Origin: a bacterium
GTDB taxonomy: Bacteria > JAJVIF01
Reading direction: 5' to 3'
Length of the DNA: 64,000 bases
Assembly (NCBI GenBank): GCA_022072165.1
Contig: JAJVIF010000001.1
Coordinates: 1,322,598 to 1,386,597, forward strand
Part shown: piece by piece, positions 1 to 64,000 of the stretch
Numbering within the stretch: the stretch's first letter is position 1
Layout: every line of letters begins with the position of its first letter
The notes under the pieces: generated by a model
The model's database searches: none
Told to the model about the DNA's origin: nothing
What the model saw: the letters and a program-made list of their open reading frames with translations, nothing else
Position numbers and translations under genes: made by a program

Positions 1-1203
1 GGAGATGTGTGGGAACTCGAGTTGCAGAAGGGACTCCGCTGGCCCGATGGCAGCGCTGTCACTGCAGAGGCGCTCCGGGCAGGCTGGGAACGGACAGCTC
101 GCGCCCATCCGCTGGGAGCGCCGGCGATGAGCCTGCTGGTGGGGTACCGGGAGTTTCGTCAGGGACCTGCCACCGGCATTTCGGGTATCGATGTCATCGA
201 CAGTTCCCGTCTTCGTTTGCGTCTTACTCAACCGGAGCTGCGATTCGACAGCTATCTGGCGGACCCGGTCTTCGCGCTGGTGCGGGGCGACCGGAAGGTC
301 CTGCAGGGTGGGGGCGTCTCGGTGTCGTATCGCCAGGGAACCGGCCCATTCCAGCCCGTCCGACTCCAGGAGCAGACCCTGGAACTGGCCCGCCAGCCAG
401 GACACAGTGCGGGGCTCCCGCCACTCACACAATGGCGCATCGATTTACTCAGTCGCCAGGAGGCGGTCCATCGCACCTATCTGGCGGGTCGTCTGGATGT
501 CGCCAGTGTCCCCGCTGGCGAGTGGTCCACTTTTGCAGTCCGCCAGGACATGGCGCGGCAACAGTTGAGCTTCGTCAGTTCGGCGACCCTGGGGCTGCTG
601 GTGAATCCTGCCAGTCCCCGGTGGAGTCGTGACCTGCCAACACGTCAGGGCTTGCTGGCTTCTCCGAATCTGGAAGCCTTGCGTGAAGTGACCCTGGGTG
701 GCCTGGTCGCACCGGCGCGGGGGCACTTTGCCGATCGCCTGGGGCTCCCTGCGGCTCAGGCTGCCCGGGCAGCGGCGGTGACTCCCGGCCCCCTGCGAGT
801 ATTGGTCCCGTCTCATCATCCTGATCTCTACGCGGCGGGAGTACGTATCCGAACCGAACTGGAAAGCAAGGATTCCCGGTGGCAGGTGCATCTGGTGCAA
901 CTGCCAGTGCGCGACCTGCTGACTCGTCGGCCAGACTGGGACCTGGCGCTTTGGGAATTCGGCGGACTGCCACAGCCCGTGCTGACAGAAGCGCTGGAGT
1001 TCAGAGCGCTCTGGACTCAGTGGGGGGGAGCGGTGAGTCCGGGGACCCCCGCGTATGGGCTGGAAGCCGAGCTGCTGCGTCAGGGCTGGTGGCGTCCGTT
1101 GGGGCACCCGCGGCAGTTATGGCTCAGAGATCCGGCGCTGCGGGGCTGGCTCGGACCGCAGCAGGCGCAGCCTGGCTGGGCTGCCGCCTGGTGGGAGCGC
1201 TAA
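1..1203 (+). CDS. ABC transporter substrate-binding protein, family 5 (5' end outside window)
   Basis: The open frame runs in from the first base without a stop. The first residues (GDVWELELQKGLRWPDGS) match the start of the conserved core of peptide/oligopeptide-binding proteins (SBP_bac_5, OppA/DppA type), where a 'LRPGLKWSDGTPVTAEDV'-like segment lies some 60-90 residues into the mature protein. The signal peptide and first lobe are therefore missing from this window, and the ATG at 7 is probably internal. The family binds peptides or other small solutes outside the cytoplasmic membrane and delivers them to an ABC permease. No permease or ATPase gene follows; a histidine kinase begins 5 bases downstream, so the two may form one transcript and this protein could serve sensing rather than bulk uptake (inference). 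About 400 residues are visible. Confidence 0.8.
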   Translation, partial: GDVWELELQKGLRWPDGSAVTAEALRAGWERTARAHPLGAPAMSLLVGYREFRQGPATGISGIDVIDSSRLRLRLTQPELRFDSYLADPVFALVRGDRKVLQGGGVSVSYRQGTGPFQPVRLQEQTLELARQPGHSAGLPPLTQWRIDLLSRQEAVHRTYLAGRLDVASVPAGEWSTFAVRQDMARQQLSFVSSATLGLLVNPASPRWSRDLPTRQGLLASPNLEALREVTLGGLVAPARGHFADRLGLPAAQAARAAAVTPGPLRVLVPSHHPDLYAAGVRIRTELESKDSRWQVHLVQLPVRDLLTRRPDWDLALWEFGGLPQPVLTEALEFRALWTQWGGAVSPGTPAYGLEAELLRQGWWRPLGHPRQLWLRDPALRGWLGPQQAQPGWAAAWWER

Positions 1204-1208
1204 ACACC

Positions 1209-3230
1209 ATGTGGTCCTGGTTGCCCCCGACATGGAGGATCCCGATCTGGGTGAAGTTCACCGGCGCGTTCGGCGTGCTGGTGATGCTGTTTCTCTACAT
1301 CCCACTGGAAAGTCTGAATCGGATCAACCGACTCATTGGTGAGCAACAGGAACTGCAGTTGCAGGAGAGTGCAGGCGCGTTTGCCCGGCTCCTGGGGGAG
1401 CAGGCCCGGGGCATCGAAGCGAGCGTCCAGGGTGTCACGATGACGCGCTCTGTAGAACGGAACTGGAGTGCCTGGCGAGAAGCGATTGATGAGAGTTTCG
1501 CGGGGAGCAATCAGCTGGAACTTCAGAAGGCCATAGTCGAAAGCCAGATTGTGTCGGTCCTGGATTACCTGGCGCTGGTGGGGCCGCAGGGAGATCTGTA
1601 CCTCGCCCATGGGGGTGCGGAAACGTACAACACACCGATCCCGTCCGGGTCCCTCCTGCGACAACTCTCCTTGTCGACCTACGCCCCAGAACAGGCGCAA
1701 CGCCCGCGTCCCTCCTGGACCTGGGGGCTGGAGCACCATCCCCCATCGTCACCAGAAGGAAGCGGCCCTTTTCTCATGGTGGGGGGCCCGGTCTATCTGC
1801 CGGATCTGACAGGACAGCGCTGGCGCTACGCCGGCTGCATTGTTGGTGGGCGTCGGCTGGTTGCGACTTCGTTGGGAAGCATGGTAGCGAGTTCCGAAGG
1901 GGAGCCCATGCAAGTGCTGCTGGGGCATCAGGATGGGAGTCTGATCTGGAGCACGCTGTCGCCGACTGCCGATCCGGACCGCCTCCTTGCTGATTTTCGC
2001 GCCCAGGACATGCTCCAGCCGACGATCAGACCGTATTGGTCGTCCGTGGGTGGCACGACCCATCTCGTGAGCGTCGTGGACCTGGGGGGAATTCCGGAGC
2101 AGGCACCGCAGTGGAAGGCTGGGGCACCGCTCCTCATTGCGATGCAGCCGGAAAATCGGTCTTCGATGCTGCTGAGCGACTTTCGGGAAGGGGTCACCTC
2201 ACTCGCCATCGGGATCATTCTGTCGTCCTTTCTTCTCTCACCACTGTTGGCACTGCAGTTGTCGCGGCCAATGACCACGTTGACAGCGGCTGTGGAGCGC
2301 TACGCCCGGGGCGAACAGGAGATCCCGCAAATCCCGGTGCCGCCAACCCGGGATGAGCTGGAGTCGCTGGGGCAGGCATTCAATGCCATGGTGGTGCAGC
2401 GCCAGGAAGCGGATGCCCGTCGTATCCGGGCGGAGAAGCTGGCGGTCTGGCGTGACATCGCGCAAAAGCTCGCCCACGAGATCAAGAATCCGCTGCAGCC
2501 GATCCGGCTGCACATTGAATTGCTGGCGCGCATCGCGAAGCGAAATCCGGATGCGGTCGCCGCTCAGGTCCCAGAGGCCGCCGAACTCATCCTGATTGAA
2601 GTTGAGCGGCTCAAGCATCTGGCCGATGATTTCAGCAACTTCGCCCGGATGCCGCTGCCAATGCTCGCCCCCTGCCCGGTCGAACCGCTCCTGTGCCATG
2701 CCATAGAACTGATGCAGCCCCAGTGGCCAGGCATTCCCATGACACTTGAGCCGGTCCCCAACCTGCCCCCCTATGCCCTGGATGCCGAAAAGCTGTCGCA
2801 GGTCCTGGTTAATCTGCTGAAAAATGCCGCAGAGGCCCTGCAGGACGGTGCAAGTGGAGAGCCGGGCATCGTGCTGCGGGTGGAGGAGCAACCGGACGGC
2901 GGGCTGGTGCTGTCGGTGACGGACACTGGTCCGGGGATTTCCGAAGAGGCACAGCCGCGACTCTTCACCATGTACTACACGACCAAGGAAGAGGGCTCGG
3001 GTCTGGGGCTCGCGATGGTGCAGCAAATCATGCTGGAGCATGGCGGCCAGGCAACCGTGGAGTCGGCCGTGGGGGTCGGCACCACCTTCCGGCTCTATTT
3101 TCCAGCATCGCTTCGCTTGACCCCCCAGGCATTGGGACCCGAAAATGCACCGCCCCCGGACGAGCCGGGGGCGGATGAGAGTGCAGTGCCGAACAAAGCG
3201 GCTAGCGGCTCGGATATCCCGGGAATGTGA
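1209..3230 (+). CDS. Membrane sensor histidine kinase, NtrY-like
   Basis: This is a 673-residue two-component kinase. An N-terminal membrane segment (about residues 15-35) is followed by a large extracytoplasmic region, a second membrane segment near 335-355, a HAMP linker, and the kinase core. The H-box reads AQKLAHEIKNPLQPIRLH, which puts the phospho-accepting histidine at His423. It is followed by an N-box (LVNLLKNAAEAL) and G-boxes (VTDTGPGIS and EGSGLGLAMVQQI). The 'EIKNPLQPI' form is typical of NtrY-like kinases. I chose the ATG at 1209, just after the stop of the binding-protein gene, because the longer frame upstream only shadows that gene. No response regulator is adjacent, so the partner is unknown. 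The last 29 bases overlap the convergent lipoprotein gene. Confidence 0.88.
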   Translation: MWSWLPPTWRIPIWVKFTGAFGVLVMLFLYIPLESLNRINRLIGEQQELQLQESAGAFARLLGEQARGIEASVQGVTMTRSVERNWSAWREAIDESFAGSNQLELQKAIVESQIVSVLDYLALVGPQGDLYLAHGGAETYNTPIPSGSLLRQLSLSTYAPEQAQRPRPSWTWGLEHHPPSSPEGSGPFLMVGGPVYLPDLTGQRWRYAGCIVGGRRLVATSLGSMVASSEGEPMQVLLGHQDGSLIWSTLSPTADPDRLLADFRAQDMLQPTIRPYWSSVGGTTHLVSVVDLGGIPEQAPQWKAGAPLLIAMQPENRSSMLLSDFREGVTSLAIGIILSSFLLSPLLALQLSRPMTTLTAAVERYARGEQEIPQIPVPPTRDELESLGQAFNAMVVQRQEADARRIRAEKLAVWRDIAQKLAHEIKNPLQPIRLHIELLARIAKRNPDAVAAQVPEAAELILIEVERLKHLADDFSNFARMPLPMLAPCPVEPLLCHAIELMQPQWPGIPMTLEPVPNLPPYALDAEKLSQVLVNLLKNAAEALQDGASGEPGIVLRVEEQPDGGLVLSVTDTGPGISEEAQPRLFTMYYTTKEEGSGLGLAMVQQIMLEHGGQATVESAVGVGTTFRLYFPASLRLTPQALGPENAPPPDEPGADESAVPNKAASGSDIPGM

Positions 3231-4161
3231 AGCGATTCTCGCCGTCCCGCCCGATGATGTACGGATCTTCCACCGCCACGACACCGTAGGTGTTGTTCCA
3301 GACAAGGCGGAGCGTAAAGCCACTTTCCGGATCGGTGATGGCGAAGGTGGTGTAGTCCTTGCCAAAGATGGTTTCAACAGATTCCGTCTGGACCACCCAG
3401 TAAGCCGACATCCCACCGAAGCTGTCGGTCCCCTGCGTCCCACTCCGCTCACCCTCGATGGGGGCGTAGCTGTTCGTGGTGAGGCGGAGGCCATCGTGGA
3501 ACACCAGCACCCGATTGATGTTGCCAGCCGGGCCCTTGTGCTGCATCACGATCATGTTGATCAGGGCGCATGTGGACTTGCTGTAGTTCCAGTTGAGGGT
3601 GATCTCGGTGCTGTACGGGATCTGTTTTTCGTTGTACTCCCAGGTTCCCTCTGCGGAGAAGGTGAACTGACCGCCATTGGGGAGAACTGCGGTCTTGCCG
3701 AGCCAGGAGCCTGCCTCGATGGTGAGAGGCACCGCGCCGTAGGTCGGGTGCTCGATGTCAAACGTCCGATTCACGTTGTTGGCGTTGGCGTTGGTCTTGT
3801 TGAACTTCAGGACATAGTCCGTCGCGTTCTTCGGGACGAACACCACACGACCATCGCAGTTCCGCTTGACACCAGAGATTTCCTTGTCACCGGTGCCAGA
3901 AACATCGGGATCGCCGGTCAGGCCGGAGTCGGGGGTGGGGGTCGGCGGGGTGCCGCCACCCAGCTGCAGGGTGTTGTCGGAGTCGTCTGAAGCTCCGGGG
4001 GGCACGGCATCAGGAGTCTGATAACCGGGGTTAAAGACATCATCGGCGGGAGCCAGTTCAGGGGTGACATGGCCGACGGGACCGTTATGCCCCGAGTTAC
4101 AACCCCAGGCAATCAGGGCAGTCAGACTCAGGGTCAGGGCGATAAGCGACATGCGCTTCAT
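3202..4161 (-). CDS. Lipoprotein of unknown function
   Basis: This 319-residue protein starts with a short basic, hydrophobic leader (MKRMSLIALTLSLTALIAWGC) ending in a cysteine that can act as a lipobox, although the -3 residue is Ala rather than the usual Leu. A Pro/Asp/Gly-rich linker of about 60 residues follows, then a beta-rich C-terminal region that I do not recognise. The start at 4161 is supported by a GGAGG site about eight bases upstream; the longer open frame to 4209 has no such site. It probably sits on the cell surface or in the periplasm. It converges with the histidine kinase and overlaps its end by 29 bases. Confidence 0.75.
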   Translation of the reverse strand: MKRMSLIALTLSLTALIAWGCNSGHNGPVGHVTPELAPADDVFNPGYQTPDAVPPGASDDSDNTLQLGGGTPPTPTPDSGLTGDPDVSGTGDKEISGVKRNCDGRVVFVPKNATDYVLKFNKTNANANNVNRTFDIEHPTYGAVPLTIEAGSWLGKTAVLPNGGQFTFSAEGTWEYNEKQIPYSTEITLNWNYSKSTCALINMIVMQHKGPAGNINRVLVFHDGLRLTTNSYAPIEGERSGTQGTDSFGGMSAYWVVQTESVETIFGKDYTTFAITDPESGFTLRLVWNNTYGVVAVEDPYIIGRDGENRFTFPGYPSR

Positions 4162-4321
4162 GTAAGGGCCTCCAGGAACGGGTACAGGTGCTGTGCAGTC
4201 CGTCAACAATGTCCGGCGGGGGTGAACATTGGGCTTAGCCTCTTTATGGCCGATTTGGGGTGACTTAATCAGGCCGGGGATGCCGCGCCGCTGACGTCCC
4301 TCCGCGCAGCAGGCTGACGGG

Positions 4322-4327
4322 TATACT
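4322..4327 (+). promoter_or_regulatory. -10 box of ribBA (leaderless)
   Basis: TATACT ends ten bases before the ribBA ATG, so transcription would start at or next to the start codon. I see no Shine-Dalgarno site and no convincing -35 hexamer. An FMN riboswitch is ruled out here because there is no leader. Confidence 0.6.
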
Positions 4328-4337
4328 CGCTTCGCCT

Positions 4338-5606
4338 ATGTCCACCGCCAACGACACCACTGCTGCTCCTGCTTCGACTCCTCAATTCGCCTCATTGGAC
4401 GAAGTCCTGCAGGATTTACGGGCGGGCAAATTCATTGTTTTGACTGATGACGAGCACCGGGAAAATGAAGGCGATCTGGTGATGGCAGCCGAGCTCATCA
4501 CGCCGGAAGCCGTGAACTTCATGGAAACCCACGCCCGGGGCTGGATTGTCGTGCCACTGGAGCCCGCCCGCTGCCAGACGCTTCGCCTGTCGCTGATGGT
4601 GGAAAACTCCACGGAACGTCATGGGACCGCATTTACGCAAACGGTGGACTTTGCCCAGGGCACGACCACCGGCATCTCAGCGGCGGATCAGGCGCTGACC
4701 ATCCGTCAGCTGGTCCATCCGGATGCGCGTCCGGAGGACTTTCTGCGTCCCGGACATGTGCATCCGCTGATTTACCGGGAGGGTGGGGTCCTGGTACGGG
4801 CGGGACATACCGAGGCGGGGATCGATCTGATGCGACTCGCGGGATTGCAGCCGGGGGCGGTCCTGTGTGAAATCAAGCGGGCCGATGGCAGCATGGCTCG
4901 ATTGCCCGATCTGGAAGAGTTTTCACAGCGGCATCAGCTGCGTCTCTTCTCCATTCAGCAGCTGATCCGGGCGCGGATGGAGCAGGAATCCCTGGTGGAA
5001 CGCATCGCCGGTCCCCTGCTACCCACGGAATTCGGCGAGTTCCGGATCGTGGCGTATCGAAACCGGCTTCAGCCCTCGGAAGAGCATGTCGCGCTGGTGA
5101 TGGGCGATCCGTTTGATCCCGAAGAGCCGGTACTGGTGCGGGTCCACTCCGAGTGTCTGACTGGCGAGGTCTTTCACAGCCTCCGCTGCGACTGCCGGGA
5201 GCAACTCGAACGGGCGATGCGACAGGTGGCAGCGGAGGGGCGCGGTGTCATCCTGTATTTGCGGCAGGAGGGTCGTGGCATCGGGCTGGGGAACAAGCTC
5301 CGGGCGTATGAGCTCCAGGATGCCGGCCTCGACACCGTAGAGGCCAATGTGCATCTTGGCTTTTCAGCAGACAAGCGGGATTACGGCATCGGTGCTCAGA
5401 TTCTGAAGGATCTGGGACTGCGCAAGATTCGGATTCTCACGAACAACCCGCACAAACTGAGTCGGCTGAAAGGCTACGGGCTGGAGGCGGTCGAACGGGT
5501 GCCCCTCATCATCGAGTCGAATCCGAGCAATGCGCGGTATCTCTCGACCAAGCAGTCGAAGATGGGGCATCTGATGACCACTGAGAGCGAAATGCAGGCC
5601 GGCTAG
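4338..5606 (+). CDS. ribBA: RibBA: 3,4-dihydroxy-2-butanone-4-phosphate synthase / GTP cyclohydrolase II
   Basis: This 422-residue bifunctional enzyme supplies both starting branches of riboflavin synthesis: ribulose 5-phosphate to dihydroxybutanone phosphate, and GTP to the diaminopyrimidine. The N-terminal half carries the RibB signature DEHRENEGDLVMA and GTTTGISAADQA. The C-terminal half carries the cyclohydrolase II zinc site SECLTGEVFHSLRCDC, the RQEGRGIGL loop and DYGIGAQILKDLGL. The length fits fused RibBA proteins. It acts in the cytosol. ribH (lumazine synthase, 6265) is the next gene on this strand, but a lipoprotein gene on the other strand lies between them, so each has its own promoter. 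The stop codon shares the tetranucleotide CTAG with the convergent gene. Confidence 0.97.
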   Translation: MSTANDTTAAPASTPQFASLDEVLQDLRAGKFIVLTDDEHRENEGDLVMAAELITPEAVNFMETHARGWIVVPLEPARCQTLRLSLMVENSTERHGTAFTQTVDFAQGTTTGISAADQALTIRQLVHPDARPEDFLRPGHVHPLIYREGGVLVRAGHTEAGIDLMRLAGLQPGAVLCEIKRADGSMARLPDLEEFSQRHQLRLFSIQQLIRARMEQESLVERIAGPLLPTEFGEFRIVAYRNRLQPSEEHVALVMGDPFDPEEPVLVRVHSECLTGEVFHSLRCDCREQLERAMRQVAAEGRGVILYLRQEGRGIGLGNKLRAYELQDAGLDTVEANVHLGFSADKRDYGIGAQILKDLGLRKIRILTNNPHKLSRLKGYGLEAVERVPLIIESNPSNARYLSTKQSKMGHLMTTESEMQAG

Positions 5607-6148
5607 TCGGGGCAATCGGCAGCGGTCAGATTCACGGCCGTACGGCCCCCTGTCAGAAACACCCGCGACTCGTTGCGTCGGAGCACTCCGGCGCAGGAGA
5701 GCACATCCACGCTCCGGGTGCCGGCGGGAACCAGCACTTCCCTGGTAGAGACGCCGCCGACTTCCGCGACCTGACGCCCATCCACCCGAATGCGGAGACA
5801 GCAGTCGGCGGTCTGGGTCAGTTCCAGGACCGCCCGGGCATCGGACAGATCAATGCGGTTAGTGACGTCATCACGGAAGCGGTACTGCTCTTCGATGATG
5901 GTGAGACCCGATCCCAGATCCCGGACCAGGAGCGGACGATGTCCGCTGGTCGTCTCGAACTCCGCCGTTCCCCCATTGGGAAGTCGGGAGACCTTGAGCG
6001 TATCGTTAATGAGCACCTCGACGGTGAAACCGGTTCGGTTGACCAGTTGGACTGTAGCCAGCAAGCGGAAGGTGTCGCCATCACAACCGGTCAGGAGCAA
6101 CAGGAGGGCAAGGGGAAGCCCGCCCAGGAGTCGGAGCATCTGGTTCAT
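5603..6148 (-). CDS. Small lipoprotein of unknown function
   Basis: This 181-residue protein has a clear lipoprotein signal (LALLLLLTGC, cysteine about residue 22). The rest is predicted to be mostly beta strand and may be a small surface or periplasmic domain ('VNRTGFTVEVLINDT', 'TREVLVPAGTRSVDV'). The mature part keeps three cysteines, including a Cys-Cys pair. I do not recognise a family. The start at 6148 is supported by a TAGACT -10 box seven bases upstream, so it is probably leaderless; an in-frame ATG at 6139 is an alternative. Its stop codon overlaps that of ribBA. Confidence 0.72.
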   Translation of the reverse strand: MNQMLRLLGGLPLALLLLLTGCDGDTFRLLATVQLVNRTGFTVEVLINDTLKVSRLPNGGTAEFETTSGHRPLLVRDLGSGLTIIEEQYRFRDDVTNRIDLSDARAVLELTQTADCCLRIRVDGRQVAEVGGVSTREVLVPAGTRSVDVLSCAGVLRRNESRVFLTGGRTAVNLTAADCPD

Positions 6149-6155
6149 GGCGCAT

Positions 6156-6161
6156 AGTCTA
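6156..6161 (-). promoter_or_regulatory. -10 box of the 6148 lipoprotein gene (leaderless)
   Basis: On the minus strand TAGACT lies seven bases before the ATG at 6148, with no ribosome binding site between. Confidence 0.5.
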
Positions 6162-6200
6162 CCCCGTGCAACATAGCCCTGAACCGAACCGGGGCGTTGC

Positions 6201-6206
6201 TATACT
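6201..6206 (+). promoter_or_regulatory. -10 box upstream of ribH
   Basis: TATACT followed by CGCTT is the same ten-base sequence found in front of ribBA (TATACTCGCTT). Here it leaves a leader of roughly 50 bases before the ribH ATG at 6265. The shared box suggests common promoter strength or control of the two riboflavin genes (inference). Confidence 0.5.
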
Positions 6207-6264
6207 CGCTTAACGGCTTCACTACAGCCGCTGTTGCACTCTCCCCGCGAAGGGTACACATGCC

Positions 6265-6729
6265 ATGACAAGCACCATTTCCGGGATGCTGGACGGGACC
6301 GGGAAGTCCATCGCCATCGTGGCGAGCCGGTTCAACAGCATCATCGTCGACCGCCTGATCTCCGGCGCACAGGACACGCTGGTGCGTCATGGGGTCGATG
6401 CCGATGCCATCTCTCTCTTCCGGGTGCCGGGAGCCTGGGAATTGCCGATGGTCTGCCGCCGGGTAGTGAACAAAGGGAGCTTCGATGCCGTTCTCGCCCT
6501 GGGATGTGTCATTCGCGGAGGGACCGACCATTACGACCATGTCGCCCGGGAAGCGGCTACCGGTCTGGCGCAGGTCGCGCTCGAATCGGAGATTCCGGTG
6601 GTGTTTGGAGTCCTGACCTGTCACACGCTGGAGCAGGCCATCGAGCGGGCCGGGGGCAAGGCGGGGAATCAGGGAAGCAGTGCGGCACTCACCGCCCTGG
6701 AGCTGATCTCGTTGCTGGAGCAAATCTAG
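6265..6729 (+). CDS. ribH: 6,7-dimethyl-8-ribityllumazine synthase
   Basis: This is the 154-residue lumazine synthase that joins the dihydroxybutanone phosphate made by RibBA to the ribityl-pyrimidine, the step before riboflavin synthase. Family marks in order are VASRFNSIIVDRL, the 'FRVPGAWELP' loop, ALGCVIRGGTDHYDHV with the catalytic histidine region, and FGVLTCHTLEQAIERAG.K.GNQG at the C-terminus. The length is normal for the icosahedral enzyme. An in-frame ATG seven codons later is possible. No ribE (riboflavin synthase) or ribD is present in the window. Confidence 0.96.
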   Translation: MTSTISGMLDGTGKSIAIVASRFNSIIVDRLISGAQDTLVRHGVDADAISLFRVPGAWELPMVCRRVVNKGSFDAVLALGCVIRGGTDHYDHVAREAATGLAQVALESEIPVVFGVLTCHTLEQAIERAGGKAGNQGSSAALTALELISLLEQI

Positions 6730-6819
6730 GCTCCTTCAGTTACAGACCTACACCCAATCCTGACTCGTGATGCAGACTAAACAGCACGGGCACCGGACAA
6801 TCAACAGGGAGGCAGACGC

Positions 6820-7260
6820 ATGGCGGTGATGGAGCTGGTGCTGGTCCGGGGAGATCGGGTGGATACCCCGGACCCCTATCCCATGCAGGGGATCGAACTG
6901 GAAGCCAGCGCGGGCTCAGTGGGGCTGGTCCGTTCTCCCAGACTCGAAATGCATCCTGAGGACTATGCCTGGGAAATCATGGGGGGGGAAGGCATCATCT
7001 TTACTGAAGTGGTCTATCACCCCCGGCTGCTGCCAGAGCGACTGGTGGTCCGCGCACCTGAGGGGGGCGAACTGAAAACGACCTTCGAACTCGCCCGGGA
7101 ACTGGGTGCCCTCCTCGGCGCGAATGTGTTCAATCTGACGACCGGTGAAGAAATCGCGCATCATTTTCCGGGCGAGACAGCTGCTGAGAAGCAGAAAGCG
7201 AAGGAACAGGAAGCCCTGGAGGCCCGTAAAGGCTGCCTCGGAGGACTCTTCTCCCGATAG
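6820..7260 (+). CDS. Conserved-looking protein of unknown function
   Basis: This 146-residue cytosolic protein has no signal or membrane segment. It begins with a compact alpha/beta-type region, has a charged, probably helical stretch near 120-135 (TAAEKQKAKEQEALEARK), and ends in a short Gly/Cys/Phe tail (GCLGGLFSR). I do not recognise a family. Coding is supported by a GGGAGG site seven bases before the ATG, high third-position GC and no competing frame. It lies between ribH and the large hybrid kinase on the same strand and could be co-transcribed with either. Confidence 0.7.
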   Translation: MAVMELVLVRGDRVDTPDPYPMQGIELEASAGSVGLVRSPRLEMHPEDYAWEIMGGEGIIFTEVVYHPRLLPERLVVRAPEGGELKTTFELARELGALLGANVFNLTTGEEIAHHFPGETAAEKQKAKEQEALEARKGCLGGLFSR

Positions 7261-7326
7261 CTGACTTATGCCAGGGCCGCCAAAGGCCGGGGTGCTGAAC
7301 GCTCGTCGGATTGGAGGGGCAACGTG

Positions 7327-10300
7327 ATGGACCGGACAGCACCGGAGGATGCCGGACAAAGCGGTTGGGTGGCCGTGTCACGACTGGACACGTCGGTGCA
7401 GCATCAGTTGTTACTCGCCCTGGTGGAGCAATCTTTCGACGCCTGCTTTGTCCTCGATGGCGCCGGAGAGATTTTGGCGGTGAATCAGGCGGGTGGGTTG
7501 CTTTGCGGAATTGAACCTGCATCGATGCTGGGAAAGCCCCTCACTCAATTCCTGAGTCTGGCTGATGCTGTAGCCGCCCGGACACTGAATGACCTGTTGC
7601 AGGGAACTGGCGTCCTCACACTCTCCCGACGAGTCACACTCCGTTCAGGCCTGGATCGCGCCCTGGATCTCCAGGTGCAGCGAGTCCTCCCCGACTTCAC
7701 GCTCCTGACCGTGCGTGACAAGTCCATGATCCGGGCGCTGACCGCGACGCAACTTGCCGAGGAGACGAGATTCCGGCTCCTGATCGATGGACTCCCGGAG
7801 ATGGTCTGTCGCTTTTTGCCGGACCACACAGTGGTGTATGTCAATCCGGCGTTCTGCAGCTTCTTCAATAAGTCTGCCGCCGAGCTGGAAGGCCAGATCT
7901 ATAACCCCCTGGTAATGCCTGAAGACCTGCCGGAAGTCGAGGCACGATTGAGCCGGATCTCTGCCGAGCATCCGCAGGCGACTACGGTCAGCCGTGTGGT
8001 GCGCCGGGATGGGAGCTGGCGCTGGACCGAGTGGACTACCCATGGACTGTTTAATGCCCAGGGCGAACTGACAGAACTGATCTCGCTGGGACGGGACATC
8101 CATGAACGTCGGCTGCAGGAAGAGTCCCTTCGCGAGAACGAAGAGCGGCTGCGACTGGCCGCACAGGCGACCCGGGACTACATCTGGGACTGGAATCTGC
8201 TGACCAATGAGCTCACCTTTGGCGAATCCATGCGGCTCGTGGCACCCGGCGGCTGGCCTCCTCCGGCGGAAGCGTTCGCCTGGTGGAGTGAACGGATCCA
8301 CCCTGAGGATCGGGACCGGGTCACCCACAGCCTGGAAGCTGCCATCCGGGCAGACGAGAACTGGACGGATTCTTATCGCTTCATGCGTGATGACGGCTCC
8401 TGGGTGGAAGTGGTGGATCGCGGGCATCTGGTGCGGAATGAGCGGGGCGAAGTGATCCGGATGGTGGGATCCATGCTCGACCTCTCCGAGCATCGGAAGA
8501 TCGAAGAACAACTCGAACGGACCACGGAAAAGCTGCAATTCATGCTGAAGAGTTCCCAGGAAGGACTCTGGGAATACGACTTTCGAACGGGCGAAGTCTT
8601 CCGCAATCGCGCGGTCTGGGAAATGTTGGGGATGTCCCCCCAGGAAGAATCGACCTCCGGCGACTACTGGATTGAACGGACCCATCCGCAGGATGTCGCG
8701 CTCCTCTATGAGTCCTGGGAAACAACCCTCAAAGCGGGACGTCCTACCTGGTCCTGCAACTACCGCCTGCGCCACAGCGATGGACACTATCTGCACATCG
8801 CTGACCAGGGTTTCTTCATCTATGGCGCTGATGGATCTCCCCTGCGTGCCTTCGGCTCCATGACCGACCGGACCGAGCAGCATCGGGCCGAAGAGGAGCT
8901 CCGTAAACGCGAAGCGACCCTGGCGCTGGCTCAGACCATCGCACACCTGGGGAGCTGGGAGTGGGACCTGATCACCGGGACGCAGGTCTGGTCGGAGGAG
9001 ACCTTTCACATCTTTGGTTACGATCCCGAAACCACCACTCCTTCCCGGGCAACCTTCTTTGCTGCAGTTCATCCTGAAGATGCCGAGATGGTCCGCGTTG
9101 CGTTTGCCCAGGCCCTGGAGGGCGGCAAGCCATTCGATGTCGTGCATCGTGTGGTCCACTCCAACGGAGCCATTCGCTGGGCCAACGAGCAGTGCGAGAT
9201 CATTCGTGACCCCGGAGGCGCGCCGATCATGATTCAGGGCACGACTCTGGATGTCACAGAACGGGTCCGGGCCAGCGAAGAAATCCGGGAGCGGGAAGAA
9301 CGCTTCCGGCTCCTGGCGGACAGTTCCCCGGCACTGATTTATCTCGATGATGCCGAGGGAAAGCGGGAGTATGTGAATGTCCGCTGGCTGGAAGCCACCG
9401 GCAGCAGCCAGACTGCATTACTGGGGCTTGGCTGGCTCGACCGGGTCCACCAGGATGACATCGGCAACGTCATGGAGCGCTACCAGCAGTCGTTGCGGCA
9501 GCCTGAGCAGTACCAGATGGACTATCGACTGCGGTTTGCGGATGGGTCATGGCACTGGCTGCTGGACAGCGGCGCTCCCCGGTACGGCGGTGATGGCCGC
9601 TTCCTTGGGTTCATCGGCTCCTGCCTGGACATCACCGGCCGCAAAGTGACCGAGGACATGCAGCGACTTCTCTCACGACTGGGGGGTGTACTCACCGGGA
9701 GTCCGGATGTCGAGTCATCGCTGATACGCCTGGTTCAGCAGTGTGTCCCGGAATTGTGCGATCTCTGTCTGCTCGATTACCAGACCGATGACCCCGCTGT
9801 TGAAGCGAAGGAACTGCGACGTCTCGCGCTGGCACATCAGGACTTTAGTCTGCGTCAGCAGCTCATGGATCTGCTCCCAGCGACTGCGGCTGACTATCTG
9901 GTGTCCGGAGGCCTGGCGTGGGTATCTGCAACAAAGCAGACCCTGATGATTGAAAACAGTCTGACACCGGACAGTGCACTGAACCTCGCGCCCCTGGAAC
10001 CACGACTACAGGAACTTACGGATGGTCACTCCGGGCTCCTGGTCCCCCTGATCCTGCGGGGGGAGGTCCGTGGCGTGCTGACACTCATTAACACGTCGGA
10101 GCGGGGTACGTTGCATCCCACGATTCGCGACACCGCAGAAGAGATTGCACGTCGGACCGCGTTGGCGGTGGACAATGCGCGGCTGTATCACGCCCTGCAG
10201 CTGGCAGATCAGCGCAAGGAGGCGTTCCTCGCGACCCTGGCGCATGAGCTAAGGAATCCGTCAGCAGCGATCCTGAGTGCCGCACAGTTGCTGAGGATTC

Positions 10301-11331
10301 CCGAATCCGACGACGCAATGCGGGAGTATGCGGTTGAGCTGATAGAGCGTCAGGGCGAGCATATCGGGCGACTACTGGAAGACCTGATGGATGTTTCGCG
10401 TATCAATGAGGGAAAGGTGAAGCTTCGACTGGAGGTGCTCGATCTGCGGACCGTGGTAACCCATGCCGAAAAAGCGCACCGACTGGCGATCGAAGATCGT
10501 GGTCACGAGTTGCAGGTGTTGCTGCCTGCAGATCCTGTCTGGATTCAGGGGGATGCGACACGCCTGGAGCAGATCGTCAGTAACCTGCTCAACAATGCCG
10601 CCAAATACACACCGGGACATGGGCACATCACGCTCGAACTGACCATCGAGTTGCAATCTGCCGAAGCGCTTTTCAGCGTGACCGATGACGGCATGGGCCT
10701 GGAACCGCATCTGGTGCCGCATCTGTTTGAAATGTTCTTTCAGGCTGAACGCGGGCTGGCCCGCAGCAAGGGTGGCTTGGGCATTGGTCTGACACTGGTG
10801 CGGATGCTGGTCGAGCTACACGGCGGAGCGGTGACTGCCGCGAGCCCTGGGCCGGGACTGGGCAGCACTTTTACGATTCGTCTTCCCCTCTCCGGAGCTC
10901 CCACGGAGACTGCGACACCACCTGATTCCGACAGAGTCACAGACCTGCCGATGGAGGTGGTGGTCGTTGATGACAACGTGGATGTCGGCCAGACCATGTC
11001 ACGGCTGATCGCGTTCCAGGGACACCGCGTCACGACACTGAGCGACAGCACCCTGGCCGAAGCCGCCATTGCTGAAGTCTCGCCGGACCTGGTGCTGCTG
11101 GACATCGGGATGCCGGGGCTCGATGGCTACACGCTGGCTCGTCGGTTGCAATCACTTTCCTGCCGTCGGGGAATGCTGCTGGTGGCACTGACTGGTTATG
11201 GTCAGGAAGAAGATGAGCGACTGGCCCAGGAAGCAGGCTTTGACCTGCACCGGACCAAGCCCCTGGATCGCCGGGAGCTCGGGCTCCTGCTGGCGACGGC
11301 ACAGGCGCGTCGCGCACAACGGGAAGCCTGA
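7327..11331 (+). CDS. Multi-PAS hybrid sensor histidine kinase / response regulator
   Basis: This protein of 1,334 residues has no obvious membrane segment, so it is probably a cytosolic sensor. Domains in order are about six PAS/PAC modules (roughly 25-125, 145-265, 275-395, 400-520, 525-655, 660-780), a GAF-like domain (785-955), a HisKA domain with LAHELRNPSAAI and the phosphohistidine at His973, a HATPase (about 1075-1190, with NLLNNAAKY and GGLGIGLTLV), and a C-terminal receiver with its phospho-aspartate in LLDIGMPG (Asp1259) and the conserved Lys in 'RTKP'. It ends without an output domain, so phosphate must pass to another protein. GGAGG lies before both GTG 7324 and ATG 7327; I chose the ATG. 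The number of sensor domains is high. Confidence 0.93.
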   Translation: MDRTAPEDAGQSGWVAVSRLDTSVQHQLLLALVEQSFDACFVLDGAGEILAVNQAGGLLCGIEPASMLGKPLTQFLSLADAVAARTLNDLLQGTGVLTLSRRVTLRSGLDRALDLQVQRVLPDFTLLTVRDKSMIRALTATQLAEETRFRLLIDGLPEMVCRFLPDHTVVYVNPAFCSFFNKSAAELEGQIYNPLVMPEDLPEVEARLSRISAEHPQATTVSRVVRRDGSWRWTEWTTHGLFNAQGELTELISLGRDIHERRLQEESLRENEERLRLAAQATRDYIWDWNLLTNELTFGESMRLVAPGGWPPPAEAFAWWSERIHPEDRDRVTHSLEAAIRADENWTDSYRFMRDDGSWVEVVDRGHLVRNERGEVIRMVGSMLDLSEHRKIEEQLERTTEKLQFMLKSSQEGLWEYDFRTGEVFRNRAVWEMLGMSPQEESTSGDYWIERTHPQDVALLYESWETTLKAGRPTWSCNYRLRHSDGHYLHIADQGFFIYGADGSPLRAFGSMTDRTEQHRAEEELRKREATLALAQTIAHLGSWEWDLITGTQVWSEETFHIFGYDPETTTPSRATFFAAVHPEDAEMVRVAFAQALEGGKPFDVVHRVVHSNGAIRWANEQCEIIRDPGGAPIMIQGTTLDVTERVRASEEIREREERFRLLADSSPALIYLDDAEGKREYVNVRWLEATGSSQTALLGLGWLDRVHQDDIGNVMERYQQSLRQPEQYQMDYRLRFADGSWHWLLDSGAPRYGGDGRFLGFIGSCLDITGRKVTEDMQRLLSRLGGVLTGSPDVESSLIRLVQQCVPELCDLCLLDYQTDDPAVEAKELRRLALAHQDFSLRQQLMDLLPATAADYLVSGGLAWVSATKQTLMIENSLTPDSALNLAPLEPRLQELTDGHSGLLVPLILRGEVRGVLTLINTSERGTLHPTIRDTAEEIARRTALAVDNARLYHALQLADQRKEAFLATLAHELRNPSAAILSAAQLLRIPESDDAMREYAVELIERQGEHIGRLLEDLMDVSRINEGKVKLRLEVLDLRTVVTHAEKAHRLAIEDRGHELQVLLPADPVWIQGDATRLEQIVSNLLNNAAKYTPGHGHITLELTIELQSAEALFSVTDDGMGLEPHLVPHLFEMFFQAERGLARSKGGLGIGLTLVRMLVELHGGAVTAASPGPGLGSTFTIRLPLSGAPTETATPPDSDRVTDLPMEVVVVDDNVDVGQTMSRLIAFQGHRVTTLSDSTLAEAAIAEVSPDLVLLDIGMPGLDGYTLARRLQSLSCRRGMLLVALTGYGQEEDERLAQEAGFDLHRTKPLDRRELGLLLATAQARRAQREA

Positions 11332-11355
11332 CGCTTAAGTCCAGTAGCAGCAAAG

Positions 11356-11361
11356 TACAAT
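11356..11361 (+). promoter_or_regulatory. -10 box upstream of the 11396 lipoprotein gene
   Basis: TACAAT lies 34 bases before the ATG. A GGAGG site sits between them, so this gene is leadered, unlike many neighbours. Confidence 0.45.
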
Positions 11362-11395
11362 CGCGACAGTTCAGCGCTCCGGAGGCCTGTCGGCT

Positions 11396-12493
11396 ATGCC
11401 CAAACTCAGCCAGCTGCTCGTCATGCTCCTGATGGTCCTGCCAACAGGATGCGGCGGAGGCGGAGGCGGCACCACTCCTGATCCTAAGCCGGTTCCCAAA
11501 GACGAACTCCCGGTGCTCTATGTGGCATCACTGAGCAGCAGCACGACCACCCTGCGGGATCGGGCAATTCTCCTGAACATCGAAGTCCGTCCGGAAGCTG
11601 TCGGGGCTGCACCCGGCCCGGCGGTCGATACGATTCTGACGGTGGAGTATTCGCTCAACGCGGGCGGAGTCTGGAACAACGTCACTGAGTTGCGCGCTAC
11701 TGGCACAGGAAAGCAACGGGGGATTCCGCAGTCGACACCACTGGATCTCACGACCCGCCTGAGCTTCTTCTGGGATGCCGAGAGCGATTTGCGACTGGCG
11801 GGAGCCGAGTCCCGGGAAATCGATGTGGTGCTCCGGGTCCGGGCGGAACAGGCCCGGGGTCCCGGCCTCAATTTCTCGAATCAGATCACCTTCCAGGTAA
11901 ATTGGTCTCCCACTGGCGGCTGCGTGGTCAACGCTCCCAGCTATCAGTCGGGGAAGGAACTGACACTGGAAGCCGGGAAGCCGGTCAACGCACAGATGCT
12001 GTCGGCTGGTGGCGACCTGCCGCTGGTCTGGAGTGTCAATGGCGCATTACCTGGGTCACTGACGCTTGATCCTTCTGGAGCGCTCACCGGGACCCCAACC
12101 GTGTTCGATGGAGTGCTGCTTTTCACAGTTCGCGATACCTGTTCAACCGGGCCGCGACGTGACTTCGCGCTGGTCCGGCTCCGCGTCATCCCGCCGGAGT
12201 GCGAGAGCCTTTCTTTTGGGACTGAGCTGACGATTCCTCCGGGGACAGTAGGACGGGAGTACAACCAGAATCTCCGTCCGTTGTTGCTGTCGGATGGCAA
12301 GGGGGTGCTGACCTGGACGCTGGAAAGCGGTTCCCGCCTCCCCACCGGCGTCAGCCTGACACCGACCGGGTTCCTGCAGGGAACGCCGGTGGATGGGTCC
12401 GCCGGGTTCTATCCGTTCAGGGTCAGGGTGGAAGATCAGTGCAGCACCAAACAGAAGGAAACGGAACAGTTGTTGCTGGTCGTGGGCAATTAG
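11396..12493 (+). CDS. Lipoprotein with two putative-Ig (He_PIG-like) domains
   Basis: This 365-residue protein has a lipoprotein signal (LLMVLPTGC) followed by a Gly-rich linker. Residues about 35-165 form a beta-rich region, and two He_PIG-type modules follow (about 180-265 and 270-360), each with the family's 'LPxGLTLxxxGxLxGTP' turn: ALPGSLTLDPSGALTGTP and RLPTGVSLTPTGFLQGTP. Such modules usually sit on surface proteins and are thought to mediate binding or to act as spacers. The next gene (12579) is a shorter paralogue with one module, so the pair looks like a tandem duplication. GGAGG is present upstream. Confidence 0.82.
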   Translation: MPKLSQLLVMLLMVLPTGCGGGGGGTTPDPKPVPKDELPVLYVASLSSSTTTLRDRAILLNIEVRPEAVGAAPGPAVDTILTVEYSLNAGGVWNNVTELRATGTGKQRGIPQSTPLDLTTRLSFFWDAESDLRLAGAESREIDVVLRVRAEQARGPGLNFSNQITFQVNWSPTGGCVVNAPSYQSGKELTLEAGKPVNAQMLSAGGDLPLVWSVNGALPGSLTLDPSGALTGTPTVFDGVLLFTVRDTCSTGPRRDFALVRLRVIPPECESLSFGTELTIPPGTVGREYNQNLRPLLLSDGKGVLTWTLESGSRLPTGVSLTPTGFLQGTPVDGSAGFYPFRVRVEDQCSTKQKETEQLLLVVGN

Positions 12494-12513
12494 TCTGGCG
12501 GTTCAACCAGACT
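12492..12513 (+). repeat. Small hairpin after the first putative-Ig gene
   Basis: AGTCTGG and CCAGACT form a perfect 7-bp stem with an 8-base loop, overlapping the stop codon at 12491-12493. No T-tract follows, so it is a weak or factor-dependent attenuator at best. Confidence 0.35.
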
Positions 12514-12578
12514 GTGGCCTGAAGGGTCATCTATCAGGAAGAACTGTCCCCAACATCCGTCCCAGGGAGGGAATGCCG

Positions 12579-13370
12579 GTGCCCCACTCGCACGCATTAG
12601 CCGGTCGCTACTTCACCGCACTCGCCAGCCTGCTGTTGCTGCTACTCAGCGGCTGCAGTTCGGTGGCTATCGACCCCTTCGGCAGCAGTTCCAACCGGAA
12701 TCGCAATGCGGATGTCACGCTGGACCTCGGGACGGCGGCGAAGCTCCGCGACCGGGTTGTGGTGATGTCCGGCACGATTCGTCCGGATGTCTTTAACGGG
12801 GATGCCATCGGGACAGTGGAGCGCTACCGGGTCTCGCTGGAGTACGCCGTGGGGACTGAAACGACGTTTAAGCCTGCGACCCTTCTACTGGCACCTGGCA
12901 TTTCGCTCTCAGACCCCATTGCCTTCCCGGTGGGGGTCACGTCGCCGTTCACCATTAAGTGGGATCGCGACGCTGACCTGAAGCAGGATGTCGAAGCCCG
13001 GGTCTGGCTCCGGCTGACTCTGACCCAGGCAGAGAAGGGTCAGGGAGTCGGGTCGGTGACCCGTGGCCCGAAGGAAGTCGATGTTCGTCCGGGGGATGGC
13101 TGCGCTGACAAAACACCCCGCATCACGAACACCAGTGTGCTGATTCCCCGGAATGTCCCCTCGACCGCTGTGATTCAGACGGAATTCGGGACCCGTCCGC
13201 TGACCTTCACGATCAATGAACCTCTGCCGTCGGGGCTGACCTTTGAATCAGACGGACGAATCACGGGCACTCCGAGTGGTCCGATTGGACCCATTCTCCG
13301 GCTGGTGACGGTCACCGACAATTGTCAGTCGCGATCGGACCAGGCCTGGATCACCCTCGCGGTGCCGTAG
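12579..13370 (+). CDS. Lipoprotein with one putative-Ig domain, paralogue of its upstream neighbour
   Basis: This 263-residue protein has a lipoprotein signal (LASLLLLLLSGC). The region after the signal resembles that of the preceding gene: 'IKWDRDADLKQDVEARVWLRL' here, 'FFWDAESDLRLAGA…VVLRVR' there. The C-terminal module carries PLPSGLTFESDGRITGTP, the He_PIG turn. I chose the GTG at 12579 because the GGAGG site at 12566-12570 is eight bases before it; the ATG at 12573 is only two bases from that site. It is probably co-transcribed with the gene at 11396. Confidence 0.78.
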   Translation: MPHSHALAGRYFTALASLLLLLLSGCSSVAIDPFGSSSNRNRNADVTLDLGTAAKLRDRVVVMSGTIRPDVFNGDAIGTVERYRVSLEYAVGTETTFKPATLLLAPGISLSDPIAFPVGVTSPFTIKWDRDADLKQDVEARVWLRLTLTQAEKGQGVGSVTRGPKEVDVRPGDGCADKTPRITNTSVLIPRNVPSTAVIQTEFGTRPLTFTINEPLPSGLTFESDGRITGTPSGPIGPILRLVTVTDNCQSRSDQAWITLAVP

Positions 13371-13379
13371 GTCGCGACG

Positions 13380-13385
13380 TATAGT
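13380..13385 (+). promoter_or_regulatory. -10 box of the NifU-like gene (leaderless)
   Basis: TATAGT ends nine bases before the ATG at 13395, immediately after the stop of the preceding gene. No ribosome binding site is visible. Confidence 0.55.
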
Positions 13386-13394
13386 GGCAGGGCT

Positions 13395-13811
13395 ATGTCC
13401 GCCGATGCCACTCCCCCACTCGAAGAAGCTGCGCGCTCCGTACTCCGGGAGGCTGCAGAGGCCGCCCTGCAGCCGCTGCGTCCGGTGTTGCAGGGCGATG
13501 GCGGCGATGCCACGGTTGTGGAAGTGACACCTGAGGGGATAGCGCTCATTGGCTTCAGCGGACACTGTGTCGGGTGTCCTGCCTCAGCGGTCACGATGCG
13601 ACTGGGGATCGAGCGGGCATTGCTGGCAGCGGTACCGGCGTTGCGTGGTGTGGCAGAAGCACCGCGATCGCGTCCACCAGAAACCAGGGGAACGTATTCG
13701 TCCGCTCACTCTTCGCCCCCGGATTCCACAATCGGCTCTTCAGTCGAGGGAGTCGGTGCGACCGATATCAGTCGTCGTAGTGGGGCTGTGAAGAGTCCGT
13801 TTGCGATCTGA
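13395..13811 (+). CDS. NifU C-terminal-domain protein, probable iron-sulfur carrier, with an unusual tail
   Basis: This protein is 138 residues long. Residues about 15-85 form a NifU/NfuA-type domain with LRPVLQGDGGDATVVEV and the two-cysteine motif HCVGCPAS; this fold holds a transient iron-sulfur cluster at the dimer interface and passes it to target proteins. Free-standing versions usually end soon after the domain (80-100 residues). Here about 50 further residues, rich in Ser, Pro and Arg (for example PRSRPPETRGTYSS), run on over the 3' end of the opposite-strand lipoprotein gene, overlapping it by 106 bases. The tail may be a read-through after loss of an original stop. No iron-sulfur assembly genes are adjacent. 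Confidence 0.85.
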   Translation: MSADATPPLEEAARSVLREAAEAALQPLRPVLQGDGGDATVVEVTPEGIALIGFSGHCVGCPASAVTMRLGIERALLAAVPALRGVAEAPRSRPPETRGTYSSAHSSPPDSTIGSSVEGVGATDISRRSGAVKSPFAI

Positions 13812-14401
13812 ATGGCTGCACCTGTCGCGGCGTTGGTCAGACTGCCGGAAAACTCCCCCTTCACCTCGTCTTCACTAAGAGTGATGTCCACGGCCAGTGA
13901 ATCAGCAACCCAGCGTTCCGAGTCTGACTCTACGATGAAAAAGGCCTTTGCTTCAGGAGCCCCCTCCAGCAGTTCGATTGGGGTAAAGGCCTCGATGAAG
14001 CGCCCCATCTCCGGCACGCCGCTGTAGTGCGTGATGACGAGGGAGCAGCGCCAGAGTCCGGAGGTGGCAGAGTCGAGGCTAAAGCGAACAAAGTCGCTGT
14101 TGGGATCAAAGGTCGCTTTCACTGGAACCCGGATGTCTTCCTGGAATGCCCCATCCGTGGTGCAGGAGAGGGAACCGGGAGGCCGATTGTCTGGCGCTGC
14201 CAGGGGCGCATCACTGACAGGCAGGTCAGCCCCCTCGTCAATCGGTGGCGCGACATCCTCGGCTGGAGCTGGTGCCTGCGCTCCGGGGGCTGGTGGGGGT
14301 GGCGGCGGAGCCGGTCGCTGACAGCCAACGACTGGGAGGCAGAACAGCATGACAACTACCAGCAGTCGGTGATCAAACACGGGGGAGCTCCAGTCCGGCA
14401 T
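13706..14401 (-). CDS. Lipoprotein of unknown function with a GSF/GSL-type repeat unit
   Basis: This 231-residue protein has a lipoprotein signal (LVVVMLFCLPVVGC), a Pro/Ala linker of about 45 residues and a C-terminal beta-rich domain. The domain resembles the repeat units of the upstream gene: 'VPVKATFDPNSDFVRFSL' here, 'LPVRAEFDPADTVQAFQL' there, and both continue to a 'GEFSGSLTNA'/'GSFSGTF' motif. Its start lies inside the end of the upstream gene (29-base overlap) with no ribosome site, so translation is probably coupled. The function is unknown. Confidence 0.78.
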   Translation of the reverse strand: MPDWSSPVFDHRLLVVVMLFCLPVVGCQRPAPPPPPPAPGAQAPAPAEDVAPPIDEGADLPVSDAPLAAPDNRPPGSLSCTTDGAFQEDIRVPVKATFDPNSDFVRFSLDSATSGLWRCSLVITHYSGVPEMGRFIEAFTPIELLEGAPEAKAFFIVESDSERWVADSLAVDITLSEDEVKGEFSGSLTNAATGAAIQIANGLFTAPLRRLISVAPTPSTEEPIVESGGEE

Positions 14402-15614
14402 TGGGGTCGATGCCGGGGAATCGCTGTTGCCAGGCGGGTCGGGGGACCGCAGGACGTCGCACCCGGATGTCGAAAGTTGCCTGCGTGACTTTGACGACTT
14501 CCAGATCGATAGCCGGGTGGATCGCGAGATTGGTCCAGCCAGCGCTGCCAATGCCAATCTTCCGGTCATCCAGCTTGAACGTGCCACTGAACGAGCCCGT
14601 TACCCGCCAGACCTCCTGGGTGTCGTTGGCTGCCAGCAACTGAGCACTACTGAAAATCAGCTTGCCACTCGTTGGGAGATAGTGAAGTTCGACATCCAGC
14701 TGCGGGCGAAAGATGAGGCTCATGACCAGCGGCTTCGTGCCGGGAGCCTGCGGAAAAAAGATGTCCGGGGGATCGACAGTCGAGGAATTCAGCAGGTATT
14801 CCCCGGCTGGTGGCCAGCTCACGTTCGCGCCATGTCGGACCTGAAACAGGAACTGATGCGTGATGTAGCGCCCCTGCTCCGGCGTACGAAAGGCATGGAG
14901 CTGAAACGCCTGGACTGTGTCCGCCGGATCAAACTCCGCGCGGACAGGCAGTGAAAGGGTCGGTATATAGTAGGAGTCGAACGCCAGTTCCAGTCGGTTC
15001 GGGACCGGGTTGCGGTCCTCGATGAGGCTGCAGGCGAAGTTTGCTTTGTTCACCCGCAGAAAGGGAGGAGCGTTGCTCTCGGCCTTTCCCATCCGTTCAA
15101 AGCGCCCAGTAAATGACCCCTCCACCCACCAGATGCGGAAGTCGCCCTGCCGCCCCTGGTCCCGGAATTTGCGGATTTGGATTTCCCCAGTCTCGATCTC
15201 GTAGCGCTGCTTGCCTGACCAAAGCACCACCCGGATAGAGCCGTAGGCATCGACCTCCGAGCGGAACCGATTGCTGGCGGAGATGGCGTAACGGCGCGGC
15301 ATCCCAAGACTGAAACTCGTCCCCTGATAAAAGGCCAATCCGCAGTTCCACTTCTCTCCGGGGGTTGAGATAAAGAGTGCCTGACGCGGTGTCGCAGGTG
15401 GCGTCACGCGGGAAAGCTGGGCGGTCCCCATAAAGCCGAGTGTGTGCTTCGCGCCAGTCGCCAGTTCGATCTCAATGGAGCCTGGATCGTCGGGTATCGC
15501 GCTCTGTATATAGAACGGGCTCGCCTGGCGATACCGCTCCGCCACCGATGGCCCATCGGTCCATCCCGGGGATGGGAAGAGGAACAGCATCAGGACCAGG
15601 AGGAGTCGTGACAT
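14373..15614 (-). CDS. Secreted protein of unknown function with two repeat units
   Basis: This 413-residue protein has a signal peptide (LLLVLMLFLFPSPGWTDG) without a lipobox cysteine. The mature part appears to hold two related units of about 190 residues, each ending in a 'WW/WRVxGSFxGxFxx…A.F' stretch (VEGSFTGRFERMG near residue 180; VTGSFSGTFKLDD near 355). The neighbour at 13706 holds one more copy. The start at 15614 is chosen because TACAAT lies ten bases upstream; the ATG at 15626 would overlap that -10 box. I do not recognise the family; a surface or periplasmic role is likely. Confidence 0.75.
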   Translation of the reverse strand: MSRLLLVLMLFLFPSPGWTDGPSVAERYRQASPFYIQSAIPDDPGSIEIELATGAKHTLGFMGTAQLSRVTPPATPRQALFISTPGEKWNCGLAFYQGTSFSLGMPRRYAISASNRFRSEVDAYGSIRVVLWSGKQRYEIETGEIQIRKFRDQGRQGDFRIWWVEGSFTGRFERMGKAESNAPPFLRVNKANFACSLIEDRNPVPNRLELAFDSYYIPTLSLPVRAEFDPADTVQAFQLHAFRTPEQGRYITHQFLFQVRHGANVSWPPAGEYLLNSSTVDPPDIFFPQAPGTKPLVMSLIFRPQLDVELHYLPTSGKLIFSSAQLLAANDTQEVWRVTGSFSGTFKLDDRKIGIGSAGWTNLAIHPAIDLEVVKVTQATFDIRVRRPAVPRPAWQQRFPGIDPNAGLELPRV

Positions 15615-15624
15615 CACCAGCGTC

Positions 15625-15630
15625 ATTGTA
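15625..15630 (-). promoter_or_regulatory. -10 box of the 15614 gene (leaderless)
   Basis: On the minus strand TACAAT lies ten bases before the ATG at 15614. It overlaps the upstream in-frame ATG at 15626, which argues against that longer start. Confidence 0.5.
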
Positions 15631-15664
15631 CGAGGGCAGCACGAACGTGGAGGATGCTAATGAC

Positions 15665-16117
15665 TCAGGAGCTGGCGCTGCCGCTGGGGCTGCCAGGATT
15701 GAGAAAGACACCCTCCACTGGACGCCGTCCCCGAAAGCCCCCCTCCAGCGAATGCCAGTACCGGATGTCGTCCTCGCCCTCGAGGTAGCAGAGGAGCACT
15801 TCCTCGCCCCAGGGGGCGATCGCGGGAAAATCGATCAGCCCCTCGGCAGCATTCTTGATCTGGACCCCGGCATCATCGATTTCTTCAAGCAGCGTCAGGA
15901 TATCCAGGTACTCCCTGGGAAAGAGATGGCTGCCATCGCCGTTCTTTGTGAAGTAGAGGTGGTCCTGACTGATTTGAATCGGACCGCTACCGAACACCTG
16001 AAAGCCCCGTTCTTCCAGGGCCCGCAGGCAGGCCATGAGTCGGCGCATACGTTCCCGGACCCAGGGGAGCATCTCCCGGGCTTCCTCCAGCGTGAAATGG
16101 CGGGGGAAGTGGAACAT
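15665..16117 (-). CDS. DUF2203 family protein
   Basis: This 150-residue protein shows the DUF2203 layout. It begins RHFTLEEAREMLPWVRERM, has a helical middle with an Ile-Glu-Asp-Asp-Ala-Gly segment, and then GLIDFPAIAPWGEEVLLCY followed by 'WHSLEGGFRGRRPVE', the family's most conserved end. The biochemical role of DUF2203 is unknown; it is probably cytosolic. The start at 16117 is supported by a TACCAT box eight bases upstream and by the alignment of the family start. The longer open frame to 16354 runs through a hairpin region and is not coding. The C-terminal 20 residues (PGSPSGSASS) look like a disordered tail. Confidence 0.85.
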   Translation of the reverse strand: MFHFPRHFTLEEAREMLPWVRERMRRLMACLRALEERGFQVFGSGPIQISQDHLYFTKNGDGSHLFPREYLDILTLLEEIDDAGVQIKNAAEGLIDFPAIAPWGEEVLLCYLEGEDDIRYWHSLEGGFRGRRPVEGVFLNPGSPSGSASS

Positions 16118-16125
16118 TGGCAGCA

Positions 16126-16131
16126 ATGGTA
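16126..16131 (-). promoter_or_regulatory. -10 box of the DUF2203 gene (leaderless)
   Basis: On the minus strand TACCAT lies eight bases before the ATG at 16117. No ribosome binding site is visible. Confidence 0.45.
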
Positions 16132-16189
16132 TCACCCGGACCACCGGAGGAAGGCTGGTCTGCTCGGTGATGCTTTCCCCAAAAGAAGA

Positions 16190-16216
16190 CCGCACGGGCA
16201 AACTGCCCCCGTGCGG
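16190..16216 (-). terminator. Terminator-like hairpin between divergent genes
   Basis: CCGCACGGG and CCCGTGCGG form a perfect 9-bp stem with a 9-base loop. On the minus strand it is followed by TCTTCTTTT, the arrangement of an intrinsic terminator. It lies upstream of both the DUF2203 gene (minus) and mutY (plus), so no protein gene in the window ends into it. It may shield the DUF2203 promoter from transcription entering on the minus strand, or end a short RNA. Confidence 0.5.
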
Positions 16217-16326
16217 ATAACCCTCAGTACGCGTGTCTGTTTGTCGCTCGTGCGACCTGTAACGGAAGCTATCCGTTCTACAACAGGTTGAACAAGGGGG
16301 ATTGGGAAAAAAGTGTCCAGCCTCGC

Positions 16327-16332
16327 TACACT
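16327..16332 (+). promoter_or_regulatory. -10 box of mutY (leaderless)
   Basis: TACACT ends six bases before the GTG at 16339. This decides the mutY start, because the longer frame beginning at 16288 would read through the promoter. Confidence 0.5.
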
Positions 16333-16338
16333 CCTGCT

Positions 16339-17046
16339 GTGAGCCGGTTGCCAACCATCGCCGGGCGACTCATCCGCTGGTACCAGGTCCACGGGCGGGA
16401 CCTCCCCTGGCGTCGCACCACCGACCCCTACCGCATCCTGATCAGCGAAATCATGCTCCAGCAGACCCAGGTCGAGCGGGTGCTCAGTTTCTATTTCGCT
16501 TTCCTGGAGCGGTTTCCCACAGTTAGATCGCTGGCGGAAGCGCCAGAGAGCGAAGTACTGGCGGTCTGGCGAGGTCTGGGGTACTACAACCGGGCCCGTA
16601 ATCTTCACCGTACCGCGCAGGCCATCCTCTACCAGCATGATGGCGAGTTCCCCCGCTCGCTGGAGGCTTTACAGGCGCTGCCGGGCGTCGGACGTTACAC
16701 CGCCGGCGCGATCATGAGCTTCGCGTTTTGCGAGGATGCTCCGATTGTCGATACCAACGTGGTGCGGGTTCTGACCCGGTCGCTGGGAGCACCGGAGGGT
16801 GTTTCTCCTGCCGGACGGGAGCGGTGGCTCTGGGAGCAGGCGACAGCCATCATTCCCGAGGGGCAGGGTTTTGTACTGAACCAGGCGCTGATGGACTTCG
16901 GGGCGACTTTCTGTACGCATCATCATCCCGCCTGCGATGCCTGTCCGCTGGCTGACATCTGTGTCACCAGGGGCCGGGAACTGGAGCTTCAGCCCTCGCT
17001 CTTCGGGCTGACTGGCGATACCTCATTCGTTCCCAGGACTTCCTGA
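16339..17046 (+). CDS. mutY: A/G-specific adenine glycosylase, short form
   Basis: This 235-residue base-excision repair enzyme removes adenine paired with 8-oxoguanine. It shows the catalytic glutamate region (SEIMLQQTQVERV), WRGLGYYNRARNLH, the helix-hairpin-helix LPGVGRYTAGAI, the catalytic aspartate in VDTNVVRVLTR, and a 4Fe-4S loop with the exact C-x6-C-x2-C-x5-C spacing (CTHHHPACDACPLADIC). It stops soon after the cluster and lacks the NUDIX-like C-terminal domain of E. coli MutY (about 350 residues) that reads the oxidised guanine. The GTG start follows from the -10 box at 16327. The last 24 bases overlap the convergent AsmA-like gene. Confidence 0.93.
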   Translation: MSRLPTIAGRLIRWYQVHGRDLPWRRTTDPYRILISEIMLQQTQVERVLSFYFAFLERFPTVRSLAEAPESEVLAVWRGLGYYNRARNLHRTAQAILYQHDGEFPRSLEALQALPGVGRYTAGAIMSFAFCEDAPIVDTNVVRVLTRSLGAPEGVSPAGRERWLWEQATAIIPEGQGFVLNQALMDFGATFCTHHHPACDACPLADICVTRGRELELQPSLFGLTGDTSFVPRTS

Positions 17047-18588
17047 ACTGTTCCCCCTGAGCAAATCGCGCAGCTTTCCAAAGAGTCCTTGCTTCGCTGC
17101 CTGCTGGATGGTCGCTGGATCAACGGTCGCTGCAACTTCGGGTCGCTCCAGGGTCCCCAGGACGGTGAGACGCAGGCCGATGGGCTCATCGTGCAGATCG
17201 AGGAAATCGACCGCTGGGCCAAACTGCGGATGTGAAGCGAACTGACGTCCGGGTGCGACCAGCGTTCCTGCCAGATTTAGCGCACCATCAAAGGCGACCT
17301 GTCCGGTACCAGCCATTTTGAGGTCGGTGGCGGACAATTCAGCTTCCGAGAGCAGCAGCCGACTGCGCCGAATGCTGAACGCTGTCGCGAGCGTGGTGTA
17401 TTTGATGAGTTGCTTGCTTCCGCTGACCTGGGGGTCATAGAGGGGATTCAGGGTTTCTCCATCCTTGGCGGTCACCTGCCCCGACGCGGTGAGGCTGTCG
17501 ACCGCATCCAGACTTCCATCACCAGTGATTGAACCAGCGAAGTTTCCGGATAGCCGGATTTTGCCGAAGCCGGCATCATCGAGATACTGGCCCAGCTGCA
17601 TCTGCTCGGTGCTCGCCTCGAAGTGATAGCGCGGCGGGGCTGTCCGGAAGTCGATCTTCCCGGTGGCGGCGAGACGTCCGTTGTAGGCCTTCGCGACCCC
17701 TTCTTCCAATTCCAGCAATCCCGGTCTCCACTTCAGGCGGAGGTCCCCCTGCTCAACCCTGAAGTGACGCAGGCTCCCATCACGCCAGTCGACACGCCCG
17801 CTCAATACCGGATCGGTCAGCGTGCCACCGATGTTCAGCGTTCCGGAGAGGAGGCCCGTAGGGAGTGCCGCGGCATCGAGGGACTGGGACCGGTGACTGG
17901 TGAAAGCCTGAGTGAGTGTCCAGATGCCGGCTTCTTTGAGCCGGAGGAGACCATTGAGCGACTTCGACTGCTGATTCAGGGTGATGGCCAGTTCCCAACT
18001 GGCATCTCCCAGAGTCCCCCGGCACTGCTCGATGCGGAAGTCCTCGTTTGGCGAGAACGATCCACGGGCCAGCGGGATCTGTGTCCTGACTGCTTTGCTG
18101 CCAGCGAGGGGGTGATAGTCCACCTGCGCCCGGTGCAGGACCCAGCGAAAGGCTGACAGATTCCAGCTTGCCCCCTGGGCGGTCGCGGCCCTGGCAATGA
18201 ATGGCGGCCAGAGCATCGCCCCATCTGAAGAGCGGCGCAGGGTCAGATTGACATCGTGGAACTGGATCTCCCGGATCGCGCCGGTCCCCTGAAGCATCGC
18301 GATGTAGTCTGGCAGCAAGAGGCATGTGGCGGCCTGTAGTATCGGAGCGCCATCGGGATCCTGTGCTGGGTCCGGTCCCGCAGCGACGCCCTTGAGTTCG
18401 AGTCCCCGGAAGAGGTCGCCGCTCACTTCACCAACTTCGAATCCCGGTCCCAGCTGCATTTCGATGGCGGTCGCGATTCCGGCAGCGTTCAGCGACACAG
18501 CGAGCCAGGAGCCCCACCAGAGCGCTAGCACCAGCACCAGGATGAACAGGACGAACCCCACCAGGACTCGTCGCAGCCGAAGCGCCAT
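17023..18588 (-). CDS. AsmA/TamB-like membrane-anchored protein
   Basis: This 521-residue protein has one N-terminal membrane helix (about residues 8-30) and a long beta-rich body with phrases typical of the AsmA/TamB/DUF748 group, such as 'LLSGTLNIGGTLTDPVLSGRV', 'GRLAATGKIDFRT' and 'ALNLAGTLVAP'. In diderm bacteria such proteins span the periplasm and are linked to lipid transport or outer-membrane assembly; that role is inferred here. The start is a leaderless ATG after TATACT. It lies downstream of holA on the same strand but has its own promoter. Confidence 0.75.
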   Translation of the reverse strand: MALRLRRVLVGFVLFILVLVLALWWGSWLAVSLNAAGIATAIEMQLGPGFEVGEVSGDLFRGLELKGVAAGPDPAQDPDGAPILQAATCLLLPDYIAMLQGTGAIREIQFHDVNLTLRRSSDGAMLWPPFIARAATAQGASWNLSAFRWVLHRAQVDYHPLAGSKAVRTQIPLARGSFSPNEDFRIEQCRGTLGDASWELAITLNQQSKSLNGLLRLKEAGIWTLTQAFTSHRSQSLDAAALPTGLLSGTLNIGGTLTDPVLSGRVDWRDGSLRHFRVEQGDLRLKWRPGLLELEEGVAKAYNGRLAATGKIDFRTAPPRYHFEASTEQMQLGQYLDDAGFGKIRLSGNFAGSITGDGSLDAVDSLTASGQVTAKDGETLNPLYDPQVSGSKQLIKYTTLATAFSIRRSRLLLSEAELSATDLKMAGTGQVAFDGALNLAGTLVAPGRQFASHPQFGPAVDFLDLHDEPIGLRLTVLGTLERPEVAATVDPATIQQAAKQGLFGKLRDLLRGNSSGSPGNE

Positions 18589-18595
18589 ACAGATC

Positions 18596-18601
18596 AGTAT
18601 A
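18596..18601 (-). promoter_or_regulatory. -10 box of the AsmA-like gene (leaderless)
   Basis: On the minus strand TATACT lies seven bases before the ATG at 18588, with no ribosome binding site between. Confidence 0.6.
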
Positions 18602-18640
18602 AGAGCGGGCGGCCAGCCACCACGATGCTGAGGTCGGGAC

Positions 18641-19636
18641 TTAGAGCGTACAGAGACGCATGACCAGCATTTCCATGGCGAGGTCGGGGGGGAGTTGCGA
18701 GGTCTTGAGCGCCCGATCGGTCTCGATCAGATAGCGCAGCACCTGCGGCAATTGCGCGGGTCGATACCCCCTCGCGGTGTCGCGGAGCTTCCGGGCCATC
18801 CAGGGGGCCATCCCGGGGACGTCGCCGCCCTCGGCGAGCATGACGCTGAAGAGCTGACGGTACTGTCGGTGCACGAGGGTCAGTACCTTCACCGCCGGCT
18901 CGCCCCCCTGGAGGACCAGGTGCATGAGTCGCAGGGCCTGGGGCAGTTTCCGGGCAGCGATGGCATCGATGAGGTCGAAGATATAAATCTCAGCAGCGGG
19001 GATCGTTTCCCGCTCGATAAGCTCCGGTGTCAGTCGCTCAATCGGATGGGCGGCGACCCAGTCGGCGTACTTGCCAAGCTCCGCCCAGAGGAGCCCCAGG
19101 TCACTGCCGCAGCGCCAGGCAAGCGTGCTGATGGCCTTGGCATCGGGGGCAATCCCCCGCTCCTTCGCCATCTCTTTGATGATGCGCTCCAGTTCCGGAT
19201 TTGCCCCGAAGGGGATGAACTTCAGCTGATCGATCTGCACCAGTCGCTGTCCTGCCCCACCCTGAATCTCCTTCCAGACTGTCGGCGGAGTCTTGGGGAG
19301 CAGGCCATTCATCTCGACCAGGATGACGAGGATGTCCTCTGGGGCATGTGTGATGTCGCGGAGGGTGCTGATTTCCGCGGGGTCGATTTTCCCTTTGTCA
19401 CCGGCCCGAAAGGCGCTTTTGATCCATGTCGCCGCGTGCTGAATCACTACTCCCGGAGCGGGTCCGAAGAGCGAGCCTGAAAAGGCAGCGTGATAGACCT
19501 CCGTGACTTTCGGTGCCTGCGATGAACCATCGAAAACTGTCAGTTCATCCCGGGAGACTCCCAGCTCCTGGAGGAGTGACCGGTACGCCCGGTCGAGGCG
19601 AAAGTAGTCGGTTCCGTGAAAGACATGGAAGGACAC
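18641..19636 (-). CDS. holA: DNA polymerase III delta subunit
   Basis: This 331-residue clamp-loader subunit opens the sliding clamp. It shows the delta layout: an N-terminal alpha/beta region (VFHGTDYFRLDRAYRSLL), 'DILVILVEMNGLLPKTPPTVWKEI' in the middle, 'LAWRCGSDLGLLWAELGKYA' (the family's 'l.g.dl..l..EleKL.l' region), then the C-terminal helical collar (IFDLIDAIAARKLPQAL, VLTLVHRQYRQLF). The length is normal. The start is a GTG six bases after TACAAT. It is flanked by the AsmA-like and VWA genes on the same strand. Confidence 0.92.
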   Translation of the reverse strand: MSFHVFHGTDYFRLDRAYRSLLQELGVSRDELTVFDGSSQAPKVTEVYHAAFSGSLFGPAPGVVIQHAATWIKSAFRAGDKGKIDPAEISTLRDITHAPEDILVILVEMNGLLPKTPPTVWKEIQGGAGQRLVQIDQLKFIPFGANPELERIIKEMAKERGIAPDAKAISTLAWRCGSDLGLLWAELGKYADWVAAHPIERLTPELIERETIPAAEIYIFDLIDAIAARKLPQALRLMHLVLQGGEPAVKVLTLVHRQYRQLFSVMLAEGGDVPGMAPWMARKLRDTARGYRPAQLPQVLRYLIETDRALKTSQLPPDLAMEMLVMRLCTL

Positions 19637-19642
19637 GGGGGG

Positions 19643-19648
19643 ATTGTA
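19643..19648 (-). promoter_or_regulatory. -10 box of holA (leaderless)
   Basis: On the minus strand TACAAT lies six bases before the GTG start at 19636. Confidence 0.55.
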
Positions 19649-19690
19649 GACGGCCCCGCTTCTCTCACTGGACTCATGGGGGATGGCAGA

Positions 19691-20773
19691 TCAGGAGGCC
19701 TGCTGCCTGGCGGGAGAACCAGTGAGGTGGCCGCCGGCAGTCGCCCGGCTTCGCCCCCGGACCCAATCGAATCCCAGGGGACTGACACGATAGAGTTCCA
19801 CCAGGAAGTCGATCCAGAGGAGGAGTGCAGCAGCCGCGAGGAACCAGGGACCGAGCTCGGCCTTTACGCTCCTGGCGCCCATCGAAAAGGCCTGCTTCGC
19901 GCTCTTGTCGAGTTGCAGGAACGCGGCGGTGACTTCCGACGGGTCCTTGATGCTGATGTAGCTGCCGCCGGTAATCTTTGCCACTTCCCGCAGGGTCGTC
20001 TCATCGATACCAACGATCACTGGCGATCCCTGATGAACCTGGGGGCGCGGGATGTTGTGAAAGCCCATTCCCTCTTCGTAAAGTTGCGCGCCTTGCTCGC
20101 TGCCGATGCCGACGGTGTAGATCCGAATCCCCCGTTCTGCGGCTGCCCGGGCGGCCTGGATGGGGTCAACACCCTTATTGCTCTCGCCATCGGTGAAGAG
20201 AATCAGTACCCGGGCGTTTGTGCTGTCGAAGCGGTCGAGAGAAGTGGTGATGGCATCACCGATGGCGGTCCCCTGCCGGATATCCGGCTCGAAGCCCTGG
20301 GCATCGATGAAGGTCTTGACGGTAGAGTGATCCAGCGTCAGGGGGCACAGGACGAAGGCTTCACCCGCGAAGGCCACGACCCCGATGCGGTCGGTGGGGT
20401 TTTTGTCGGTGATGGCTTTGGCCACCGCCTTCATGACTTCCAGTCGCGATGGCGGGAGGTCATCAACACCCATGGAGCGGCTGATGTCCATGGCAAAGAC
20501 GATGTCGATCCCCTCGCCTGTCAGCTCTTCCTCGACACTGCCGCCGCGGGGTCGCGCCAGCCCGATGACCAGCAGCGCTGCCGCCAGGCAGACCAGCACG
20601 ATGTGCGCGATGGCGTAGCCCGGACGCTCGGTGCTCGCTACCGCTTTGAGCAGCGAGGGATCGGCGAAGCGTACCTGCGCGATGCGTCGTTGCTCGCGCA
20701 TCCAGACCATCAGCCACCCCAGGAAGGCGACTGCCGGCAGCAGCAGCAGGAACCAGGGCGCGCCGAAGTCCAT
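19691..20773 (-). CDS. BatA/BatB-like von Willebrand factor A membrane protein (downstream copy)
   Basis: This 360-residue protein has two N-terminal membrane helices (about 5-25 and 55-75), a VWA domain with an intact metal-ion site (AMDISRSMG, with the DxSxS triad) at about 90-310, and a C-terminal membrane helix near 320-340. This is the Bat/BatA topology, in which the VWA domain faces the periplasm; the family is linked to aerotolerance and envelope stress in some bacteria. It starts one base inside the stop of its paralogue (TGATG), so the two are translationally coupled. The stop lies about 55 bases before holA. Confidence 0.87.
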   Translation of the reverse strand: MDFGAPWFLLLLPAVAFLGWLMVWMREQRRIAQVRFADPSLLKAVASTERPGYAIAHIVLVCLAAALLVIGLARPRGGSVEEELTGEGIDIVFAMDISRSMGVDDLPPSRLEVMKAVAKAITDKNPTDRIGVVAFAGEAFVLCPLTLDHSTVKTFIDAQGFEPDIRQGTAIGDAITTSLDRFDSTNARVLILFTDGESNKGVDPIQAARAAAERGIRIYTVGIGSEQGAQLYEEGMGFHNIPRPQVHQGSPVIVGIDETTLREVAKITGGSYISIKDPSEVTAAFLQLDKSAKQAFSMGARSVKAELGPWFLAAAALLLWIDFLVELYRVSPLGFDWVRGRSRATAGGHLTGSPARQQAS

Positions 20774-21867
20774 CACACGAAGCTCCTGTAGCGGGTCGCG
20801 CCCAGTCCGACTTCCAGCAGGAGCAGGAGGAAGGCTGGCAGGGCGACCCAGGGGAAGAGTTCGGTGTACCGCTTGCTGGTGTGGACCTCCACCTCGTGCT
20901 TTTCGAGGCGGGCGATCTCGGCATAGGCTGCCCGCAGGGCTCGTTCATCGGTGGCGAGGAAAAAGCGCCCCATCGTACGGGCGGCGATTTCCTCCATGAG
21001 GGGGATGTCGAGGCGGGTGATGTAGGTCCGGCCCAAGGGGTCCTGCAGCACGACCCCTTCAGGGGTCCCGACTCCAATGCAGTAGATGCGAATGCCCCGT
21101 TCCTGAGCGAATTTTGCGGCGTCACGGGGGTCCAGACTCCCCTCGTTGTTTTCGCCATCAGTGAGCAGAATGATGACTTTGCTTTTGGCTTTGGGGTCTT
21201 TGAACTTGTTGATCGAGCTGCCGATGGCATCACCGATGGCCGTACCGTTAAACCAGACTGTCCGGATGCTCAGATTGTCTACAGCCGCCTTCACAACAGC
21301 GTAGTCGGTGGTGATGGGAGTCTGGGTGAGAGAGCGACCGGCGAAGGCGACAAGCCCCAGGCGATTACTGGTTTGCTGGGCGACGAAATCCCCCACCACC
21401 CGTTTCGCGACCGTCAGTCGGTCGGGGAGCATGTCGTTCGCAAGCATCGATCCCGAGACATCCAGAGTCAGGACAATGTCGATACCTTCGGAGACGCTTT
21501 TCTCCTCGCCGGCGGCCTGTTGCGGACGTGCCGCGCCGAGGATCAGCAGCGCGATCACTGACATCCGCAGCAGGACGGTCCAGACCGGATTCCCCAGTTT
21601 CAGCTGGCGCATCGCGGGCCGCAGACGGGCCGCCCCAGGGAGCAATACCACCCGGTTGTTGGCCCGACGCTCAAAGTCGTAGAACATCATCAGCGGCAGC
21701 AAGAGGAATCCGGCAAGGACCGCCCAGCCTGCCCCAAGCCGATAGGGCTGAGGGGTGAACTGCGCGAGAAACACCAGCCCCAGGACCAGAAAGGCCACCC
21801 AGGTCCAGGCCCAGGTCAGGCCTGTGGGACGAGGGGATCGGGCTGGCGGTGGTGTGGCAGTCGACAT
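20773..21867 (-). CDS. BatA/BatB-like von Willebrand factor A membrane protein (upstream copy)
   Basis: This 364-residue paralogue of the next gene has membrane helices at about 20-40, 45-65 and 100-120, a VWA domain with an intact metal site (TLDVSGSML), 'ILLTDGENNEGSLDPRDAAKFA', and a C-terminal helix near 340-360. I chose the ATG at 21867 rather than upstream alternatives because the text before it (ending PNRTSH) does not look like a protein start. In most Bat operons a MoxR ATPase and a DUF58 protein come first; neither is in this window, and a terminator-like hairpin lies just upstream. Confidence 0.86.
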   Translation of the reverse strand: MSTATPPPARSPRPTGLTWAWTWVAFLVLGLVFLAQFTPQPYRLGAGWAVLAGFLLLPLMMFYDFERRANNRVVLLPGAARLRPAMRQLKLGNPVWTVLLRMSVIALLILGAARPQQAAGEEKSVSEGIDIVLTLDVSGSMLANDMLPDRLTVAKRVVGDFVAQQTSNRLGLVAFAGRSLTQTPITTDYAVVKAAVDNLSIRTVWFNGTAIGDAIGSSINKFKDPKAKSKVIILLTDGENNEGSLDPRDAAKFAQERGIRIYCIGVGTPEGVVLQDPLGRTYITRLDIPLMEEIAARTMGRFFLATDERALRAAYAEIARLEKHEVEVHTSKRYTELFPWVALPAFLLLLLEVGLGATRYRSFV

Positions 21868-21985
21868 GTGGCTGGTCCGATTAGGATGCCCCCGATCGGC
21901 GGAAGGATCATACCCGGTCAGGGTAGTGGGGATCATGCCCAACACGATCTTGCTGTTCTGGGAAGGTGCAGATTTCTCAAAGTCA

Positions 21986-22013
21986 GACGGACGGGTGTTG
22001 CCACCCGTCCGTC
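21986..22013 (-). terminator. Intrinsic terminator-like hairpin after the 22042 membrane gene
   Basis: GACGGACGGGTG and CACCCGTCCGTC form a perfect 12-bp stem with a TTGC loop. It lies 29 bases beyond the stop of the minus-strand membrane-protein gene. The T-tract is poor on both strands. Confidence 0.6.
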
Positions 22014-22041
22014 GTCCTTTAACCGCATCCGTTGAAGCGAC

Positions 22042-22794
22042 TTACCACCCGGAGTAGCGCAGCACTGCACCGCCGACACCGCAGAACGCACAAACCACGG
22101 CCAGGAGACTCACCCATTGCAGTCCCAACAGACGGCGACTGGTTGCGAGTTCACCATCGCGAGCCAGCGAGACCGTGAAGTGGCTGACGGTGGCGCAGGA
22201 CAGGGCCCCGAAGCTGACCGGGACGAGGTAGTAGTAGTAGAGCGTTTCGATCTGGGGCTTCTGCAGCTCTGCCAGCATTTCCGGCCGAACAAACGCTGCA
22301 CCTAACGCGAAACAGGCCAGTCCCAGAGCTACCCAGGGAAGTGTCAGGGCTCGTTGAGGTCGGGACCACCCGGCCAGATAAAGGAGAAAAAGGAGGACCG
22401 GGGTCAACAGATTTGAGGCGACCCCCAGGACCAGCCCGAAGGCGAGCATGGCATCACGCCACGCCAGGTGCCAGGCGCTCCAGGCAGCCCAGAGGGCTCC
22501 GGCCACCATCAGCGCCATCATCGGCGGGGGCGCAGTGGCGTGGAGAATGCCCAGAACCAGCAGGTAGCCGACACCACCCGCAGTGACTCCCTGTGCCAGA
22601 TCGATGAGGAACAGGTCCGCGGCATCGACTCCTTTGGCGGAGGCACTGCGTGCGAGGGGTCTAGATTGTTCAGCCGGTGGTACAGGGCCAGGCAGGCCCA
22701 TAGGGCGATCCTCTGCAACGTGGATGCGGTCTGTGCTGAAACGTTGGATACTTCCCGGTCGCTGATTCGTAGGGTCCTGCGTCAGACTTGTCAT
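22042..22794 (-). CDS. Integral membrane protein of unknown function
   Basis: This 250-residue protein has a polar N-terminus of about 55 residues followed by six or so membrane helices (for example VGYLLVLGILHA, MMALMVAGALWAAWSAW, LAFGLVLGVASNLLTPVLLFLLYL, LPWVALGLACFALGAAF). No family is recognised. It is transcribed divergently from the peroxiredoxin gene, and the AGGAAC palindrome between them could act on both. The start at 22794 gives the longest frame that leaves the peroxiredoxin promoter free; a later ATG at about residue 32 is possible. Confidence 0.65.
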   Translation of the reverse strand: MTSLTQDPTNQRPGSIQRFSTDRIHVAEDRPMGLPGPVPPAEQSRPLARSASAKGVDAADLFLIDLAQGVTAGGVGYLLVLGILHATAPPPMMALMVAGALWAAWSAWHLAWRDAMLAFGLVLGVASNLLTPVLLFLLYLAGWSRPQRALTLPWVALGLACFALGAAFVRPEMLAELQKPQIETLYYYYLVPVSFGALSCATVSHFTVSLARDGELATSRRLLGLQWVSLLAVVCAFCGVGGAVLRYSGW

Positions 22795-22824
22795 TTGCTG
22801 GCGGGGTGTGATACGGTTTCCCAG

Positions 22825-22830
22825 TAAACT
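22825..22830 (+). promoter_or_regulatory. Possible -10 box of the peroxiredoxin gene
   Basis: TAAACT directly precedes the AGGAAC palindrome and lies 35 bases before the ATG. If used, the palindrome would cover the transcription start, a position fit for a repressor. Confidence 0.35.
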
Positions 22831-22843
22831 AGGAACTGTTCCT
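22831..22843. promoter_or_regulatory. Palindromic candidate operator, copy 1 (peroxiredoxin)
   Basis: AGGAACTGTTCCT is a perfect 6+6 inverted repeat around one base. It lies 22 bases before the peroxiredoxin ATG. A near-identical copy lies upstream of the superoxide dismutase gene at 55133-55145. I saw no further copy in an intergenic position in this window. Confidence 0.6.
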
Positions 22844-22865
22844 AACTTCAGGAGGTCGCACGCAC

Positions 22866-23393
22866 ATGGCTGTCCTCGTGGGCAAGCAAGCACCCGATTT
22901 CACCGCCAAGGCTACTGATGGCGGGGAGATCCGGGAAGTCTCTCTCAGCGATTACAAGGGGAAGTGGCTCGTCCTCTTCTTCTACCCCCTCGACTTCACC
23001 TTCGTCTGCCCGACGGAGATCAAGGCGTACAACGAAATGAACGACGCCTTTGAAGCGGCGGGTGCCAAGGTTCTCGGCGCGAGCATCGACTCGGCCTACA
23101 GCCACAGCGCCTGGATTCAGCGCGACTTCGGCGGCAAGCTGAAGTTCCCGCTCCTGGCCGATGTCACCAAGGAAGTCTGCCGCAAGTTTGGCGTGCTGCT
23201 GGAAGAAGCCGGCATTTCCCTGCGCGGCACCTTCATCATCGACCCCGAGGGCAAGGTGCAGTCCTGCCAGATCAACAACCTGACTGTTGGTCGCAACACC
23301 GATGAGACCCTGCGCCTCCTCAAGGCGTTCCAGTCCGGCGAACTGTGCCCGGTCAACTGGAACGAAGGTGCGGAGACCCTCGGCAAGGCGTAA
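22866..23393 (+). CDS. Typical 2-Cys peroxiredoxin (AhpC/Prx type)
   Basis: This 175-residue peroxidase reduces hydrogen peroxide and organic peroxides in the cytosol. It has the peroxidatic cysteine in DFTFVCPTE (Cys48) and the resolving cysteine in SGELCPVNW (Cys161), the spacing of typical 2-Cys enzymes. An AGGAGG site precedes the ATG by about ten bases, and a strong terminator follows. The palindrome upstream is shared with the superoxide dismutase gene. No ahpF is adjacent, so reduction is probably by thioredoxin or a similar partner (inference). Codon use appears highly biased to C-ending codons, as expected for an abundant protein. Confidence 0.95.
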   Translation: MAVLVGKQAPDFTAKATDGGEIREVSLSDYKGKWLVLFFYPLDFTFVCPTEIKAYNEMNDAFEAAGAKVLGASIDSAYSHSAWIQRDFGGKLKFPLLADVTKEVCRKFGVLLEEAGISLRGTFIIDPEGKVQSCQINNLTVGRNTDETLRLLKAFQSGELCPVNWNEGAETLGKA

Positions 23394-23423
23394 TTGCCGC
23401 TGTCGAGTCTGTCCAAAGTTCCT

Positions 23424-23456
23424 CGCCTCCCGGGAAACCGGGAGGCGTTCTTTTTA
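23424..23456 (+). terminator. Intrinsic terminator after the peroxiredoxin gene
   Basis: CGCCTCCCGG and CCGGGAGGCG form a 10-bp stem closed by a GAAA tetraloop, followed by TTCTTTTTA. Confidence 0.92.
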
Positions 23457-23521
23457 TCGATGTGGCTCTGCGTCGCTGCTACCATCCCCGCTAACCTCAC
23501 GTCTGACGGAGCCGCTGTCCC

Positions 23522-25279
23522 ATGAGCCTCACGCCCCTGGCCCTCGCCTTTCTGATTCTGCTGGCGGTGGCCTACCGCTGGTACGGTCGCTGGGTTGCCC
23601 GGCAGTTCGAGCTGAACGACAACACGACCACGCCCGCCCATCGACTTAACGATGGCGTGGACTTTGTCCCCACCAATCCGTTCTATCTCTTCGGACAGCA
23701 CTTCTCCGCCATTGCAGCGGCGGGTCCCATTGCCGGGCCGATCCTGGCAGCGCAACAGTTCGGGTGGCTCCCCTGCCTCCTCTGGATCGCCCTGGGAGTG
23801 GTGCTGATCGGGGCGGTCCACGATTTCTCGAGCCTGGTGGCATCGGTACGCCGCCAGGGGACCTCGATCGCCGAGGTCGCGGGGGACCTGCTGGGGCACA
23901 ACGCTGGTCGGGCCATGATGGCGTTCATCTGGCTGGCGCTGATCTATGTGATTGTCGCGTTCGCTGACATCACGGCCGGGACGTTCGTGGGCAAGACCGA
24001 AGAACTGGAAGGACTGAATGTCAGCTTCAACCGGGGGGGCGCGGTGGCGGCGGCCGCGATCATGTATCTCGCGCTGTCGTTGCTGCTGGGCGTGGTGGAG
24101 CGTTTTTTGAAGCCGCCTCTCTGGCTCAGCACGGTGATCTTTGTCCCGGCCACCCTGGGGGTGGTCTGGCTGGGGACGCAGATTTCGACGCTCCCCCTCT
24201 TCCTGCATCCGCATAAGGCGTGGGCGGTGGTCATCATGGTCTACTGCCTGGCGGCCAGCCTGACTCCGGTCTGGTTGCTGTTGCAGCCCCGGGGGTATCT
24301 GGGGGGCTTTGTGCTCTATCTGGCGCTGGCCCTGGGAGTCATTGGGATTTTCTCCGGCCAGTTCACCATCCAGCAGGCCCCGTTCAAGACCTGGACCGCC
24401 GGTACGATCGCCGGGACCTCGGCGACCGCCACCCTCTTCCCCATGCTCTTTGTCACCATCGCCTGCGGCGCCTGCTCAGGCTTCCACGGACTGGTCTGCT
24501 CCGGCACGACTTCGAAGCAGATCGACCGGGAGGGGCATTGTCATTCAGTCGGCTATGGGGCCATGCTGGCTGAAGGGTTCGTGGCGTTCATGGCCCTCGT
24601 GACGGTGATGATGCTGTCCGATGACAGGATCGCGGAACTGGCGAAGCCGGGGGCGATCTACGGCAACGGGATCGGGGAGTTCATGGCCCTGATCATCGGG
24701 AAGGAAAATCTGATCTTCGCCATCACCTTCGGTGCGATGGCCTTCTCGACCTTCATCTTCGACACACTGGATGTCTGTACCCGCCTGGGGCGCTATCTGA
24801 TTCAGGAACTGACTGGCTGGAAGGGCACAACCGGGGCCTTCATAGCGACCCTGGCGACAGTCCTCCCAGCGACTGTTTTTCTGCTGACCTCGCCTGAAGG
24901 GGGCTATCTGAAGTTCTGGACCCTCTTTGGAGCCTCCAATCAGCTGCTGGCCGCTCTGACACTGCTGTCGATTTCAGTCTGGCTCCACCGCGCGCGGAAG
25001 CGGATCGCCTTCACCTTGCTCCCGATGTGCTTCGTGCTAACTATTACGCTCTGGGCGCTCACCAAGCTGACCCTGGGTTCGCTCATCCCAACGCCGGGGG
25101 CCGGGCTGGATCCTATCGGGATTGCCAACGGCACGGTGTCGCTGGTCCTGATCTGCCTCGCGCTCTATCTGGTGGTGACCGCCCTGATGCGCCTGCGGGA
25201 ACCCGTTACCGAAGCGCAGCCGCTCACCTTTGATCTTCCCGAGGGGGGAGCCGCTCCGGAGATCGCGCCGGCTGGTTAA
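23522..25279 (+). CDS. cstA: CstA family carbon-starvation / pyruvate-peptide transporter
   Basis: This 585-residue protein with about 15 membrane helices belongs to the CstA family, known in enteric bacteria for uptake of pyruvate and peptides during carbon shortage. Family marks include RLNDGVDFVPTNPFYLFGQHFSAIAAAGPIAGPILA near the start, FHGLVCSGTTSKQI in the middle, FIFDTLDVCTRLGRYL, and LLTSPEGGYLKFWTLFGASNQLLAALTL. It is shorter than E. coli CstA (about 700), as in many non-enteric forms. It is a single gene with its own upstream region after the peroxiredoxin terminator. Confidence 0.93.
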   Translation: MSLTPLALAFLILLAVAYRWYGRWVARQFELNDNTTTPAHRLNDGVDFVPTNPFYLFGQHFSAIAAAGPIAGPILAAQQFGWLPCLLWIALGVVLIGAVHDFSSLVASVRRQGTSIAEVAGDLLGHNAGRAMMAFIWLALIYVIVAFADITAGTFVGKTEELEGLNVSFNRGGAVAAAAIMYLALSLLLGVVERFLKPPLWLSTVIFVPATLGVVWLGTQISTLPLFLHPHKAWAVVIMVYCLAASLTPVWLLLQPRGYLGGFVLYLALALGVIGIFSGQFTIQQAPFKTWTAGTIAGTSATATLFPMLFVTIACGACSGFHGLVCSGTTSKQIDREGHCHSVGYGAMLAEGFVAFMALVTVMMLSDDRIAELAKPGAIYGNGIGEFMALIIGKENLIFAITFGAMAFSTFIFDTLDVCTRLGRYLIQELTGWKGTTGAFIATLATVLPATVFLLTSPEGGYLKFWTLFGASNQLLAALTLLSISVWLHRARKRIAFTLLPMCFVLTITLWALTKLTLGSLIPTPGAGLDPIGIANGTVSLVLICLALYLVVTALMRLREPVTEAQPLTFDLPEGGAAPEIAPAG

Positions 25280-25309
25280 TCAGATCGCATCTGGCGTGGA
25301 CATTAAGTC

Positions 25310-25603
25310 ATGTTCATGCCACAGACCCTGCCGGTGGGCCATACCGCCGGACAGACCCACCTCACTGCGGATGCCATTCGGGGGGCCATCAGGGTGGCCT
25401 TCGGAAATGTCGGTGCCCCCCCGGTTGTCCGGCTGGTGCTGCATCGTCAGGGAGCCAGCTGGCGGGCCGAGGTGACCTTTGATCAGGGCGACTGGTCGCC
25501 GGAGCATCGGCGGACCTGGGTGATCAACGAGTACTTTGCGCGCTGGAACGAGCTGGAGCATCAGTTGGCGATTCGCCTGCACCTGCGACGTCGCTGGTCC
25601 TGA
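25310..25603 (+). CDS. Small protein of unknown function
   Basis: This 97-residue frame lies 30 bases after cstA. Its codons are strongly GC-ending and it avoids rare codons, whereas the opposite-strand frame over the same bases looks like a shadow. The sequence is Arg/Trp-rich toward the end (HLRRRW) with a 'VRLVLHRQGASWRAEVTF' strand-like segment. There is no signal or membrane helix and no recognised family. The start may be the second ATG at 25316; neither has a good ribosome site, so coupling to cstA is possible. Confidence 0.55.
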   Translation: MFMPQTLPVGHTAGQTHLTADAIRGAIRVAFGNVGAPPVVRLVLHRQGASWRAEVTFDQGDWSPEHRRTWVINEYFARWNELEHQLAIRLHLRRRWS

Positions 25604-25678
25604 TCATCTGAAGGGACAAACAAACGTGCACGCCATGCGGCGTGCCCGGGAGAGTTGCTTTCCGAATGAGAGATGGCA

Positions 25679-25975
25679 TCAGGAGAGGCGGATGAGTCGC
25701 CAGAACTTGTTGGTGAGGGTCGCCATCTCGACCCAGCCTCTGACCACGCGGTCCAGAGTCGCGGTCTGACCGAACGAGAACTCCCAGAGGCCGTTCACGG
25801 AGAAAAAGAGGAGTGTCAGGCCGGCGATGCCGAAGAAGGCCCCCATGACAATGCTGGGGGGGTCCCCCTTCCCCCTCACCAGCCCATCCATAGCCGTAAA
25901 GATGAAGAGCAGGCCCAGGGTCCCCAACGAGAGGGCGAGAACCCAGTAAGACGCGGCGATGCCATAGGGACTCAT
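25679..25975 (-). CDS. Small membrane protein
   Basis: This 98-residue protein has two clear membrane helices (YWVLALSLGTLGLLFIFTAM and IVMGAFFGIAGLTLLFFSVN) and a C-terminal amphipathic tail. No family is recognised. It lies 57 bases downstream of the zinc-ribbon gene on the same strand and may be co-transcribed with it. Confidence 0.65.
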   Translation of the reverse strand: MSPYGIAASYWVLALSLGTLGLLFIFTAMDGLVRGKGDPPSIVMGAFFGIAGLTLLFFSVNGLWEFSFGQTATLDRVVRGWVEMATLTNKFWRLIRLS

Positions 25976-26032
25976 GGGACGCGGTGCCCTGCCTTCTCCC
26001 CCGGTGGTCCAGACCGGGCTCAGGAAGCCGGC

Positions 26033-26650
26033 CTAGCGCAGCGGGAAATGGAAGAGATCCTCTTCCCGATCCTGGGGCTGGCAGCTGATGTACATCTGCT
26101 GCAGCGGCACGCCTGGGTCGGGAAAGACCAGGGTGCCCTCCACCCAGGTACCGGGATAGAGGTAGAACCAGCCGTCAAACATGCTGTCCGGGTCGCCTTC
26201 TTCCCTGAGGACCGGCAGGTGCTGCTGGCCGGTCAGGTCGATGAGGACCGATGGTGCAAAAGTGAGGCTGAGGCAGAGTCGTTCAGAGGTGCGATTGCGA
26301 ACCCGGAGGTGGACTACAGTGAGCCGGGTCTCCGTGTCGCCTTCGTCGTCCTCTTCGTCGCGACTCTCACCATTGGAAATAACATCCTGACTGATGCCGA
26401 CAAGTGTGACCTCGAACAGGCGCCCACGCTCACGACGTGGCAGGTCGTAGGGATTCCCCTCGCCATCGGGTTGCGTTACAGAAGCACCGCAGTTCGAGCA
26501 AAAGCGGAAGTGCGCTTTGATCTCTTCCTGGCAGTCAGGGCAGATCGTTGGTTGCCAAGCTTCCGGAGTCCGGGGCAGACGCCCGGCCTCTTCCTGCTCG
26601 CTTGAGCAGTGGAGCAAGAATTCGTCGAAGGGATCGTAGTCGTGACGCAT
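26033..26650 (-). CDS. Zinc-ribbon protein with a beta-rich C-terminal domain
   Basis: This 205-residue protein has an acidic start, a zinc ribbon (CPDCQEEIKAHFRFCSNCG, two CxxC knuckles) at about 37-55, a charged linker, and a C-terminal part of about 120 residues whose phrases ('TVVHLRVRNRTSERLCLSL', 'WVEGTLVFPDPGVP') resemble DUF4352-type Ig-like domains. There is no membrane helix. GGAGG lies seven bases before the start. The function is unknown; the ribbon plus beta domain layout occurs in proteins that report on envelope or cytosolic stress, but this is only analogy. Confidence 0.75.
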   Translation of the reverse strand: MRHDYDPFDEFLLHCSSEQEEAGRLPRTPEAWQPTICPDCQEEIKAHFRFCSNCGASVTQPDGEGNPYDLPRRERGRLFEVTLVGISQDVISNGESRDEEDDEGDTETRLTVVHLRVRNRTSERLCLSLTFAPSVLIDLTGQQHLPVLREEGDPDSMFDGWFYLYPGTWVEGTLVFPDPGVPLQQMYISCQPQDREEDLFHFPLR

Positions 26651-27081
26651 GATGGTCCTCCCCTTGGCAAGCCGCGTGGCAACTCCCCGAGACTGGGGCT
26701 GTCCGCTGGAATAACTTTACCTGATTCCGGCCCGGCTGCTGGCCCTCACCTGTTGCTGAATCCCGCATAACAAGCGGGATACGTGACATACGGCGGTGTG
26801 TCCAAGAGGCGACACCCGCCAGATACGGTATACTGTATTACGCTATAGTGCGAACCTGCGGAGGGGGAGGAAACTCCGTGCTCTAATGATAGAGTCGTGC
26901 CCAGATGCCCCCAGGGGTTGATGGGACTTGAGGCATCGACCGGAAGGGACCCGATCGATGACCTGCTGTAAACAAATGTACACATACAGCGAGGCTGGTC
27001 GTGCTGGCACCATCCACAGCGAAAGCTAGTATCTTTGAGAAACTACTGTGCAGCCAAGTCTCGCATGCCAACTGGAGGCTC
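26651..27081 (+). ncRNA. 431-base non-coding stretch with a candidate structured RNA or long leader
   Basis: No convincing gene lies here. Two -10-like boxes on the plus strand (TATACT 26829-26834, TATAGT 26844-26849) point to a transcript starting near 26842-26857. Downstream there are several good helices: GGAG-GAAA-CTCC (26866-26877), CTCTA-ATGA-TAGAG (26881-26894), GATGCC with GGCATC (26904-26909 with 26931-26936), CATCGA with TCGATG (26934-26939 with 26954-26959), and GACC-t-GCTGTA with TACAGC…GGTC (26960-26970 with 26985-27000). The third and fourth share bases and exclude each other, as in a switch. Two further perfect or near-perfect hairpins lie upstream (26760-26780 and 26792-26820). 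It may be a leader of the gene at 27082 or a separate RNA. No known riboswitch class fits. Confidence 0.4.
26760..26780 (+). repeat. Hairpin upstream of the structured region
   Basis: ATCCCGC and GCGGGAT form a perfect 7-bp stem with a 7-base loop. A second one follows at 26792-26820 (10 bp with one bulge). No T-tract follows on either strand. Confidence 0.4.
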
Positions 27082-27804
27082 ATGACCACCCTCCGACTCC
27101 TCGGACCTGAAGCAGTCCTCCTCGCCCTGGCCCTGATGGGGCTGCTGTCCGGGGCGCTGATGCCGGTGCGTCTGTCGACTCTTCCTGTCAGGATCCACTC
27201 CATGGCCGCAGCAGAGAATCTCCCGCACGAAGCACTCTTTCATCTGGTAGATCATGGGATGTACTTTGGACGCGGCATGGGGGGCTACCAGCAATCGTTG
27301 CAGCCGATTCTGAAGCAGCTCCGGTCGCAGGGGCTGACGTTTGTGGAGCAGTACTGGCGTTGGGTCGGGGATGTGCCGCAAGAGGTCGTCGCGCAGCAGG
27401 TCGAGTTGCCGCTGGTGTCGCTCAACGGCAACAAGGTCGACCTGGAGCTCCTGGCGCGGTACATCGGTCCCCGGTACCTGCGGGAGCCAGGGGAACTGAT
27501 CTACATCCCGCTGGGAAGAGGCGTCATGAGTGCCGTGACTGGGGAGATGGCGTATCGCAACTACGCGGTCGTGGTCTTTGATTACTCCCCGGCCTCGAAG
27601 TCACGACCACGTCGAGCACAGGATTTCGGTTTCGGCCCCCGCGAAAACGTGCAGCAGGTCCAGGTGGGACCGTATCTGGCGATGTCGCCGCGGTACCCCA
27701 TCCCCCAGGAAGAGGTCACCCGCTATCAGCTCGACTCTGGGGAAACCGCAGAGGTACGGCAGCAGGGGACCCACTTTCGGATCCAGCTCTATCCGGGCGA
27801 GTAA
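27082..27804 (+). CDS. Secreted or membrane-anchored protein of unknown function
   Basis: This 240-residue protein has an N-terminal hydrophobic helix (AVLLALALMGLLSGALM, about residues 11-27) that may be a signal or anchor. The body is soluble and polar with motifs such as DLELLARYIGPRYLREPGELIYIPLGRGVMS and an 'AMSPRYPIPQEEVTRYQL' end. I recognise no family. I chose the ATG at 27082, which follows GGAGG closely; a longer frame from GTG 27001 would read through the structured RNA region. Confidence 0.65.
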   Translation: MTTLRLLGPEAVLLALALMGLLSGALMPVRLSTLPVRIHSMAAAENLPHEALFHLVDHGMYFGRGMGGYQQSLQPILKQLRSQGLTFVEQYWRWVGDVPQEVVAQQVELPLVSLNGNKVDLELLARYIGPRYLREPGELIYIPLGRGVMSAVTGEMAYRNYAVVVFDYSPASKSRPRRAQDFGFGPRENVQQVQVGPYLAMSPRYPIPQEEVTRYQLDSGETAEVRQQGTHFRIQLYPGE

Positions 27805-27834
27805 CCCGCCAGAGCCAGGTGCAGCCAGCGAAGT

Positions 27835-28386
27835 TTAGGCTTCCGGAACGGCAATGCGAAAGATGATGGGTCCAGTTTGCTGACGCTTGCGGAGGGCGAA
27901 GACCCTGACCTCATAGGTGCCCGCAATGGTGGGTTCCCAGAGGAAAGTCCCGCCGCTCATGCCTCCGCTGTAGCTGCTGTTGATGGACGGCGGATTCTCC
28001 CCTGCATTAACCCGGGAGATTTCGAGCCCCAGGTGATCCCCGATCTCCATCGGTGCGTTCGCAGCTGCCTTGAAGCTGATTTCCCAGGAGTTTGGCCCCA
28101 GGATAGGGGGCCAGGTGATTTTTTCGAGATTGATCCGGTCGCCCATGCTGTTGTGGACGGAGAGGACGTCCCCCGAAGTCACATCGAAGGTTTTGACTTC
28201 ATCCGGATCGGCCGCTGCCGGGGGAGTCGCTGGGGCGTCCGCCTGCGGCGCTCCCGCTGCCTGCACTCCCTGAGCCGGCGGCGGGTCACCTGCGGCCTGC
28301 GGTGACTTGCCCTGCTCTGCCGGGGGGGTGCCGCAGCCAGCGAGGAGGAGGAAGAAGAGAGCAGCGGGAAGGATGCGGGAGGTCAT
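27835..28386 (-). CDS. Small lipoprotein of unknown function
   Basis: This 183-residue protein has a lipoprotein signal (ALFFLLLAGC), a Pro/Ala/Gln-rich linker of about 55 residues, and a C-terminal beta-rich domain of about 110 residues that includes SGGTFLWEPTIAGTYEVRVFALRK, an Ig-like end. AGGAG lies upstream. It sits between the gene at 27082 and the large PrcB-repeat lipoprotein. Its function is unknown; export to the surface or periplasm is likely. Confidence 0.72.
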   Translation of the reverse strand: MTSRILPAALFFLLLAGCGTPPAEQGKSPQAAGDPPPAQGVQAAGAPQADAPATPPAAADPDEVKTFDVTSGDVLSVHNSMGDRINLEKITWPPILGPNSWEISFKAAANAPMEIGDHLGLEISRVNAGENPPSINSSYSGGMSGGTFLWEPTIAGTYEVRVFALRKRQQTGPIIFRIAVPEA

Positions 28387-28481
28387 GGACGGCGTAGCTC
28401 CTGGGGACCGAAGAGTGACGAGATGGTACCGCGTCAACTTCTTAGCAGTCGCCGGGCCATCCTGACAGCCGTCCAGCAAAA

Positions 28482-28507
28482 GCCCCCCAAAGCAGACTTT
28501 GGGGGGC
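28482..28507 (-). terminator. Intrinsic terminator of the PrcB-repeat gene
   Basis: GCCCCCCAAAG and CTTTGGGGGGC form an 11-bp stem with a CAGA loop, followed by TTTTGC on the minus strand, 35 bases beyond the stop at 28542. Confidence 0.85.
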
Positions 28508-28541
28508 CAACGCTGTTCAGGGCAAGTGGCAGTAGCCCGGC

Positions 28542-31406
28542 TTAAGGGCAGTGGTACTCCTGGTCATCGGCCTGGATGAACTCGACATCTGCCGCGACTC
28601 GGGGGATCGCGACCACGATGCTCCAGTTGCCGTCATCAAAGGGGCACTCTGCGTTGTAGAAGTCCCGGTGCCAGTCGACCCGGACCGGCTTTTCAGTGCC
28701 AGGTTCCGGCAGTTTGACACAGTCGATTACCGGCTGGCGCGTGATAGCCAGAACTCCCACGTTAATGGCCAGGACCATCTCCTGCTCGAAGTTCACCGGG
28801 GGCGGGGCGGAGCCGGGGTACCGGGAAGTCCAGTACTGCTGCCAGTGGCTGCCATCGCGGATGACCACCTCAGCGGGCCCGAACTGCTCGGACTGGCGGC
28901 CATCAGAGAGGAGGCGGAAATCCGTGCAGAGGGGGGGACAGGGCGGCGCGGTGGTCATCGACTCCCGCCACTCGACCTCCCCGGCAAACTTGTTGATCGA
29001 CACCACTTTGAGGGGTCGCCAGAAGCCCGGCGTCCCGCAGTTCGCCCCCGGGAAGATCTGGGTGTACTCCACGATGAGCTGGGGTGTGGCAGGTCGTTGG
29101 ATGCAGTCAATCCGGATCTGATGCGGGTTGAGGCTCACGGCACCAGGAGAAATCGCCAGCAACGAGCGGGTCTGGAAATTGATCTCCGGCGCTGGCGGCT
29201 CGTTGGGATACGCCTCCTGCCAGAAGAGGTTCCACTGCTCCTGATTCGTAATCAGCAGGCGGTACGGCCCATCCTTGTAGGAGACTTGCCGGTCGACGAC
29301 GACCTCGAAGGGCTCACAGGCGGGAGGCGGACAGGGCGCGCCCTGCTCCTCCCGGACTGTCCAGCGGACATTGCCGTTGAAGCGATTGAAGGCTGCGACG
29401 GCATACTGCTGATTCACGAAGGGCGGGCAGTTCTCGCCAGCGGAGATGATGGTGTAAACCACTTCGAGGTCCACGCCACCTACGCCGTTGGGGGTCCGCC
29501 GGATGCAGTCGATCACTACGCGGCGTCCGGGACTCGCGACTCCCATGGCGACCACACTCTGCTGCTCGAAATTCACCGGCGGTCGCGGGACATTGGGGAA
29601 CGCCTGAAGCCAGTACTGCTCCCACTGCACAATGTTGGTGATGAGCTGCTGATACGCCCCTTCTTTGAAATGGGGTTGATTCTGGATCAGCAACTGGAAC
29701 GGTTCACACGCCTGGGGCTCGCAGGGCGGAGCCTGGCGATCCCGTCGATCGAAAGTCGCGGCGGGCGTGAAGGGGATCACTCCGATATGTACCGGCGTGT
29801 TGATGATCTGCGGGGTCTCGCAGTTGGCACCCGGCGCTACGCCCTCCCAGCCGACATCAACCCGCTCCAGTGGAATCCCAGGACCCGGCGTGGGATTCGC
29901 CTTGAGCTCGATGATGTTGGCGTTATAGCCCTGACGTGAGGCGGACCCGACGGAGACCACCAGCACCCTTTCGGTGGCGAAGTCGACGCAGGGGACCGGT
30001 CCGGGGACCTGCAGCACCTGCCAGAGTTCCTGCAACTGTCCTGGCTGCTGGAGCATCAATTCCCGCGGGGGCTGACCGGCAGCCGGCGTGGTGCCATGGA
30101 AGAGCGTCTGGAACGGAACGTTGCCCAGCCCGCACTCAGTGATCCGCTGGGACTGCCGCCAGGCGACGGCGTTCCACTTCGGTCCCAGCCACATCCGGAA
30201 CGGGGAGGTCATGACGGTCTGTACACCGCATCCAGCGCCTGGACTCACAGTCGAGTAGCAAAGTTCCGGCAGGAGGCTGGAATGGGGCATGAGCGACGGC
30301 AGCACGGCATAGCCGCTTGTGGGCCGACTCCCCATGAAGGCAGCGTAGACGTTGAAGCACTGGAAGTTCACCGGCGGCGGGGCAGAGCCCGGCTGATGTT
30401 CCGCCCAGAGCTGCTGCCATTCGGCGGGGTTCGTGATCAGCTGTTCCCGGCCCTGCTGAATCGCGGAGTGCTGCCCATCGACCAGCGGTCGGAAAGGAGC
30501 ACCACCGGCACCATCGGAACAGGGTTCGGGGGTCGAGTTAAAGCCGATTTCATTCTCGAAGTGGAAGCCCGCCGAGTCATCAGCGCGGACCACCAGCCGG
30601 TCCTGCGGGCCGCTGCCAGGGATGGTGCCGCTCCAGATGTTGTCGCCAGCGATGGCATCCGGCGCTTCCCCGATGTCGTTCATTGAGTAGAGCACCGGCA
30701 GTGGGGACCCAGGGAAAAAGGCATTCACCTGCAGCGGGACATTGTTGGCCTGCCAGTCGATGACCAGTGCGGAAATGGTGGTGCCTTCGAGGGTCAGATT
30801 TTCAACAATCGGTTCCTGTCGGGCGGTCGGGAACGACGCATCGAGGTAGAACCGGAGTCCACCAAAGTTCGTAGCTCCCTGGGGCCACTGGATCCGAATC
30901 TGCCCTTCCAGCGATGACCCACCAAGGAAGCGACGTCGTTCCTGATCCTTACCGATGGCCACGACCGGCTTGCGCTGCCCGAAGCCAGGAGCCGCCGGAT
31001 AATCGCCCCCCCGCTCGGGGGTCGCGAAGCCATCGGGACCCAGAATCCGGTTGCCGTTCAGGTTGTAAAACGCTACCCAGAGTCCAAAGGCGGTGTACCG
31101 GGTTTTGTTGGTGAAACGCGCATGGATGTCCCAGATGCGGGTCACCGGATCGTAGTTCGTCTCCAGCAGGTCGACCTGGACGTAGGGGTCGACTACCAGC
31201 TGACCGGTCCGTTCATCGATCGCCTGCAGCACCGGGCTGCCAGTGGCATCCAGGGCCAGCTCATAGGCTCCCCACATCGAGCTTTGAGGCGGATCGGCCT
31301 GCTGGGGTGTCGCCGGTACAGCAGGTGACTTCTGCCTGCTACAGGCACTGAGCATGAACGCCAGCAAACAGACGGCGAGCATGAGACGGGAGATGGCGGT
31401 CCACAT
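28542..31406 (-). CDS. Large lipoprotein with five PrcB_C-like repeats
   Basis: This 954-residue protein has a lipoprotein signal (LAVCLLAFMLSAC). Residues about 30-290 form a beta-rich first part. About five repeats with a period of roughly 130 residues follow, each with the PrcB_C layout 'LITN..eW..lW…PPVNF….v..a…G…I.CI', beginning near residues 322, 452, 589, 719 and 849 (LITNPAEWQQLW, LMLQQPGQLQELW, LITNIVQWEQYW, LITNQEQWNLFW, VIRDGSHWQQYW). In Treponema denticola, PrcB helps to assemble the surface dentilisin protease; here the repeats may scaffold or guard exported proteins (inference). I chose 31406 because a GGGAG site lies nine bases before it. Confidence 0.83.
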   Translation of the reverse strand: MWTAISRLMLAVCLLAFMLSACSRQKSPAVPATPQQADPPQSSMWGAYELALDATGSPVLQAIDERTGQLVVDPYVQVDLLETNYDPVTRIWDIHARFTNKTRYTAFGLWVAFYNLNGNRILGPDGFATPERGGDYPAAPGFGQRKPVVAIGKDQERRRFLGGSSLEGQIRIQWPQGATNFGGLRFYLDASFPTARQEPIVENLTLEGTTISALVIDWQANNVPLQVNAFFPGSPLPVLYSMNDIGEAPDAIAGDNIWSGTIPGSGPQDRLVVRADDSAGFHFENEIGFNSTPEPCSDGAGGAPFRPLVDGQHSAIQQGREQLITNPAEWQQLWAEHQPGSAPPPVNFQCFNVYAAFMGSRPTSGYAVLPSLMPHSSLLPELCYSTVSPGAGCGVQTVMTSPFRMWLGPKWNAVAWRQSQRITECGLGNVPFQTLFHGTTPAAGQPPRELMLQQPGQLQELWQVLQVPGPVPCVDFATERVLVVSVGSASRQGYNANIIELKANPTPGPGIPLERVDVGWEGVAPGANCETPQIINTPVHIGVIPFTPAATFDRRDRQAPPCEPQACEPFQLLIQNQPHFKEGAYQQLITNIVQWEQYWLQAFPNVPRPPVNFEQQSVVAMGVASPGRRVVIDCIRRTPNGVGGVDLEVVYTIISAGENCPPFVNQQYAVAAFNRFNGNVRWTVREEQGAPCPPPACEPFEVVVDRQVSYKDGPYRLLITNQEQWNLFWQEAYPNEPPAPEINFQTRSLLAISPGAVSLNPHQIRIDCIQRPATPQLIVEYTQIFPGANCGTPGFWRPLKVVSINKFAGEVEWRESMTTAPPCPPLCTDFRLLSDGRQSEQFGPAEVVIRDGSHWQQYWTSRYPGSAPPPVNFEQEMVLAINVGVLAITRQPVIDCVKLPEPGTEKPVRVDWHRDFYNAECPFDDGNWSIVVAIPRVAADVEFIQADDQEYHCP

Positions 31407-31659
31407 GTGAACGCTCCCAGATAGCGAATGGAGGTGGGAAAAGGCAGTTCTGCCAGGACGTGCAGCGTTATGGTCCCCTACGGTGCCGAAGGATGTCAAG
31501 GGCAAACGTGGTTCGCACAAGTCGGGAACTTTGGCCTGTGAGCGACGTCAAACCTGCCACTAACGGGATTACTGGCGCTCCCGCTGGCAGCTTCGACGCG
31601 TTCCCTGAGCGCGCTTCTTTCAAAACCCATCTCTTTTGGAGCACAAAGGAGTACTCCCC

Positions 31660-32307
31660 ATGCGCCGATTTCTCTGCGGCCTGCCGCTGCTGGTGCTGAC
31701 AGTCGCGCTGGCTGGCTGTTCTGGGGGCTCGACCCCGGTCGCGACCGATCTGGACCGTAGCGCCACGGAAGCCGGTGGCGGCTCTCCGCCCCAGCCGCCC
31801 CGGGGCTGTCCCCGCTTCTTCGACATCATCCTGTCTCATCGGGGGCCGGGACCGGACCCCATCACCCACCCCGGGCATCTGATGGTGGATGCCTGTGTCA
31901 ATCCGAACGAGCCGAATCACGCCGCCATCGCCTTCAAGCTTCGGGAGGGGGATCACATCCTCCGGATTCCGGGGATCAGCGTGGACTGCCCGGAGGGCGC
32001 GAACGGCGAATGCTTCCGTGGGCATCGGCTCGAGGAGCGGGGGAACGACGAGCGGGGGGTCCGGATTGTCTGGAACACCGCCTTCAGCATTCGCGAAACG
32101 AACCAGGGTCCCCGAGTGATGGGGGAACTGATCCGGAACCGCACCCGCTGGTTCACCCGGCCGAACGGCGAGAAGCATGAGGACTTCGATCGACTGGTGC
32201 TGCAGTTCCAGGGACGCCCTGGCGCGGCTCCGCCGCCTCCCCCACCCCCGCCGCCGCCGCCTCCGGGTGATGGTGGTGGTGACAGTGGTGGTCCCGGTAA
32301 CGGCTAA
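31660..32307 (+). CDS. Lipoprotein of the RTRW family, copy 1
   Basis: This 215-residue protein has a lipoprotein signal (LLVLTVALAGC). The central domain shares a C-terminal motif with the next two genes: here RNRTRWFTRPNGEKHEDFDRLVL, in the others RLRTRWFLNRDGS and RVRTRWTIDRNGE. Two mature-domain cysteines lie near CPEGANGECF. It ends with a proline run (about 12 prolines) and a Gly/Asp tail. AAGGAG precedes the ATG. The family is not one I recognise; surface location is likely. Confidence 0.75.
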   Translation: MRRFLCGLPLLVLTVALAGCSGGSTPVATDLDRSATEAGGGSPPQPPRGCPRFFDIILSHRGPGPDPITHPGHLMVDACVNPNEPNHAAIAFKLREGDHILRIPGISVDCPEGANGECFRGHRLEERGNDERGVRIVWNTAFSIRETNQGPRVMGELIRNRTRWFTRPNGEKHEDFDRLVLQFQGRPGAAPPPPPPPPPPPPGDGGGDSGGPGNG

Positions 32308-32357
32308 TCTCGCACGCGCAGACTCCTGACTGACGCCATCACCGATCGTCAGTCCCG

Positions 32358-32384
32358 GCATCCCCGACGCATCGTCGGGGATGC
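32358..32384 (+). terminator. Intrinsic terminator after RTRW copy 1
   Basis: GCATCCCCGACG and CGTCGGGGATGC form a perfect 12-bp stem with a CAT loop, followed by TCTGCTTTTG. Confidence 0.85.
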
Positions 32385-32572
32385 TCTGCTTTTGGGCTCT
32401 GGCACTTGCAGCGCGCAGTACGCCAGAGATCTGCCAGATATGTGTCAAACATTTACACAGGACCTGTAAGCTACATTCAGGGCCGCTAAATAGCCCAGCA
32501 GTTCCATTGTGTCACCCGTCAGATATTAGCCATAGCACTGCATCCCGCGACTCGTGTCAGGAGCTCCAGCCT

Positions 32573-33253
32573 ATGTCAAGCGTCCGACCAGTCTGCTGCG
32601 CCCTCGCGACCGCGCTCCTGTTGAGCGCCTGCGCCGGCTCCTCTCAACCCCCGACCTCCAATGAAACCCCCGCGCTGCGTCCGACGCCCGCCGACGCTCC
32701 CATTAGCGACAACCCCTTCCTTGATGACCTCCCTGCCGATTCTGACAGCGATCGCACCGGCGCTGGCGGAGATTTGGGAAGCGCTGACCCCGCCTGCGAG
32801 CACAAGTTCAAGCTGGATCTCTTCGTCGCTGGCACCGGCGACCGTCCAGACTGGTACGGCCATGGCCGGCTCCGGGTCAATCCCTGTGTCTCGCCCTTTG
32901 CGGACCACGATGGCGAGATGCGGGTCCGGCTCCCCGATGTGAACCGCGGGGTGAATGTCCGGATGCACAAGCAGGAGGACTCCACCGAGACCGAGCGCCA
33001 CTATGTCGGGCGCAAGCTCGCTGGCAAAGGGGGCGACTCCCAGGCCTCCCTGGTGATGTGGGAGATCGATGCCCGGGTCACCAATCACAGCGTGCATCCC
33101 TACGTCCGAACGAACGGGTCGGTGACCAGGCTCCGGACCCGTTGGTTCCTGAATCGTGATGGCAGCCTGTCGCAGAGTAACGATGAGCTGGTCGCGACGT
33201 TCACGGGCGTTCCGACTCCTGAGCAGGAACCCAAGAAGTGTAAGGACCTCTAG
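32573..33253 (+). CDS. Lipoprotein of the RTRW family, copy 2
   Basis: This 226-residue protein has a lipoprotein signal (LATALLLSAC). A Thr/Pro/Asp linker is followed by the family domain: a strand-rich part from about 75 (FKLDLFVAGTGDRPDWYG) and the closing motif VTRLRTRWFLNRDGS…LVATFTGVP. I chose the ATG at 32573, with GGAG upstream, over the longer frame that begins inside the previous terminator region. Confidence 0.75.
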   Translation: MSSVRPVCCALATALLLSACAGSSQPPTSNETPALRPTPADAPISDNPFLDDLPADSDSDRTGAGGDLGSADPACEHKFKLDLFVAGTGDRPDWYGHGRLRVNPCVSPFADHDGEMRVRLPDVNRGVNVRMHKQEDSTETERHYVGRKLAGKGGDSQASLVMWEIDARVTNHSVHPYVRTNGSVTRLRTRWFLNRDGSLSQSNDELVATFTGVPTPEQEPKKCKDL

Positions 33254-33283
33254 GGATCTTCCGTGCCCGGCTGTGTGACGTCT

Positions 33284-33310
33284 GCACCGCGCTGCTTGCC
33301 AGCGCGGTGC
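33284..33310 (+). terminator. Terminator-like hairpin after RTRW copy 2
   Basis: GCACCGCGCTG and CAGCGCGGTGC form an 11-bp stem with a 5-base loop, followed by TTCTGTTTG. It lies 31 bases after the stop. Confidence 0.75.
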
Positions 33311-33363
33311 TTCTGTTTGTGGCCAGGACACGCAAGGGGGAGGGGACCAGCGCATCTGTCAAT

Positions 33364-33406
33364 GCAGGGGACCAGTCTGGCTGGCACCCTGCGACTGGTC
33401 CCCTGC
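33364..33406. repeat. Perfect 14-bp inverted repeat upstream of RTRW copy 3
   Basis: GCAGGGGACCAGTC at 33364-33377 and GACTGGTCCCCTGC at 33393-33406 flank a 15-base loop. The half-site GGGGACCAG also occurs once more just upstream as a direct repeat. No T-tract follows. It could be a protein binding site or a hairpin in the leader of the gene at 33491. Confidence 0.6.
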
Positions 33407-33490
33407 TGGGAGCCGACAGAAGCGCGTTGAGCCACGAAGCTATGGACATCAAGCAGCCCTGCTGCATCGACGACCCAAGGACACCTTCCC

Positions 33491-34270
33491 ATGACGCGCT
33501 TCCCCCTCCTGCTGACAGCCCTGGTGACCACCCTCGGCCTGGCGGCCTGCTCCGGTGCCACGACCAGCCCCCTCGCCCCGGCGAACAATCCTGTGCATTC
33601 GGCGCAGGTGCTGCCCGGTGATCCGTGCAACTCTCTCTTTGAAGTCAGCATCATCGTGCCTCCGGAGCACCGTGATGAAATCGGCGATCTGCCGGGGACG
33701 TTCCTCCTCAACACCTGCCCGCCATCCGGCACTGAGGGCGATGCCCTGATGACCCTGACTGCCTACGAGCGAAATGAGTCGATCACCATTCCTGGGTTTG
33801 AGGATTTGTCGGCCGAAGTGCCGACCTGGAATGGCACCCGCGAAATTGTCCGCATCGAGCCTGACAAGGGCCGTGAAATTCGCTGGACCATGTCGGCCAG
33901 CATCACCACCAACAGCGTGACGGCGAATCGAGTGGACGGCACCCTGAGCCGGGTACGGACTCGCTGGACCATCGATCGCAACGGCGAGCGCCGGGAGCGC
34001 CATGACACCTTGTCGCTGAGTTTTTCCGGCTTCCAGATTTCGAGTGAAGCGCCCGGTGCTGGGCAGCCCGGCGGCGACGACAACGGCGGCGGACAGGGGG
34101 CTGATGACGGCCCGGGCGACGACAACGGGGGCGACCAGGGGGCAGATGACGGCCCGGGCGACGACAACGGTGGCGATGAGGGGGCAGATGACGATGACCA
34201 CGGTGGTCACGACGACGACGATGAGGATGACGACGACGACGACGATGAGGATGACGACGACGACGACTAG
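33491..34270 (+). CDS. Lipoprotein of the RTRW family, copy 3, with an Asp-rich repeat tail
   Basis: This 259-residue protein has a lipoprotein signal (ALVTTLGLAAC). Residues about 45-180 form the family domain, ending LSRVRTRWTIDRNGERRER…LSLSFSGFQ. The last 70 residues are low complexity: a 14-residue unit (GDDNGGDQGADDGP) occurs about three times and is followed by an almost pure run of Asp with a few Glu and His. Such acidic tails often bind calcium or other cations. In the DNA the unit is a 42-bp tandem repeat (about 34070-34200). The ATG follows an AAGGA-like site. Confidence 0.78.
   Translation: MTRFPLLLTALVTTLGLAACSGATTSPLAPANNPVHSAQVLPGDPCNSLFEVSIIVPPEHRDEIGDLPGTFLLNTCPPSGTEGDALMTLTAYERNESITIPGFEDLSAEVPTWNGTREIVRIEPDKGREIRWTMSASITTNSVTANRVDGTLSRVRTRWTIDRNGERRERHDTLSLSFSGFQISSEAPGAGQPGGDDNGGGQGADDGPGDDNGGDQGADDGPGDDNGGDEGADDDDHGGHDDDDEDDDDDDDEDDDDDD
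34070..34200 (+). repeat. 42-bp tandem repeat inside the acidic tail
   Basis: About three copies of a 42-base unit (centred on GGCGACGACAACGG and GGCAGATGACGG) keep the reading frame and code the 14-residue unit. The copies differ at few bases, which suggests recent expansion or slippage. Confidence 0.7.
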
Positions 34271-34304
34271 TCGACTCCATCCTGCGCTGCCTGACTGCTG
34301 TGAG

Positions 34305-34329
34305 CAGGCCCCCGGATCCCGGGGGCCTG
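34305..34329. terminator. Bidirectional terminator between convergent genes
   Basis: CAGGCCCCCGG and CCGGGGGCCTG form an 11-bp stem around ATC, between the ends of the RTRW copy 3 gene and the methyltransferase gene. T-rich sequence follows weakly on the plus strand (TACGTTTAC). Confidence 0.65.
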
Positions 34330-34334
34330 TACGT

Positions 34335-35357
34335 TTACTCGGAGGATGTGGCCTCAGCGGCTGCTTCGGGCTCTGCCCCAGGGGCATGGCTGGCGAGTTC
34401 GCTGAGGACCTCCTCTTCCCGGCGCGGGGGCTCGCCCCGTTCCAGTACCAACATGCCATAGACCTGCCGCACGCCTTCATCCCGGGCCACGACCGGCACG
34501 AAGGCCAGTTCTTTGAAGCCCGCGAGGGCCTGCAGGATCCGGAGGGCTTCGGCGTTGACCTGATCCGGAAGGCGCTCCATCAGGATCAGCGTCCCGCCGG
34601 GACGAATCGACTGCATCAGGGTGTAGAGGACCGCGGCGTTGTAGCGCATCGCATGGCTACGCTGCAGGAAGCGGGCGCGGTCGACCTGCGCTTCCAGCGC
34701 GTTGTACTGCACCCGCATTTCATTGGTCATGGCGATGATGCGCCAGAACGCAGTGGTGCTGACAGCCCCGGCGGCGTTGCGGACGGGAATCAGCCGCAGT
34801 ACATCGGCGGTGTCGAAGCGGACATTTTTCAGTCCCAGGGCCTGGGCATCCCGACGGGCAGTCTTGAGGGTCGCGGGGACCCGGTCGAGGCCGAGAAACT
34901 GCAGGTCGGGTCGCTGCTGCGCGTAAAAGTTGGTCAGCATCCCGGTGCAGCAGCCGATGTCGACGATGGTCCCTTCGGGGGGGAGATGCTCTACGACCCG
35001 GGGACCGGTCTGTCGCAGGTAGTCGTACCGGGTGCTCAGGAGCGCTCTGGCGGTGTTGGCATCGCTGAAGGTCTCGTAGAACGCCACATCATCGGTGTAG
35101 CGCGCCGCCCCCTCTCGTCCGCGACGTTGCCGGAGTTCTTCCACCTTTGCACAGCGTTCCGGTCCCAGGAGTTCCCGTACCCAGCCATAGAAGCGCTGGG
35201 GACCCTCGGCGTCATCGAACGGGAGCACTCCATGGGCTGCCAGATGGGCGGTGATCGCAGCATCCTGCTCTGGAGTCAGGGGAGTGGGTACCAGTTCTGG
35301 CGGCAGCCCGTCGAAGGATTCTGGGGCGGGTGGGGGCATGGTCTCCGGCGCGGACAT
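34335..35357 (-). CDS. SAM-dependent methyltransferase
   Basis: This 340-residue cytosolic protein has a class I methyltransferase core at about 100-290. Motif I is GTIVDIGCCTGMLTNFYA (the usual DIGxGxG form is altered to GCCTG), then the acidic end of strand 2 (FLGLDRV), and 'RFDTADVLRL'. The first 95 residues are helical and may be a substrate-specific cap; the C-terminal 30 are Glu/Ala/Pro-rich and disordered. The substrate is unknown. AAAGGA lies nine bases before the start. Confidence 0.75.
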   Translation of the reverse strand: MSAPETMPPPAPESFDGLPPELVPTPLTPEQDAAITAHLAAHGVLPFDDAEGPQRFYGWVRELLGPERCAKVEELRQRRGREGAARYTDDVAFYETFSDANTARALLSTRYDYLRQTGPRVVEHLPPEGTIVDIGCCTGMLTNFYAQQRPDLQFLGLDRVPATLKTARRDAQALGLKNVRFDTADVLRLIPVRNAAGAVSTTAFWRIIAMTNEMRVQYNALEAQVDRARFLQRSHAMRYNAAVLYTLMQSIRPGGTLILMERLPDQVNAEALRILQALAGFKELAFVPVVARDEGVRQVYGMLVLERGEPPRREEEVLSELASHAPGAEPEAAAEATSSE

Positions 35358-35461
35358 CGGCAGGTCCTTTCGTGCAAGAGCGACAGGGGAACAGAGAGCG
35401 CCGGGTGGCGGATACGCCGGCCCCGGCGCGGTCGGAAAGTATCAGCGCGGCGAAGCGTGCG

Positions 35462-36733
35462 CTAGGTCCCGCGCATGATCTCGGCTTCCATGACGCGCTT
35501 GAGGCCGATCATGAAGGCGGCCATGCGGAACGGCACATTGCGTCCCTGCGCCAGGGCCACCATCTGCTCGTAGCCGGCGGTGATGAGCTTCTCGAGCTTC
35601 GCGTTGACATCCTGCTCATCCCAGCGGAACTGCTGGAGATTCTGGACCCACTCGAAGTAGGAGACGATGACACCGCCGGAGTTGGCCAGAATATCCGGCA
35701 CCACCGGGATGCCCTTATCGGCCAGGATGGCATCCGCCCCAAAGCTGACCGGCGCGTTGGCGGCTTCCACAATGACCCGGGCGCGGATGTTGCCGGCGTT
35801 GCGCTCGGTGATGACGTCCCCGAGCGCTGCGGGGATGAGGACATCGCACTCGAGCTCCAGCAAATCGTCGTTGGAAATCTTGTCGCCCCCGGTCCAGCCG
35901 GAGAGGTCACGGTTGTTTTTGCTGTACTCCAGCGCATCAGCGATGTTGAGGCCGCTGGCGTTGTAGTAGGCCCCCGAGATGTCGCTGATACCAATGACTT
36001 TGGAGCCGTGGGCAGTCAGGAGGCGGGCGGTGTTGGATCCGACATTGCCGAAGCCCTGAATGACCACCCGGGGATGCTCCCGGCTGATGCCGAGGCTTTC
36101 CAGGGTCTTGAAGGTGATGATCATCACGCCACGACCAGTGGCGGCTTCGCGTCCGAGGGACCCACCCATGCTGACCGGCTTGCCGGTCACGACCGCCGGG
36201 CTGTATCCATTGCGGCCAGAGTACTCATCCAGAACCCAGGCCATGATCTGCGGCGTGGTGTTCATATCCGGCGCCGGGATGTCGCGATAAGGGCCGAGGA
36301 TGAGGCCAATCCGGCTCACGTACTTGCGGGTGAGGCGCTGGAGTTCCGACGGGCTCAGGGTGGAGGCATCACAGTTGACGCCCCCCTTGGCCCCGCCGAA
36401 GGGCAGGTCGACCAGAGCGGTTTTCCAGGCCATGAGGGCAGCCAGCGCCCGGACCTCGTTGAGGTCAACATGGGGGTGATAGCGGATGCCTCCCTTCATG
36501 GGACCGCGGGAGCCGTTGTGCTGCACGCGGTAGCCGTGAAAGACCTCCAGCGTCCCGTCATCTTTGCGGAGGGGAATCTGGACGGACATTTCCCGGAACG
36601 GCGTTTTGAGGACCGTTCGCCAGTGCTCATCCATGCCCAGCGCATCGGCCGCCAGTTCGAACTGACGGAGTGTTGATTCGTAGATCCCATCGACCGGTGC
36701 AGCGGTCGGGGTGGTGGTCGCGGGCGTGGACAT
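35462..36733 (-). CDS. gdhA: Glutamate dehydrogenase
   Basis: This 423-residue enzyme interconverts glutamate with 2-oxoglutarate and ammonia. It shows the Glu/Leu/Phe/Val dehydrogenase pattern: the HGYRVQHNGSRGPMKGG region, the catalytic-lysine loop LPFGGAKGGV, and the nucleotide-binding part VVIQGFGNVGSNTARLL. The length fits the hexameric 50-kDa class. The coenzyme cannot be told by eye. AAGGAG lies 13 bases upstream. It follows the gene at 36857 on the same strand with a hairpin between them. Confidence 0.95.
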   Translation of the reverse strand: MSTPATTTPTAAPVDGIYESTLRQFELAADALGMDEHWRTVLKTPFREMSVQIPLRKDDGTLEVFHGYRVQHNGSRGPMKGGIRYHPHVDLNEVRALAALMAWKTALVDLPFGGAKGGVNCDASTLSPSELQRLTRKYVSRIGLILGPYRDIPAPDMNTTPQIMAWVLDEYSGRNGYSPAVVTGKPVSMGGSLGREAATGRGVMIITFKTLESLGISREHPRVVIQGFGNVGSNTARLLTAHGSKVIGISDISGAYYNASGLNIADALEYSKNNRDLSGWTGGDKISNDDLLELECDVLIPAALGDVITERNAGNIRARVIVEAANAPVSFGADAILADKGIPVVPDILANSGGVIVSYFEWVQNLQQFRWDEQDVNAKLEKLITAGYEQMVALAQGRNVPFRMAAFMIGLKRVMEAEIMRGT

Positions 36734-36784
36734 GCGGTGGACCGACTCCTTGAACAGGCTCGCTGGCCTGAGGTTACGTTGCAG

Positions 36785-36807
36785 GCCCCGGGTTAAAACC
36801 CCGGGGC
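36785..36807 (-). terminator. Hairpin between the 36857 gene and gdhA
   Basis: GCCCCGGG and CCCGGGGC pair around a TTAAAAC loop; on the minus strand it lies 50 bases after the stop at 36857 and about 50 before gdhA. It has no long T-tract. Confidence 0.55.
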
Positions 36808-36856
36808 AAAGCCGGAGGGCATTGTAGAGCAGTCCTGCCGGCCGATTGCAGAGGAC

Positions 36857-37744
36857 TTAGCGAAAAGAGTAGTCCTCTGCCGTGTCCCGATACGCCACGA
36901 GCGGGGGCGCGTCGGGATCAGGGGCCAGTTCGGCCAGCGCTGCGGGATTCTCTTCCAGCCACTGCCAGACTTGTGCGGCGATAGCCAGGAGCTCATCGTG
37001 GGGCTCCGCATCGAAGGCGCGCATCCGGTACCGGCCATAGACCCAGGAGAACGCCGGCATCGGCCACGGGGACCGGCCGGGCTGCAGGGTCTCCCAGCCA
37101 AAGTTGCCATCTTCCGGCCAGGCCCGGGCCTGCGACAACAGACGTCGTACCTGGTCCGGGGAGGGGCGTGCGAAGGGATCGTTCAGCTTGCGCGACCAGA
37201 CCACGGTGGTATCGGCGGTGCGACGCAGCTGACGGGCGAGGAGGCCAATCAGGACGCCATCGTCGGTCATGAGGTCGCCGGCGGCTTCCAGACAGCTCTG
37301 GTACCAGTGGTCGACGCCGGGCTGTGGGTTCAGCACATAGTTAATGTCGTTGCTCTTGCGGTCGAAGATGCGCCGGGCATCCGGGAGGACTAAGTCGCTG
37401 CGTAACAGCCCCTCTGAGAGGGCGCTGGCTGGGCTGATGTGGACCAGGGTCCCTTCAGAACGAACGCTGGGATTCGCGGCTGCCCATGCTTCCCAGTCTT
37501 TGTGGTGGGTCAGGACCTCGACCAGGAAGGCAGCGGCCAGGGAACTGGGGGGGACATTGAACTTTTCCCCCGCTGCCCGGATGTAGAGCAGGTTCGCCCC
37601 CTCAGGTCCCCGGGCCCGATGCCAGGCGCTTGCGATCCGCTCGGGCATCGTGCGGGGAGCATTCACCGCCTGGTCAGCGCGAGCGCTCGTGGGTATGATC
37701 AGGAGCAGGGAGCAGAGGCTCAGAGCCCGGAGCCAGTGACGCAT
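36857..37744 (-). CDS. Secreted protein of unknown function
   Basis: This 295-residue protein has a signal peptide (ALSLCSLLLIIPTSARAD, cleavage near residue 23). A segment AAGEKFNVPPSSLAAAFLVEV recalls the helix before the catalytic glutamate in lytic transglycosylases, but the rest of that motif is not seen, so the match is weak. The protein is rich in Trp and Arg and mostly helical. GGAGG lies eight bases before the start. It is divergent from the DUF5693-csaB pair. Confidence 0.68.
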   Translation of the reverse strand: MRHWLRALSLCSLLLIIPTSARADQAVNAPRTMPERIASAWHRARGPEGANLLYIRAAGEKFNVPPSSLAAAFLVEVLTHHKDWEAWAAANPSVRSEGTLVHISPASALSEGLLRSDLVLPDARRIFDRKSNDINYVLNPQPGVDHWYQSCLEAAGDLMTDDGVLIGLLARQLRRTADTTVVWSRKLNDPFARPSPDQVRRLLSQARAWPEDGNFGWETLQPGRSPWPMPAFSWVYGRYRMRAFDAEPHDELLAIAAQVWQWLEENPAALAELAPDPDAPPLVAYRDTAEDYSFR

Positions 37745-37772
37745 GCAGCAACCTCCGACCGTACCGGTCCGA

Positions 37773-37791
37773 CTCTCAGGGTACCTGAGAG
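37773..37791. promoter_or_regulatory. Palindrome between divergent genes
   Basis: CTCTCAGG and CCTGAGAG pair around GTA, a perfect 8-bp arm, in the 116-base gap between the 37744 gene (minus) and the DUF5693-csaB operon (plus). A shared operator is possible. Confidence 0.45.
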
Positions 37792-37847
37792 GAGTCGAAT
37801 GTCGCTACTGGCCGTCTGTTTCCCACGGCCCGGCGGCGGGGGTGTGG

Positions 37848-37853
37848 CATCAT
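37848..37853 (+). promoter_or_regulatory. Possible -10 box of the DUF5693 gene
   Basis: CATCAT lies seven bases before the ATG at 37861, the same spacing as the leaderless genes, but it matches the consensus at only four of six positions. Confidence 0.3.
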
Positions 37854-37860
37854 CCCTTGC

Positions 37861-39891
37861 ATGTTCACCCGGTCCGCCTGGCTGCTCGCAGGAGTCCTGG
37901 GCTTTCTGACGCTGCTGGGGGTCCTGATCCGGCTGGTGCCCCGGTGGCAGGCGGAGCAGGCGCATCGGCAAGTCGCCATCATTCTCGATTTTCAACAGAT
38001 GTTTACCCGCGCGCAGGATGAAGGCTTCCCCATTGAAGACTGGCTCGATGAGCTGAAACTGGCCGGATTCGACCATCTGGCGCTGAGCGAGGACAACCCA
38101 CTGTGGCTGGAGCAGCGGGGGTACTGCACGGTGGTCGAGGGCTTCCTGGTTACGAAGTCAGTCCCCCAGAAAGATTTGCACAAAGAAGGCTTTCAGCCAC
38201 TGCTGACGCCGGAACAGCAAAAGGCGCAGAAGGCGAAAGAGAAGCCGGAGTTTTCGTTCATCCCCGAGGACAAGCTGGCAGCCCAATTTTTGCAGTTGTC
38301 CCATGGCGATCTGCATCTGCTGTTCCCGCAGGAACCCGGGGGGGGGAATCTCACGGCTGTACTTGTGGCCCGGGCCGCTGAAATGCGGCTCGGTGCGGCG
38401 CGGGTGACCATTGAGGATCGCCCCGCTGACGGTGTCGTGGTGGTGAGCCTCCGGGGAGATGTCGAAGACCTGGTGAAGCTCGGGCTGGGGTATGTCACGC
38501 CGACGTATCGGGAGCTCAAGGGTCGGGGGTTCGCTCTCGTACCACGACTCCGCAATCAGCGCGGATTGCCGGTCACGACCCATGTCCAGGCGATCCTGCG
38601 GGAGGCCTGGAAGGTGCAGTCGCCCGGACCAGGACTGCTGATCTTCGAAGGGGATGAGGTGCTGGGCTTTCCGAAGGCGATGCCCGAAACGACAGAAGCG
38701 CTGCAAGCCCAGCCCTGGCTCTTCGGCTTCGTGGAGTTCGCCAAACAAACGGGGGACAAGTCGATAGCGGACCAGATGGTGCCGCACATCGTGCGGGTCC
38801 ATTCCATCAGCGACGAGGAAATGGAGATTTACACGCCGGAGCGGGCGTTGCGACGCTATCTGCTGGCAGCGACTGAGCGGAATGTCCGGGCGATTTACCT
38901 CAAGCCCTTCCATATGGAGCTACAGGGAGTGAGCCTGCGTCAGTTCAACACGGAGTACTTCGGACGAGTCCGGACCGCTCTTGAAGGCGCAGGTTTTGCG
39001 GTTAGTTCCATCGACAACGGAACCATCCGCAATGGGTTGGGTCCGTGGCCGGTGCAGGACTTCGTACCGCCCCCCTCGCCACTGCAGAATCTGGCGGCGC
39101 TGCTGGTCGCGTTTTTCGCCCCACTGCTGGCCGTGTCGCTGCTGGCGACCCGCCTCCCCACATTTCTGGACCGCGCCGACCGGGGCGATGGCTTCGGGGC
39201 GGGTGCCATCGCGATCCTCTGGGTCTGGGGCTGGGGACTGGCGGCAGCGCTCCTGGTAGCGGCCCTGTTGTCGGAATCGCATTACATGCTGCAGACGCGG
39301 TCGTTCAGTGGCGTCACCCTGGCGCTCCTGGGACCGGTCGCCTTGTCAGCGGTGCTCTGGGTGCGGATTCTGGTGGCAAATCCCCCTGTCCGGATCTGGG
39401 AGCAGGCGGCCCTCCTGGGGGACTTCCCGGTCCATGTCAAGCATCTGGCAGCCGGAGGCATTGTCCTGCTCGCCGCCATGATCGTCGTGCTGCGGAGCGG
39501 CAATGAGCCGGTTGGTGGGGTGTCGCCAATTGAGCTTGCCTTCCGCGCGTTTCTCGGGGACCTGCTGGATGTACGCCCCCGCACGAAGGAGTTCCTCATC
39601 GGACACCCCGCACTGGTCCTGGGGTGTTACCTGCTGTTTCAGTCGCGACGCATCCTTCGTCCGTGGGCTTTCCCGCTCCTGGTGCTGGGACTCCTCGGCA
39701 CTACCAGCTTCATCAACACGTTCCAGCATCTCCACACGCCACTTTCAATCAGCCTCGCACGGACTTTCCTCGCGATGGGAATGGGCGTGGTGCTTGGCGG
39801 ACTCGGGGCTATCGTGATTCATCTGGCAGCGCGCTGGTTCCTGCTTCCGGACGCGCCGGTGTCGGGTGACACGGCCATAGAGGCTTCATGA
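37861..39891 (+). CDS. DUF5693 family membrane protein
   Basis: This 676-residue protein has an N-terminal membrane helix (about 5-25), an extracytoplasmic region to about 415 (with 'LDELKLAGFDHLALSEDN' near the start), and a C-terminal part with about seven or eight membrane helices. The layout and its fusion in frame order with csaB match the DUF5693-CsaB pairs known from several S-layer-bearing phyla. The family role is unknown, but the linkage suggests flipping, export or assembly of the pyruvylated cell-wall polymer (inference). The stop overlaps the csaB start by four bases (ATGA). Confidence 0.83.
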   Translation: MFTRSAWLLAGVLGFLTLLGVLIRLVPRWQAEQAHRQVAIILDFQQMFTRAQDEGFPIEDWLDELKLAGFDHLALSEDNPLWLEQRGYCTVVEGFLVTKSVPQKDLHKEGFQPLLTPEQQKAQKAKEKPEFSFIPEDKLAAQFLQLSHGDLHLLFPQEPGGGNLTAVLVARAAEMRLGAARVTIEDRPADGVVVVSLRGDVEDLVKLGLGYVTPTYRELKGRGFALVPRLRNQRGLPVTTHVQAILREAWKVQSPGPGLLIFEGDEVLGFPKAMPETTEALQAQPWLFGFVEFAKQTGDKSIADQMVPHIVRVHSISDEEMEIYTPERALRRYLLAATERNVRAIYLKPFHMELQGVSLRQFNTEYFGRVRTALEGAGFAVSSIDNGTIRNGLGPWPVQDFVPPPSPLQNLAALLVAFFAPLLAVSLLATRLPTFLDRADRGDGFGAGAIAILWVWGWGLAAALLVAALLSESHYMLQTRSFSGVTLALLGPVALSAVLWVRILVANPPVRIWEQAALLGDFPVHVKHLAAGGIVLLAAMIVVLRSGNEPVGGVSPIELAFRAFLGDLLDVRPRTKEFLIGHPALVLGCYLLFQSRRILRPWAFPLLVLGLLGTTSFINTFQHLHTPLSISLARTFLAMGMGVVLGGLGAIVIHLAARWFLLPDAPVSGDTAIEAS

Positions 39892-41003
39892 AGCGACTGG
39901 TGCTGTCCGGGTATTACGGCTACGGCAACCTCGGGGATGAGGCGATTCTTGCCGCGATCCTAGATCAGCTGCGACTCCGTGAAGTGGAGACGGTGGTCCT
40001 CTCCAGCAATCCGGCCTGGACCAGCGAGGTCCATGGCTGTCGGGCGCTGAAGCGGACCGCCCTGGGTCCGGTGACCGGCGCACTGGCGCGGGCCGATCTC
40101 TTCGTGCAGGGCGGGGGGAGTCTCATTCAGGACGCCACGAGCTGGCGGAGTCCGCTGTTCTATCTGGCGCAGTTGCTTCATGCACGGATCGCCGGGACTC
40201 CCTGGATGTTGCTCAGCCAGGGCATCGGTCCCATTCAGCGGGGCTGGTTGCATTACCTGACCCGGGAGACGCTGGTCCATGGCGCGGCGTTGACGCTCCG
40301 GGACACCGCATCGCTGGCGTGGGCGCTGGGGAATCTCCCCCACGACCTGCCGATCCGGCTGACAGCGGATCCGGTCTTCCTGCTGGAGCCCGCTGATCCC
40401 CAAAGAATCGAGTGGCTAACGGAAACCTCCGGACTGGCGGATGTGCCGCGTCCGTGGGTGTTTGTCTCGGCAAAAGGAAGCACGAAGCATCCGACAGAAC
40501 GTCAGGCGTGGATCGAAGGGCTTAATGCGCTGGCGATGGAGATCGGGGGGTCGATCATCCTCGCGCCGTTTTTCCCCACGATGGACCGGGGCTTCACCAC
40601 GATGCTGCAGCGAGAGCTGCAGAGTCCGCAATTGCTGCTCCCCGACACGCTGACACCGCAGGAGATGCTCGGACTCTATGGCCAGGCAGCACTGGTGCTG
40701 GCGGGTCGGCTGCATCCGCTGATTTTCGCGGCGAATCGCCGGGTCCCCTTCGCGGCGATCAGCTACGACCCGAAGATGGACGCCGCCTGCGCGGAGTTCG
40801 ATTTGCAGCCCGTGGCACGGCGTCCGCTGCTGGGGTGGAGGACGATGGTCGACGGGATGCTCGATGTCCTGGAAGACACGCGCTGGGAGGAGCGGTACGC
40901 GACAGTCCTGCCGCTCCTGGAGCGTCGGGCGCTGGACGCTTTTGCGGTGCTGGATCAGGTGCTCGCCGGGGCCTTGCGGGGGAGCGCGGTCACGGTGGAT
41001 TAG
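39888..41003 (+). CDS. csaB: Polysaccharide pyruvyl transferase CsaB
   Basis: This 371-residue enzyme transfers pyruvate from phosphoenolpyruvate to a sugar of a secondary cell-wall polymer, creating the ketal that S-layer-homology domains bind. It shows the family start LVLSGYYGYGNLGDEAILAAIL, LFVQGGGSLIQDATSWRSPLFYL, 'GIGPIQRGWLHYLTRETLV', and the C-terminal RLHPLIFAANRRVPFAAISYDPK. It is translationally coupled to the DUF5693 gene. The window contains no SLH-domain protein, so the S-layer gene lies elsewhere if present. The stop shares TTAG with the convergent phosphatase gene. Confidence 0.92.
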   Translation: MKRLVLSGYYGYGNLGDEAILAAILDQLRLREVETVVLSSNPAWTSEVHGCRALKRTALGPVTGALARADLFVQGGGSLIQDATSWRSPLFYLAQLLHARIAGTPWMLLSQGIGPIQRGWLHYLTRETLVHGAALTLRDTASLAWALGNLPHDLPIRLTADPVFLLEPADPQRIEWLTETSGLADVPRPWVFVSAKGSTKHPTERQAWIEGLNALAMEIGGSIILAPFFPTMDRGFTTMLQRELQSPQLLLPDTLTPQEMLGLYGQAALVLAGRLHPLIFAANRRVPFAAISYDPKMDAACAEFDLQPVARRPLLGWRTMVDGMLDVLEDTRWEERYATVLPLLERRALDAFAVLDQVLAGALRGSAVTVD

Positions 41004-43111
41004 CCGTGGCGCTGCCGCGGTTCGGTGTTGGCCCGTCGGATGAAATGCAGTTCGCTGGAATGTGGATTCACCCAGAGGAAGTCCATTGCCTGCGCGAAGG
41101 GGCGCCAGGGCTGCCCATCATCGAGGAGATACGCCATGCACCGGGACGGGGTGTCGCCCGCCGGAATGCGTGACGTAAGTCCGGGAAGGGCCAGCGCTCC
41201 GTGCCAGAGGAGGTCGTTGTGGCAAACCCGGAAGGTGTAGCCTCCGGTGGGCTGCTGTGATCCCAGCCACTCGGGGAGGATGAGCGGCAGCTGACCGAGA
41301 GCGGCCTCGACCTCCTGCCGGGCACCGAGGTCATGCGCCGCCCAGGTGGCAGCAGGCTGCAGGACGTCAGCGAGCTTCTCGAGGGGGACCTGCGCCCGCT
41401 GCTGCCAGACTCCGGCGTTTCGGGAAAGCACCACCAGGGTGGTGTCATCGCCGACCGGATGGCCCCGCAGATGGGCGTGGAGAGCTTCGAGGAGTTGTTC
41501 GCGGATGATCGGCGCCGGGAAGTCACCGAACGTCTGAAGGATCGCGGTCATCCGCTCCACTCCGAAATGCCCCAGGGACTCCCCGGCTTCGGAAAATCCA
41601 TCGGTGTAGAGCACCAATGAGTCGCCGTGTAAGAGCACCTGGTCGGGCGTCTCAAACTCCTGTTCTTCGAAGAGTCCTGCCGGAAACCCCATGGCATCCC
41701 AGGTGGAGACCTCCCCCGTAGCCCCGTGATAGTGGAGGGGATACGGATGGCCTGCTTTGCCGAACTGCACCTGCCCCGTGTCGAGGTCGAGACGCACCAG
41801 CAAGAGGGTGGTGTAGCTGAGGTCGCCCCCGCGCTCCTGATTCCGCTCGGTGAGGCGATTCAGTTCAGCACTCCAGTCAGTGAGGACCTCCGCCAGTGAG
41901 GTGCTGCGTCCCAGTCGTGACAACAGCAGGCTGTACGCCGCCATCATCGTGAGACTGGCCGGCACGCCCCGTCCGGCGACATCCCCGACTGCCAGATGGA
42001 GCAGATCGGCGGAGCGCTCGGCGAGCACAAAGTCCCCGGCGAGTTCGCTGTCGGTGGTGTGGTAGACCGCCAGATTCCAGCCATCGATTTCGGCATCGGC
42101 GGGAAGCAGGCTCCGCTGGATCGTGGCAGCGAGCGAGAGTTCCTGCGCCCGTTGCGAGGCTTCCTGTCGCAGTTGTGTCAGTTGTCGATGCTGGGTAATC
42201 GCCCGGCGCACCAGAACGGACCAGTCCTGTAATGGCCCGGCAATCCCCAGCCAGGGATAGGGAGCGGCCTGACCGAGCAACAAGTAGAGCCGGGAGTCGC
42301 CCAGCCAGCCGCACGGCCAGAGGAAGACGTTGGGGTCGCGGGGGACCGGCCAGTGATGCGCTGCTTCAGCGAGCCATTGATCGCGGGCGGGCTGCAGATC
42401 GGTCAGGGGACGATCCAGCAGCAGGGCATCCAGCAGTCGCCCCGACACCGGCTGCCAGTCACCGGCACTGGTGGATTCGGCATGGCTATGCAGGCTCCCC
42501 AGGCTCCGAAGCCTTCGGTCTGAGTCATCGAGCTCCCAGAGCACGCAGGTCCCCCCGGGAAACAACTGAGCCAGCGCTTCCAGTGCGGACTGGAGCAGCT
42601 GCGGCTCGTCAGTGGCATGCAGGAGATGTGTCGCAAGATCGCCCCGCCAGTCGGCGAGACCACTCAGAGGGGTAGTAGAGCCGCCACTCGCACCGAGAAG
42701 TTCCAACAGGAGTCGCTCGGCCTGTGGGAGCCGATGTCCTGGGGTCCGTGCCCCGCGCAGCAGGAAGGTCTCGTGATTGAGCCGGACCGCCGCCAGTTCG
42801 ATCACCGGATCGCCCGGGAGGGAGAGGAGCGGGGCGGGCGTGGTGGCGAGGTCGAGGACCAGATGCCCACCATCGCGCCAGAGTGTCCGGAGGGGATGGT
42901 CCGGGGCCAGGGGGAGAATCGCCGGGAGCGGAGCAGCGCCCCAGCCAGCGAGGAGGGGGAGCGCCTGGGCTTCGGGTGGTCCTGCGACCAGGAGGAGGTC
43001 CGCCGTGGCGAACCAGGTCCGGGCGGCGAGCAGCAGGTCCGCGGGCAGGAGCGTCGGCCCTGCCGACGAGGGCAGTCCGGGGGGCTCCGGCACCGGGAGG
43101 GCAGCGGTCAC
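41000..43111 (-). CDS. RsbU/SpoIIE-type serine phosphatase with sensor domains
   Basis: This 703-residue protein has an N-terminal region of about 110 residues unlike known domains, a GAF-like region near 150-300, a short coiled coil, and a PP2C/SpoIIE phosphatase domain from about 330 (ATIQRSLLPADAEIDGW) to about 560 (VGDDTTLVVLS), with metal-binding acidic residues in VGDVAGRG and 'LVLYTDGFSEA'. The C-terminal 140 residues are unrecognised. Such phosphatases dephosphorylate STAS-domain anti-anti-sigma factors; a STAS gene lies at 48854. The start is a GTG with GGAG six bases upstream. Confidence 0.87.
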   Translation of the reverse strand: MTAALPVPEPPGLPSSAGPTLLPADLLLAARTWFATADLLLVAGPPEAQALPLLAGWGAAPLPAILPLAPDHPLRTLWRDGGHLVLDLATTPAPLLSLPGDPVIELAAVRLNHETFLLRGARTPGHRLPQAERLLLELLGASGGSTTPLSGLADWRGDLATHLLHATDEPQLLQSALEALAQLFPGGTCVLWELDDSDRRLRSLGSLHSHAESTSAGDWQPVSGRLLDALLLDRPLTDLQPARDQWLAEAAHHWPVPRDPNVFLWPCGWLGDSRLYLLLGQAAPYPWLGIAGPLQDWSVLVRRAITQHRQLTQLRQEASQRAQELSLAATIQRSLLPADAEIDGWNLAVYHTTDSELAGDFVLAERSADLLHLAVGDVAGRGVPASLTMMAAYSLLLSRLGRSTSLAEVLTDWSAELNRLTERNQERGGDLSYTTLLLVRLDLDTGQVQFGKAGHPYPLHYHGATGEVSTWDAMGFPAGLFEEQEFETPDQVLLHGDSLVLYTDGFSEAGESLGHFGVERMTAILQTFGDFPAPIIREQLLEALHAHLRGHPVGDDTTLVVLSRNAGVWQQRAQVPLEKLADVLQPAATWAAHDLGARQEVEAALGQLPLILPEWLGSQQPTGGYTFRVCHNDLLWHGALALPGLTSRIPAGDTPSRCMAYLLDDGQPWRPFAQAMDFLWVNPHSSELHFIRRANTEPRQRHG

Positions 43112-43238
43112 GAGGTACTCCAGCAGGCAGGTCGAAGGGAGGCTGACCCGGCAACGGGAGCCCGTGCAACGACCGCACTCGGTTTAGATGCCGGATGGCC
43201 CCGGATTGCTATCGCCGCTTGCTGCCAGTAACCGGGAG

Positions 43239-44114
43239 CTAGTCCGCGATGCTGCGATTGGACTTGTACGCGGCGATCTCTTCCATGTACGGGGTAGCGT
43301 CGAAAATCTGGCAATCGATGACCTTCGCGCTGTTTTGATTGGCTTCGCTGGCCCCGATGTCGTTAATGACATCCTGTCCCCGGAACGCCTGGCCGTAGAC
43401 GGTGTACTGGCCATCGAGGCCCTGGGTCGCTTCCCGGGTGATGCAGAAGTAGAACTGAGTCGATGCGCTGTTGGGGTCATTGGTCCGGGCCGCTGCCAGG
43501 GCTCCGGGAATGTGAATCCGCTTCATATTGGCTTCGAGCTTGATGGCGACATCGGGCTCGCTCCAGTCGGGGCGCGCTTCGCCACCCTGAATCACGAAGC
43601 CGGGGACGATGCGATGGAATCGGACATCGCGATAGAAGCCCTTCGCCGCCAGGTAGATGAAGTTCTTCACATGGAGCGGGGCATCTTTGGGATAGAAGTA
43701 GAACCAGATGTCCCCCGCGGTGGTCCGCATGACGCCAATCTTGTTGTCCATGTCGACGGCATCGCGGCTCTCGAAAGGAGCAATGGGAGCCTGCCCTGGA
43801 ATCAGTGAGGCGCCGTCATCAGTCGCGACTTCATCGCCCGGTGCGGGCAGGGTCTCGCCGCGTGCCGCAGCTTCAGCTTCCTGCTGCTTGCGGAGGGCTT
43901 CCATCTCGGCTTCGTGGACAGCATCGAGCTGACGCTTGCTGGCATCGCGGGCCCCGGCGGTGAGTTGTCCAGTAGGCATGGCCGGCGCGGTGTCATCAGA
44001 TGCTGCTGCCCCGCCGCCGGAGGGAGCCGCCTTGGGCGCTGGCTGCGAGCCGCCGCACGCCAGACTTGTCAGCAGCAGTACGAGTGTTGCGATCCAGAAC
44101 AGCGTGACGCGCAT
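43239..44114 (-). CDS. Cyclophilin-type peptidyl-prolyl isomerase lipoprotein
   Basis: This 291-residue protein has a lipoprotein signal (LVLLLTSLAC), a linker rich in Ala, Pro and Glu to about residue 120, and a cyclophilin domain with FHRIVPGFVIQGG (catalytic Arg-Phe-Gln core region) and NSASTQFYFCI. It should speed proline isomerisation during folding of exported proteins on the outer face of the membrane. GGAGG lies 12 bases upstream, and a perfect TATAAT box lies further up. Confidence 0.93.
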   Translation of the reverse strand: MRVTLFWIATLVLLLTSLACGGSQPAPKAAPSGGGAAASDDTAPAMPTGQLTAGARDASKRQLDAVHEAEMEALRKQQEAEAAARGETLPAPGDEVATDDGASLIPGQAPIAPFESRDAVDMDNKIGVMRTTAGDIWFYFYPKDAPLHVKNFIYLAAKGFYRDVRFHRIVPGFVIQGGEARPDWSEPDVAIKLEANMKRIHIPGALAAARTNDPNSASTQFYFCITREATQGLDGQYTVYGQAFRGQDVINDIGASEANQNSAKVIDCQIFDATPYMEEIAAYKSNRSIAD

Positions 44115-44158
44115 GAGCCCAGAGGCCTCCAGGAGGGACGAGTGGTTGCGAACACGCC

Positions 44159-44164
44159 ATTATA
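44159..44164 (-). promoter_or_regulatory. -10 box of the cyclophilin gene
   Basis: TATAAT on the minus strand, about 45 bases before the ATG at 44114. This gene is leadered with a GGAGG site, unlike the leaderless set. Confidence 0.6.
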
Positions 44165-44206
44165 GATACGGCGGCGCGATACGCGGGGCAAAACTCAGGG
44201 CTCCGG

Positions 44207-44212
44207 TAGAAT
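44207..44212 (+). promoter_or_regulatory. -10 box of the flavin reductase-like gene
   Basis: TAGAAT on the plus strand, 31 bases before the ATG at 44244, with GGAGG between them. Confidence 0.5.
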
Positions 44213-44243
44213 CCCGCCAGCGTTCCACCACCGGAGGTCTCCC

Positions 44244-44939
44244 ATGCTGCAGGGCTTCATGTCCCTTCCCCTCGCTGATTCACAGGATTTGGCGGAGCTG
44301 CAGACGCTGCTTCGAATCCCGCTCCCCGCCGACTGGCAGAGCGCCTGGACCACACCGGGTCAGTATGTGAAGGTGGCGATTACCGATGACGACAAGCCTG
44401 GATTTTTTGTCATCGCCAATGCCCCGGGTGGGGATTCGTTAGAACTCCTGATCAAGGAGGCTTCCCCGCTGACCGCGGCGTTGCGGAGTCTGCCAGTCGG
44501 CAGCGAGGTGCAGGTGGCCCCGCCGCAGGGGAAGGGCTTTCCGGTCCAGGAGGCGGCGGACCACGATGTCCTGCTGCTGGCAGCGGGGAGCGGCATCGCG
44601 GCGATCCGGCCGGTCCTGCAGTCGTTACTCAGGCGGCCCGCCGGGTCCGGGAGCTTGCGGCTGGTGTATGGCGAGCGGACGCCTCAGCGTGTTGCCTTTT
44701 GGGAAGAAACGGAAATCTGGCGCGCAGCGGGCGTGGAGGTCTGCGTGACTCTGAGCGGCCTGGAAGCGCCGACGGACTCCTATGCCGCCGGGTATGTGCA
44801 GGATCACCTGCCGGAACGAGTAACCGCTCCAACCTCGACTATCGGCTACCTGAGCGGCATGGAGGCGATGCTTGTCGCCTGCAGGGAAGCTTTTGCCGGG
44901 ACGGGGGGCGATCCGGCCCGACTCTTCACCAACTTCTGA
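44244..44939 (+). CDS. FNR-type FAD/NAD(P)-binding oxidoreductase
   Basis: This 231-residue protein has the ferredoxin-NADP reductase fold: a flavin-binding barrel to about 105 (GQYVKVAITDDDKPGFFVIAN in place of the usual RxYS) and a nucleotide-binding half from about 110 (VLLLAAGSGIAAIRPVL, LVYGERTPQRVAF, a C-terminal acidic/aromatic tail TNF). It has no 2Fe-2S domain, so it needs an external partner. The usual 'RxYS' flavin motif is not obvious. GGAGG lies six bases upstream. Its stop overlaps the next start by one base (TGATG). Confidence 0.82.
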   Translation: MLQGFMSLPLADSQDLAELQTLLRIPLPADWQSAWTTPGQYVKVAITDDDKPGFFVIANAPGGDSLELLIKEASPLTAALRSLPVGSEVQVAPPQGKGFPVQEAADHDVLLLAAGSGIAAIRPVLQSLLRRPAGSGSLRLVYGERTPQRVAFWEETEIWRAAGVEVCVTLSGLEAPTDSYAAGYVQDHLPERVTAPTSTIGYLSGMEAMLVACREAFAGTGGDPARLFTNF

Positions 44940-46099
44940 TGCCGCGCTGTTTTTCCTGGCATTGGGCTCTCTTTCTGGCCCTCTTCGGCACGCTGACCGG
45001 GTGTCTGGGGGGCCCTACCCTGCGTCCGGCGGCCACCGACCTGCAACAAGTGAAGCGGGTCACCACTCCGCTGACCGGTGCTCAGCCATTGCTGTATGTC
45101 GCCTCGATCCGGGCGGAGAATCTTGACACGCTCTGGGGCATCACGATCGGCAATCGTCAGGCGACTCCCCTGCTGGCTCTCGATTTCGGTCAATTGCGGA
45201 CTGGCGAAATTGCGCCGGTGGGTATCGACCCCGCCGGGTTTCTCCTTACCGCTGGCATCCAGGGGGAGCCCCGGGGCACCCTGCAGACGATGGATCTGCA
45301 GAGTGGCCGGACCCGCAAAGCCATTGGGGAAGTCATCAGCGATGAGCCCTGGCGGGTCACACATTTCGCGCCGCCGGTCCTTCTGCTCGGGCAGATGGAA
45401 ATGGCGGGACGTCCGGCATTCAGCCTCCGCTTCCAGGATCCGCCTGCGCCGGTGATTACGTTGCCGCAGGATCAGCCGCTCCACCGGGTGTTCGGGCTGC
45501 TGCCGACCGAGTCCGTGCTCTACGCCACGACTTCGGGGGCTGGGAGCGATTTGCGGCTGCTGCATCTGAAGAGCGGCGAGAGTCGGATTCTTGCGTCCTT
45601 CCCGACAGGAGACCTGGAGAGTGCATTGCTGACTGGTCCCATTACAGGAGCACTGGCGGGGTATGCCCTGACGTTCGATCGGGGAACTTCGGCAGACGTG
45701 CGGCTGTTCCGCTGGGCCGAAGGAGCTGTTCCCGAAGCGGTGTATGCCTTCGCTGGGAAGGGGAATCTGGGGCTGGTACCCCCCGGCTGGCCGCCGGTCA
45801 CCACGGAGGCGCATTGCGTGGTGGCTATCCCGGCACGTCCGGATGCCGCCAATGACCCGGAGGGAGCTATCTATCTCCACGATGCCGCGGGATTTCGGAA
45901 GGTCCACAACGTAGATGCGCAGATCGCGTGGCTGACAGAGCCCAATCATCTCTTCTGGATCACCCAGCAGCAGTTGTGGTACCGGCCCCTGGATGCGCCG
46001 GAGGCGGAAAGTTCGCTCCTCCTGGAACTGCCGGCGCAACGGTCCTGGGGGGTCTATCCGGCGGCCTGGCCCGGTGTCGCGATCACCGTAACTCGCTAA
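44939..46099 (+). CDS. Lipoprotein of unknown function
   Basis: This 386-residue protein has a lipoprotein signal (WALFLALFGTLTGC). The mature part has a repeating pattern of short beta segments ('LYVASIRAENLDTLWGITIGN', 'GFLLTAGIQGEPRGTLQTMDL', 'VLYATTSGAGSDLRLLHL'), which suggests a beta-propeller-like protein. I do not recognise the family. It is coupled by a one-base overlap to the oxidoreductase gene. Confidence 0.75.
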   Translation: MPRCFSWHWALFLALFGTLTGCLGGPTLRPAATDLQQVKRVTTPLTGAQPLLYVASIRAENLDTLWGITIGNRQATPLLALDFGQLRTGEIAPVGIDPAGFLLTAGIQGEPRGTLQTMDLQSGRTRKAIGEVISDEPWRVTHFAPPVLLLGQMEMAGRPAFSLRFQDPPAPVITLPQDQPLHRVFGLLPTESVLYATTSGAGSDLRLLHLKSGESRILASFPTGDLESALLTGPITGALAGYALTFDRGTSADVRLFRWAEGAVPEAVYAFAGKGNLGLVPPGWPPVTTEAHCVVAIPARPDAANDPEGAIYLHDAAGFRKVHNVDAQIAWLTEPNHLFWITQQQLWYRPLDAPEAESSLLLELPAQRSWGVYPAAWPGVAITVTR

Positions 46100-46145
46100 G
46101 ATACGGCGAGCACGGTCCTTAAACAGACACCCCGACGAGGCATCG

Positions 46146-46508
46146 ATGTCCAGCAATCTCTACATCCTCTTCACGACTGATCCGCAGGCGCTGGCATCGT
46201 TCTACACGTCGCATTGCTATCTGGAACCCCCGAAGGAAAGCCGAATCAATGGGAGGCTGCAGCTGACCTTTCAGTACTTTGGCGGCGAGGTGCGGGTGCG
46301 CGAGAGTCAGCGCCCTATCCCCCCCAACGTGCCGGAGGAAGGCCTCCCGGTGCGTCTCCCCGAGGGCCTGTCTGTCGAGACGGTGGCGCAGCAGCTCAAA
46401 GCCGCGGGCCTGGAGGCTGAACAGGGGATGACCCCCAGAGGACTCCCCTTTGTGGCGGTGCACGATCCCCTGGGCATCCGCTGGGAGCTGCGGGCGCACA
46501 CGAGATAG
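46146..46508 (+). CDS. VOC-superfamily protein (glyoxalase/bleomycin-resistance fold)
   Basis: This 120-residue protein has the short beta-alpha-beta-beta-beta layout of one VOC domain, split into two similar halves: YILFTTDPQALASFYTSHCYL at the start and 'LPFVAVHDPLGIRWELRAH' at the end. The usual metal ligand positions (His/Glu) are partly conserved only; the final 'WEL' is close to the normal ligand end. Substrate unknown. A weak SD-like GACGAGG precedes it. Confidence 0.75.
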   Translation: MSSNLYILFTTDPQALASFYTSHCYLEPPKESRINGRLQLTFQYFGGEVRVRESQRPIPPNVPEEGLPVRLPEGLSVETVAQQLKAAGLEAEQGMTPRGLPFVAVHDPLGIRWELRAHTR

Positions 46509-46642
46509 GCAGGATCGCCTCACGAGAGATGCAGTCCGGTTGACGTCGATAAGGCATTTTTGCCGGGAATTGTCGACATTGTGTTAACTCCTGCACCGGG
46601 TCGTCACCAGCGAGTACCTACCTGTTGCGGAGGTATCCGCCC

Positions 46643-47077
46643 ATGCGACCCCACCTTTGGGCACTGTTGGCCGCGGTGTCGCTGGCTGCATCCATGGCCT
46701 GTGAGTCCGGAGCAGCTCCCACGAATTCTGTACTCCACGAGCCACAAGCGCTCGTGGTTTCCCCGGCCGTGCAGCCGGATGATCTGACTGAACGATTGCG
46801 AGAATCTGGAGGGTTAGCGGTCACGGCTTCCCGGGCTGGTAGCGGCATGACCCTGACGATTCAGCTGTGCAATACCCTCGGGATGCCGCTGGAACAGCTC
46901 AAGATCATCATCATCGACAACCCGGTCACCCGCAGGATGCCACCACGCACGATCGTGCTGAACGGTCCGGAGCGACTGCCGCCTGGGGCGATGGTGACAA
47001 TGCAGGTGCCAGTCCGGGACCCCGGTGCTGCCTCGACGGTGGAGGTCACCGGGCATCTGGCCGGGAGCTCAGATTAG
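46643..47077 (+). CDS. Small lipoprotein of unknown function
   Basis: This 144-residue protein has a lipoprotein signal (LLAAVSLAASMAC). Residues from about 75 are beta-rich (TLTIQLCNTLGMPLEQLKI, 'GAMVTMQVPVRDPGAASTVEV'), like a small Ig-type domain. GGAGG lies nine bases before the ATG at 46643. Its stop shares TTAG with the convergent ddl gene. Confidence 0.7.
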   Translation: MRPHLWALLAAVSLAASMACESGAAPTNSVLHEPQALVVSPAVQPDDLTERLRESGGLAVTASRAGSGMTLTIQLCNTLGMPLEQLKIIIIDNPVTRRMPPRTIVLNGPERLPPGAMVTMQVPVRDPGAASTVEVTGHLAGSSD

Positions 47078-48015
47078 TGGGGGAGCAGCGCAGGACGGTG
47101 CTGCGCCAGCGCTTCCCGGACCAGGAGCTCGCAAACATCGGCGAAGCTCAGGCCGATGTGGCTAGCCGCTTCCGGGACCAGAGAGAGATCGGTCATTCCC
47201 GGAAGCGTGTTGACCTCCAGCAGGACCGGAAGGCCAGCGGGGGTCACGATCATGTCGACCCGTCCACACCCCTGACAGCCCAGCGTGTCATACAGCAGGT
47301 GCGCCTGCCGTTCGCATTCTGCCAGGACCGGTGCTGCAAGATCCGGCGGGAACCGATGCTGGGCCAGTCCGGCGGTGTACTTCGCCTCGTAATCGAAGAG
47401 TTCATTGCTGGAAATGATTTGCGGCACCGGGAGTCGATGCGCTCCGAGGCGACAGACTGAGATTTCAACACCGATGACCCGTTCTTCGATTAGCGCCACT
47501 GGTGACACCGCCAGCGCGGTGTGGAGTGCTGGAGCCAGCAAAGCGGGCTCCGTGACAAGCGTCAGCCCCAGCGTACTGCCGGCAGTGTTCCCCTTCACAA
47601 TCAGCGGCCACGCCAGATCTGCTTCTGCGATGGCAGCGTGGGCGACCTCGGGGGCCGGGTCCCGGACTTCCACGGCCCGGGCCACCTGCATACCCAGGCT
47701 CATGGCGACCCGTCGCGTGAGGCACTTGTCAATCGCCACGGCGGAGGCGGTAATGCCGCTGCCGGTGTAGGGATAGCCAAGGAGTTCGAGAAGTCCCTGG
47801 ACGGAGCCATCCTCCCCCGGGACCCCATGCAGGGCGAGCACCACGCAGTCCGGCTGGTGAGCCATCAGCTGTACGGTCAGGTCGCGGGTGAGTTCGAGCA
47901 CGGTGACCCGATGTCCCCGTTCACGGAGCGCGGCTGCCATCGCGGCTCCACTCTGACGGGAAATGTGCTGCTCAGGCGAGGGGCCTCCCTGCAACACGAC
48001 CAGTGACCAGGACAT
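47074..48015 (-). CDS. ddl: D-alanine--D-alanine ligase
   Basis: This 313-residue ATP-grasp enzyme makes D-Ala-D-Ala for peptidoglycan. It shows GGPSPEQHISRQSGAAM at the start, ALHGVPGEDGSVQGLLELL, YTGSGITASAVAIDK, the ATP loop VKGNTAGSTLGLTLV, and LLEVNTLPGMTDLSLVP with catalytic residues at the end. The ATG at 48015 is chosen because GGAGG lies six bases upstream; the earlier GTG is inside that site. The presence of ddl shows the cell makes peptidoglycan. Confidence 0.95.
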   Translation of the reverse strand: MSWSLVVLQGGPSPEQHISRQSGAAMAAALRERGHRVTVLELTRDLTVQLMAHQPDCVVLALHGVPGEDGSVQGLLELLGYPYTGSGITASAVAIDKCLTRRVAMSLGMQVARAVEVRDPAPEVAHAAIAEADLAWPLIVKGNTAGSTLGLTLVTEPALLAPALHTALAVSPVALIEERVIGVEISVCRLGAHRLPVPQIISSNELFDYEAKYTAGLAQHRFPPDLAAPVLAECERQAHLLYDTLGCQGCGRVDMIVTPAGLPVLLEVNTLPGMTDLSLVPEAASHIGLSFADVCELLVREALAQHRPALLPH

Positions 48016-48072
48016 GCGTAACCTCCGCACTGCGTTGCAGCACAGATCACGCCAAGGGGATTCGGAGGGGTG

Positions 48073-48699
48073 CTAAGACGGAGCCGGGGAGGAGAGGGTC
48101 GAGAAACGGGTCCGGACCAGCAACCAGAGGCGCTGACCGCTCCGCCAGATGAGCCAGCCGACGAAACAGACAAAGGCAAAAGCCAGAGGGGTGATCAGGA
48201 TGCCCGCCAGTATCCCGAGGACGCTCGCAGCATCCTCGATGATGCTGATCACGGGATTGCCCATCCCCAGGGTAAAGCCCGTGCTGGAGAGTCGGGTGAT
48301 CTTCTTAGCCTGATGGAAGAGCGAAGCGACCGAGCCCCCCGCGAGGAGGCCGAAGATGGTCGCCCAGAGGGGATCCCACTGCTCGATGAAGCCGCTGACA
48401 AGGATTGTGCCGGCGACTGGCTTCACCCAGTCGGCGACGCTGTCCAGCACGTTGTCCAGCACCGGGATTTTATCGGCGGCGACTTCGATGATCGCTGCAA
48501 CCGTGAAAATGAGGACCGCCACATCACTCCCCAGCCAGCTGTAGGCGGATGACAGGGGGAGGAGGTTTTCGTGGGCCAGCCAACCGACCACGCAGAGCGG
48601 CAGAAATGCCCGGAGACCCGCCACGGCGGCGAGACTGATGCCCATCATGATGCAGAATCCCAGTGCCACCGGGGACATCATGTCGAAGGGTGTAGACAT
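48073..48699 (-). CDS. DUF4126 family membrane protein
   Basis: This 208-residue protein has about five membrane helices and the DUF4126 start: LGFCIMMGISLAAVAGLRAFLPL, then 'AIIEVAADKIPVLDNVLDSVADWVKPVAGTI', the most conserved segment of the family. The function is unknown. A second start at 48681 is possible. It lies upstream of ddl on the same strand with a 57-base gap. Confidence 0.85.
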   Translation of the reverse strand: MSTPFDMMSPVALGFCIMMGISLAAVAGLRAFLPLCVVGWLAHENLLPLSSAYSWLGSDVAVLIFTVAAIIEVAADKIPVLDNVLDSVADWVKPVAGTILVSGFIEQWDPLWATIFGLLAGGSVASLFHQAKKITRLSSTGFTLGMGNPVISIIEDAASVLGILAGILITPLAFAFVCFVGWLIWRSGQRLWLLVRTRFSTLSSPAPS

Positions 48700-48853
48700 T
48701 CGGGCTGCGGCCCCTTTCCCTGTGGGTCTGATCCCTGATGCGAGGCGACTGACAGCTAAGACACGGTTACGGACTGCTGGTTGCGCCAGTGTACTATTTT
48801 CCTGATTTCGAGTGGCATTCTGGCTGGTCGGGGTACATCAAACTGAACGGGGG

Positions 48854-49270
48854 TCAGGCATTGCCTGCTGGGGTCAGCCAGGGATGCGCCGCCGCCGCGT
48901 CCTGCCGAGTCGGAAACCAGGGAAGATAGCGTTCCAGATGGGTGAGTTGCAGCAGTTCCTGCATAACACGGGAGGGTCCGATCAGGATGACCTGCCGGGC
49001 GCCATCGGAGACCTGGCGTAGTTGTCGGTAGACCGCGACGATCGCCCCAAGCCCGGCAGAATCCAGAAACGGCGTGGCGGTGAGATCGAGCACCAGATGC
49101 CCGGCAGTGGAGGGGAGGATCGCCTGCAGGAGCGCATCGCGGATGTCGCTGGCGGTTCCCCCATCGAGGTCGGTCAGCAGGTGCGCCAGGGTCCAGCCGG
49201 GGAAGCACTCGAACTGCAGGGCGACCCGCCCATCAGCCAGGAGTACCGGTGCTGGGGCAGCATTGCTCAT
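48854..49270 (-). CDS. STAS-domain protein (anti-sigma factor antagonist-like)
   Basis: This 138-residue protein is a single STAS domain: 'ALQFECFPGWTLAHLL', then GHLVLDLTATPFLDSAGLGAIVAVYRQLRQ. In classical antagonists such as SpoIIAA the phosphorylated residue is the second serine of the D-S-S-G motif; here it reads D-S-A-G, so the usual phospho-acceptor is missing. It lies five bases after the aminotransferase gene and is probably co-transcribed. An RsbU-type phosphatase gene is at 41000. I chose 49270 because the longer frame shadows the aminotransferase. Confidence 0.82.
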   Translation of the reverse strand: MSNAAPAPVLLADGRVALQFECFPGWTLAHLLTDLDGGTASDIRDALLQAILPSTAGHLVLDLTATPFLDSAGLGAIVAVYRQLRQVSDGARQVILIGPSRVMQELLQLTHLERYLPWFPTRQDAAAAHPWLTPAGNA

Positions 49271-49275
49271 GCGCG

Positions 49276-50517
49276 TCAGGCGACCGCTGTGGCAGGAGCG
49301 CCCAGCACGTCGTGAATGCGTCCGAAGGCCTCGCGGAGGAATTCCAGCGCCAGTTCCAGATTTTCCTGGCTGTTGGCGTAGGAGAGCCGGAGGTAGCCCT
49401 CGCCCTGCGGGCCAAAAGCAGTCCCGGCGAGTGCGGCGACGCCATCGATGCCTGATGCCGAGCGGACACCCGCCTCGCCTGCCCCTTTGAGCAGGTAGTC
49501 CTGGATCTGTTTTGAGGAGTACCCGAAGCTGCTGATGTTGGGGAAGACGTAGAACGCCCCTTCGGGCAGGTGGCACTTGATGCCAGGGATGGCGTTGAGT
49601 CCGGCCACCAGCAGGTCGCGACGCGCCTGAAACTCCTGCACCATTGCCTTGATCGGGGCAAGGTCCCCTTCCAGGGCGCTGATACCGGCGGTTTGGGTGA
49701 AAGCCGCAGCACAGGAGTTGGAGTTGGTCATCAGGAGTCCGAGCCCCCGGGCCAGTGGAAGACTGGTGACTGTAAAGCCGAGTCGCCAGCCGGTCATAGC
49801 GTAGGCCTTGCTCCAGCCATCGAGGAGGATGGTCTGGTCGGCCATGCCAGGGATGCTGTAGAAGCTGGGACAGTCCGTGCCGTAAGCGATCTGCATGTAG
49901 ATCTCGTCGGTCAGGACAAAGACATCCTTACCCCGGACGATGTCAGCGATGGCTTCCAGATCGGCCCGGGTGAAAACGCCGCCGGTGGGATTCTGGGGGC
50001 TGTTGAGGACCAGCATCCGGGTGTTGGAGGTCACTAGCTGCGCGAGATCATCGAGCTGGGTCCGGAAGCCCAGCGACTCCTGGAGCACATAGGGCGTGCA
50101 CTTGGCTCCCAGGAAACTGGCGACCGACGCGTAGGTGGGGTAACCGGGATCGGGATAGACCACTTCGTCGCCATCGTTGAGGGTCGCAAGCATACTGAGG
50201 AAGATGGCGGGCTTGGCCCCCGGGAAGATCGTGACCTGTTCCCAGGAAGGCGTGACTCCCCGGGTTTTCGCCACAAAGCGGGCGACCGCTTCCCGGGCTT
50301 CCTTGCGTCCGGGGGAAGGCGTGTAGTGCGTGTCCTCGGACCGGAGGGCGGTGACCGCCGCATCGATGATGTGTTCGGGGGTGTTGAAGTCAGGTTCGCC
50401 GATATTGAGGCGAATGACCCGCTTCCCCTGCTCTTCGAGGGCCCGGATGACGATCAGGAGTTCGAACGCCGCCTCGCCGCCCAGCCGGGCCATGCGATGC
50501 GCGAGAGTGCTTGCCAT
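49276..50517 (-). CDS. Pyridoxal-phosphate aminotransferase, class I/II
   Basis: This 413-residue enzyme shows INIGEPDFNTPEHI, the pyridoxal-binding stretch with the catalytic lysine in LLDGWSKAYAMTGWRLGF, and FYVFPNISSFGYSS. It looks like an aspartate/aromatic aminotransferase (AspC/DapL type), but the amino-acid substrate cannot be told by eye. The start at 50517 has GAGG six bases upstream; a TACAAT box lies 40 bases further on. It is divergent from the arsenate reductase gene. Confidence 0.88.
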   Translation of the reverse strand: MASTLAHRMARLGGEAAFELLIVIRALEEQGKRVIRLNIGEPDFNTPEHIIDAAVTALRSEDTHYTPSPGRKEAREAVARFVAKTRGVTPSWEQVTIFPGAKPAIFLSMLATLNDGDEVVYPDPGYPTYASVASFLGAKCTPYVLQESLGFRTQLDDLAQLVTSNTRMLVLNSPQNPTGGVFTRADLEAIADIVRGKDVFVLTDEIYMQIAYGTDCPSFYSIPGMADQTILLDGWSKAYAMTGWRLGFTVTSLPLARGLGLLMTNSNSCAAAFTQTAGISALEGDLAPIKAMVQEFQARRDLLVAGLNAIPGIKCHLPEGAFYVFPNISSFGYSSKQIQDYLLKGAGEAGVRSASGIDGVAALAGTAFGPQGEGYLRLSYANSQENLELALEFLREAFGRIHDVLGAPATAVA

Positions 50518-50556
50518 GAATGCCTCGCTCTGGCCGATCGATGTGGCCAGCGCAGG

Positions 50557-50562
50557 ATTGTA
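50557..50562 (-). promoter_or_regulatory. -10 box of the aminotransferase gene
   Basis: On the minus strand TACAAT lies about 40 bases before the ATG at 50517; a GAGG site lies near the start, so this gene is leadered. Confidence 0.4.
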
Positions 50563-50596
50563 ACGGAGGCGCAATGCTCCGGCAGGACGGCTGGCG

Positions 50597-50602
50597 CATA
50601 CT
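50597..50602 (+). promoter_or_regulatory. -10 box of the arsenate reductase gene (leaderless)
   Basis: CATACT ends nine bases before the ATG at 50612; no ribosome binding site is seen. Confidence 0.45.
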
Positions 50603-50611
50603 GCCAGACGT

Positions 50612-51022
50612 ATGAAGCTCCTCTTTCTCTGCACCGGCAACAGCTGTCGCAGCCAAATGGCGGAAGGGTATGGCCGCCGGCACCTCCCTCAGGACTGGGA
50701 GATTTACTCTGCGGGCATTGAGGCGCATGGCATGAATCCGCGTACCATCACGGTCATGACAGCAGATGGTGTCGACATCACCGGGCAATATTCCAAAACC
50801 GTAGACGCAGTTCCCTGGCAGGAGATGGACATCATCATCACGCTCTGCGGCCACGCCTCGGAAACCTGTCCGACGTTGCCGGTGGCGGCCCGGGTGGAGC
50901 ATTGGGGGTTGCCTGATCCGGCGATGGCTCAGGGAAATGAGCAGGAAGTGATGGCGGTGTACGCGGAAGTCCGGAATGAGATCAAACGCCGCATTCTCGA
51001 CTTCGCCGCTGGGCTCTCCTGA
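50612..51022 (+). CDS. arsC: Arsenate reductase, thioredoxin-coupled (ArsC)
   Basis: This 136-residue protein has the low-molecular-weight phosphatase fold with the P-loop CTGNSCRS (Cys7, Arg13). Cys79 and Cys86 lie in ITLCGHASETCP, matching the C10/C82/C89 relay of S. aureus ArsC that passes electrons to thioredoxin. It reduces arsenate to arsenite in the cytosol. No arsenite pump or ArsR is nearby, so a broader tyrosine phosphatase role is possible. The gene seems leaderless. Confidence 0.9.
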   Translation: MKLLFLCTGNSCRSQMAEGYGRRHLPQDWEIYSAGIEAHGMNPRTITVMTADGVDITGQYSKTVDAVPWQEMDIIITLCGHASETCPTLPVAARVEHWGLPDPAMAQGNEQEVMAVYAEVRNEIKRRILDFAAGLS

Positions 51023-51028
51023 CCCAAC

Positions 51029-51034
51029 TACACT
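51029..51034 (+). promoter_or_regulatory. -10 box of the CoA-transferase gene (leaderless)
   Basis: TACACT ends nine bases before the ATG at 51044, in the short gap after arsC. Confidence 0.5.
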
Positions 51035-51043
51035 ACGGGTCGC

Positions 51044-51832
51044 ATGACGCTGTCGCGCACCGAGTGGCTGACCCTGGCGATCGCCCGTCTGATCCGGGAT
51101 GGGGACCGGGTGTCAATCGGGACCAATCTCCCGGCGGCTCGGGCCGGTGCGATGCTGGCCAAACTGACCCATGCACCGCATTCGACGCTTTTTTTAGGGA
51201 TGGCGGAAGTCCGGACCCTCCCCTCCCCAACTCCCGATTTCCTCAGCCTATCCGGTGGCGCGGCGGAAGCGACCGGGCATCAGACGCTGGAACGGTTCTT
51301 TGACCACGCGCAGGATGTCGATTTTTTCGTAGTCGGCGGGATGCAGATCGACCCCTGGGGCAACACGAATCTGCTCGGCATCGGTCCTGCGGAGTTGCCA
51401 GTCGCGGAGCGCTTTGCGGCCCGGACCGTGTTCGGTCCCGGTCCGATTGGGACGGTGACCATGACCGCGCACGCGCGGCGGTATGTCCTCTTCGCGGCAG
51501 ACCATCAGCCCCGGACCTTCGTCCCGGAGCTGGCGTTCCGCACGACAGTCGGATGGGGCGATGGGGGATCGCACCGGGAGCGTCTCGGACTGCCGGGCGG
51601 CGGTCCGGTGGCTTGCGTGACGGAACTGGGGGTGTTCGACTATCCGTGGCCTGATCGCCGCATGCGGCTTCGGGCTCCTTTTCAGGGCGTGACCTTTGGG
51701 CAGATTGCTGAGCGTACGGGCTTCAGCGTGGAGCGCCCAGCCAAGCTCCAGGAGTACCCCCTTCCCACGGCAAGGGAGTTACAGGTGCTGCGGGAAGTCG
51801 TGGATCCCCGGGGGCGGCTTCGGGACCGCTGA
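51044..51832 (+). CDS. CoA-transferase family I, beta-type subunit (GctB-like), without an adjacent alpha subunit
   Basis: This 262-residue protein resembles the B subunit of glutaconate-type CoA-transferases: DGDRVSIGTNLPAARAGAMLA, and DFFVVGGMQIDPWGNTNLLGIG, a family signature. The region where the catalytic glutamate is expected reads LFLGMAEVRTL. Such enzymes are normally heterodimers, yet no A-subunit gene lies next to it. It could pair with a distant partner or work differently. The start is leaderless after TACACT. Confidence 0.8.
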   Translation: MTLSRTEWLTLAIARLIRDGDRVSIGTNLPAARAGAMLAKLTHAPHSTLFLGMAEVRTLPSPTPDFLSLSGGAAEATGHQTLERFFDHAQDVDFFVVGGMQIDPWGNTNLLGIGPAELPVAERFAARTVFGPGPIGTVTMTAHARRYVLFAADHQPRTFVPELAFRTTVGWGDGGSHRERLGLPGGGPVACVTELGVFDYPWPDRRMRLRAPFQGVTFGQIAERTGFSVERPAKLQEYPLPTARELQVLREVVDPRGRLRDR

Positions 51833-51900
51833 AAAATTCTTGCCGCGAGACTGAACCTGTGTCCGGATTCGCGGTCTTACTGCACGTACTACCCGGTCTG

Positions 51901-51931
51901 CCCCCCGCCTGGCTTGCCAGGCGGGGGGTTT
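51901..51931 (+). terminator. Intrinsic terminator after the CoA-transferase gene
   Basis: CCCCCCGCCTGG and CCAGGCGGGGGG form a perfect 12-bp stem with a CTTG loop, followed by TTT. Confidence 0.88.
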
Positions 51932-52041
51932 AGTGTAAGCGCTCCGGTGACTTGTCGCCTATTGTTCCCGGAGGGAAACTAGCGGGCTGCAATAGCATCA
52001 GCCTGTTCGTGGTTGCGGTAGGGTAGTACTGCCTGAACGCT

Positions 52042-52055
52042 GCCGTATCTACGGC
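52042..52055. promoter_or_regulatory. Palindrome just upstream of the DsbD-like gene
   Basis: GCCGTA and TACGGC flank TC, a perfect 6-bp inverted repeat 18 bases before the ATG at 52074. It could be an operator. Confidence 0.4.
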
Positions 52056-52073
52056 GATAAAGGAACAGCGCCC

Positions 52074-54278
52074 ATGCGCTTTCGGCCCGGCATTCTTGCG
52101 ATACTGACCCTCGTGGCACTGCTGGCCAGCTCGACAGTCGCGCTGGCTGCGCCGCAGCGTGTTGGTCCGCTGGAAGTTGATCTGATTACCCCGCAACAGA
52201 GCGTAATGCCGGGGCAACCACTTACGGTCGGCCTCCAGTTTCGGCTCGATCCACACTGGCATGTCTACTGGCGGAATCCGGGCGATTCCGGACTCTCCCC
52301 TTCGCTTGGCTGGTCGCTACCGGAGGGCTTTAGCGCCGGGGAGCTGCAATGGCCCTACCCCATCTCGATACCGCTGGGTCCGCTGGTCAGTCTCGGGTAT
52401 GAAGATGAAGTCATCCTGCCGGTCACCATTCAGGTGCCTGAGACGCTGCCCACGGATGGCACGGTGACCCTGGCAGCCCGGGCCGACTGGCTGGTCTGTA
52501 AAGAAGAATGCATCCCCGGTGACGCCAGCCTGATTCTCACACTGCCGGTCCGGGCGGATGCCCCGACACTCGATGCCGCCCTGGCGGAAAAATTCGAGCA
52601 TTTTAGGAATCGACTCCCAGTAAGTGACCTGGGCTGGCAGGTCGGGGTGACCTCGACTCCCGAGAAAATCCAGCTGTTTCTTGCGCCTCCCGAAGGACTC
52701 ACCACGACGCTTAAAAAAGTCACCTTTTTTCCCTTTGAGTCGGAGGTTATCGAGTACCTGGAGCCGCAGGTACTGCAACCGGTAGCGGGGGGATATCAGC
52801 TGGAGCTGACCCGGTCGCAGTTTGCCGATGGCAGCGACGTGACCTCCCTCGAGGGCATTGTGGTGTCGCCGGAAGGATGGCGTGGTCCGGGGTCCGAAGC
52901 AGCGATGACCATCGCTGCGACTGCGGGCAAGCCTGCGGCACTGACAGGAGCGGGGGGGGGAACCACCACCACTTCGCAAGGGAGTACCGGCAGTGGCGCG
53001 GGAAATGGCAACGCCACCACGTTGTGGCAGGCACTCCTCTTCGCCTTCATCGGCGGCATGATCCTGAATCTCATGCCCTGTGTCCTCCCCGTGTTGTCGC
53101 TGAAAGTGTTCGGCTTCGTGAAACATGCCGGTCAGGACCGGAAGCAGTCCCTGCTGCACGGGCTGGTCTTTACGGCAGGGGTGCTGCTGTCGTTCCTGGC
53201 GCTGGCGGTGGTCCTGCTCGTGCTGCGGGCGGGTGGGGAACAGGTCGGGCTGGGCTTTCATCTGCAGTCGCCCGGATTCCTGATCGGGCTCTCGGCGTTT
53301 CTCTTCCTGTTTGCGATGAGCCTGCTGGGGGTCTTCGAAATCGGGGCGTCGCTCACCGGGCTGGGCAGCGCAGCACAGGCCGCGCATGGCTTGTCCGGGT
53401 CGTTCCTGAATGGTGTCACCGCGACGGTCGTGGCAACCCCTTGTACTGCACCATTTATGGGGACCGCACTGGGCTTCGCCCTCACGCAACCAGCCGTGGG
53501 GATCCTCGCGATCTTCTGCGCGATTGGCCTCGGGATGTCCGCGCCGTATGTGGCGCTGTCGGCCAATCCGGGATGGCTGAAGTTCATCCCGAAGCCGGGT
53601 CCCTGGATGGACACCTTTAAGCAGGTGATGGGCTTCCTGCTGCTGGCGACCATCGCGTGGCTCGCCTCGGTGCTGGGGCAGGTCGCGGGGAGTGCTGGCA
53701 TGACTGCACTCCTCTGGACGCTCCTGTTCCTCGGCTTCGGCAGCTGGATCCTCCAGCACTTTGCTCCGGTCACGGCTCCTGCCCGGACGCAGCGCAATGC
53801 CCAGGTAGCCGCTCTGGTCTGTATCGTCGGGGGACTGTTGCTGGGACTGAGCGCGGTCGGAAACTCGGCATCCGTGAGTCGACCCGCCCTGGCGAAAGAG
53901 GCAGAGAGCGCGCATGGCGTAGTCTGGGAGTCCTTCTCGCAGGACCGCCTGGATGCCCTGGTGGCGACAGGCGAGCAACCGATTTTCATCGACTTCACGG
54001 CGGCCTGGTGCCTGAGTTGTCAGGTGAATAAAAAAGTCGCGCTGGAGACCACGGCGGTCTCGGAGAAATTTGCGGAGTTGGGAGTGGTCACGATCCGGGC
54101 CGACTGGACCCGTCGCGATGCCGAAATCACCCGGGCACTGGCGGGCTACCAGCGCAACAGCGTGCCGGTGTATGTCCTGATCCCCCCTGGGGGAGAACCC
54201 CGGCTGCTGCCTGAAATCCTGACGCCATCCATTGTGCTCGAGGCCCTCGAGACGCTGGCTGGCCCACCACCTGGCTGA
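52074..54278 (+). CDS. DsbD/ScsB-type protein-disulfide reductase
   Basis: This 734-residue protein carries electrons from cytosolic thioredoxin across the membrane to envelope proteins. It has a signal peptide (LASSTVALAA), an N-terminal domain with a cysteine pair (WLVCKEECIPG, Cys142 and Cys146), a CcdA-like membrane domain of about eight helices (LMPCVLPVLSLKVFG and ATPCTAPFMG carry its redox cysteines), and a C-terminal thioredoxin domain with WCLSC near residue 647. The N-terminal domain is of the ScsB/'DsbC' kind rather than E. coli DsbD-alpha. It is followed by a redoxin gene. Confidence 0.92.
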   Translation: MRFRPGILAILTLVALLASSTVALAAPQRVGPLEVDLITPQQSVMPGQPLTVGLQFRLDPHWHVYWRNPGDSGLSPSLGWSLPEGFSAGELQWPYPISIPLGPLVSLGYEDEVILPVTIQVPETLPTDGTVTLAARADWLVCKEECIPGDASLILTLPVRADAPTLDAALAEKFEHFRNRLPVSDLGWQVGVTSTPEKIQLFLAPPEGLTTTLKKVTFFPFESEVIEYLEPQVLQPVAGGYQLELTRSQFADGSDVTSLEGIVVSPEGWRGPGSEAAMTIAATAGKPAALTGAGGGTTTTSQGSTGSGAGNGNATTLWQALLFAFIGGMILNLMPCVLPVLSLKVFGFVKHAGQDRKQSLLHGLVFTAGVLLSFLALAVVLLVLRAGGEQVGLGFHLQSPGFLIGLSAFLFLFAMSLLGVFEIGASLTGLGSAAQAAHGLSGSFLNGVTATVVATPCTAPFMGTALGFALTQPAVGILAIFCAIGLGMSAPYVALSANPGWLKFIPKPGPWMDTFKQVMGFLLLATIAWLASVLGQVAGSAGMTALLWTLLFLGFGSWILQHFAPVTAPARTQRNAQVAALVCIVGGLLLGLSAVGNSASVSRPALAKEAESAHGVVWESFSQDRLDALVATGEQPIFIDFTAAWCLSCQVNKKVALETTAVSEKFAELGVVTIRADWTRRDAEITRALAGYQRNSVPVYVLIPPGGEPRLLPEILTPSIVLEALETLAGPPPG

Positions 54279-54332
54279 CGTCCTACGCCGGACCCGGGAT
54301 AGGGTCCGCAATTTGAAAGGGAGTCCGACATC

Positions 54333-55031
54333 ATGCGCAATCTGACGCTCGTTCTGGCAGCCGGCGCGCTGCTGAACCTGAGCCTGCTGGCCTGCACCTC
54401 AACCACCGCTCACGCGGAGCCTGCGAAGGGAACCAAAACGAAACTGGAGGGCGAGCGCAAGCTGGCCAAGACCGGGACGGCCGTGACCACGGCAGCCATC
54501 GGCAAGCCCGCTCCGAACTTCACGCTGACCTCAGCGACTGGCACGAAGCACAGCCTGACTGAGTTCAAGGGCAAGTACGTCGTGCTCGAATGGGTGAACT
54601 ACGACTGCCCGTTCGTGGTGGCGCAGTATGGCGCTGGCCGAATGCAGAAGCTCCAGAAGCAGATGACCGACGCTGGCGTCATCTGGCTCTCCATCAACAC
54701 GGGACCGATGGGGAAGCAGGGAGTCTGGGAAGGCCAGGCACTGCTGGATCGCATCGCCAAGGAGAAGGCGGTCCCGACCGCGTACCTGCGGGATCCCGAT
54801 GGTGCGGTGGGCAAGCTCTTCGGTGCGAAGACCACCCCGCACATGTACCTCATCAGCCCAGAGCAGGTCCTCCTCTTCGCTGGGGGCCTCGATGACAAGG
54901 CCGCGACCAGCGCTGCGGAAGTCCAGATGGAGGGGTCCTTCATCGAGGACGCCTACGCCGAAGCCTCCGCTGGCAAGGCCGTGAGTATCGCCACGCCGAA
55001 GCCCTATGGCTGCGGCGTGAAGTACCCGTAG
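54333..55031 (+). CDS. Exported redoxin (thioredoxin-like, AhpC/TSA group)
   Basis: This 232-residue protein has a lipoprotein-like signal (ALLNLSLLAC), a linker and a thioredoxin-fold domain from about 50. The single active-site cysteine lies in EWVNYDCPFV, a NxxCPFV motif typical of this redoxin branch, and it ends with the family tail KPYGCGVKY carrying a second cysteine. It probably acts in the envelope as a peroxidase or thiol oxidoreductase fed by the DsbD-type protein upstream (inference). GGGAG precedes the ATG. Confidence 0.87.
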   Translation: MRNLTLVLAAGALLNLSLLACTSTTAHAEPAKGTKTKLEGERKLAKTGTAVTTAAIGKPAPNFTLTSATGTKHSLTEFKGKYVVLEWVNYDCPFVVAQYGAGRMQKLQKQMTDAGVIWLSINTGPMGKQGVWEGQALLDRIAKEKAVPTAYLRDPDGAVGKLFGAKTTPHMYLISPEQVLLFAGGLDDKAATSAAEVQMEGSFIEDAYAEASAGKAVSIATPKPYGCGVKYP

Positions 55032-55132
55032 TTCGCGAACACGCCACCCGGGGGGAGTCGATGTGCGAGCCTCGGCTCTCCCCGTCGCCCCCTCCTGGTT
55101 TTCAGGGATTGGCTGACGGTCATCTGCAAATC

Positions 55133-55145
55133 AGGAACGATTCCT
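55133..55145. promoter_or_regulatory. Palindromic candidate operator, copy 2 (superoxide dismutase)
   Basis: AGGAACGATTCCT differs from the peroxiredoxin copy at only two central bases (AGGAAC-N-RTTCCT). It lies 51 bases before the sod ATG and is followed at once by TGTATCTTT, which holds a possible -10 box. Confidence 0.6.
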
Positions 55146-55146
55146 G

Positions 55147-55152
55147 TATCTT
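55147..55152 (+). promoter_or_regulatory. Possible -10 box of the superoxide dismutase gene
   Basis: TATCTT lies just downstream of the palindrome and 44 bases before the ATG. Confidence 0.35.
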
Positions 55153-55196
55153 TCGTCCCAGCACGCACGCACACCTGAGAGAGAGGACTCTGCCCC

Positions 55197-55844
55197 ATGG
55201 CTCACGAAGTTCGTCCGCTGTCCTTTGATCCCGCGAAGCTCAATGGCATCTCCGAGGATCAGATCACCAACCATCACGGCAAGAAGTACGCCGGGTATGT
55301 CACCAAGCTCAACGAGATCGAAGAGCGGCTGCCGCAGGCGGATCGCTCCAAGGCCAATGCCTCTTATTCAGAGTTCCGCGAGCTGAAGCGCGAAGAGCCC
55401 TTCAGCCACAACGGGATCATCCTGCACGAGCTCTACTTCGCAAATCTGGGGGGCGATGGCTCGCTCGATGCCGACTCGGACCTGGCGAAGAAGCTGGCGG
55501 CGGACTTCGGGTCGGTGGAAGCCTTCAAGGACGACCTGACAGCGGTCGGCAAGTCGGGACGGGGCTGGGCCGTGGCGGCCTACTCGCTGCTCGATGGCAA
55601 AATCCACACCTACCTCATGGACCTGCACGACATCGGGGGGGTGTTCTACACCCTGCCGCTGCTGGTCCTCGATGTCTACGAGCACGCGTACTACATCGAC
55701 TACAAGAACGATGCCCCGGCGTACATCGCCAAGTTCTGGGACAACGTTGACTGGTCGGTGGTCGCGAAGCGCTACGCCGACTGCGTGGCGATGTTCGGCA
55801 ACAAAACGGCGGCGGATCTGATCGCCGCCCGGGCGATGGTGTAA
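55197..55844 (+). CDS. Superoxide dismutase, Fe/Mn family
   Basis: This 215-residue enzyme converts superoxide to oxygen and peroxide. Metal ligands can be seen as a histidine in TNHHGKKY, His77 in HNGIILHELYF, and Asp and His in LDVYEHAYYIDYKND. Which metal it uses cannot be told by eye. A GAGAGGA site precedes the ATG. The promoter shares the AGGAAC palindrome with the peroxiredoxin gene, which would act on the peroxide this enzyme makes. A terminator follows. Confidence 0.95.
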   Translation: MAHEVRPLSFDPAKLNGISEDQITNHHGKKYAGYVTKLNEIEERLPQADRSKANASYSEFRELKREEPFSHNGIILHELYFANLGGDGSLDADSDLAKKLAADFGSVEAFKDDLTAVGKSGRGWAVAAYSLLDGKIHTYLMDLHDIGGVFYTLPLLVLDVYEHAYYIDYKNDAPAYIAKFWDNVDWSVVAKRYADCVAMFGNKTAADLIAARAMV

Positions 55845-55882
55845 GCCGCGCTCGCTGCCCACTCTGTCAAAACGACTCTCCT

Positions 55883-55916
55883 CCGCCCTGCCGCTACTGG
55901 CAGGGCGGTCTGTTTT
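55883..55916 (+). terminator. Intrinsic terminator after the superoxide dismutase gene
   Basis: CCGCCCTGCC and GGCAGGGCGG form a 10-bp stem with a GCTACT loop, followed by TCTGTTTT. Confidence 0.88.
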
Positions 55917-56009
55917 GGGGGAGGACAAGATTTTTTCTGGCCGCTCAGCCGCATGAAAAGCGAGATCCAGGGGGCATCGACGAGGTCAGCATGAGATTTG
56001 GCAAAACCG

Positions 56010-56122
56010 GTGTAACTCTCTGATCTGACCGCACAAGTTCGCTGAACTCTGAGCGGTCAGGCTGTTGCAACGCAGGCGCAGAACAAGCCGCCGACCCAGG
56101 CAGGGGTCGGCGGCGCTTTTTT
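56010..56122 (+). ncRNA. Candidate small RNA ending in a strong terminator
   Basis: Past the sod terminator there is no protein gene on this strand, yet a second strong plus-strand terminator stands at 56087-56122 (GCCGCCGACCC with GGGTCGGCGGC, then GCTTTTTT). Just before it lies a nested hairpin: CTGACCGC 56025-56032 with GCGGTCAG 56053-56060, enclosing AGTTC-GCT-GAACT (56036-56048). Two structured elements followed by a T-run suggest a short RNA. No convincing promoter is visible, and the terminator may instead serve the minus-strand gene that ends at 56144. Confidence 0.4.
56087..56122. terminator. Strong terminator hairpin
   Basis: An 11-bp stem (GCCGCCGACCC / GGGTCGGCGGC) with an AGGCAG loop and a T6 tract on the plus strand. 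It can also stop minus-strand transcription from the SBBP-repeat gene. Confidence 0.85.
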
Positions 56123-56143
56123 ACAAGACCAGTCGCGGGAGAA

Positions 56144-58948
56144 TTACCAGGTACCGTCGCCCGTGATGCGACTGACATAGTGGTCCGGGAAGAAGATGTC
56201 CGCACTCTGGAGCACCCGGTTGCAGGAGGGGTCGGCATCGAAATTCGACCCTTTGATGTAGCCGATGTGATGCAGAGAGTTGGGGCCGGTCCACTCGATC
56301 CGGGTCGGGCGGGCGGTGCCGGCTCCCCCGATCCAGCCATCCCACTGCCAGGTGCCATCGGAGGCGAAGCGGGCGAAAATCGCGGTGTCAGTGTTATCGG
56401 TAATGGTGATCTGCGGCCCACCAAGCGAGAGGGATCGCCTGGAAAACCCCGCCAGCACGAGATCACCCGCCGTGTTCACTGTCAGGCCTCCGTATTGCAG
56501 GGCGATGCCATCTGGCGCGGGGAAATTGATGCTCCACTGATGCGCTCCGGCGGAGGAGTACTGGGCCATGCAGGTCTCGAAATTCGTCCCGGATCCGGGG
56601 AGCGGACCGCCTCCCAGATCGAGGATACCGATGTGCTCGGCAACAATGGTGACTCGTCCGGTCCCATCGATCACCACCGCACGACCTTCATCGTAGCCGG
56701 TGTTGCCATAAGTCCGGAGCCACTCGACCTCACCATCGGCAGCGGCCAGTCGCGCCAGGAAGATGTCCTTTCCGCCATTGGAGGTGGCCGGCGTGGTGCC
56801 GAAGTTCGCAGACGCGCTGAAGCCACCGGTAATGTAGACATTGCCGTCGGCGTCGAACGCTGTGCCGTACCCCGTATCCCAGCCACTGCCCCCGAAGATG
56901 CCGGACCAGCGATGAGAGCCATTGTTGTTGAAGGTGGCTGCGACGATGTCTTCTCCACCCGCCGTGGAGAGCGGTCCTCCGCCAAAGTTCACGGAGCCAC
57001 CGGAGTACCCAATGATCGTGATTGCGTCATCAGGACCCAGATCCATCTCCAGGCCGTAGTTAAAGCTGGAGCCGCTGTAGCTGGCGCTGAACTGATGGTT
57101 CCCATCGGGGTCAAAGCGCGCGAGGAAAATGGCCTGTGTACCTGAGACCGGCAGCGGTCCTCCACCGAGGTCGAGCGCTTTCCGGTTGTGCCCGACCAGC
57201 CAGAGCCGATCCTGGCTGTCGATGACCAGATCGCTGAACCGTTCGTCATCGGTGCTGCCCCAGGTGCGATCCCACACGAGCGTGCCGGTGGGGGTGAACC
57301 GGAGCAGGAAGACATCCTCGCCTCCGACTGTTGTGCGTTCACCCGCTCCAAAATCAGTTTTGTAGTAGAAGGTTCCCGCGACAAATACATTCCCTGCGCT
57401 GTCTACCGCAACGGCAGCGGGTCCGGCATCGTTGGTCATCGAAGAGCCAAAGGAAGTGAGCCAGCCGACACCGGTTGGTGGGGGGCAGGGGTCACCGAGC
57501 TTGACGATAAACGGATGGAAGGTGACGGGGGTCGGGAAATCGCCGGTAGCAGGTGTGAGGTCGGGATTGAGGGGGGTGAGATACGACGACTGATTGTTTC
57601 CTTCCACATCGGTGACCCGGAGCCAGGCGAGGTAATCCCCGTTGACCTGACCGGACCCGGCGGGCTTGGTGACATCGACCTGGAAAAACAGGGGGTCACC
57701 GTCATAGCCCGAGTCCTGGGCAGCATCGCCGCCATATTCACGGTCATCATCCACCGGGACATTGGGGAGGTTAACGACCGTAGAACGTCCGCCCAGCACG
57801 CCGGGAATGCAGAGCGCCAGGAGCGGAATGCCCGACTCGCCCTGCGCCACTTTGATGGCGTTGGGCTCCAGCTTCAGTGAGGACTCCGTGGTTTCCGTCG
57901 CCCGGGCATCCCAGTCGATGACATGGAAGCGCAAGGTTGATGTGCTCTCAATGTTCGGCGACCACCCTTCGGAGGGGCCGCGGAACCAGGCGCGGGGGAC
58001 ATCCAGCGCTCCGTGAGGCATCCGGTAGCCAAACTTGGTGACGACATCATCGGCCGCCGCATCCGTGATCGGCACGGGCAGCCGGTGCAATACGCCCGGC
58101 GTCCCGGACTTGGGATCGGCATACTTCGCCAGCAGCACCGTATTGACGCTAAAGGGTCCGGTTTGGAGCATCGCGTTACTGATGAGAATGGAGTTTTTCG
58201 CGAACTGTCCCTGATGCAGGACTCCGAAGCCCGCCCATTCGTCGGAGTCCTGGAAGTGCCAGCCCCAGGGCGTGCCGAAGTTTCCCTGCCCCGAGACCGA
58301 ACCAACAATCTCGCCGGTCTTCTGGCGGTACCGGTTTCGGTTGATGTCATCGCGCACCAGCACTTTATATGGAAAGGCGTTGGCGGTCAGACCGGTGGTG
58401 TTGACCAGCGACTTGGGCTGGAAATACCCATCGGCATCCAGGATCCACCGGGGATCCGTAATGAGATCGGAAGTGCCGGTGAACCAGGTGTAGCCCCCGG
58501 CATTCGGGACATCGAAGCCGAACAGCAGCATGGCTGAAAATCCCAGATCAGCCCGGTTGGAGATCGAGGAATCCGGGAAGGGATGCCGGACTTCGTAGCT
58601 CAGCTCAAGCCCCTGCATAGTGCGTCGGACTCCTGTGATCCGGAGGTTGCTGGGGGTGAAGAACTGCTCCAGCGATAAGGCGAAAACCGCATCGTTATCC
58701 TGGAGGCTCCGGGTGGGGAGGATCTCCCAGGTGGCGTTCAGGGTTGACGGGTCCACCGTGAGGCGACCGGGAGCGATCGCCCCCTGCAGGATCCCATCGG
58801 CGGTCTGCAGCATCGCGCCGGGCTGGAACAGCGCCCCTGCCGGACGGTGATCGTCGCTGGTGAGGGGGTTTGCTTTAGATGAACAGGACACCAGACTCAG
58901 GGCGAGCAGGCCGAGACTTCCGGCCAGTAGGTGCGTGCGAGTGGACAT
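56144..58948 (-). CDS. Large lipoprotein with SBBP-type beta-propeller repeats
   Basis: This 934-residue protein has a lipoprotein signal (LLALSLVSC). The first 450 residues are beta-rich; the C-terminal half has at least six SBBP-like repeats of about 50-60 residues with the 'vD..GNvYvtG.f' strand: VDSAGNVFVAGTF, IDSQDRLWLVGHN, FDADGNVYITGGF, 'VNTAGDLVLAGFS' and others. SBBP propellers are found in exported proteins of unknown role. GGAGG lies nine bases before the ATG at 58948. Confidence 0.86.
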   Translation of the reverse strand: MSTRTHLLAGSLGLLALSLVSCSSKANPLTSDDHRPAGALFQPGAMLQTADGILQGAIAPGRLTVDPSTLNATWEILPTRSLQDNDAVFALSLEQFFTPSNLRITGVRRTMQGLELSYEVRHPFPDSSISNRADLGFSAMLLFGFDVPNAGGYTWFTGTSDLITDPRWILDADGYFQPKSLVNTTGLTANAFPYKVLVRDDINRNRYRQKTGEIVGSVSGQGNFGTPWGWHFQDSDEWAGFGVLHQGQFAKNSILISNAMLQTGPFSVNTVLLAKYADPKSGTPGVLHRLPVPITDAAADDVVTKFGYRMPHGALDVPRAWFRGPSEGWSPNIESTSTLRFHVIDWDARATETTESSLKLEPNAIKVAQGESGIPLLALCIPGVLGGRSTVVNLPNVPVDDDREYGGDAAQDSGYDGDPLFFQVDVTKPAGSGQVNGDYLAWLRVTDVEGNNQSSYLTPLNPDLTPATGDFPTPVTFHPFIVKLGDPCPPPTGVGWLTSFGSSMTNDAGPAAVAVDSAGNVFVAGTFYYKTDFGAGERTTVGGEDVFLLRFTPTGTLVWDRTWGSTDDERFSDLVIDSQDRLWLVGHNRKALDLGGGPLPVSGTQAIFLARFDPDGNHQFSASYSGSSFNYGLEMDLGPDDAITIIGYSGGSVNFGGGPLSTAGGEDIVAATFNNNGSHRWSGIFGGSGWDTGYGTAFDADGNVYITGGFSASANFGTTPATSNGGKDIFLARLAAADGEVEWLRTYGNTGYDEGRAVVIDGTGRVTIVAEHIGILDLGGGPLPGSGTNFETCMAQYSSAGAHQWSINFPAPDGIALQYGGLTVNTAGDLVLAGFSRRSLSLGGPQITITDNTDTAIFARFASDGTWQWDGWIGGAGTARPTRIEWTGPNSLHHIGYIKGSNFDADPSCNRVLQSADIFFPDHYVSRITGDGTW

Positions 58949-59016
58949 GCTGAGTTCCTCCGAAAAGACAGAGAAGTGACGATTCATCACGCCGGGTTCC
59001 CCAACTCCACTGGGGG

Positions 59017-60324
59017 TCAGGCGCTGACGGGCATCCCGATCAGCTGGGTTCCATTCCATTGGAGCGCCAGCCGGGCGACTGCCGGACGATCCGGGAACAG
59101 CATCGGATCAATCGCGCAGGTAGCGTAATTATCAGCGACACCCTGCAGTCCCGTACATACCTCGGAATGTGGCCATTCCAGCACGCAGCGCCGTGCCGCC
59201 CCGTGCTGACGTGCCGCGAAAGCGGTCCGCTTCCGGGCATCGATGCCCTGCAGGAGCTGCATCCGGTGCGCCTTCTGTGGGGGCGACACCTGGTCCACCA
59301 TCGCGGCGGCCCGGGTCCCCTCCCGGGGCGAATACGGAAACAGATGGGCGTAGTCCAGGGGCCCTTCCGCGAGATAGCGCGCCGTCGCGGCGAAGTCCTC
59401 ATCGGACTCCCCGGGGAAGCCGACAATGAGGTCCGTGCCGAGGCAAGTCGCGGGATTCCAGGCTTTGAGCTGCTGGCAGATGGCATCGAACTGCGCGAGG
59501 GTGTACGGCCGCCCCATGCGTCGGAGGATCGGATCACTCCCTGCCTGGAGCGGCAGATGGAAATGGGGACAGACTCGATGGCTTGTTGCGATGGCATCCA
59601 GGAAGTCGGCGTCGACCTCCATCGGTTCCAGCGATGACACCCGGATGTCCACCAGGTCCAGGGCATCGAGGGTCCGGATCAGCCCCGCCAGAGAGGTCCC
59701 ATGATCCCGGCCGTAGCCCCCTAAGTGCACGCCGGTAAGCACGACTTCCGGGTAGCCCTGCGCCGCGTAGTCCCTTACAGCCTGTACGACCTCGTCGGGG
59801 GAAACGGAGCGCTCTTTGCCGCGCGCGACGGGGACGATGCAGAACGCACAACGGAGATGACATCCCTCCTGGACCTTTAGGAACGCCCGGGCCCGCTGCC
59901 TGGAGGTGGGGGCGGCGGGGAGTTGGAGGGGCGCGACCTGCTGGACATCGCCCACATAGGTCCGGGGAGCAGCTTCTTTCAGCAGATCACAGGGGAGGTA
60001 CTGCGTCAGGTCGTACTTTTCACGATTCCCCAGGATGAGGTCGAGGCCCTCCTGGCGGGCGGCGATCTGAGGGGCCACCTGGGCGTAGCAACCGGTGAGA
60101 ACCACATAGGTCTTCGGATTGCGTCGGAGGGCCTGACGTATCGCCTTTCTGGCATCACTGTCGCCCCGGTGAGTGACGGTACAGGAATTGATGACCACTA
60201 CGTCGGCGGGATCTGTGCTGCTGACCAGCCCGAAGCCAGCCTCGATGAGGGCATCCTCGAGGAGCTGACTTTCATGCTGATTGACCTTGCAGCCGAAGGT
60301 CCTGACGGAGGCAGTACGGAGCAT
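59017..60324 (-). CDS. mtaB: tRNA threonylcarbamoyladenosine methylthiotransferase MtaB
   Basis: This 435-residue radical-SAM enzyme adds a methylthio group to the t6A at position 37 of tRNAs. It has the N-terminal UPF0004 domain with three cluster cysteines (FGCKVNQHES, INSCTVTH, TGCYAQ), the radical-SAM motif EGCHLRCAFCIVP with C-x3-C-x2-C, and a C-terminal TRAM-like part. 'TFGCKVNQHES' and the length point to MtaB rather than MiaB or RimO. The start at 60324 is leaderless, nine bases after TACAAT. Confidence 0.93.
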   Translation of the reverse strand: MLRTASVRTFGCKVNQHESQLLEDALIEAGFGLVSSTDPADVVVINSCTVTHRGDSDARKAIRQALRRNPKTYVVLTGCYAQVAPQIAARQEGLDLILGNREKYDLTQYLPCDLLKEAAPRTYVGDVQQVAPLQLPAAPTSRQRARAFLKVQEGCHLRCAFCIVPVARGKERSVSPDEVVQAVRDYAAQGYPEVVLTGVHLGGYGRDHGTSLAGLIRTLDALDLVDIRVSSLEPMEVDADFLDAIATSHRVCPHFHLPLQAGSDPILRRMGRPYTLAQFDAICQQLKAWNPATCLGTDLIVGFPGESDEDFAATARYLAEGPLDYAHLFPYSPREGTRAAAMVDQVSPPQKAHRMQLLQGIDARKRTAFAARQHGAARRCVLEWPHSEVCTGLQGVADNYATCAIDPMLFPDRPAVARLALQWNGTQLIGMPVSA

Positions 60325-60333
60325 GACCGCAGG

Positions 60334-60339
60334 ATTGTA
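60334..60339 (-). promoter_or_regulatory. -10 box of mtaB (leaderless)
   Basis: On the minus strand TACAAT lies nine bases before the ATG at 60324; TCAACA lies 17 bases upstream as a weak -35. Confidence 0.6.
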
Positions 60340-60393
60340 CCGGGGTTACGCGCCTTGTTGAGCAGGGTCAACGTCCACTGTAGTTTGCTGCGT

Positions 60394-60399
60394 TACTAT
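60394..60399 (+). promoter_or_regulatory. -10 box of the WYL gene (leaderless)
   Basis: TACTAT ends seven bases before the ATG at 60407 and overlaps the alternative ATG at 60398, which argues for the later start. Confidence 0.5.
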
Positions 60400-60406
60400 G
60401 CGTCCT

Positions 60407-61423
60407 ATGCCCCGCCGCGCCAAAGGTCTGACTCCGGAAGAGCAGCAAGCCTCCAGCATCAGCATTCATGCGAAGCACCTGCTGGTGTTTCTGGAAGCAC
60501 TGGCGAGTGAAGCGCCGGTCAGCAGCATTGATCTGGAAACGCGCATGGGGGTCTCAGGCCGCACGATTCGTCGCTACAAAGAAGCGTTGTCGAGTCAGGG
60601 ATTTGAGATCAAGACTCGTCGCGGTCAGGGCTATCAGCTGAAGTATGTCCCGGAACATTGGGTTCGGATTCTGCCGCAGTCGATTCACAAGCAGCTGCTG
60701 TCGCTGGACATCATGCTCAAGACCGCGGCTCAGCCATCGTTGCAGGTGCAGGAAGCGGTGGATACGCTTTCGAAGCAGATTCTGGATCGCACCAGCCGAA
60801 ACACGGAGATGCTGCAGGTCCGCCTGAAACGGGCGATCAAGACCGACGCGGGATTGCGCCGAACATCTACCAGGGCGTTTGGCAATCTCAAGCATTGCCT
60901 CGATGCGATCCTCAACGAGCATCCGCTGGAGTTTGACTACACCGACTCCAAAGGGGAAGCCTCCCATCGGGAAGTGGACCCGTATGGTTGCCTGTACACC
61001 CTCGACACCTGGTACCTGATCTGCTTCGACCGTCGCAAGAAAGCCCCCCGCAACTTCGCGCTGGAGCGGATGCAGGCCGTGAAGCTGCAGTACGACAAAG
61101 TCTTCCCCTACCCTGCCGAATTCGATATCGAAAAGGCCTACCGGGGTGCCTGGGGCGTCTGGAAATCAGAGGGACTTCCCACGCAGTGCGAGTTTGTCGT
61201 GGACAAGGCCCTGGCGACCTTCTTTCGGGAGTTCAACTTTCCGAGTGCGAAGGCGCATTTGCAGCGGGATGGCCGGCTCCGCATCAAGACGTCGTATGCG
61301 GATGTCGCGGAAGCGGCGCGCTGGCTGGCCCCCTATGCGGACATGCTGGAAGTCCGGTACCCCGAGGAACTGAAGACGGAATTGCGGTTGAAAGCGGAAG
61401 GGATCCTGAAGCGACTGGGGTAG
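60407..61423 (+). CDS. WYL-domain transcriptional regulator
   Basis: This 338-residue protein has an N-terminal winged helix-turn-helix (about 20-75: LVFLEALASEAPVSSIDLETRMGVSGRTIRRYKEAL) and a WYL domain (about 165-250, 'TWYLICFDRRKKAPRNFALERM'), which senses small ligands or nucleic acids in related regulators. A C-terminal WCX-like region ends at 338. No target is obvious: mtaB is divergent, and the next gene on this strand is of unknown function. The start at 60407 follows from the -10 box. Confidence 0.87.
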   Translation: MPRRAKGLTPEEQQASSISIHAKHLLVFLEALASEAPVSSIDLETRMGVSGRTIRRYKEALSSQGFEIKTRRGQGYQLKYVPEHWVRILPQSIHKQLLSLDIMLKTAAQPSLQVQEAVDTLSKQILDRTSRNTEMLQVRLKRAIKTDAGLRRTSTRAFGNLKHCLDAILNEHPLEFDYTDSKGEASHREVDPYGCLYTLDTWYLICFDRRKKAPRNFALERMQAVKLQYDKVFPYPAEFDIEKAYRGAWGVWKSEGLPTQCEFVVDKALATFFREFNFPSAKAHLQRDGRLRIKTSYADVAEAARWLAPYADMLEVRYPEELKTELRLKAEGILKRLG

Positions 61424-61579
61424 CTCGCGGCGTTATGCCCTGTAATTCACAAATTCTCCACAACCGTCCATTCTTGATCTCTACCCCATAACTGGCCCTG
61501 ATTAGGCCAGCCTTCGGCCACAGAATCCGTACTATCGGTTCTATCGCCCAGCCTGACGCGACAAGGGGTAACACTAAAC

Positions 61580-62401
61580 GTGCGTATACTACACGCGTTC
61601 CGACCGACTGATCACCATCGCCACATCGCTCTCCCAGGCTCCTTGCAGGCTCCGGGAGGGGAGCTTGAGAGCGACCTGTGGACCCCCGATCCGCCGGAGG
61701 CCGACTGGCCCCTGCCGTGGTTGATCACCCTCTCAGAGTTGTGCGCTGCCGCGACTCACGGCACGTCAGCGCGCCTGCTGCCCGACACCACCGATTTCAC
61801 GAGCGACTGGCTCGCTCCACATGGATCACCGGCGCTGGTCCTTTGTCTTCAGGACTCCCCTGGCGCCACGGCTCGCCTGCTGACTGCGGACTCTCCGCTG
61901 GACCTCTGGTCCACCTACTGGGAGGCGCAGGCAGCCCGAATCCGTAAGGACGCCACGCTCATCGCGACCCTGCTGGTCGATGGGCGGCAGTTGCCACTGA
62001 CCGGAGGCTGGAGCAGCTGCCGTGCGGCGGCTCAGGCATCGCTCTTTTTTGCTGCACAGCAACCGATGCTCCCTGCCCCCTGGCATCGGAGTATCGCGGT
62101 CCATGAGTGGCTGGAGCTGGCGCAGTCCCACCTAATGTCAAGCCTGGGGTGCGATGCCCGGCGCAGTGCGGTCCTGGTGCAGCGCTGCCTGCAGGACCTG
62201 CGGACGGTGGAGGTCACGCCCAGGGAATTAGCCATCACGCTGTGCAACCACCTGACGACCTTAGCTGTCCCGCTGGGTGCACGCAGTGACTACCGTCGCT
62301 TTTTACGACTCCGTCTGGAGGATGCCGCGCTATGTGGTGCGGCATTCACTACGGCGGATCTCCTTTACCCAATCTCGGAAATCTGGAGTCCATGGTCATG
62401 A
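61580..62401 (+). CDS. Protein of unknown function
   Basis: This 273-residue protein starts with GTG and has no signal or membrane helix. It is rich in Leu, Ala and Trp, with segments such as DLWSTYWEAQAARIRKDATLIATLLVDG that look like helices. I recognise no family. Its stop overlaps the next start by four bases (ATGA), so the two are translated together. It is 156 bases downstream of the WYL regulator. Confidence 0.62.
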   Translation: MRILHAFRPTDHHRHIALPGSLQAPGGELESDLWTPDPPEADWPLPWLITLSELCAAATHGTSARLLPDTTDFTSDWLAPHGSPALVLCLQDSPGATARLLTADSPLDLWSTYWEAQAARIRKDATLIATLLVDGRQLPLTGGWSSCRAAAQASLFFAAQQPMLPAPWHRSIAVHEWLELAQSHLMSSLGCDARRSAVLVQRCLQDLRTVEVTPRELAITLCNHLTTLAVPLGARSDYRRFLRLRLEDAALCGAAFTTADLLYPISEIWSPWS

Positions 62402-62697
62402 GTCCTCGACGAACGAACACGACATCGCTGTACAACGAACATCTTCGCACCGGTCGCGTAGTCAAGAAGCGGTTCGGCGCGCACTTCGACTTCTATGAAC
62501 GGGAGTACCGGTGCGGTCGCGATCCCTACAAGCGGGAACTGCGTCGCCATAACCAGACCTGGCTGAATCGTCGGTTCCTCGGCTATCTCGCAGGGGTCCG
62601 GGATCCCGACGAGACTCCGGCATGGGTGGATGTGGTGCAGACCAATGGCAAGGCGCCACCTGTTCTGAAATGTCCGCCAAGGGCCAGGCCCCATTAG
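62398..62697 (+). CDS. Small basic protein, coupled to the preceding gene
   Basis: This 99-residue frame starts at the ATG overlapping the stop of the previous gene, with GGAG nine bases upstream. It is strongly basic with many Arg, Tyr and Trp, for example TGRVVKKRFGAHFDFYEREYRC and RRHNQTWLNRRFLGYLAG; a nucleic-acid-binding role is possible but unproven. Its stop abuts the ligA stop (TAG|CTA). Confidence 0.6.
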   Translation: MSPRRTNTTSLYNEHLRTGRVVKKRFGAHFDFYEREYRCGRDPYKRELRRHNQTWLNRRFLGYLAGVRDPDETPAWVDVVQTNGKAPPVLKCPPRARPH

Positions 62698-64000
62698 CTA
62701 CAGCGCGGCGAGCCAGGCCTCCAGGGCATCATCCCCCTCGATGACCGGGAGATTGAGCTCCCGCGCCTTGTCCGCCTTCGAGCCGGGGTCAGCGCCGATG
62801 AGGACCAGATGGGTCTTTTTCGAAACGCTCGATCCCGGCTTCCCGCCCGCCTGCTGGATCCGTTCCTGGATCTGCGGGCGGGAGTAACGACTGAAGGTCC
62901 CGGTGATGACGATGGTTTGCCCTGCCAGCGGACCATCCGAACGGCTCACCAGCGACGACTGATAGTCGGGTGCAAGAGCCCGCAGTCCCAGCTGCCGCAG
63001 CTCTTCAAGAATCCGCTGATTGGTAGGGTCGTGGAAGAACTGCCAGATGTCCTCGGCCATGACCGCACCAATCCCATGCACGTCCTGCAGCGCTGCCACA
63101 TCAGCAGCGACAAGCGCTTGACTAGTGCCGAACGCGCTTTCTAAGAGCTTTGCGGACTCCACCCCGACTCCGGGAATCCCAAGTCCGGTGAGGAGTCGCC
63201 AGAGGGGCTGATCTTTCGTCGCCTCGATGCTGGACAGCAGATTGCGGACCGAAGTCGCGCCATAGCCCTCCAGGGAAGCCATCTCCGGAGCGTGCTCGTG
63301 CAGGCGGTAGAGATCGGCGACGGTCGTGAGCCAGCCGAGGTCGACAAACTTCTCGACATTCTTCACCCCCATCCCCTCCATCCGCATGGCATCCCGGGAG
63401 GCGAAGTATTCGAGGCGTCGCACCAGCTGCGGCCGACAGGCGAGTCCCACGCAGCGATAGCCGACCTTTCCTTCTTCCTGGACGACCGCCGATCCACAGG
63501 CGGGACAGTGGGTCGGGCGGGGGATTGGTTGCTCGGCACCGGAGCGGCGGTCCGGGAAGACCTGCAGGACTTGGGGAATGATTTCGCCGGCCTTCTGGAT
63601 TTCGACGTAGTCGCCAAGGAGGAGTCCCAGGCGGTCGATTTCATCCCAGTTGTGGAGACTCGCGGCTTTGACGGTCGTGCCTCCGAGCCGGACCGGCGCG
63701 AGTTGCGCGGTGGGAGTCAGCGCACCGGTGCGTCCGACCCCGATCTCCACCTCCAGCACCTGGGTAATGGCGGTCTCTGGCGGGTATTTGTAAGCGAGCG
63801 CCCAGCGGGGGGACCTGGCAGTCCAGCCGGCCGCCTCCTGGACCGCATAAGGATTCACTTTGATCACCAGACCATCGGCCCAATAGGGGAGATCGTGGAT
63901 CGTGGTGGCCTGTGCCTCGATTTGCTGACGCACCGACTCAATATCAGGGCAGCGGAGGCTGGCGGGATTGGTCCTGAGGCCCAGCGAGGCGAGGAATTGC
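62698..64000 (-). CDS. ligA: NAD-dependent DNA ligase (5' end outside window)
   Basis: The C-terminal 434 residues of LigA are visible; the frame stays open to the right edge of the window, so the adenylation domain with the catalytic lysine lies beyond. Visible parts are the end of the adenylation domain (PRWALAYKYPPE), the OB fold, a four-cysteine zinc finger (CPACG … YRCVGLAC), helix-hairpin-helix repeats (VKNVEKFVDLGWL, GIPGVGVESAKLL), and a C-terminal BRCT domain (PLAGQTIVITGTFSRYSR). It seals nicks in replication and repair. Confidence 0.97.
   Translation of the reverse strand, partial: QFLASLGLRTNPASLRCPDIESVRQQIEAQATTIHDLPYWADGLVIKVNPYAVQEAAGWTARSPRWALAYKYPPETAITQVLEVEIGVGRTGALTPTAQLAPVRLGGTTVKAASLHNWDEIDRLGLLLGDYVEIQKAGEIIPQVLQVFPDRRSGAEQPIPRPTHCPACGSAVVQEEGKVGYRCVGLACRPQLVRRLEYFASRDAMRMEGMGVKNVEKFVDLGWLTTVADLYRLHEHAPEMASLEGYGATSVRNLLSSIEATKDQPLWRLLTGLGIPGVGVESAKLLESAFGTSQALVAADVAALQDVHGIGAVMAEDIWQFFHDPTNQRILEELRQLGLRALAPDYQSSLVSRSDGPLAGQTIVITGTFSRYSRPQIQERIQQAGGKPGSSVSKKTHLVLIGADPGSKADKARELNLPVIEGDDALEAWLAAL

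Follow-up and report, generated by a model that had tools for sequence, protein, structure and literature searches.

The 13-bp palindrome that precedes the peroxiredoxin and superoxide dismutase genes in the window, by which we mean the whole stretch of 64,000 nucleotides analysed here, very probably serves as operator for the PerR that this genome encodes, a repressor of the Fur family that depends on metal and senses peroxide. The same palindrome was encountered before the catalase-peroxidase gene katG and, half degraded, before perR, and this distribution makes a PerR operator the most likely reading. Judged from the sequences, prx, sod, katG and perR most likely form a small PerR regulon that PerR would repress in its metal-bound state and that peroxide would induce. 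Table 1 lists the positions of the sites and genes.

Table 1. Boxes and genes of the proposed PerR regulon. Coordinates refer to the window unless a contig (C1, C3) is named.
Feature	Coordinates	Strand	Remarks
Divergent gene, 250 aa if the ATG at 22794 is the start	22042-22794	-	start codon inferred
PerR-type box TAGGAACTGTTCCTA, before prx	22830-22844	.	perfect 7-1-7 inverted repeat
prx, AhpC/TSA-family peroxiredoxin, 175 aa, predicted PerR target	22866-23393	+	PF00578, 2.4e-44
PerR-type box CAGGAACGATTCCTG, before sod	55132-55146	.	core is the 13-mer
sod, Fe/Mn superoxide dismutase, 215 aa, predicted PerR target	55197-55844	+	Sod_Fe_N and Sod_Fe_C, 4.9e-25
katG box TAGGAATGATTCCTA	C1:950671-950685		123 bp before the katG ATG; TATACT just downstream of the box
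perR, Fur-family, 131 aa	C3:11016-11411	-	PF01475 and ligands

An earlier note on this DNA had described the palindrome before the two antioxidant genes. We confirmed AGGAACTGTTCCT at 22831-22843 and AGGAACGATTCCT at 55133-55145, and Pfam supports the identity of both genes. Each 13-mer is the core of a 15-bp inverted repeat, TAGGAAY-N-RTTCCTA, with arms of 7 bp and a single central base. Boxes of the Fur family have this 7-1-7 spacing, and sites of the form TAGGAAYNRTTCCTA are present at prx, sod and katG, so that the proposed sharing of an operator-like element among antioxidant genes holds for all three. The prx box sits in a 71-bp intergenic region separating divergent genes, and its 13-mer ends 22 bp before the ATG at 22866; the 13-mer of sod ends 51 bp before the ATG at 55197. 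The divergent gene, for which we obtained no Pfam match, lies on the other side of the intergenic region that holds the prx box and is possibly co-regulated. Directly before sod, at 52074-55031, we observed a DsbD-like gene and then a gene whose AhpC/TSA-domain product resembles a lipoprotein at its N-terminus; the two may make up an extracytoplasmic redox set next to the cytosolic SOD. The -10 box that had been suggested next to each palindrome proved weak. In a promoter scan neither the prx nor the sod site gave a good sigma70 match, and thus box and promoter clearly overlap in two cases only, perR and the prx of a genome of the same class (G002).

To count the sites across the genome around the window (3.26 Mb, 99% complete, four contigs) we used pattern searches with mismatches. 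Occurrence at chance frequency in coding and intergenic DNA had been named beforehand as an outcome that would speak against a regulatory site. For AGGAACNNTTCCT the result was divided: there are 8 distinct places compared to 0.4 expected, but 6 of them lie inside reading frames, and hence the 13-mer by itself lacks specificity. The outer 15-mer TAGGAANNNTTCCTA gave a clearer answer, with exactly two exact places in 3.26 Mb (prx and katG) where base composition predicts 0.05. Its two-mismatch class is not over-represented (22 places, compared to 60 for the reversed control), which indicates that the enrichment is confined to a few best sites, as in a small regulon. Within the window, the pattern with up to two mismatches was found 18 times against a shuffle mean of 6.5, each palindrome being counted twice.

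Places of the AGGAAYNRTTCCT type occur at katG, prx and sod and once within an ABC-transporter reading frame. A simple binomial estimate for three of four such places preceding antioxidant genes is <1e-8, with the gene class chosen after two of the sites had already been seen. When up to one mismatch was allowed, AGGAACNRTTCCT gave 19 distinct places genome-wide; read in context, three of them precede a gene (prx, sod and katG) and another lies in a repeat array. One contig end (G000:C4:1-2289, L157) carries a CRISPR-like array in which at least 28 units recur every 66 bp or so; the repeat around CTGTGGCCGTCGGACAATGACCGCTCAGGTACAAT is conserved and the spacers vary. The katG product is a catalase-peroxidase of 730 aa (NCBIfam, 1293 bits). 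The fragment AGGAAYNRTTC, with 14 forward matches compared to 3 for the control, added one more promoter site, TAGGAATGATTCGCG, before the Fur-family gene perR on C3. The enrichment before catalase and regulator genes that the earlier note had predicted was thus found at katG and perR. Nearly all other near-matches that we examined are inside long ORFs, and looser scans for more regulon members returned almost only sites within long reading frames. Two further places, both weak and non-coding or ambiguous, were not counted as members: C1:748351 (AGGAACGGTTC), which lacks the right half and has an ATG ∼20 bp downstream, and C1:1440966 (TACGAAGTCATCCTA).

The occurrence of the 13-mer in coding sequence also fits chance palindromes, and the sod copy was called terminator-like in the analysis, as would suit an RNA hairpin or terminator with no regulatory role. 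Set against this are the three of four AGGAAYNRTTCCT places before antioxidant genes and the recurrence of similar boxes at perR-linked genes of other genomes. Furthermore, the RNA form of the sites is not unusually stable and folds no better than shuffles, which makes the symmetry a feature of the DNA; on this ground we rejected the hairpin and terminator reading, and an origin without any regulatory role is extremely improbable.

The perR promoter reads TTGACA-18-AAAATA; TAGGAATGATTCGCG is located at its end, at a distance of 35 bp from the ATG. This copy of the box is half degenerate (TAGGAAT-G-ATTCGCG), its right half being poor. Its position presumes MATAER as the start of translation; if an upstream ATG in the same frame were used, the box would fall inside the gene. 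A gene for an HMA-domain P1B-type heavy-metal ATPase (L208:2438-5011) converges on perR with 5 bp between the gene ends; its product may be an exporter of metal with a connection to PerR. The same locus (L208:6549-10796) and three others of this genome (L177, L190 and L249) encode a number of very large proteins that look secreted or lipoprotein-like and contain repeated stretches; they are known from their open reading frames only.

The product of perR has a FUR fold (PF01475) that scored 93.2 bits with a cut-off of 23.1. Its best PDB match is B. subtilis PerR (2FE3) at 1e-27, and the next reached 3e-18. All five regulatory-metal ligands are kept (H27, D75, H81, H83 and D94), in agreement with the PerR ligands His37, Asp85, His91, His93 and Asp104, where position 104 is Asp and not Glu. 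The roles of these ligands (PMC4866751) and of D104 in particular (PMC8638851) have been described. The genome's own Fur has Glu at the position of D94. Two CXXC pairs for the structural zinc are present as well (C86, C89, C126 and C129). In a tree of 18 rows the protein grouped with the PerR of B. subtilis and S. pyogenes with a support of 96/94; the genome's own Fur stood apart and clustered with Fur proteins from relatives of the same class. The curated NCBIfam PerR cut-offs were not reached (103 bits vs 200).

At the position of Asn61 in B. subtilis PerR the present protein has Arg51, the Fur-type residue, which the PerR-branch homologues compared share. As this canonical mark is absent we call the protein PerR-type and not a B. 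subtilis-type PerR. According to Caux-Thang 2015, as cited in PMC8638851, the position sets the choice of the box. The mark therefore concerns box specificity rather than peroxide sensing, and a protein with Arg51 need not read the B. subtilis per box TTATAATNATTATAA. Arg51 may be behind the GG-containing box; PerR homologues with TVYRNL were also found beside other box types. The two systems are otherwise alike in several respects. The B. subtilis box is likewise a 15-bp 7-1-7 inverted repeat, the regulators are homologous with identical metal ligands, and catalase- and ahpC-type genes are among the targets in both. They differ in the half-site, which is TAGGAAY here and TTATAAT in B. subtilis (TAGGAAT deviates at 3 of 7 positions and TAGGAAC at 4 of 7), in Arg instead of Asn, and in the box carried by sod.

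Both the dissimilarity to the B. subtilis box and the Arg at the Asn61 position would also suit an operator that belongs to a different regulator, either an undescribed oxidative-stress factor, as the earlier note had suggested, or one of the two Rrf2 proteins that the genome encodes. We consider this unlikely. The Rrf2 genes adjoin SufB-like and nitrate-reductase-like ORFs (read from the translations), neighbours that fit SufR/IscR-like and NsrR-like roles, and no box was found near either gene; for these reasons we rejected the Rrf2 regulators. The 7-1-7 spacing is of the Fur-family type, in other genomes the same sites accompany perR genes, and this genome encodes a PerR-type protein whose gene is itself preceded by a degenerate copy of the box. 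OxyR was rejected as well, as no LysR_substrate domain in the genome matched over the cut-off.

Fur itself is encoded at C1:563562-563921, and an iron-dependent control of the antioxidant genes through its operator would agree with the Fur-type residue at Arg51. Fur also controls sod genes in some bacteria. The Fur box GATAATGATNATCATTATC shares the operator geometry of the family but has other half-site letters and another gene set than the present box. The targets here are the genes of H2O2 and superoxide defence together with perR, the fur gene has no box nearby, and across species the box is associated with perR genes. Control by Fur is thus very improbable, and PerR remains the regulator to which we assign the box.

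The earlier note had also held that the pattern matches no known PerR operator, and this claim did not stand. Rodionov et al. 2004 (PMC545781, Table 7) list predicted PerR operators for Desulfovibrio vulgaris and D. desulfuricans, among them cACAGGAATGATTCCTGTT at ahpC and AATAGGAATCGTTCCTGTT at rbr2 of D. vulgaris, and these sites were noted there as not conforming to the B. subtilis box. The 13-mer of the ahpC site, AGGAATGATTCCT, is identical to the katG site of the present genome, and that of the rbr2 site, AGGAATCGTTCCT, is the reverse complement of the present sod site. As the same 13-mers were published as predictions, the element belongs to a kind of PerR operator that is already known from computational prediction. 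The sites reported here have the form of this Desulfovibrio-type box, a 7-1-7 palindrome NAGGAAT-N-NTTCCTN in the promoters of peroxide genes and of perR. The targets overlap in ahpC and perR. Desulfovibrio targets include rubrerythrins, whereas in the present genome, which belongs to a different lineage, katG and sod carry the box and no rubrerythrin was found above the cut-off. A literature search for the TAGGAAT string together with PerR returned nothing relevant, and as far as the literature searched shows the present lineage was not earlier listed for this box.

We then compared the promoters of other genomes. The closest three relatives (G001, G002 and G003) have only the class in common with this genome, and in all three a perR-type gene adjoins prx. 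In G002 the box TAGGAATCATTACTA follows TTGACA-17-TAAATA directly before prx-perR. The equivalent promoters of G001 and G003 carry CGGTAATAATTACTG and CAGTAACAATAACTG, which are AGTAA-/TAATAA-like and not AGGAA, and are nearer to the other Desulfovibrio form, CAGTAATTGTTACTG. Outside the class, TAGGAATCATTCCTG lies upstream of perR and then rubrerythrin in G213, and TGAGAATGATTCCTG lies just upstream of perR in G221. The link between AGGAA/TTCCT and perR is thus present in more than one lineage, where the cross-lineage support itself includes Desulfovibrio sites that are predictions. The box does not occur everywhere: among 80 named Prx loci of other phyla, not one had it within 500 bp upstream at up to two mismatches, and we rejected a general spread before Prx in those phyla.

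In the proposed regulation a metal-loaded PerR dimer would occupy the box within or close to the promoter and thereby block transcription. H2O2 would oxidise the ligand histidines of PerR at the Fe(II) site and the oxidised protein would let go of the DNA, upon which peroxiredoxin, catalase-peroxidase, SOD and PerR itself would be induced. A more speculative and rather doubtful extension would treat the PerR proteins that have Arg at the recognition position as a branch of their own, some members of which read the GG/CC-containing 7-1-7 box TAGGAAYNRTTCCTA, and would have this branch draw sod into a compact PerR regulon in the present, isolated lineage. While no new regulator is revealed, the analysis offers a peroxide regulon of four genes that is open to testing, in a lineage that has very few relatives among the genomes compared, and a PerR-box variant predicted in Desulfovibrio is now linked to PerR-type genes of other lineages.

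Follow-up and report, generated by a model that had tools for sequence, protein, structure and literature searches.

A five-unit PrcB-domain lipoprotein and a neighbouring trio of orphan lipoprotein paralogues: one surface system or two adjacent sets?

Do the four lipoprotein genes at positions 28542-34270 of the DNA analysed here belong to one surface system, or do they simply lie side by side? The DNA, referred to below as the window, is a stretch of 64,000 nucleotides from contig JAJVIF010000001.1 of the bacterial assembly GCA_022072165.1 (GTDB lineage JAJVIF01). A first-pass annotation, made from the sequence alone, had described a large lipoprotein with PrcB_C-like repeats opposite three tandem lipoprotein genes that share an RTRW motif, and had proposed that together they might form a surface display or adhesion system.

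Five PrcB units in one lipoprotein

The large protein consists of an N-terminal domain followed by five tandem units, laid out as follows:

28542-31406, minus strand: PrcB-repeat lipoprotein gene, 954 aa, lipobox LSAC (C22)
about aa 45-293, minus strand: N-terminal domain, conserved in the phylum
aa 294-954, minus strand: five tandem PrcB units, the C-terminal 660 residues
30138-30527, minus strand: unit 1, aa 294-423; loop GSRPTSGY; Pfam PrcB_C 20.6 bits
29727-30137, minus strand: unit 2, aa 424-560; the most diverged, loop partly kept (GSASRQGY)
29337-29726, minus strand: unit 3, aa 561-690; loop lost
28944-29336, minus strand: unit 4, aa 691-821; the model covers 28929-29345, short flanks included
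28545-28943, minus strand: unit 5, aa 822-954; holds the best stretch for NCBIfam denti_PrcB (aa 830-885)

The description of a 954-residue lipoprotein with five repeats is confirmed by the lipobox and by phmmer comparison of the units with one another: they are 130-137 residues long, all five recognise each other (E 3e-4 to 7e-27), and 500 shuffles never reached the observed score for 9 of the 10 unit pairs. Codon-position base composition is coding-like in this gene, as in all three genes of the trio. The N-terminal domain also occurs alone, in a 309-aa lipoprotein of the same genome (L039:5111-6040, minus strand; 35% identity), and one sister genome, G002, carries many copies of such a stand-alone lipoprotein.

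The window protein scores 20.6 bits against Pfam PrcB_C (PF14343), under the cut-off of 24, which left its assignment in doubt. That doubt is gone, because both its orthologues and its own units point to the same family. The phylum is represented by four genomes including this one, and each of the three others (the sisters) has an orthologous PrcB lipoprotein with the same N-terminal domain; these score 110.7, 122.4 and 40.1 bits, above the cut-off. The first two are about 1000 aa long with five PrcB_C matches each, and the third (40.1 bits) is interrupted by the end of its contig. In the reverse direction, an HMM built from the five units of the window protein picks up PrcB proteins encoded in other phyla (E 5e-14 to 2e-3), so the match suggested at first is upheld in profile searches. 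The mark of the family, a GxRPTxGY loop, is kept in unit 1 of the window protein and partly in unit 2, but units 3-5 have lost it, which would explain the weak Pfam score; most units in the sister genomes retain it. Cysteines recur in the units and linkers of this phylum's PrcB repeats, whereas single PrcB domains mostly lack them.

PrcB_C is found above its cut-off in 28 of 192 sampled genomes, 25 of them outside this phylum, where there is nearly always one copy per genome. A plasmid search with the PrcB-repeat protein gave a single weak PrcB-like match, in Nostoc, and a search for literature naming PrcB_C as a domain returned nothing relevant. From the sister scores and the hits in other phyla we conclude that a widespread domain has, in the five-unit lipoprotein, taken on a tandem-repeat form specific to this lineage. 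PrcB_C is also found as the outer domain in a zf-HC2 anti-sigma factor of another phylum (L054:6760-7788, minus strand; the same protein is present in L043), whose gene is adjoined on L054 by a sigma-factor-like gene (7781-8359, minus strand); this arrangement suggests that PrcB domains can act as sensors.

Structure prediction, which had been put forward as a check on all four proteins, succeeded for one PrcB unit. The AlphaFold model of unit 4, built from an alignment of 12 sequences from the window and related loci, is confident (pLDDT 92, pTM 0.85) and mostly beta with one helix, and it gave no match at E <= 0.001 among PDB structures and viral models. As modelled, the unit has no solved structural relative in these two collections, a claim that stops short of a new fold.

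Three diverged paralogues with unlike tails

The genes on the opposite strand are the following:

31660-32307, plus strand: RTRW lipoprotein 1, 215 aa, lipobox LAGC; core 31801-32220, RTRW motif at 32140; polyproline and Gly/Asp tail
32573-33253, plus strand: RTRW lipoprotein 2, 226 aa, LSAC; core from 32786, motif at 33134; short plain tail (KKCKDL)
33491-34270, plus strand: RTRW lipoprotein 3, 259 aa, LAAC; core 33617-34033, motif at 33956; Asp-rich tail with tandem repeats

An SPII signal with lipobox and cysteine is present at the N-termini of the PrcB protein and all three trio members (LSAC, LAGC, LSAC and LAAC, respectively). The trio members are indeed tandem paralogues, as had been claimed: their cores share 24-33% identity over ~140 aa, with alignment z of 16-18 and no score as high among 2000 shuffles. 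Among the invariant positions are two cysteines of the core, one tryptophan and the RTRW motif. A ribosome site is visible before each gene (AAAGGAG, AGGAG and AAGGA), again as first described. At the DNA level, similarity among the genes is nearly gone, with a framework kept and the rest strongly diverged, so the duplication is old. The tails are just as unlike as they had seemed (polyproline, plain and Asp-rich). That of lipoprotein 3 contains tandem repeats with a period of 42 nt at 34073-34193 (91% matches) and of 24 nt at 34209-34267 (100%), and this Asp-rich tail is young. We dropped the idea that such Asp-rich tails recur throughout the genome: just one further gene with an Asp run was found in it, encoding an unrelated protein with a biotinyl/lipoyl-type domain and a long Asp/Glu tail (L063:3116-3667, plus strand).

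Searches for relatives of the trio were uniformly negative. The core has no family match in Pfam, NCBIfam, PHROGs or PDB sequences, and what matches there are fall on the lipoprotein signal (LPAM_1, invert_tail and the signal parts of LptM, all sub-threshold); heparinase II/III chains, which came up in the PDB sequence search with the trio profile at E 0.28, were rejected as chance. No homologue was found elsewhere in the genome, in the phylum's other three genomes, in 384 other genomes or on plasmids. Scanning 84,980 species genomes and viral contigs for patterns turned up no copy either, short exact peptide patterns being a kind of probe that misses distant relatives. Unlike that of PrcB unit 4, the predicted structure, made from three sequences, is of low confidence (pLDDT 38) and not usable for a fold search. 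As far as these searches reach, the trio is an orphan family with this single locus.

What might such proteins do? Small, orphan, diverged tandem paralogues that contain a disulfide, with a framework kept and the remainder strongly diverged, fit a family of binding proteins or inhibitors, and the RTRW lipoproteins could be small inhibitors of secreted enzymes, or ligand binders, that were amplified for different targets and have no connection with PrcB. No fold, family or partner was found that would speak for this, and we give it very little credence. In our preferred reading, an orphan lipoprotein gene was duplicated in tandem long ago to give the trio, and each member would have a lipid anchor joined by a flexible linker to a small beta-rich domain that holds the conserved cysteine pair, followed by a fast-changing low-complexity tail; "beta-rich" here reflects the sequence pattern and the low-confidence model (pLDDT 38) and is provisional. 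The domains would sit at the envelope surface, and their tails (polyproline, none and Asp-rich) may provide different contacts, for example with wall, matrix or cations. The trio will add little to understanding until relatives or a structure are found.

Transcription units, neighbours and the envelope

The case for a single system depends on how the genes are arranged, and the following features bear on it:

28450-28541, minus strand: strong intrinsic terminator of the PrcB gene, hairpin GCCCCCCAAAG followed by TTTT; fold z -5.65
27835-28386, minus strand: fifth lipoprotein gene, 183 aa, LAGC, downstream of the PrcB gene
32357-32385, plus strand: terminator hairpin after lipoprotein 1; z -4.2
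33284-33310, plus strand: terminator hairpin after lipoprotein 2; z -2.5
34305-34330, no strand assigned: perfect GC hairpin after lipoprotein 3, between convergent genes, no T-run; z -3.8

The first two had been overlooked in the first-pass annotation, which credited two of the trio genes with terminators; in fact each of the three is followed by a hairpin, the one after the third having no T-run. This last hairpin is probably a shared terminator of the convergent genes. With a hairpin after every trio gene and a strong terminator behind the PrcB gene, each of these genes seems to be transcribed as a unit of its own. For the fifth lipoprotein, neither the phylum nor Pfam yielded a relative.

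In a single surface system, the PrcB-repeat protein would serve as scaffold or stalk and the RTRW lipoproteins as interchangeable displayed or bound subunits, for display or adhesion. Consistent with this, five lipoprotein genes are contiguous, the PrcB gene and that of lipoprotein 1 are divergent with a gap of about 253 bp that is compatible with a shared control region, and the tails vary and carry fresh tandem repeats. A crude lipobox screen puts the share of lipoprotein genes at roughly 9% (27 of about 310 genes sampled outside the window), and a hand calculation gives about 0.015 expected chance runs of five in 3000 genes. When the trio is counted as one duplicated gene, however, about two such runs are expected by chance, and adjacency alone is therefore weak evidence. 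Against a joint system stand the terminator-like hairpin for every gene, the lack of profile similarity between the trio and the PrcB protein (hhalign found no relation of the trio to the N-terminal domain or to the PrcB units), and the single known trio locus. In addition, in all three sisters the PrcB-repeat genes have other neighbours, and the trio is found neither beside them nor anywhere in the genome. Its absence is weak evidence by itself because ordinary neighbours are not conserved at such a distance, as illustrated by the flanking genes at 27835-28386 and 34335-35357, which have no relatives in the sister genomes; the argument for independence is drawn from three distant sisters in a phylum of four genomes only. 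Taken with the separate transcription units, the sister PrcB lipoproteins that occur without a trio and the lack of a protease among the genes called nearby, these observations lead us to set aside the proposal of one display or adhesion system as unlikely.

Some diderm envelopes have an outer membrane tethered through SLH motifs to a pyruvylated polymer. Two proteins of this genome (L090 and L091) each carry one SLH motif, a stretch resembling a coiled coil and a barrel-like C-terminus whose last residue is F, and in the window a DUF5693 gene is followed by one for a CsaB-type polysaccharide pyruvyl transferase (37861-41003), a pair for envelope polymer modification. Together, these predicted proteins fit a diderm with an SLH-tethered outer membrane, and lipoproteins may therefore sit in either membrane. 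Several other lipoproteins of ~880-970 aa are encoded in the genome (L061, L062, L064, L071 and L073), unrelated to the PrcB-repeat protein by the searches made, and another of this size class, with no Pfam match, lies in the window at 56144-59059 (minus strand).

On balance, we favour, as a reasonably probable explanation, two unrelated sets of envelope lipoproteins that lie side by side in a lipoprotein-rich diderm genome. In such an envelope the PrcB-repeat lipoprotein would be a lipid-anchored, multivalent binding scaffold, its cysteines forming disulfides that stiffen the repeat into a rod, and its units may bind partner envelope or secreted proteins much as T. denticola PrcB binds and stabilises PrtP. 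As unit 1 alone keeps the GxRPTxGY loop in the window protein, binding may rest mainly on this unit, with units 2-5 as spacer. A more ambitious picture, in which a disulfide-braced PrcB-repeat stalk with no solved structural relative and orphan lipoproteins with differing tails make up a lineage-specific envelope assembly, strikes us as distinctly improbable. More broadly, PrcB occurs in 28 of the 192 genomes, in one phylum as five-unit repeats and, in an anti-sigma factor, as the outer part, a spread that suggests a general module for binding outside the cytoplasm.

Comparison with dentilisin and other PrcB proteins

The name PrcB invites comparison with Treponema denticola, in which PrcB binds PrtP, is needed for PrtP expression at the cell surface, and has been proposed as anchor and stabiliser of the complex there (PMC8167434). 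The parallel drawn at the outset holds insofar as the PrcB-PrtP interaction is documented in the literature, but it is weak for the window protein, which matches NCBIfam denti_PrcB (NF033596) in four stretches with 52.2 bits (E 6e-14), far short of the equivalog cut-off of 125, and has no protease gene called nearby. Among the genes called in the window and next to the sister genes there is no prcA, no prtP and no other protease gene, and the five Peptidase_S8 (subtilase) genes of the genome all lie away from the PrcB locus.

Those five genes, along with the four-stretch profile match and the known interaction, leave some room for a dentilisin-like role, the PrcB repeat holding and stabilising at least one secreted protease whose gene lies at another site in the genome. 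No protease gene is called at the locus or beside the sister genes, and the equivalog score falls short, which makes this improbable; PrcB_C is, moreover, not protease-specific, since many genomes have it and an anti-sigma factor carries it as its outer part. The window protein is to be filed as a PrcB-domain protein and not as a dentilisin PrcB.

With dentilisin PrcB (NF033596/PF14343) it shares an N-terminal lipoprotein signal, a PrcB domain confirmed by profile in the family, and, by analogy, probable binding of an envelope partner. However, dentilisin PrcB is a 23-kDa lipoprotein encoded in an operon with prcA and prtP, whereas the window protein has 954 aa and adjoins neither gene. It also differs in its five tandem units, its extra N-terminal domain, the cysteines in units and linkers, the absence of the GxRPTGGY loop from most units, and scores that miss both curated cut-offs. 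The lipoproteins of other phyla with a single PrcB and the PrcB_C anti-sigma factor (L042, L045 and L043) have the same domain by reciprocal profile comparison; in these other-phyla proteins there is one unit, without conserved cysteines and with the loop kept, while the window protein has five units, has cysteines and has mostly lost the loop.
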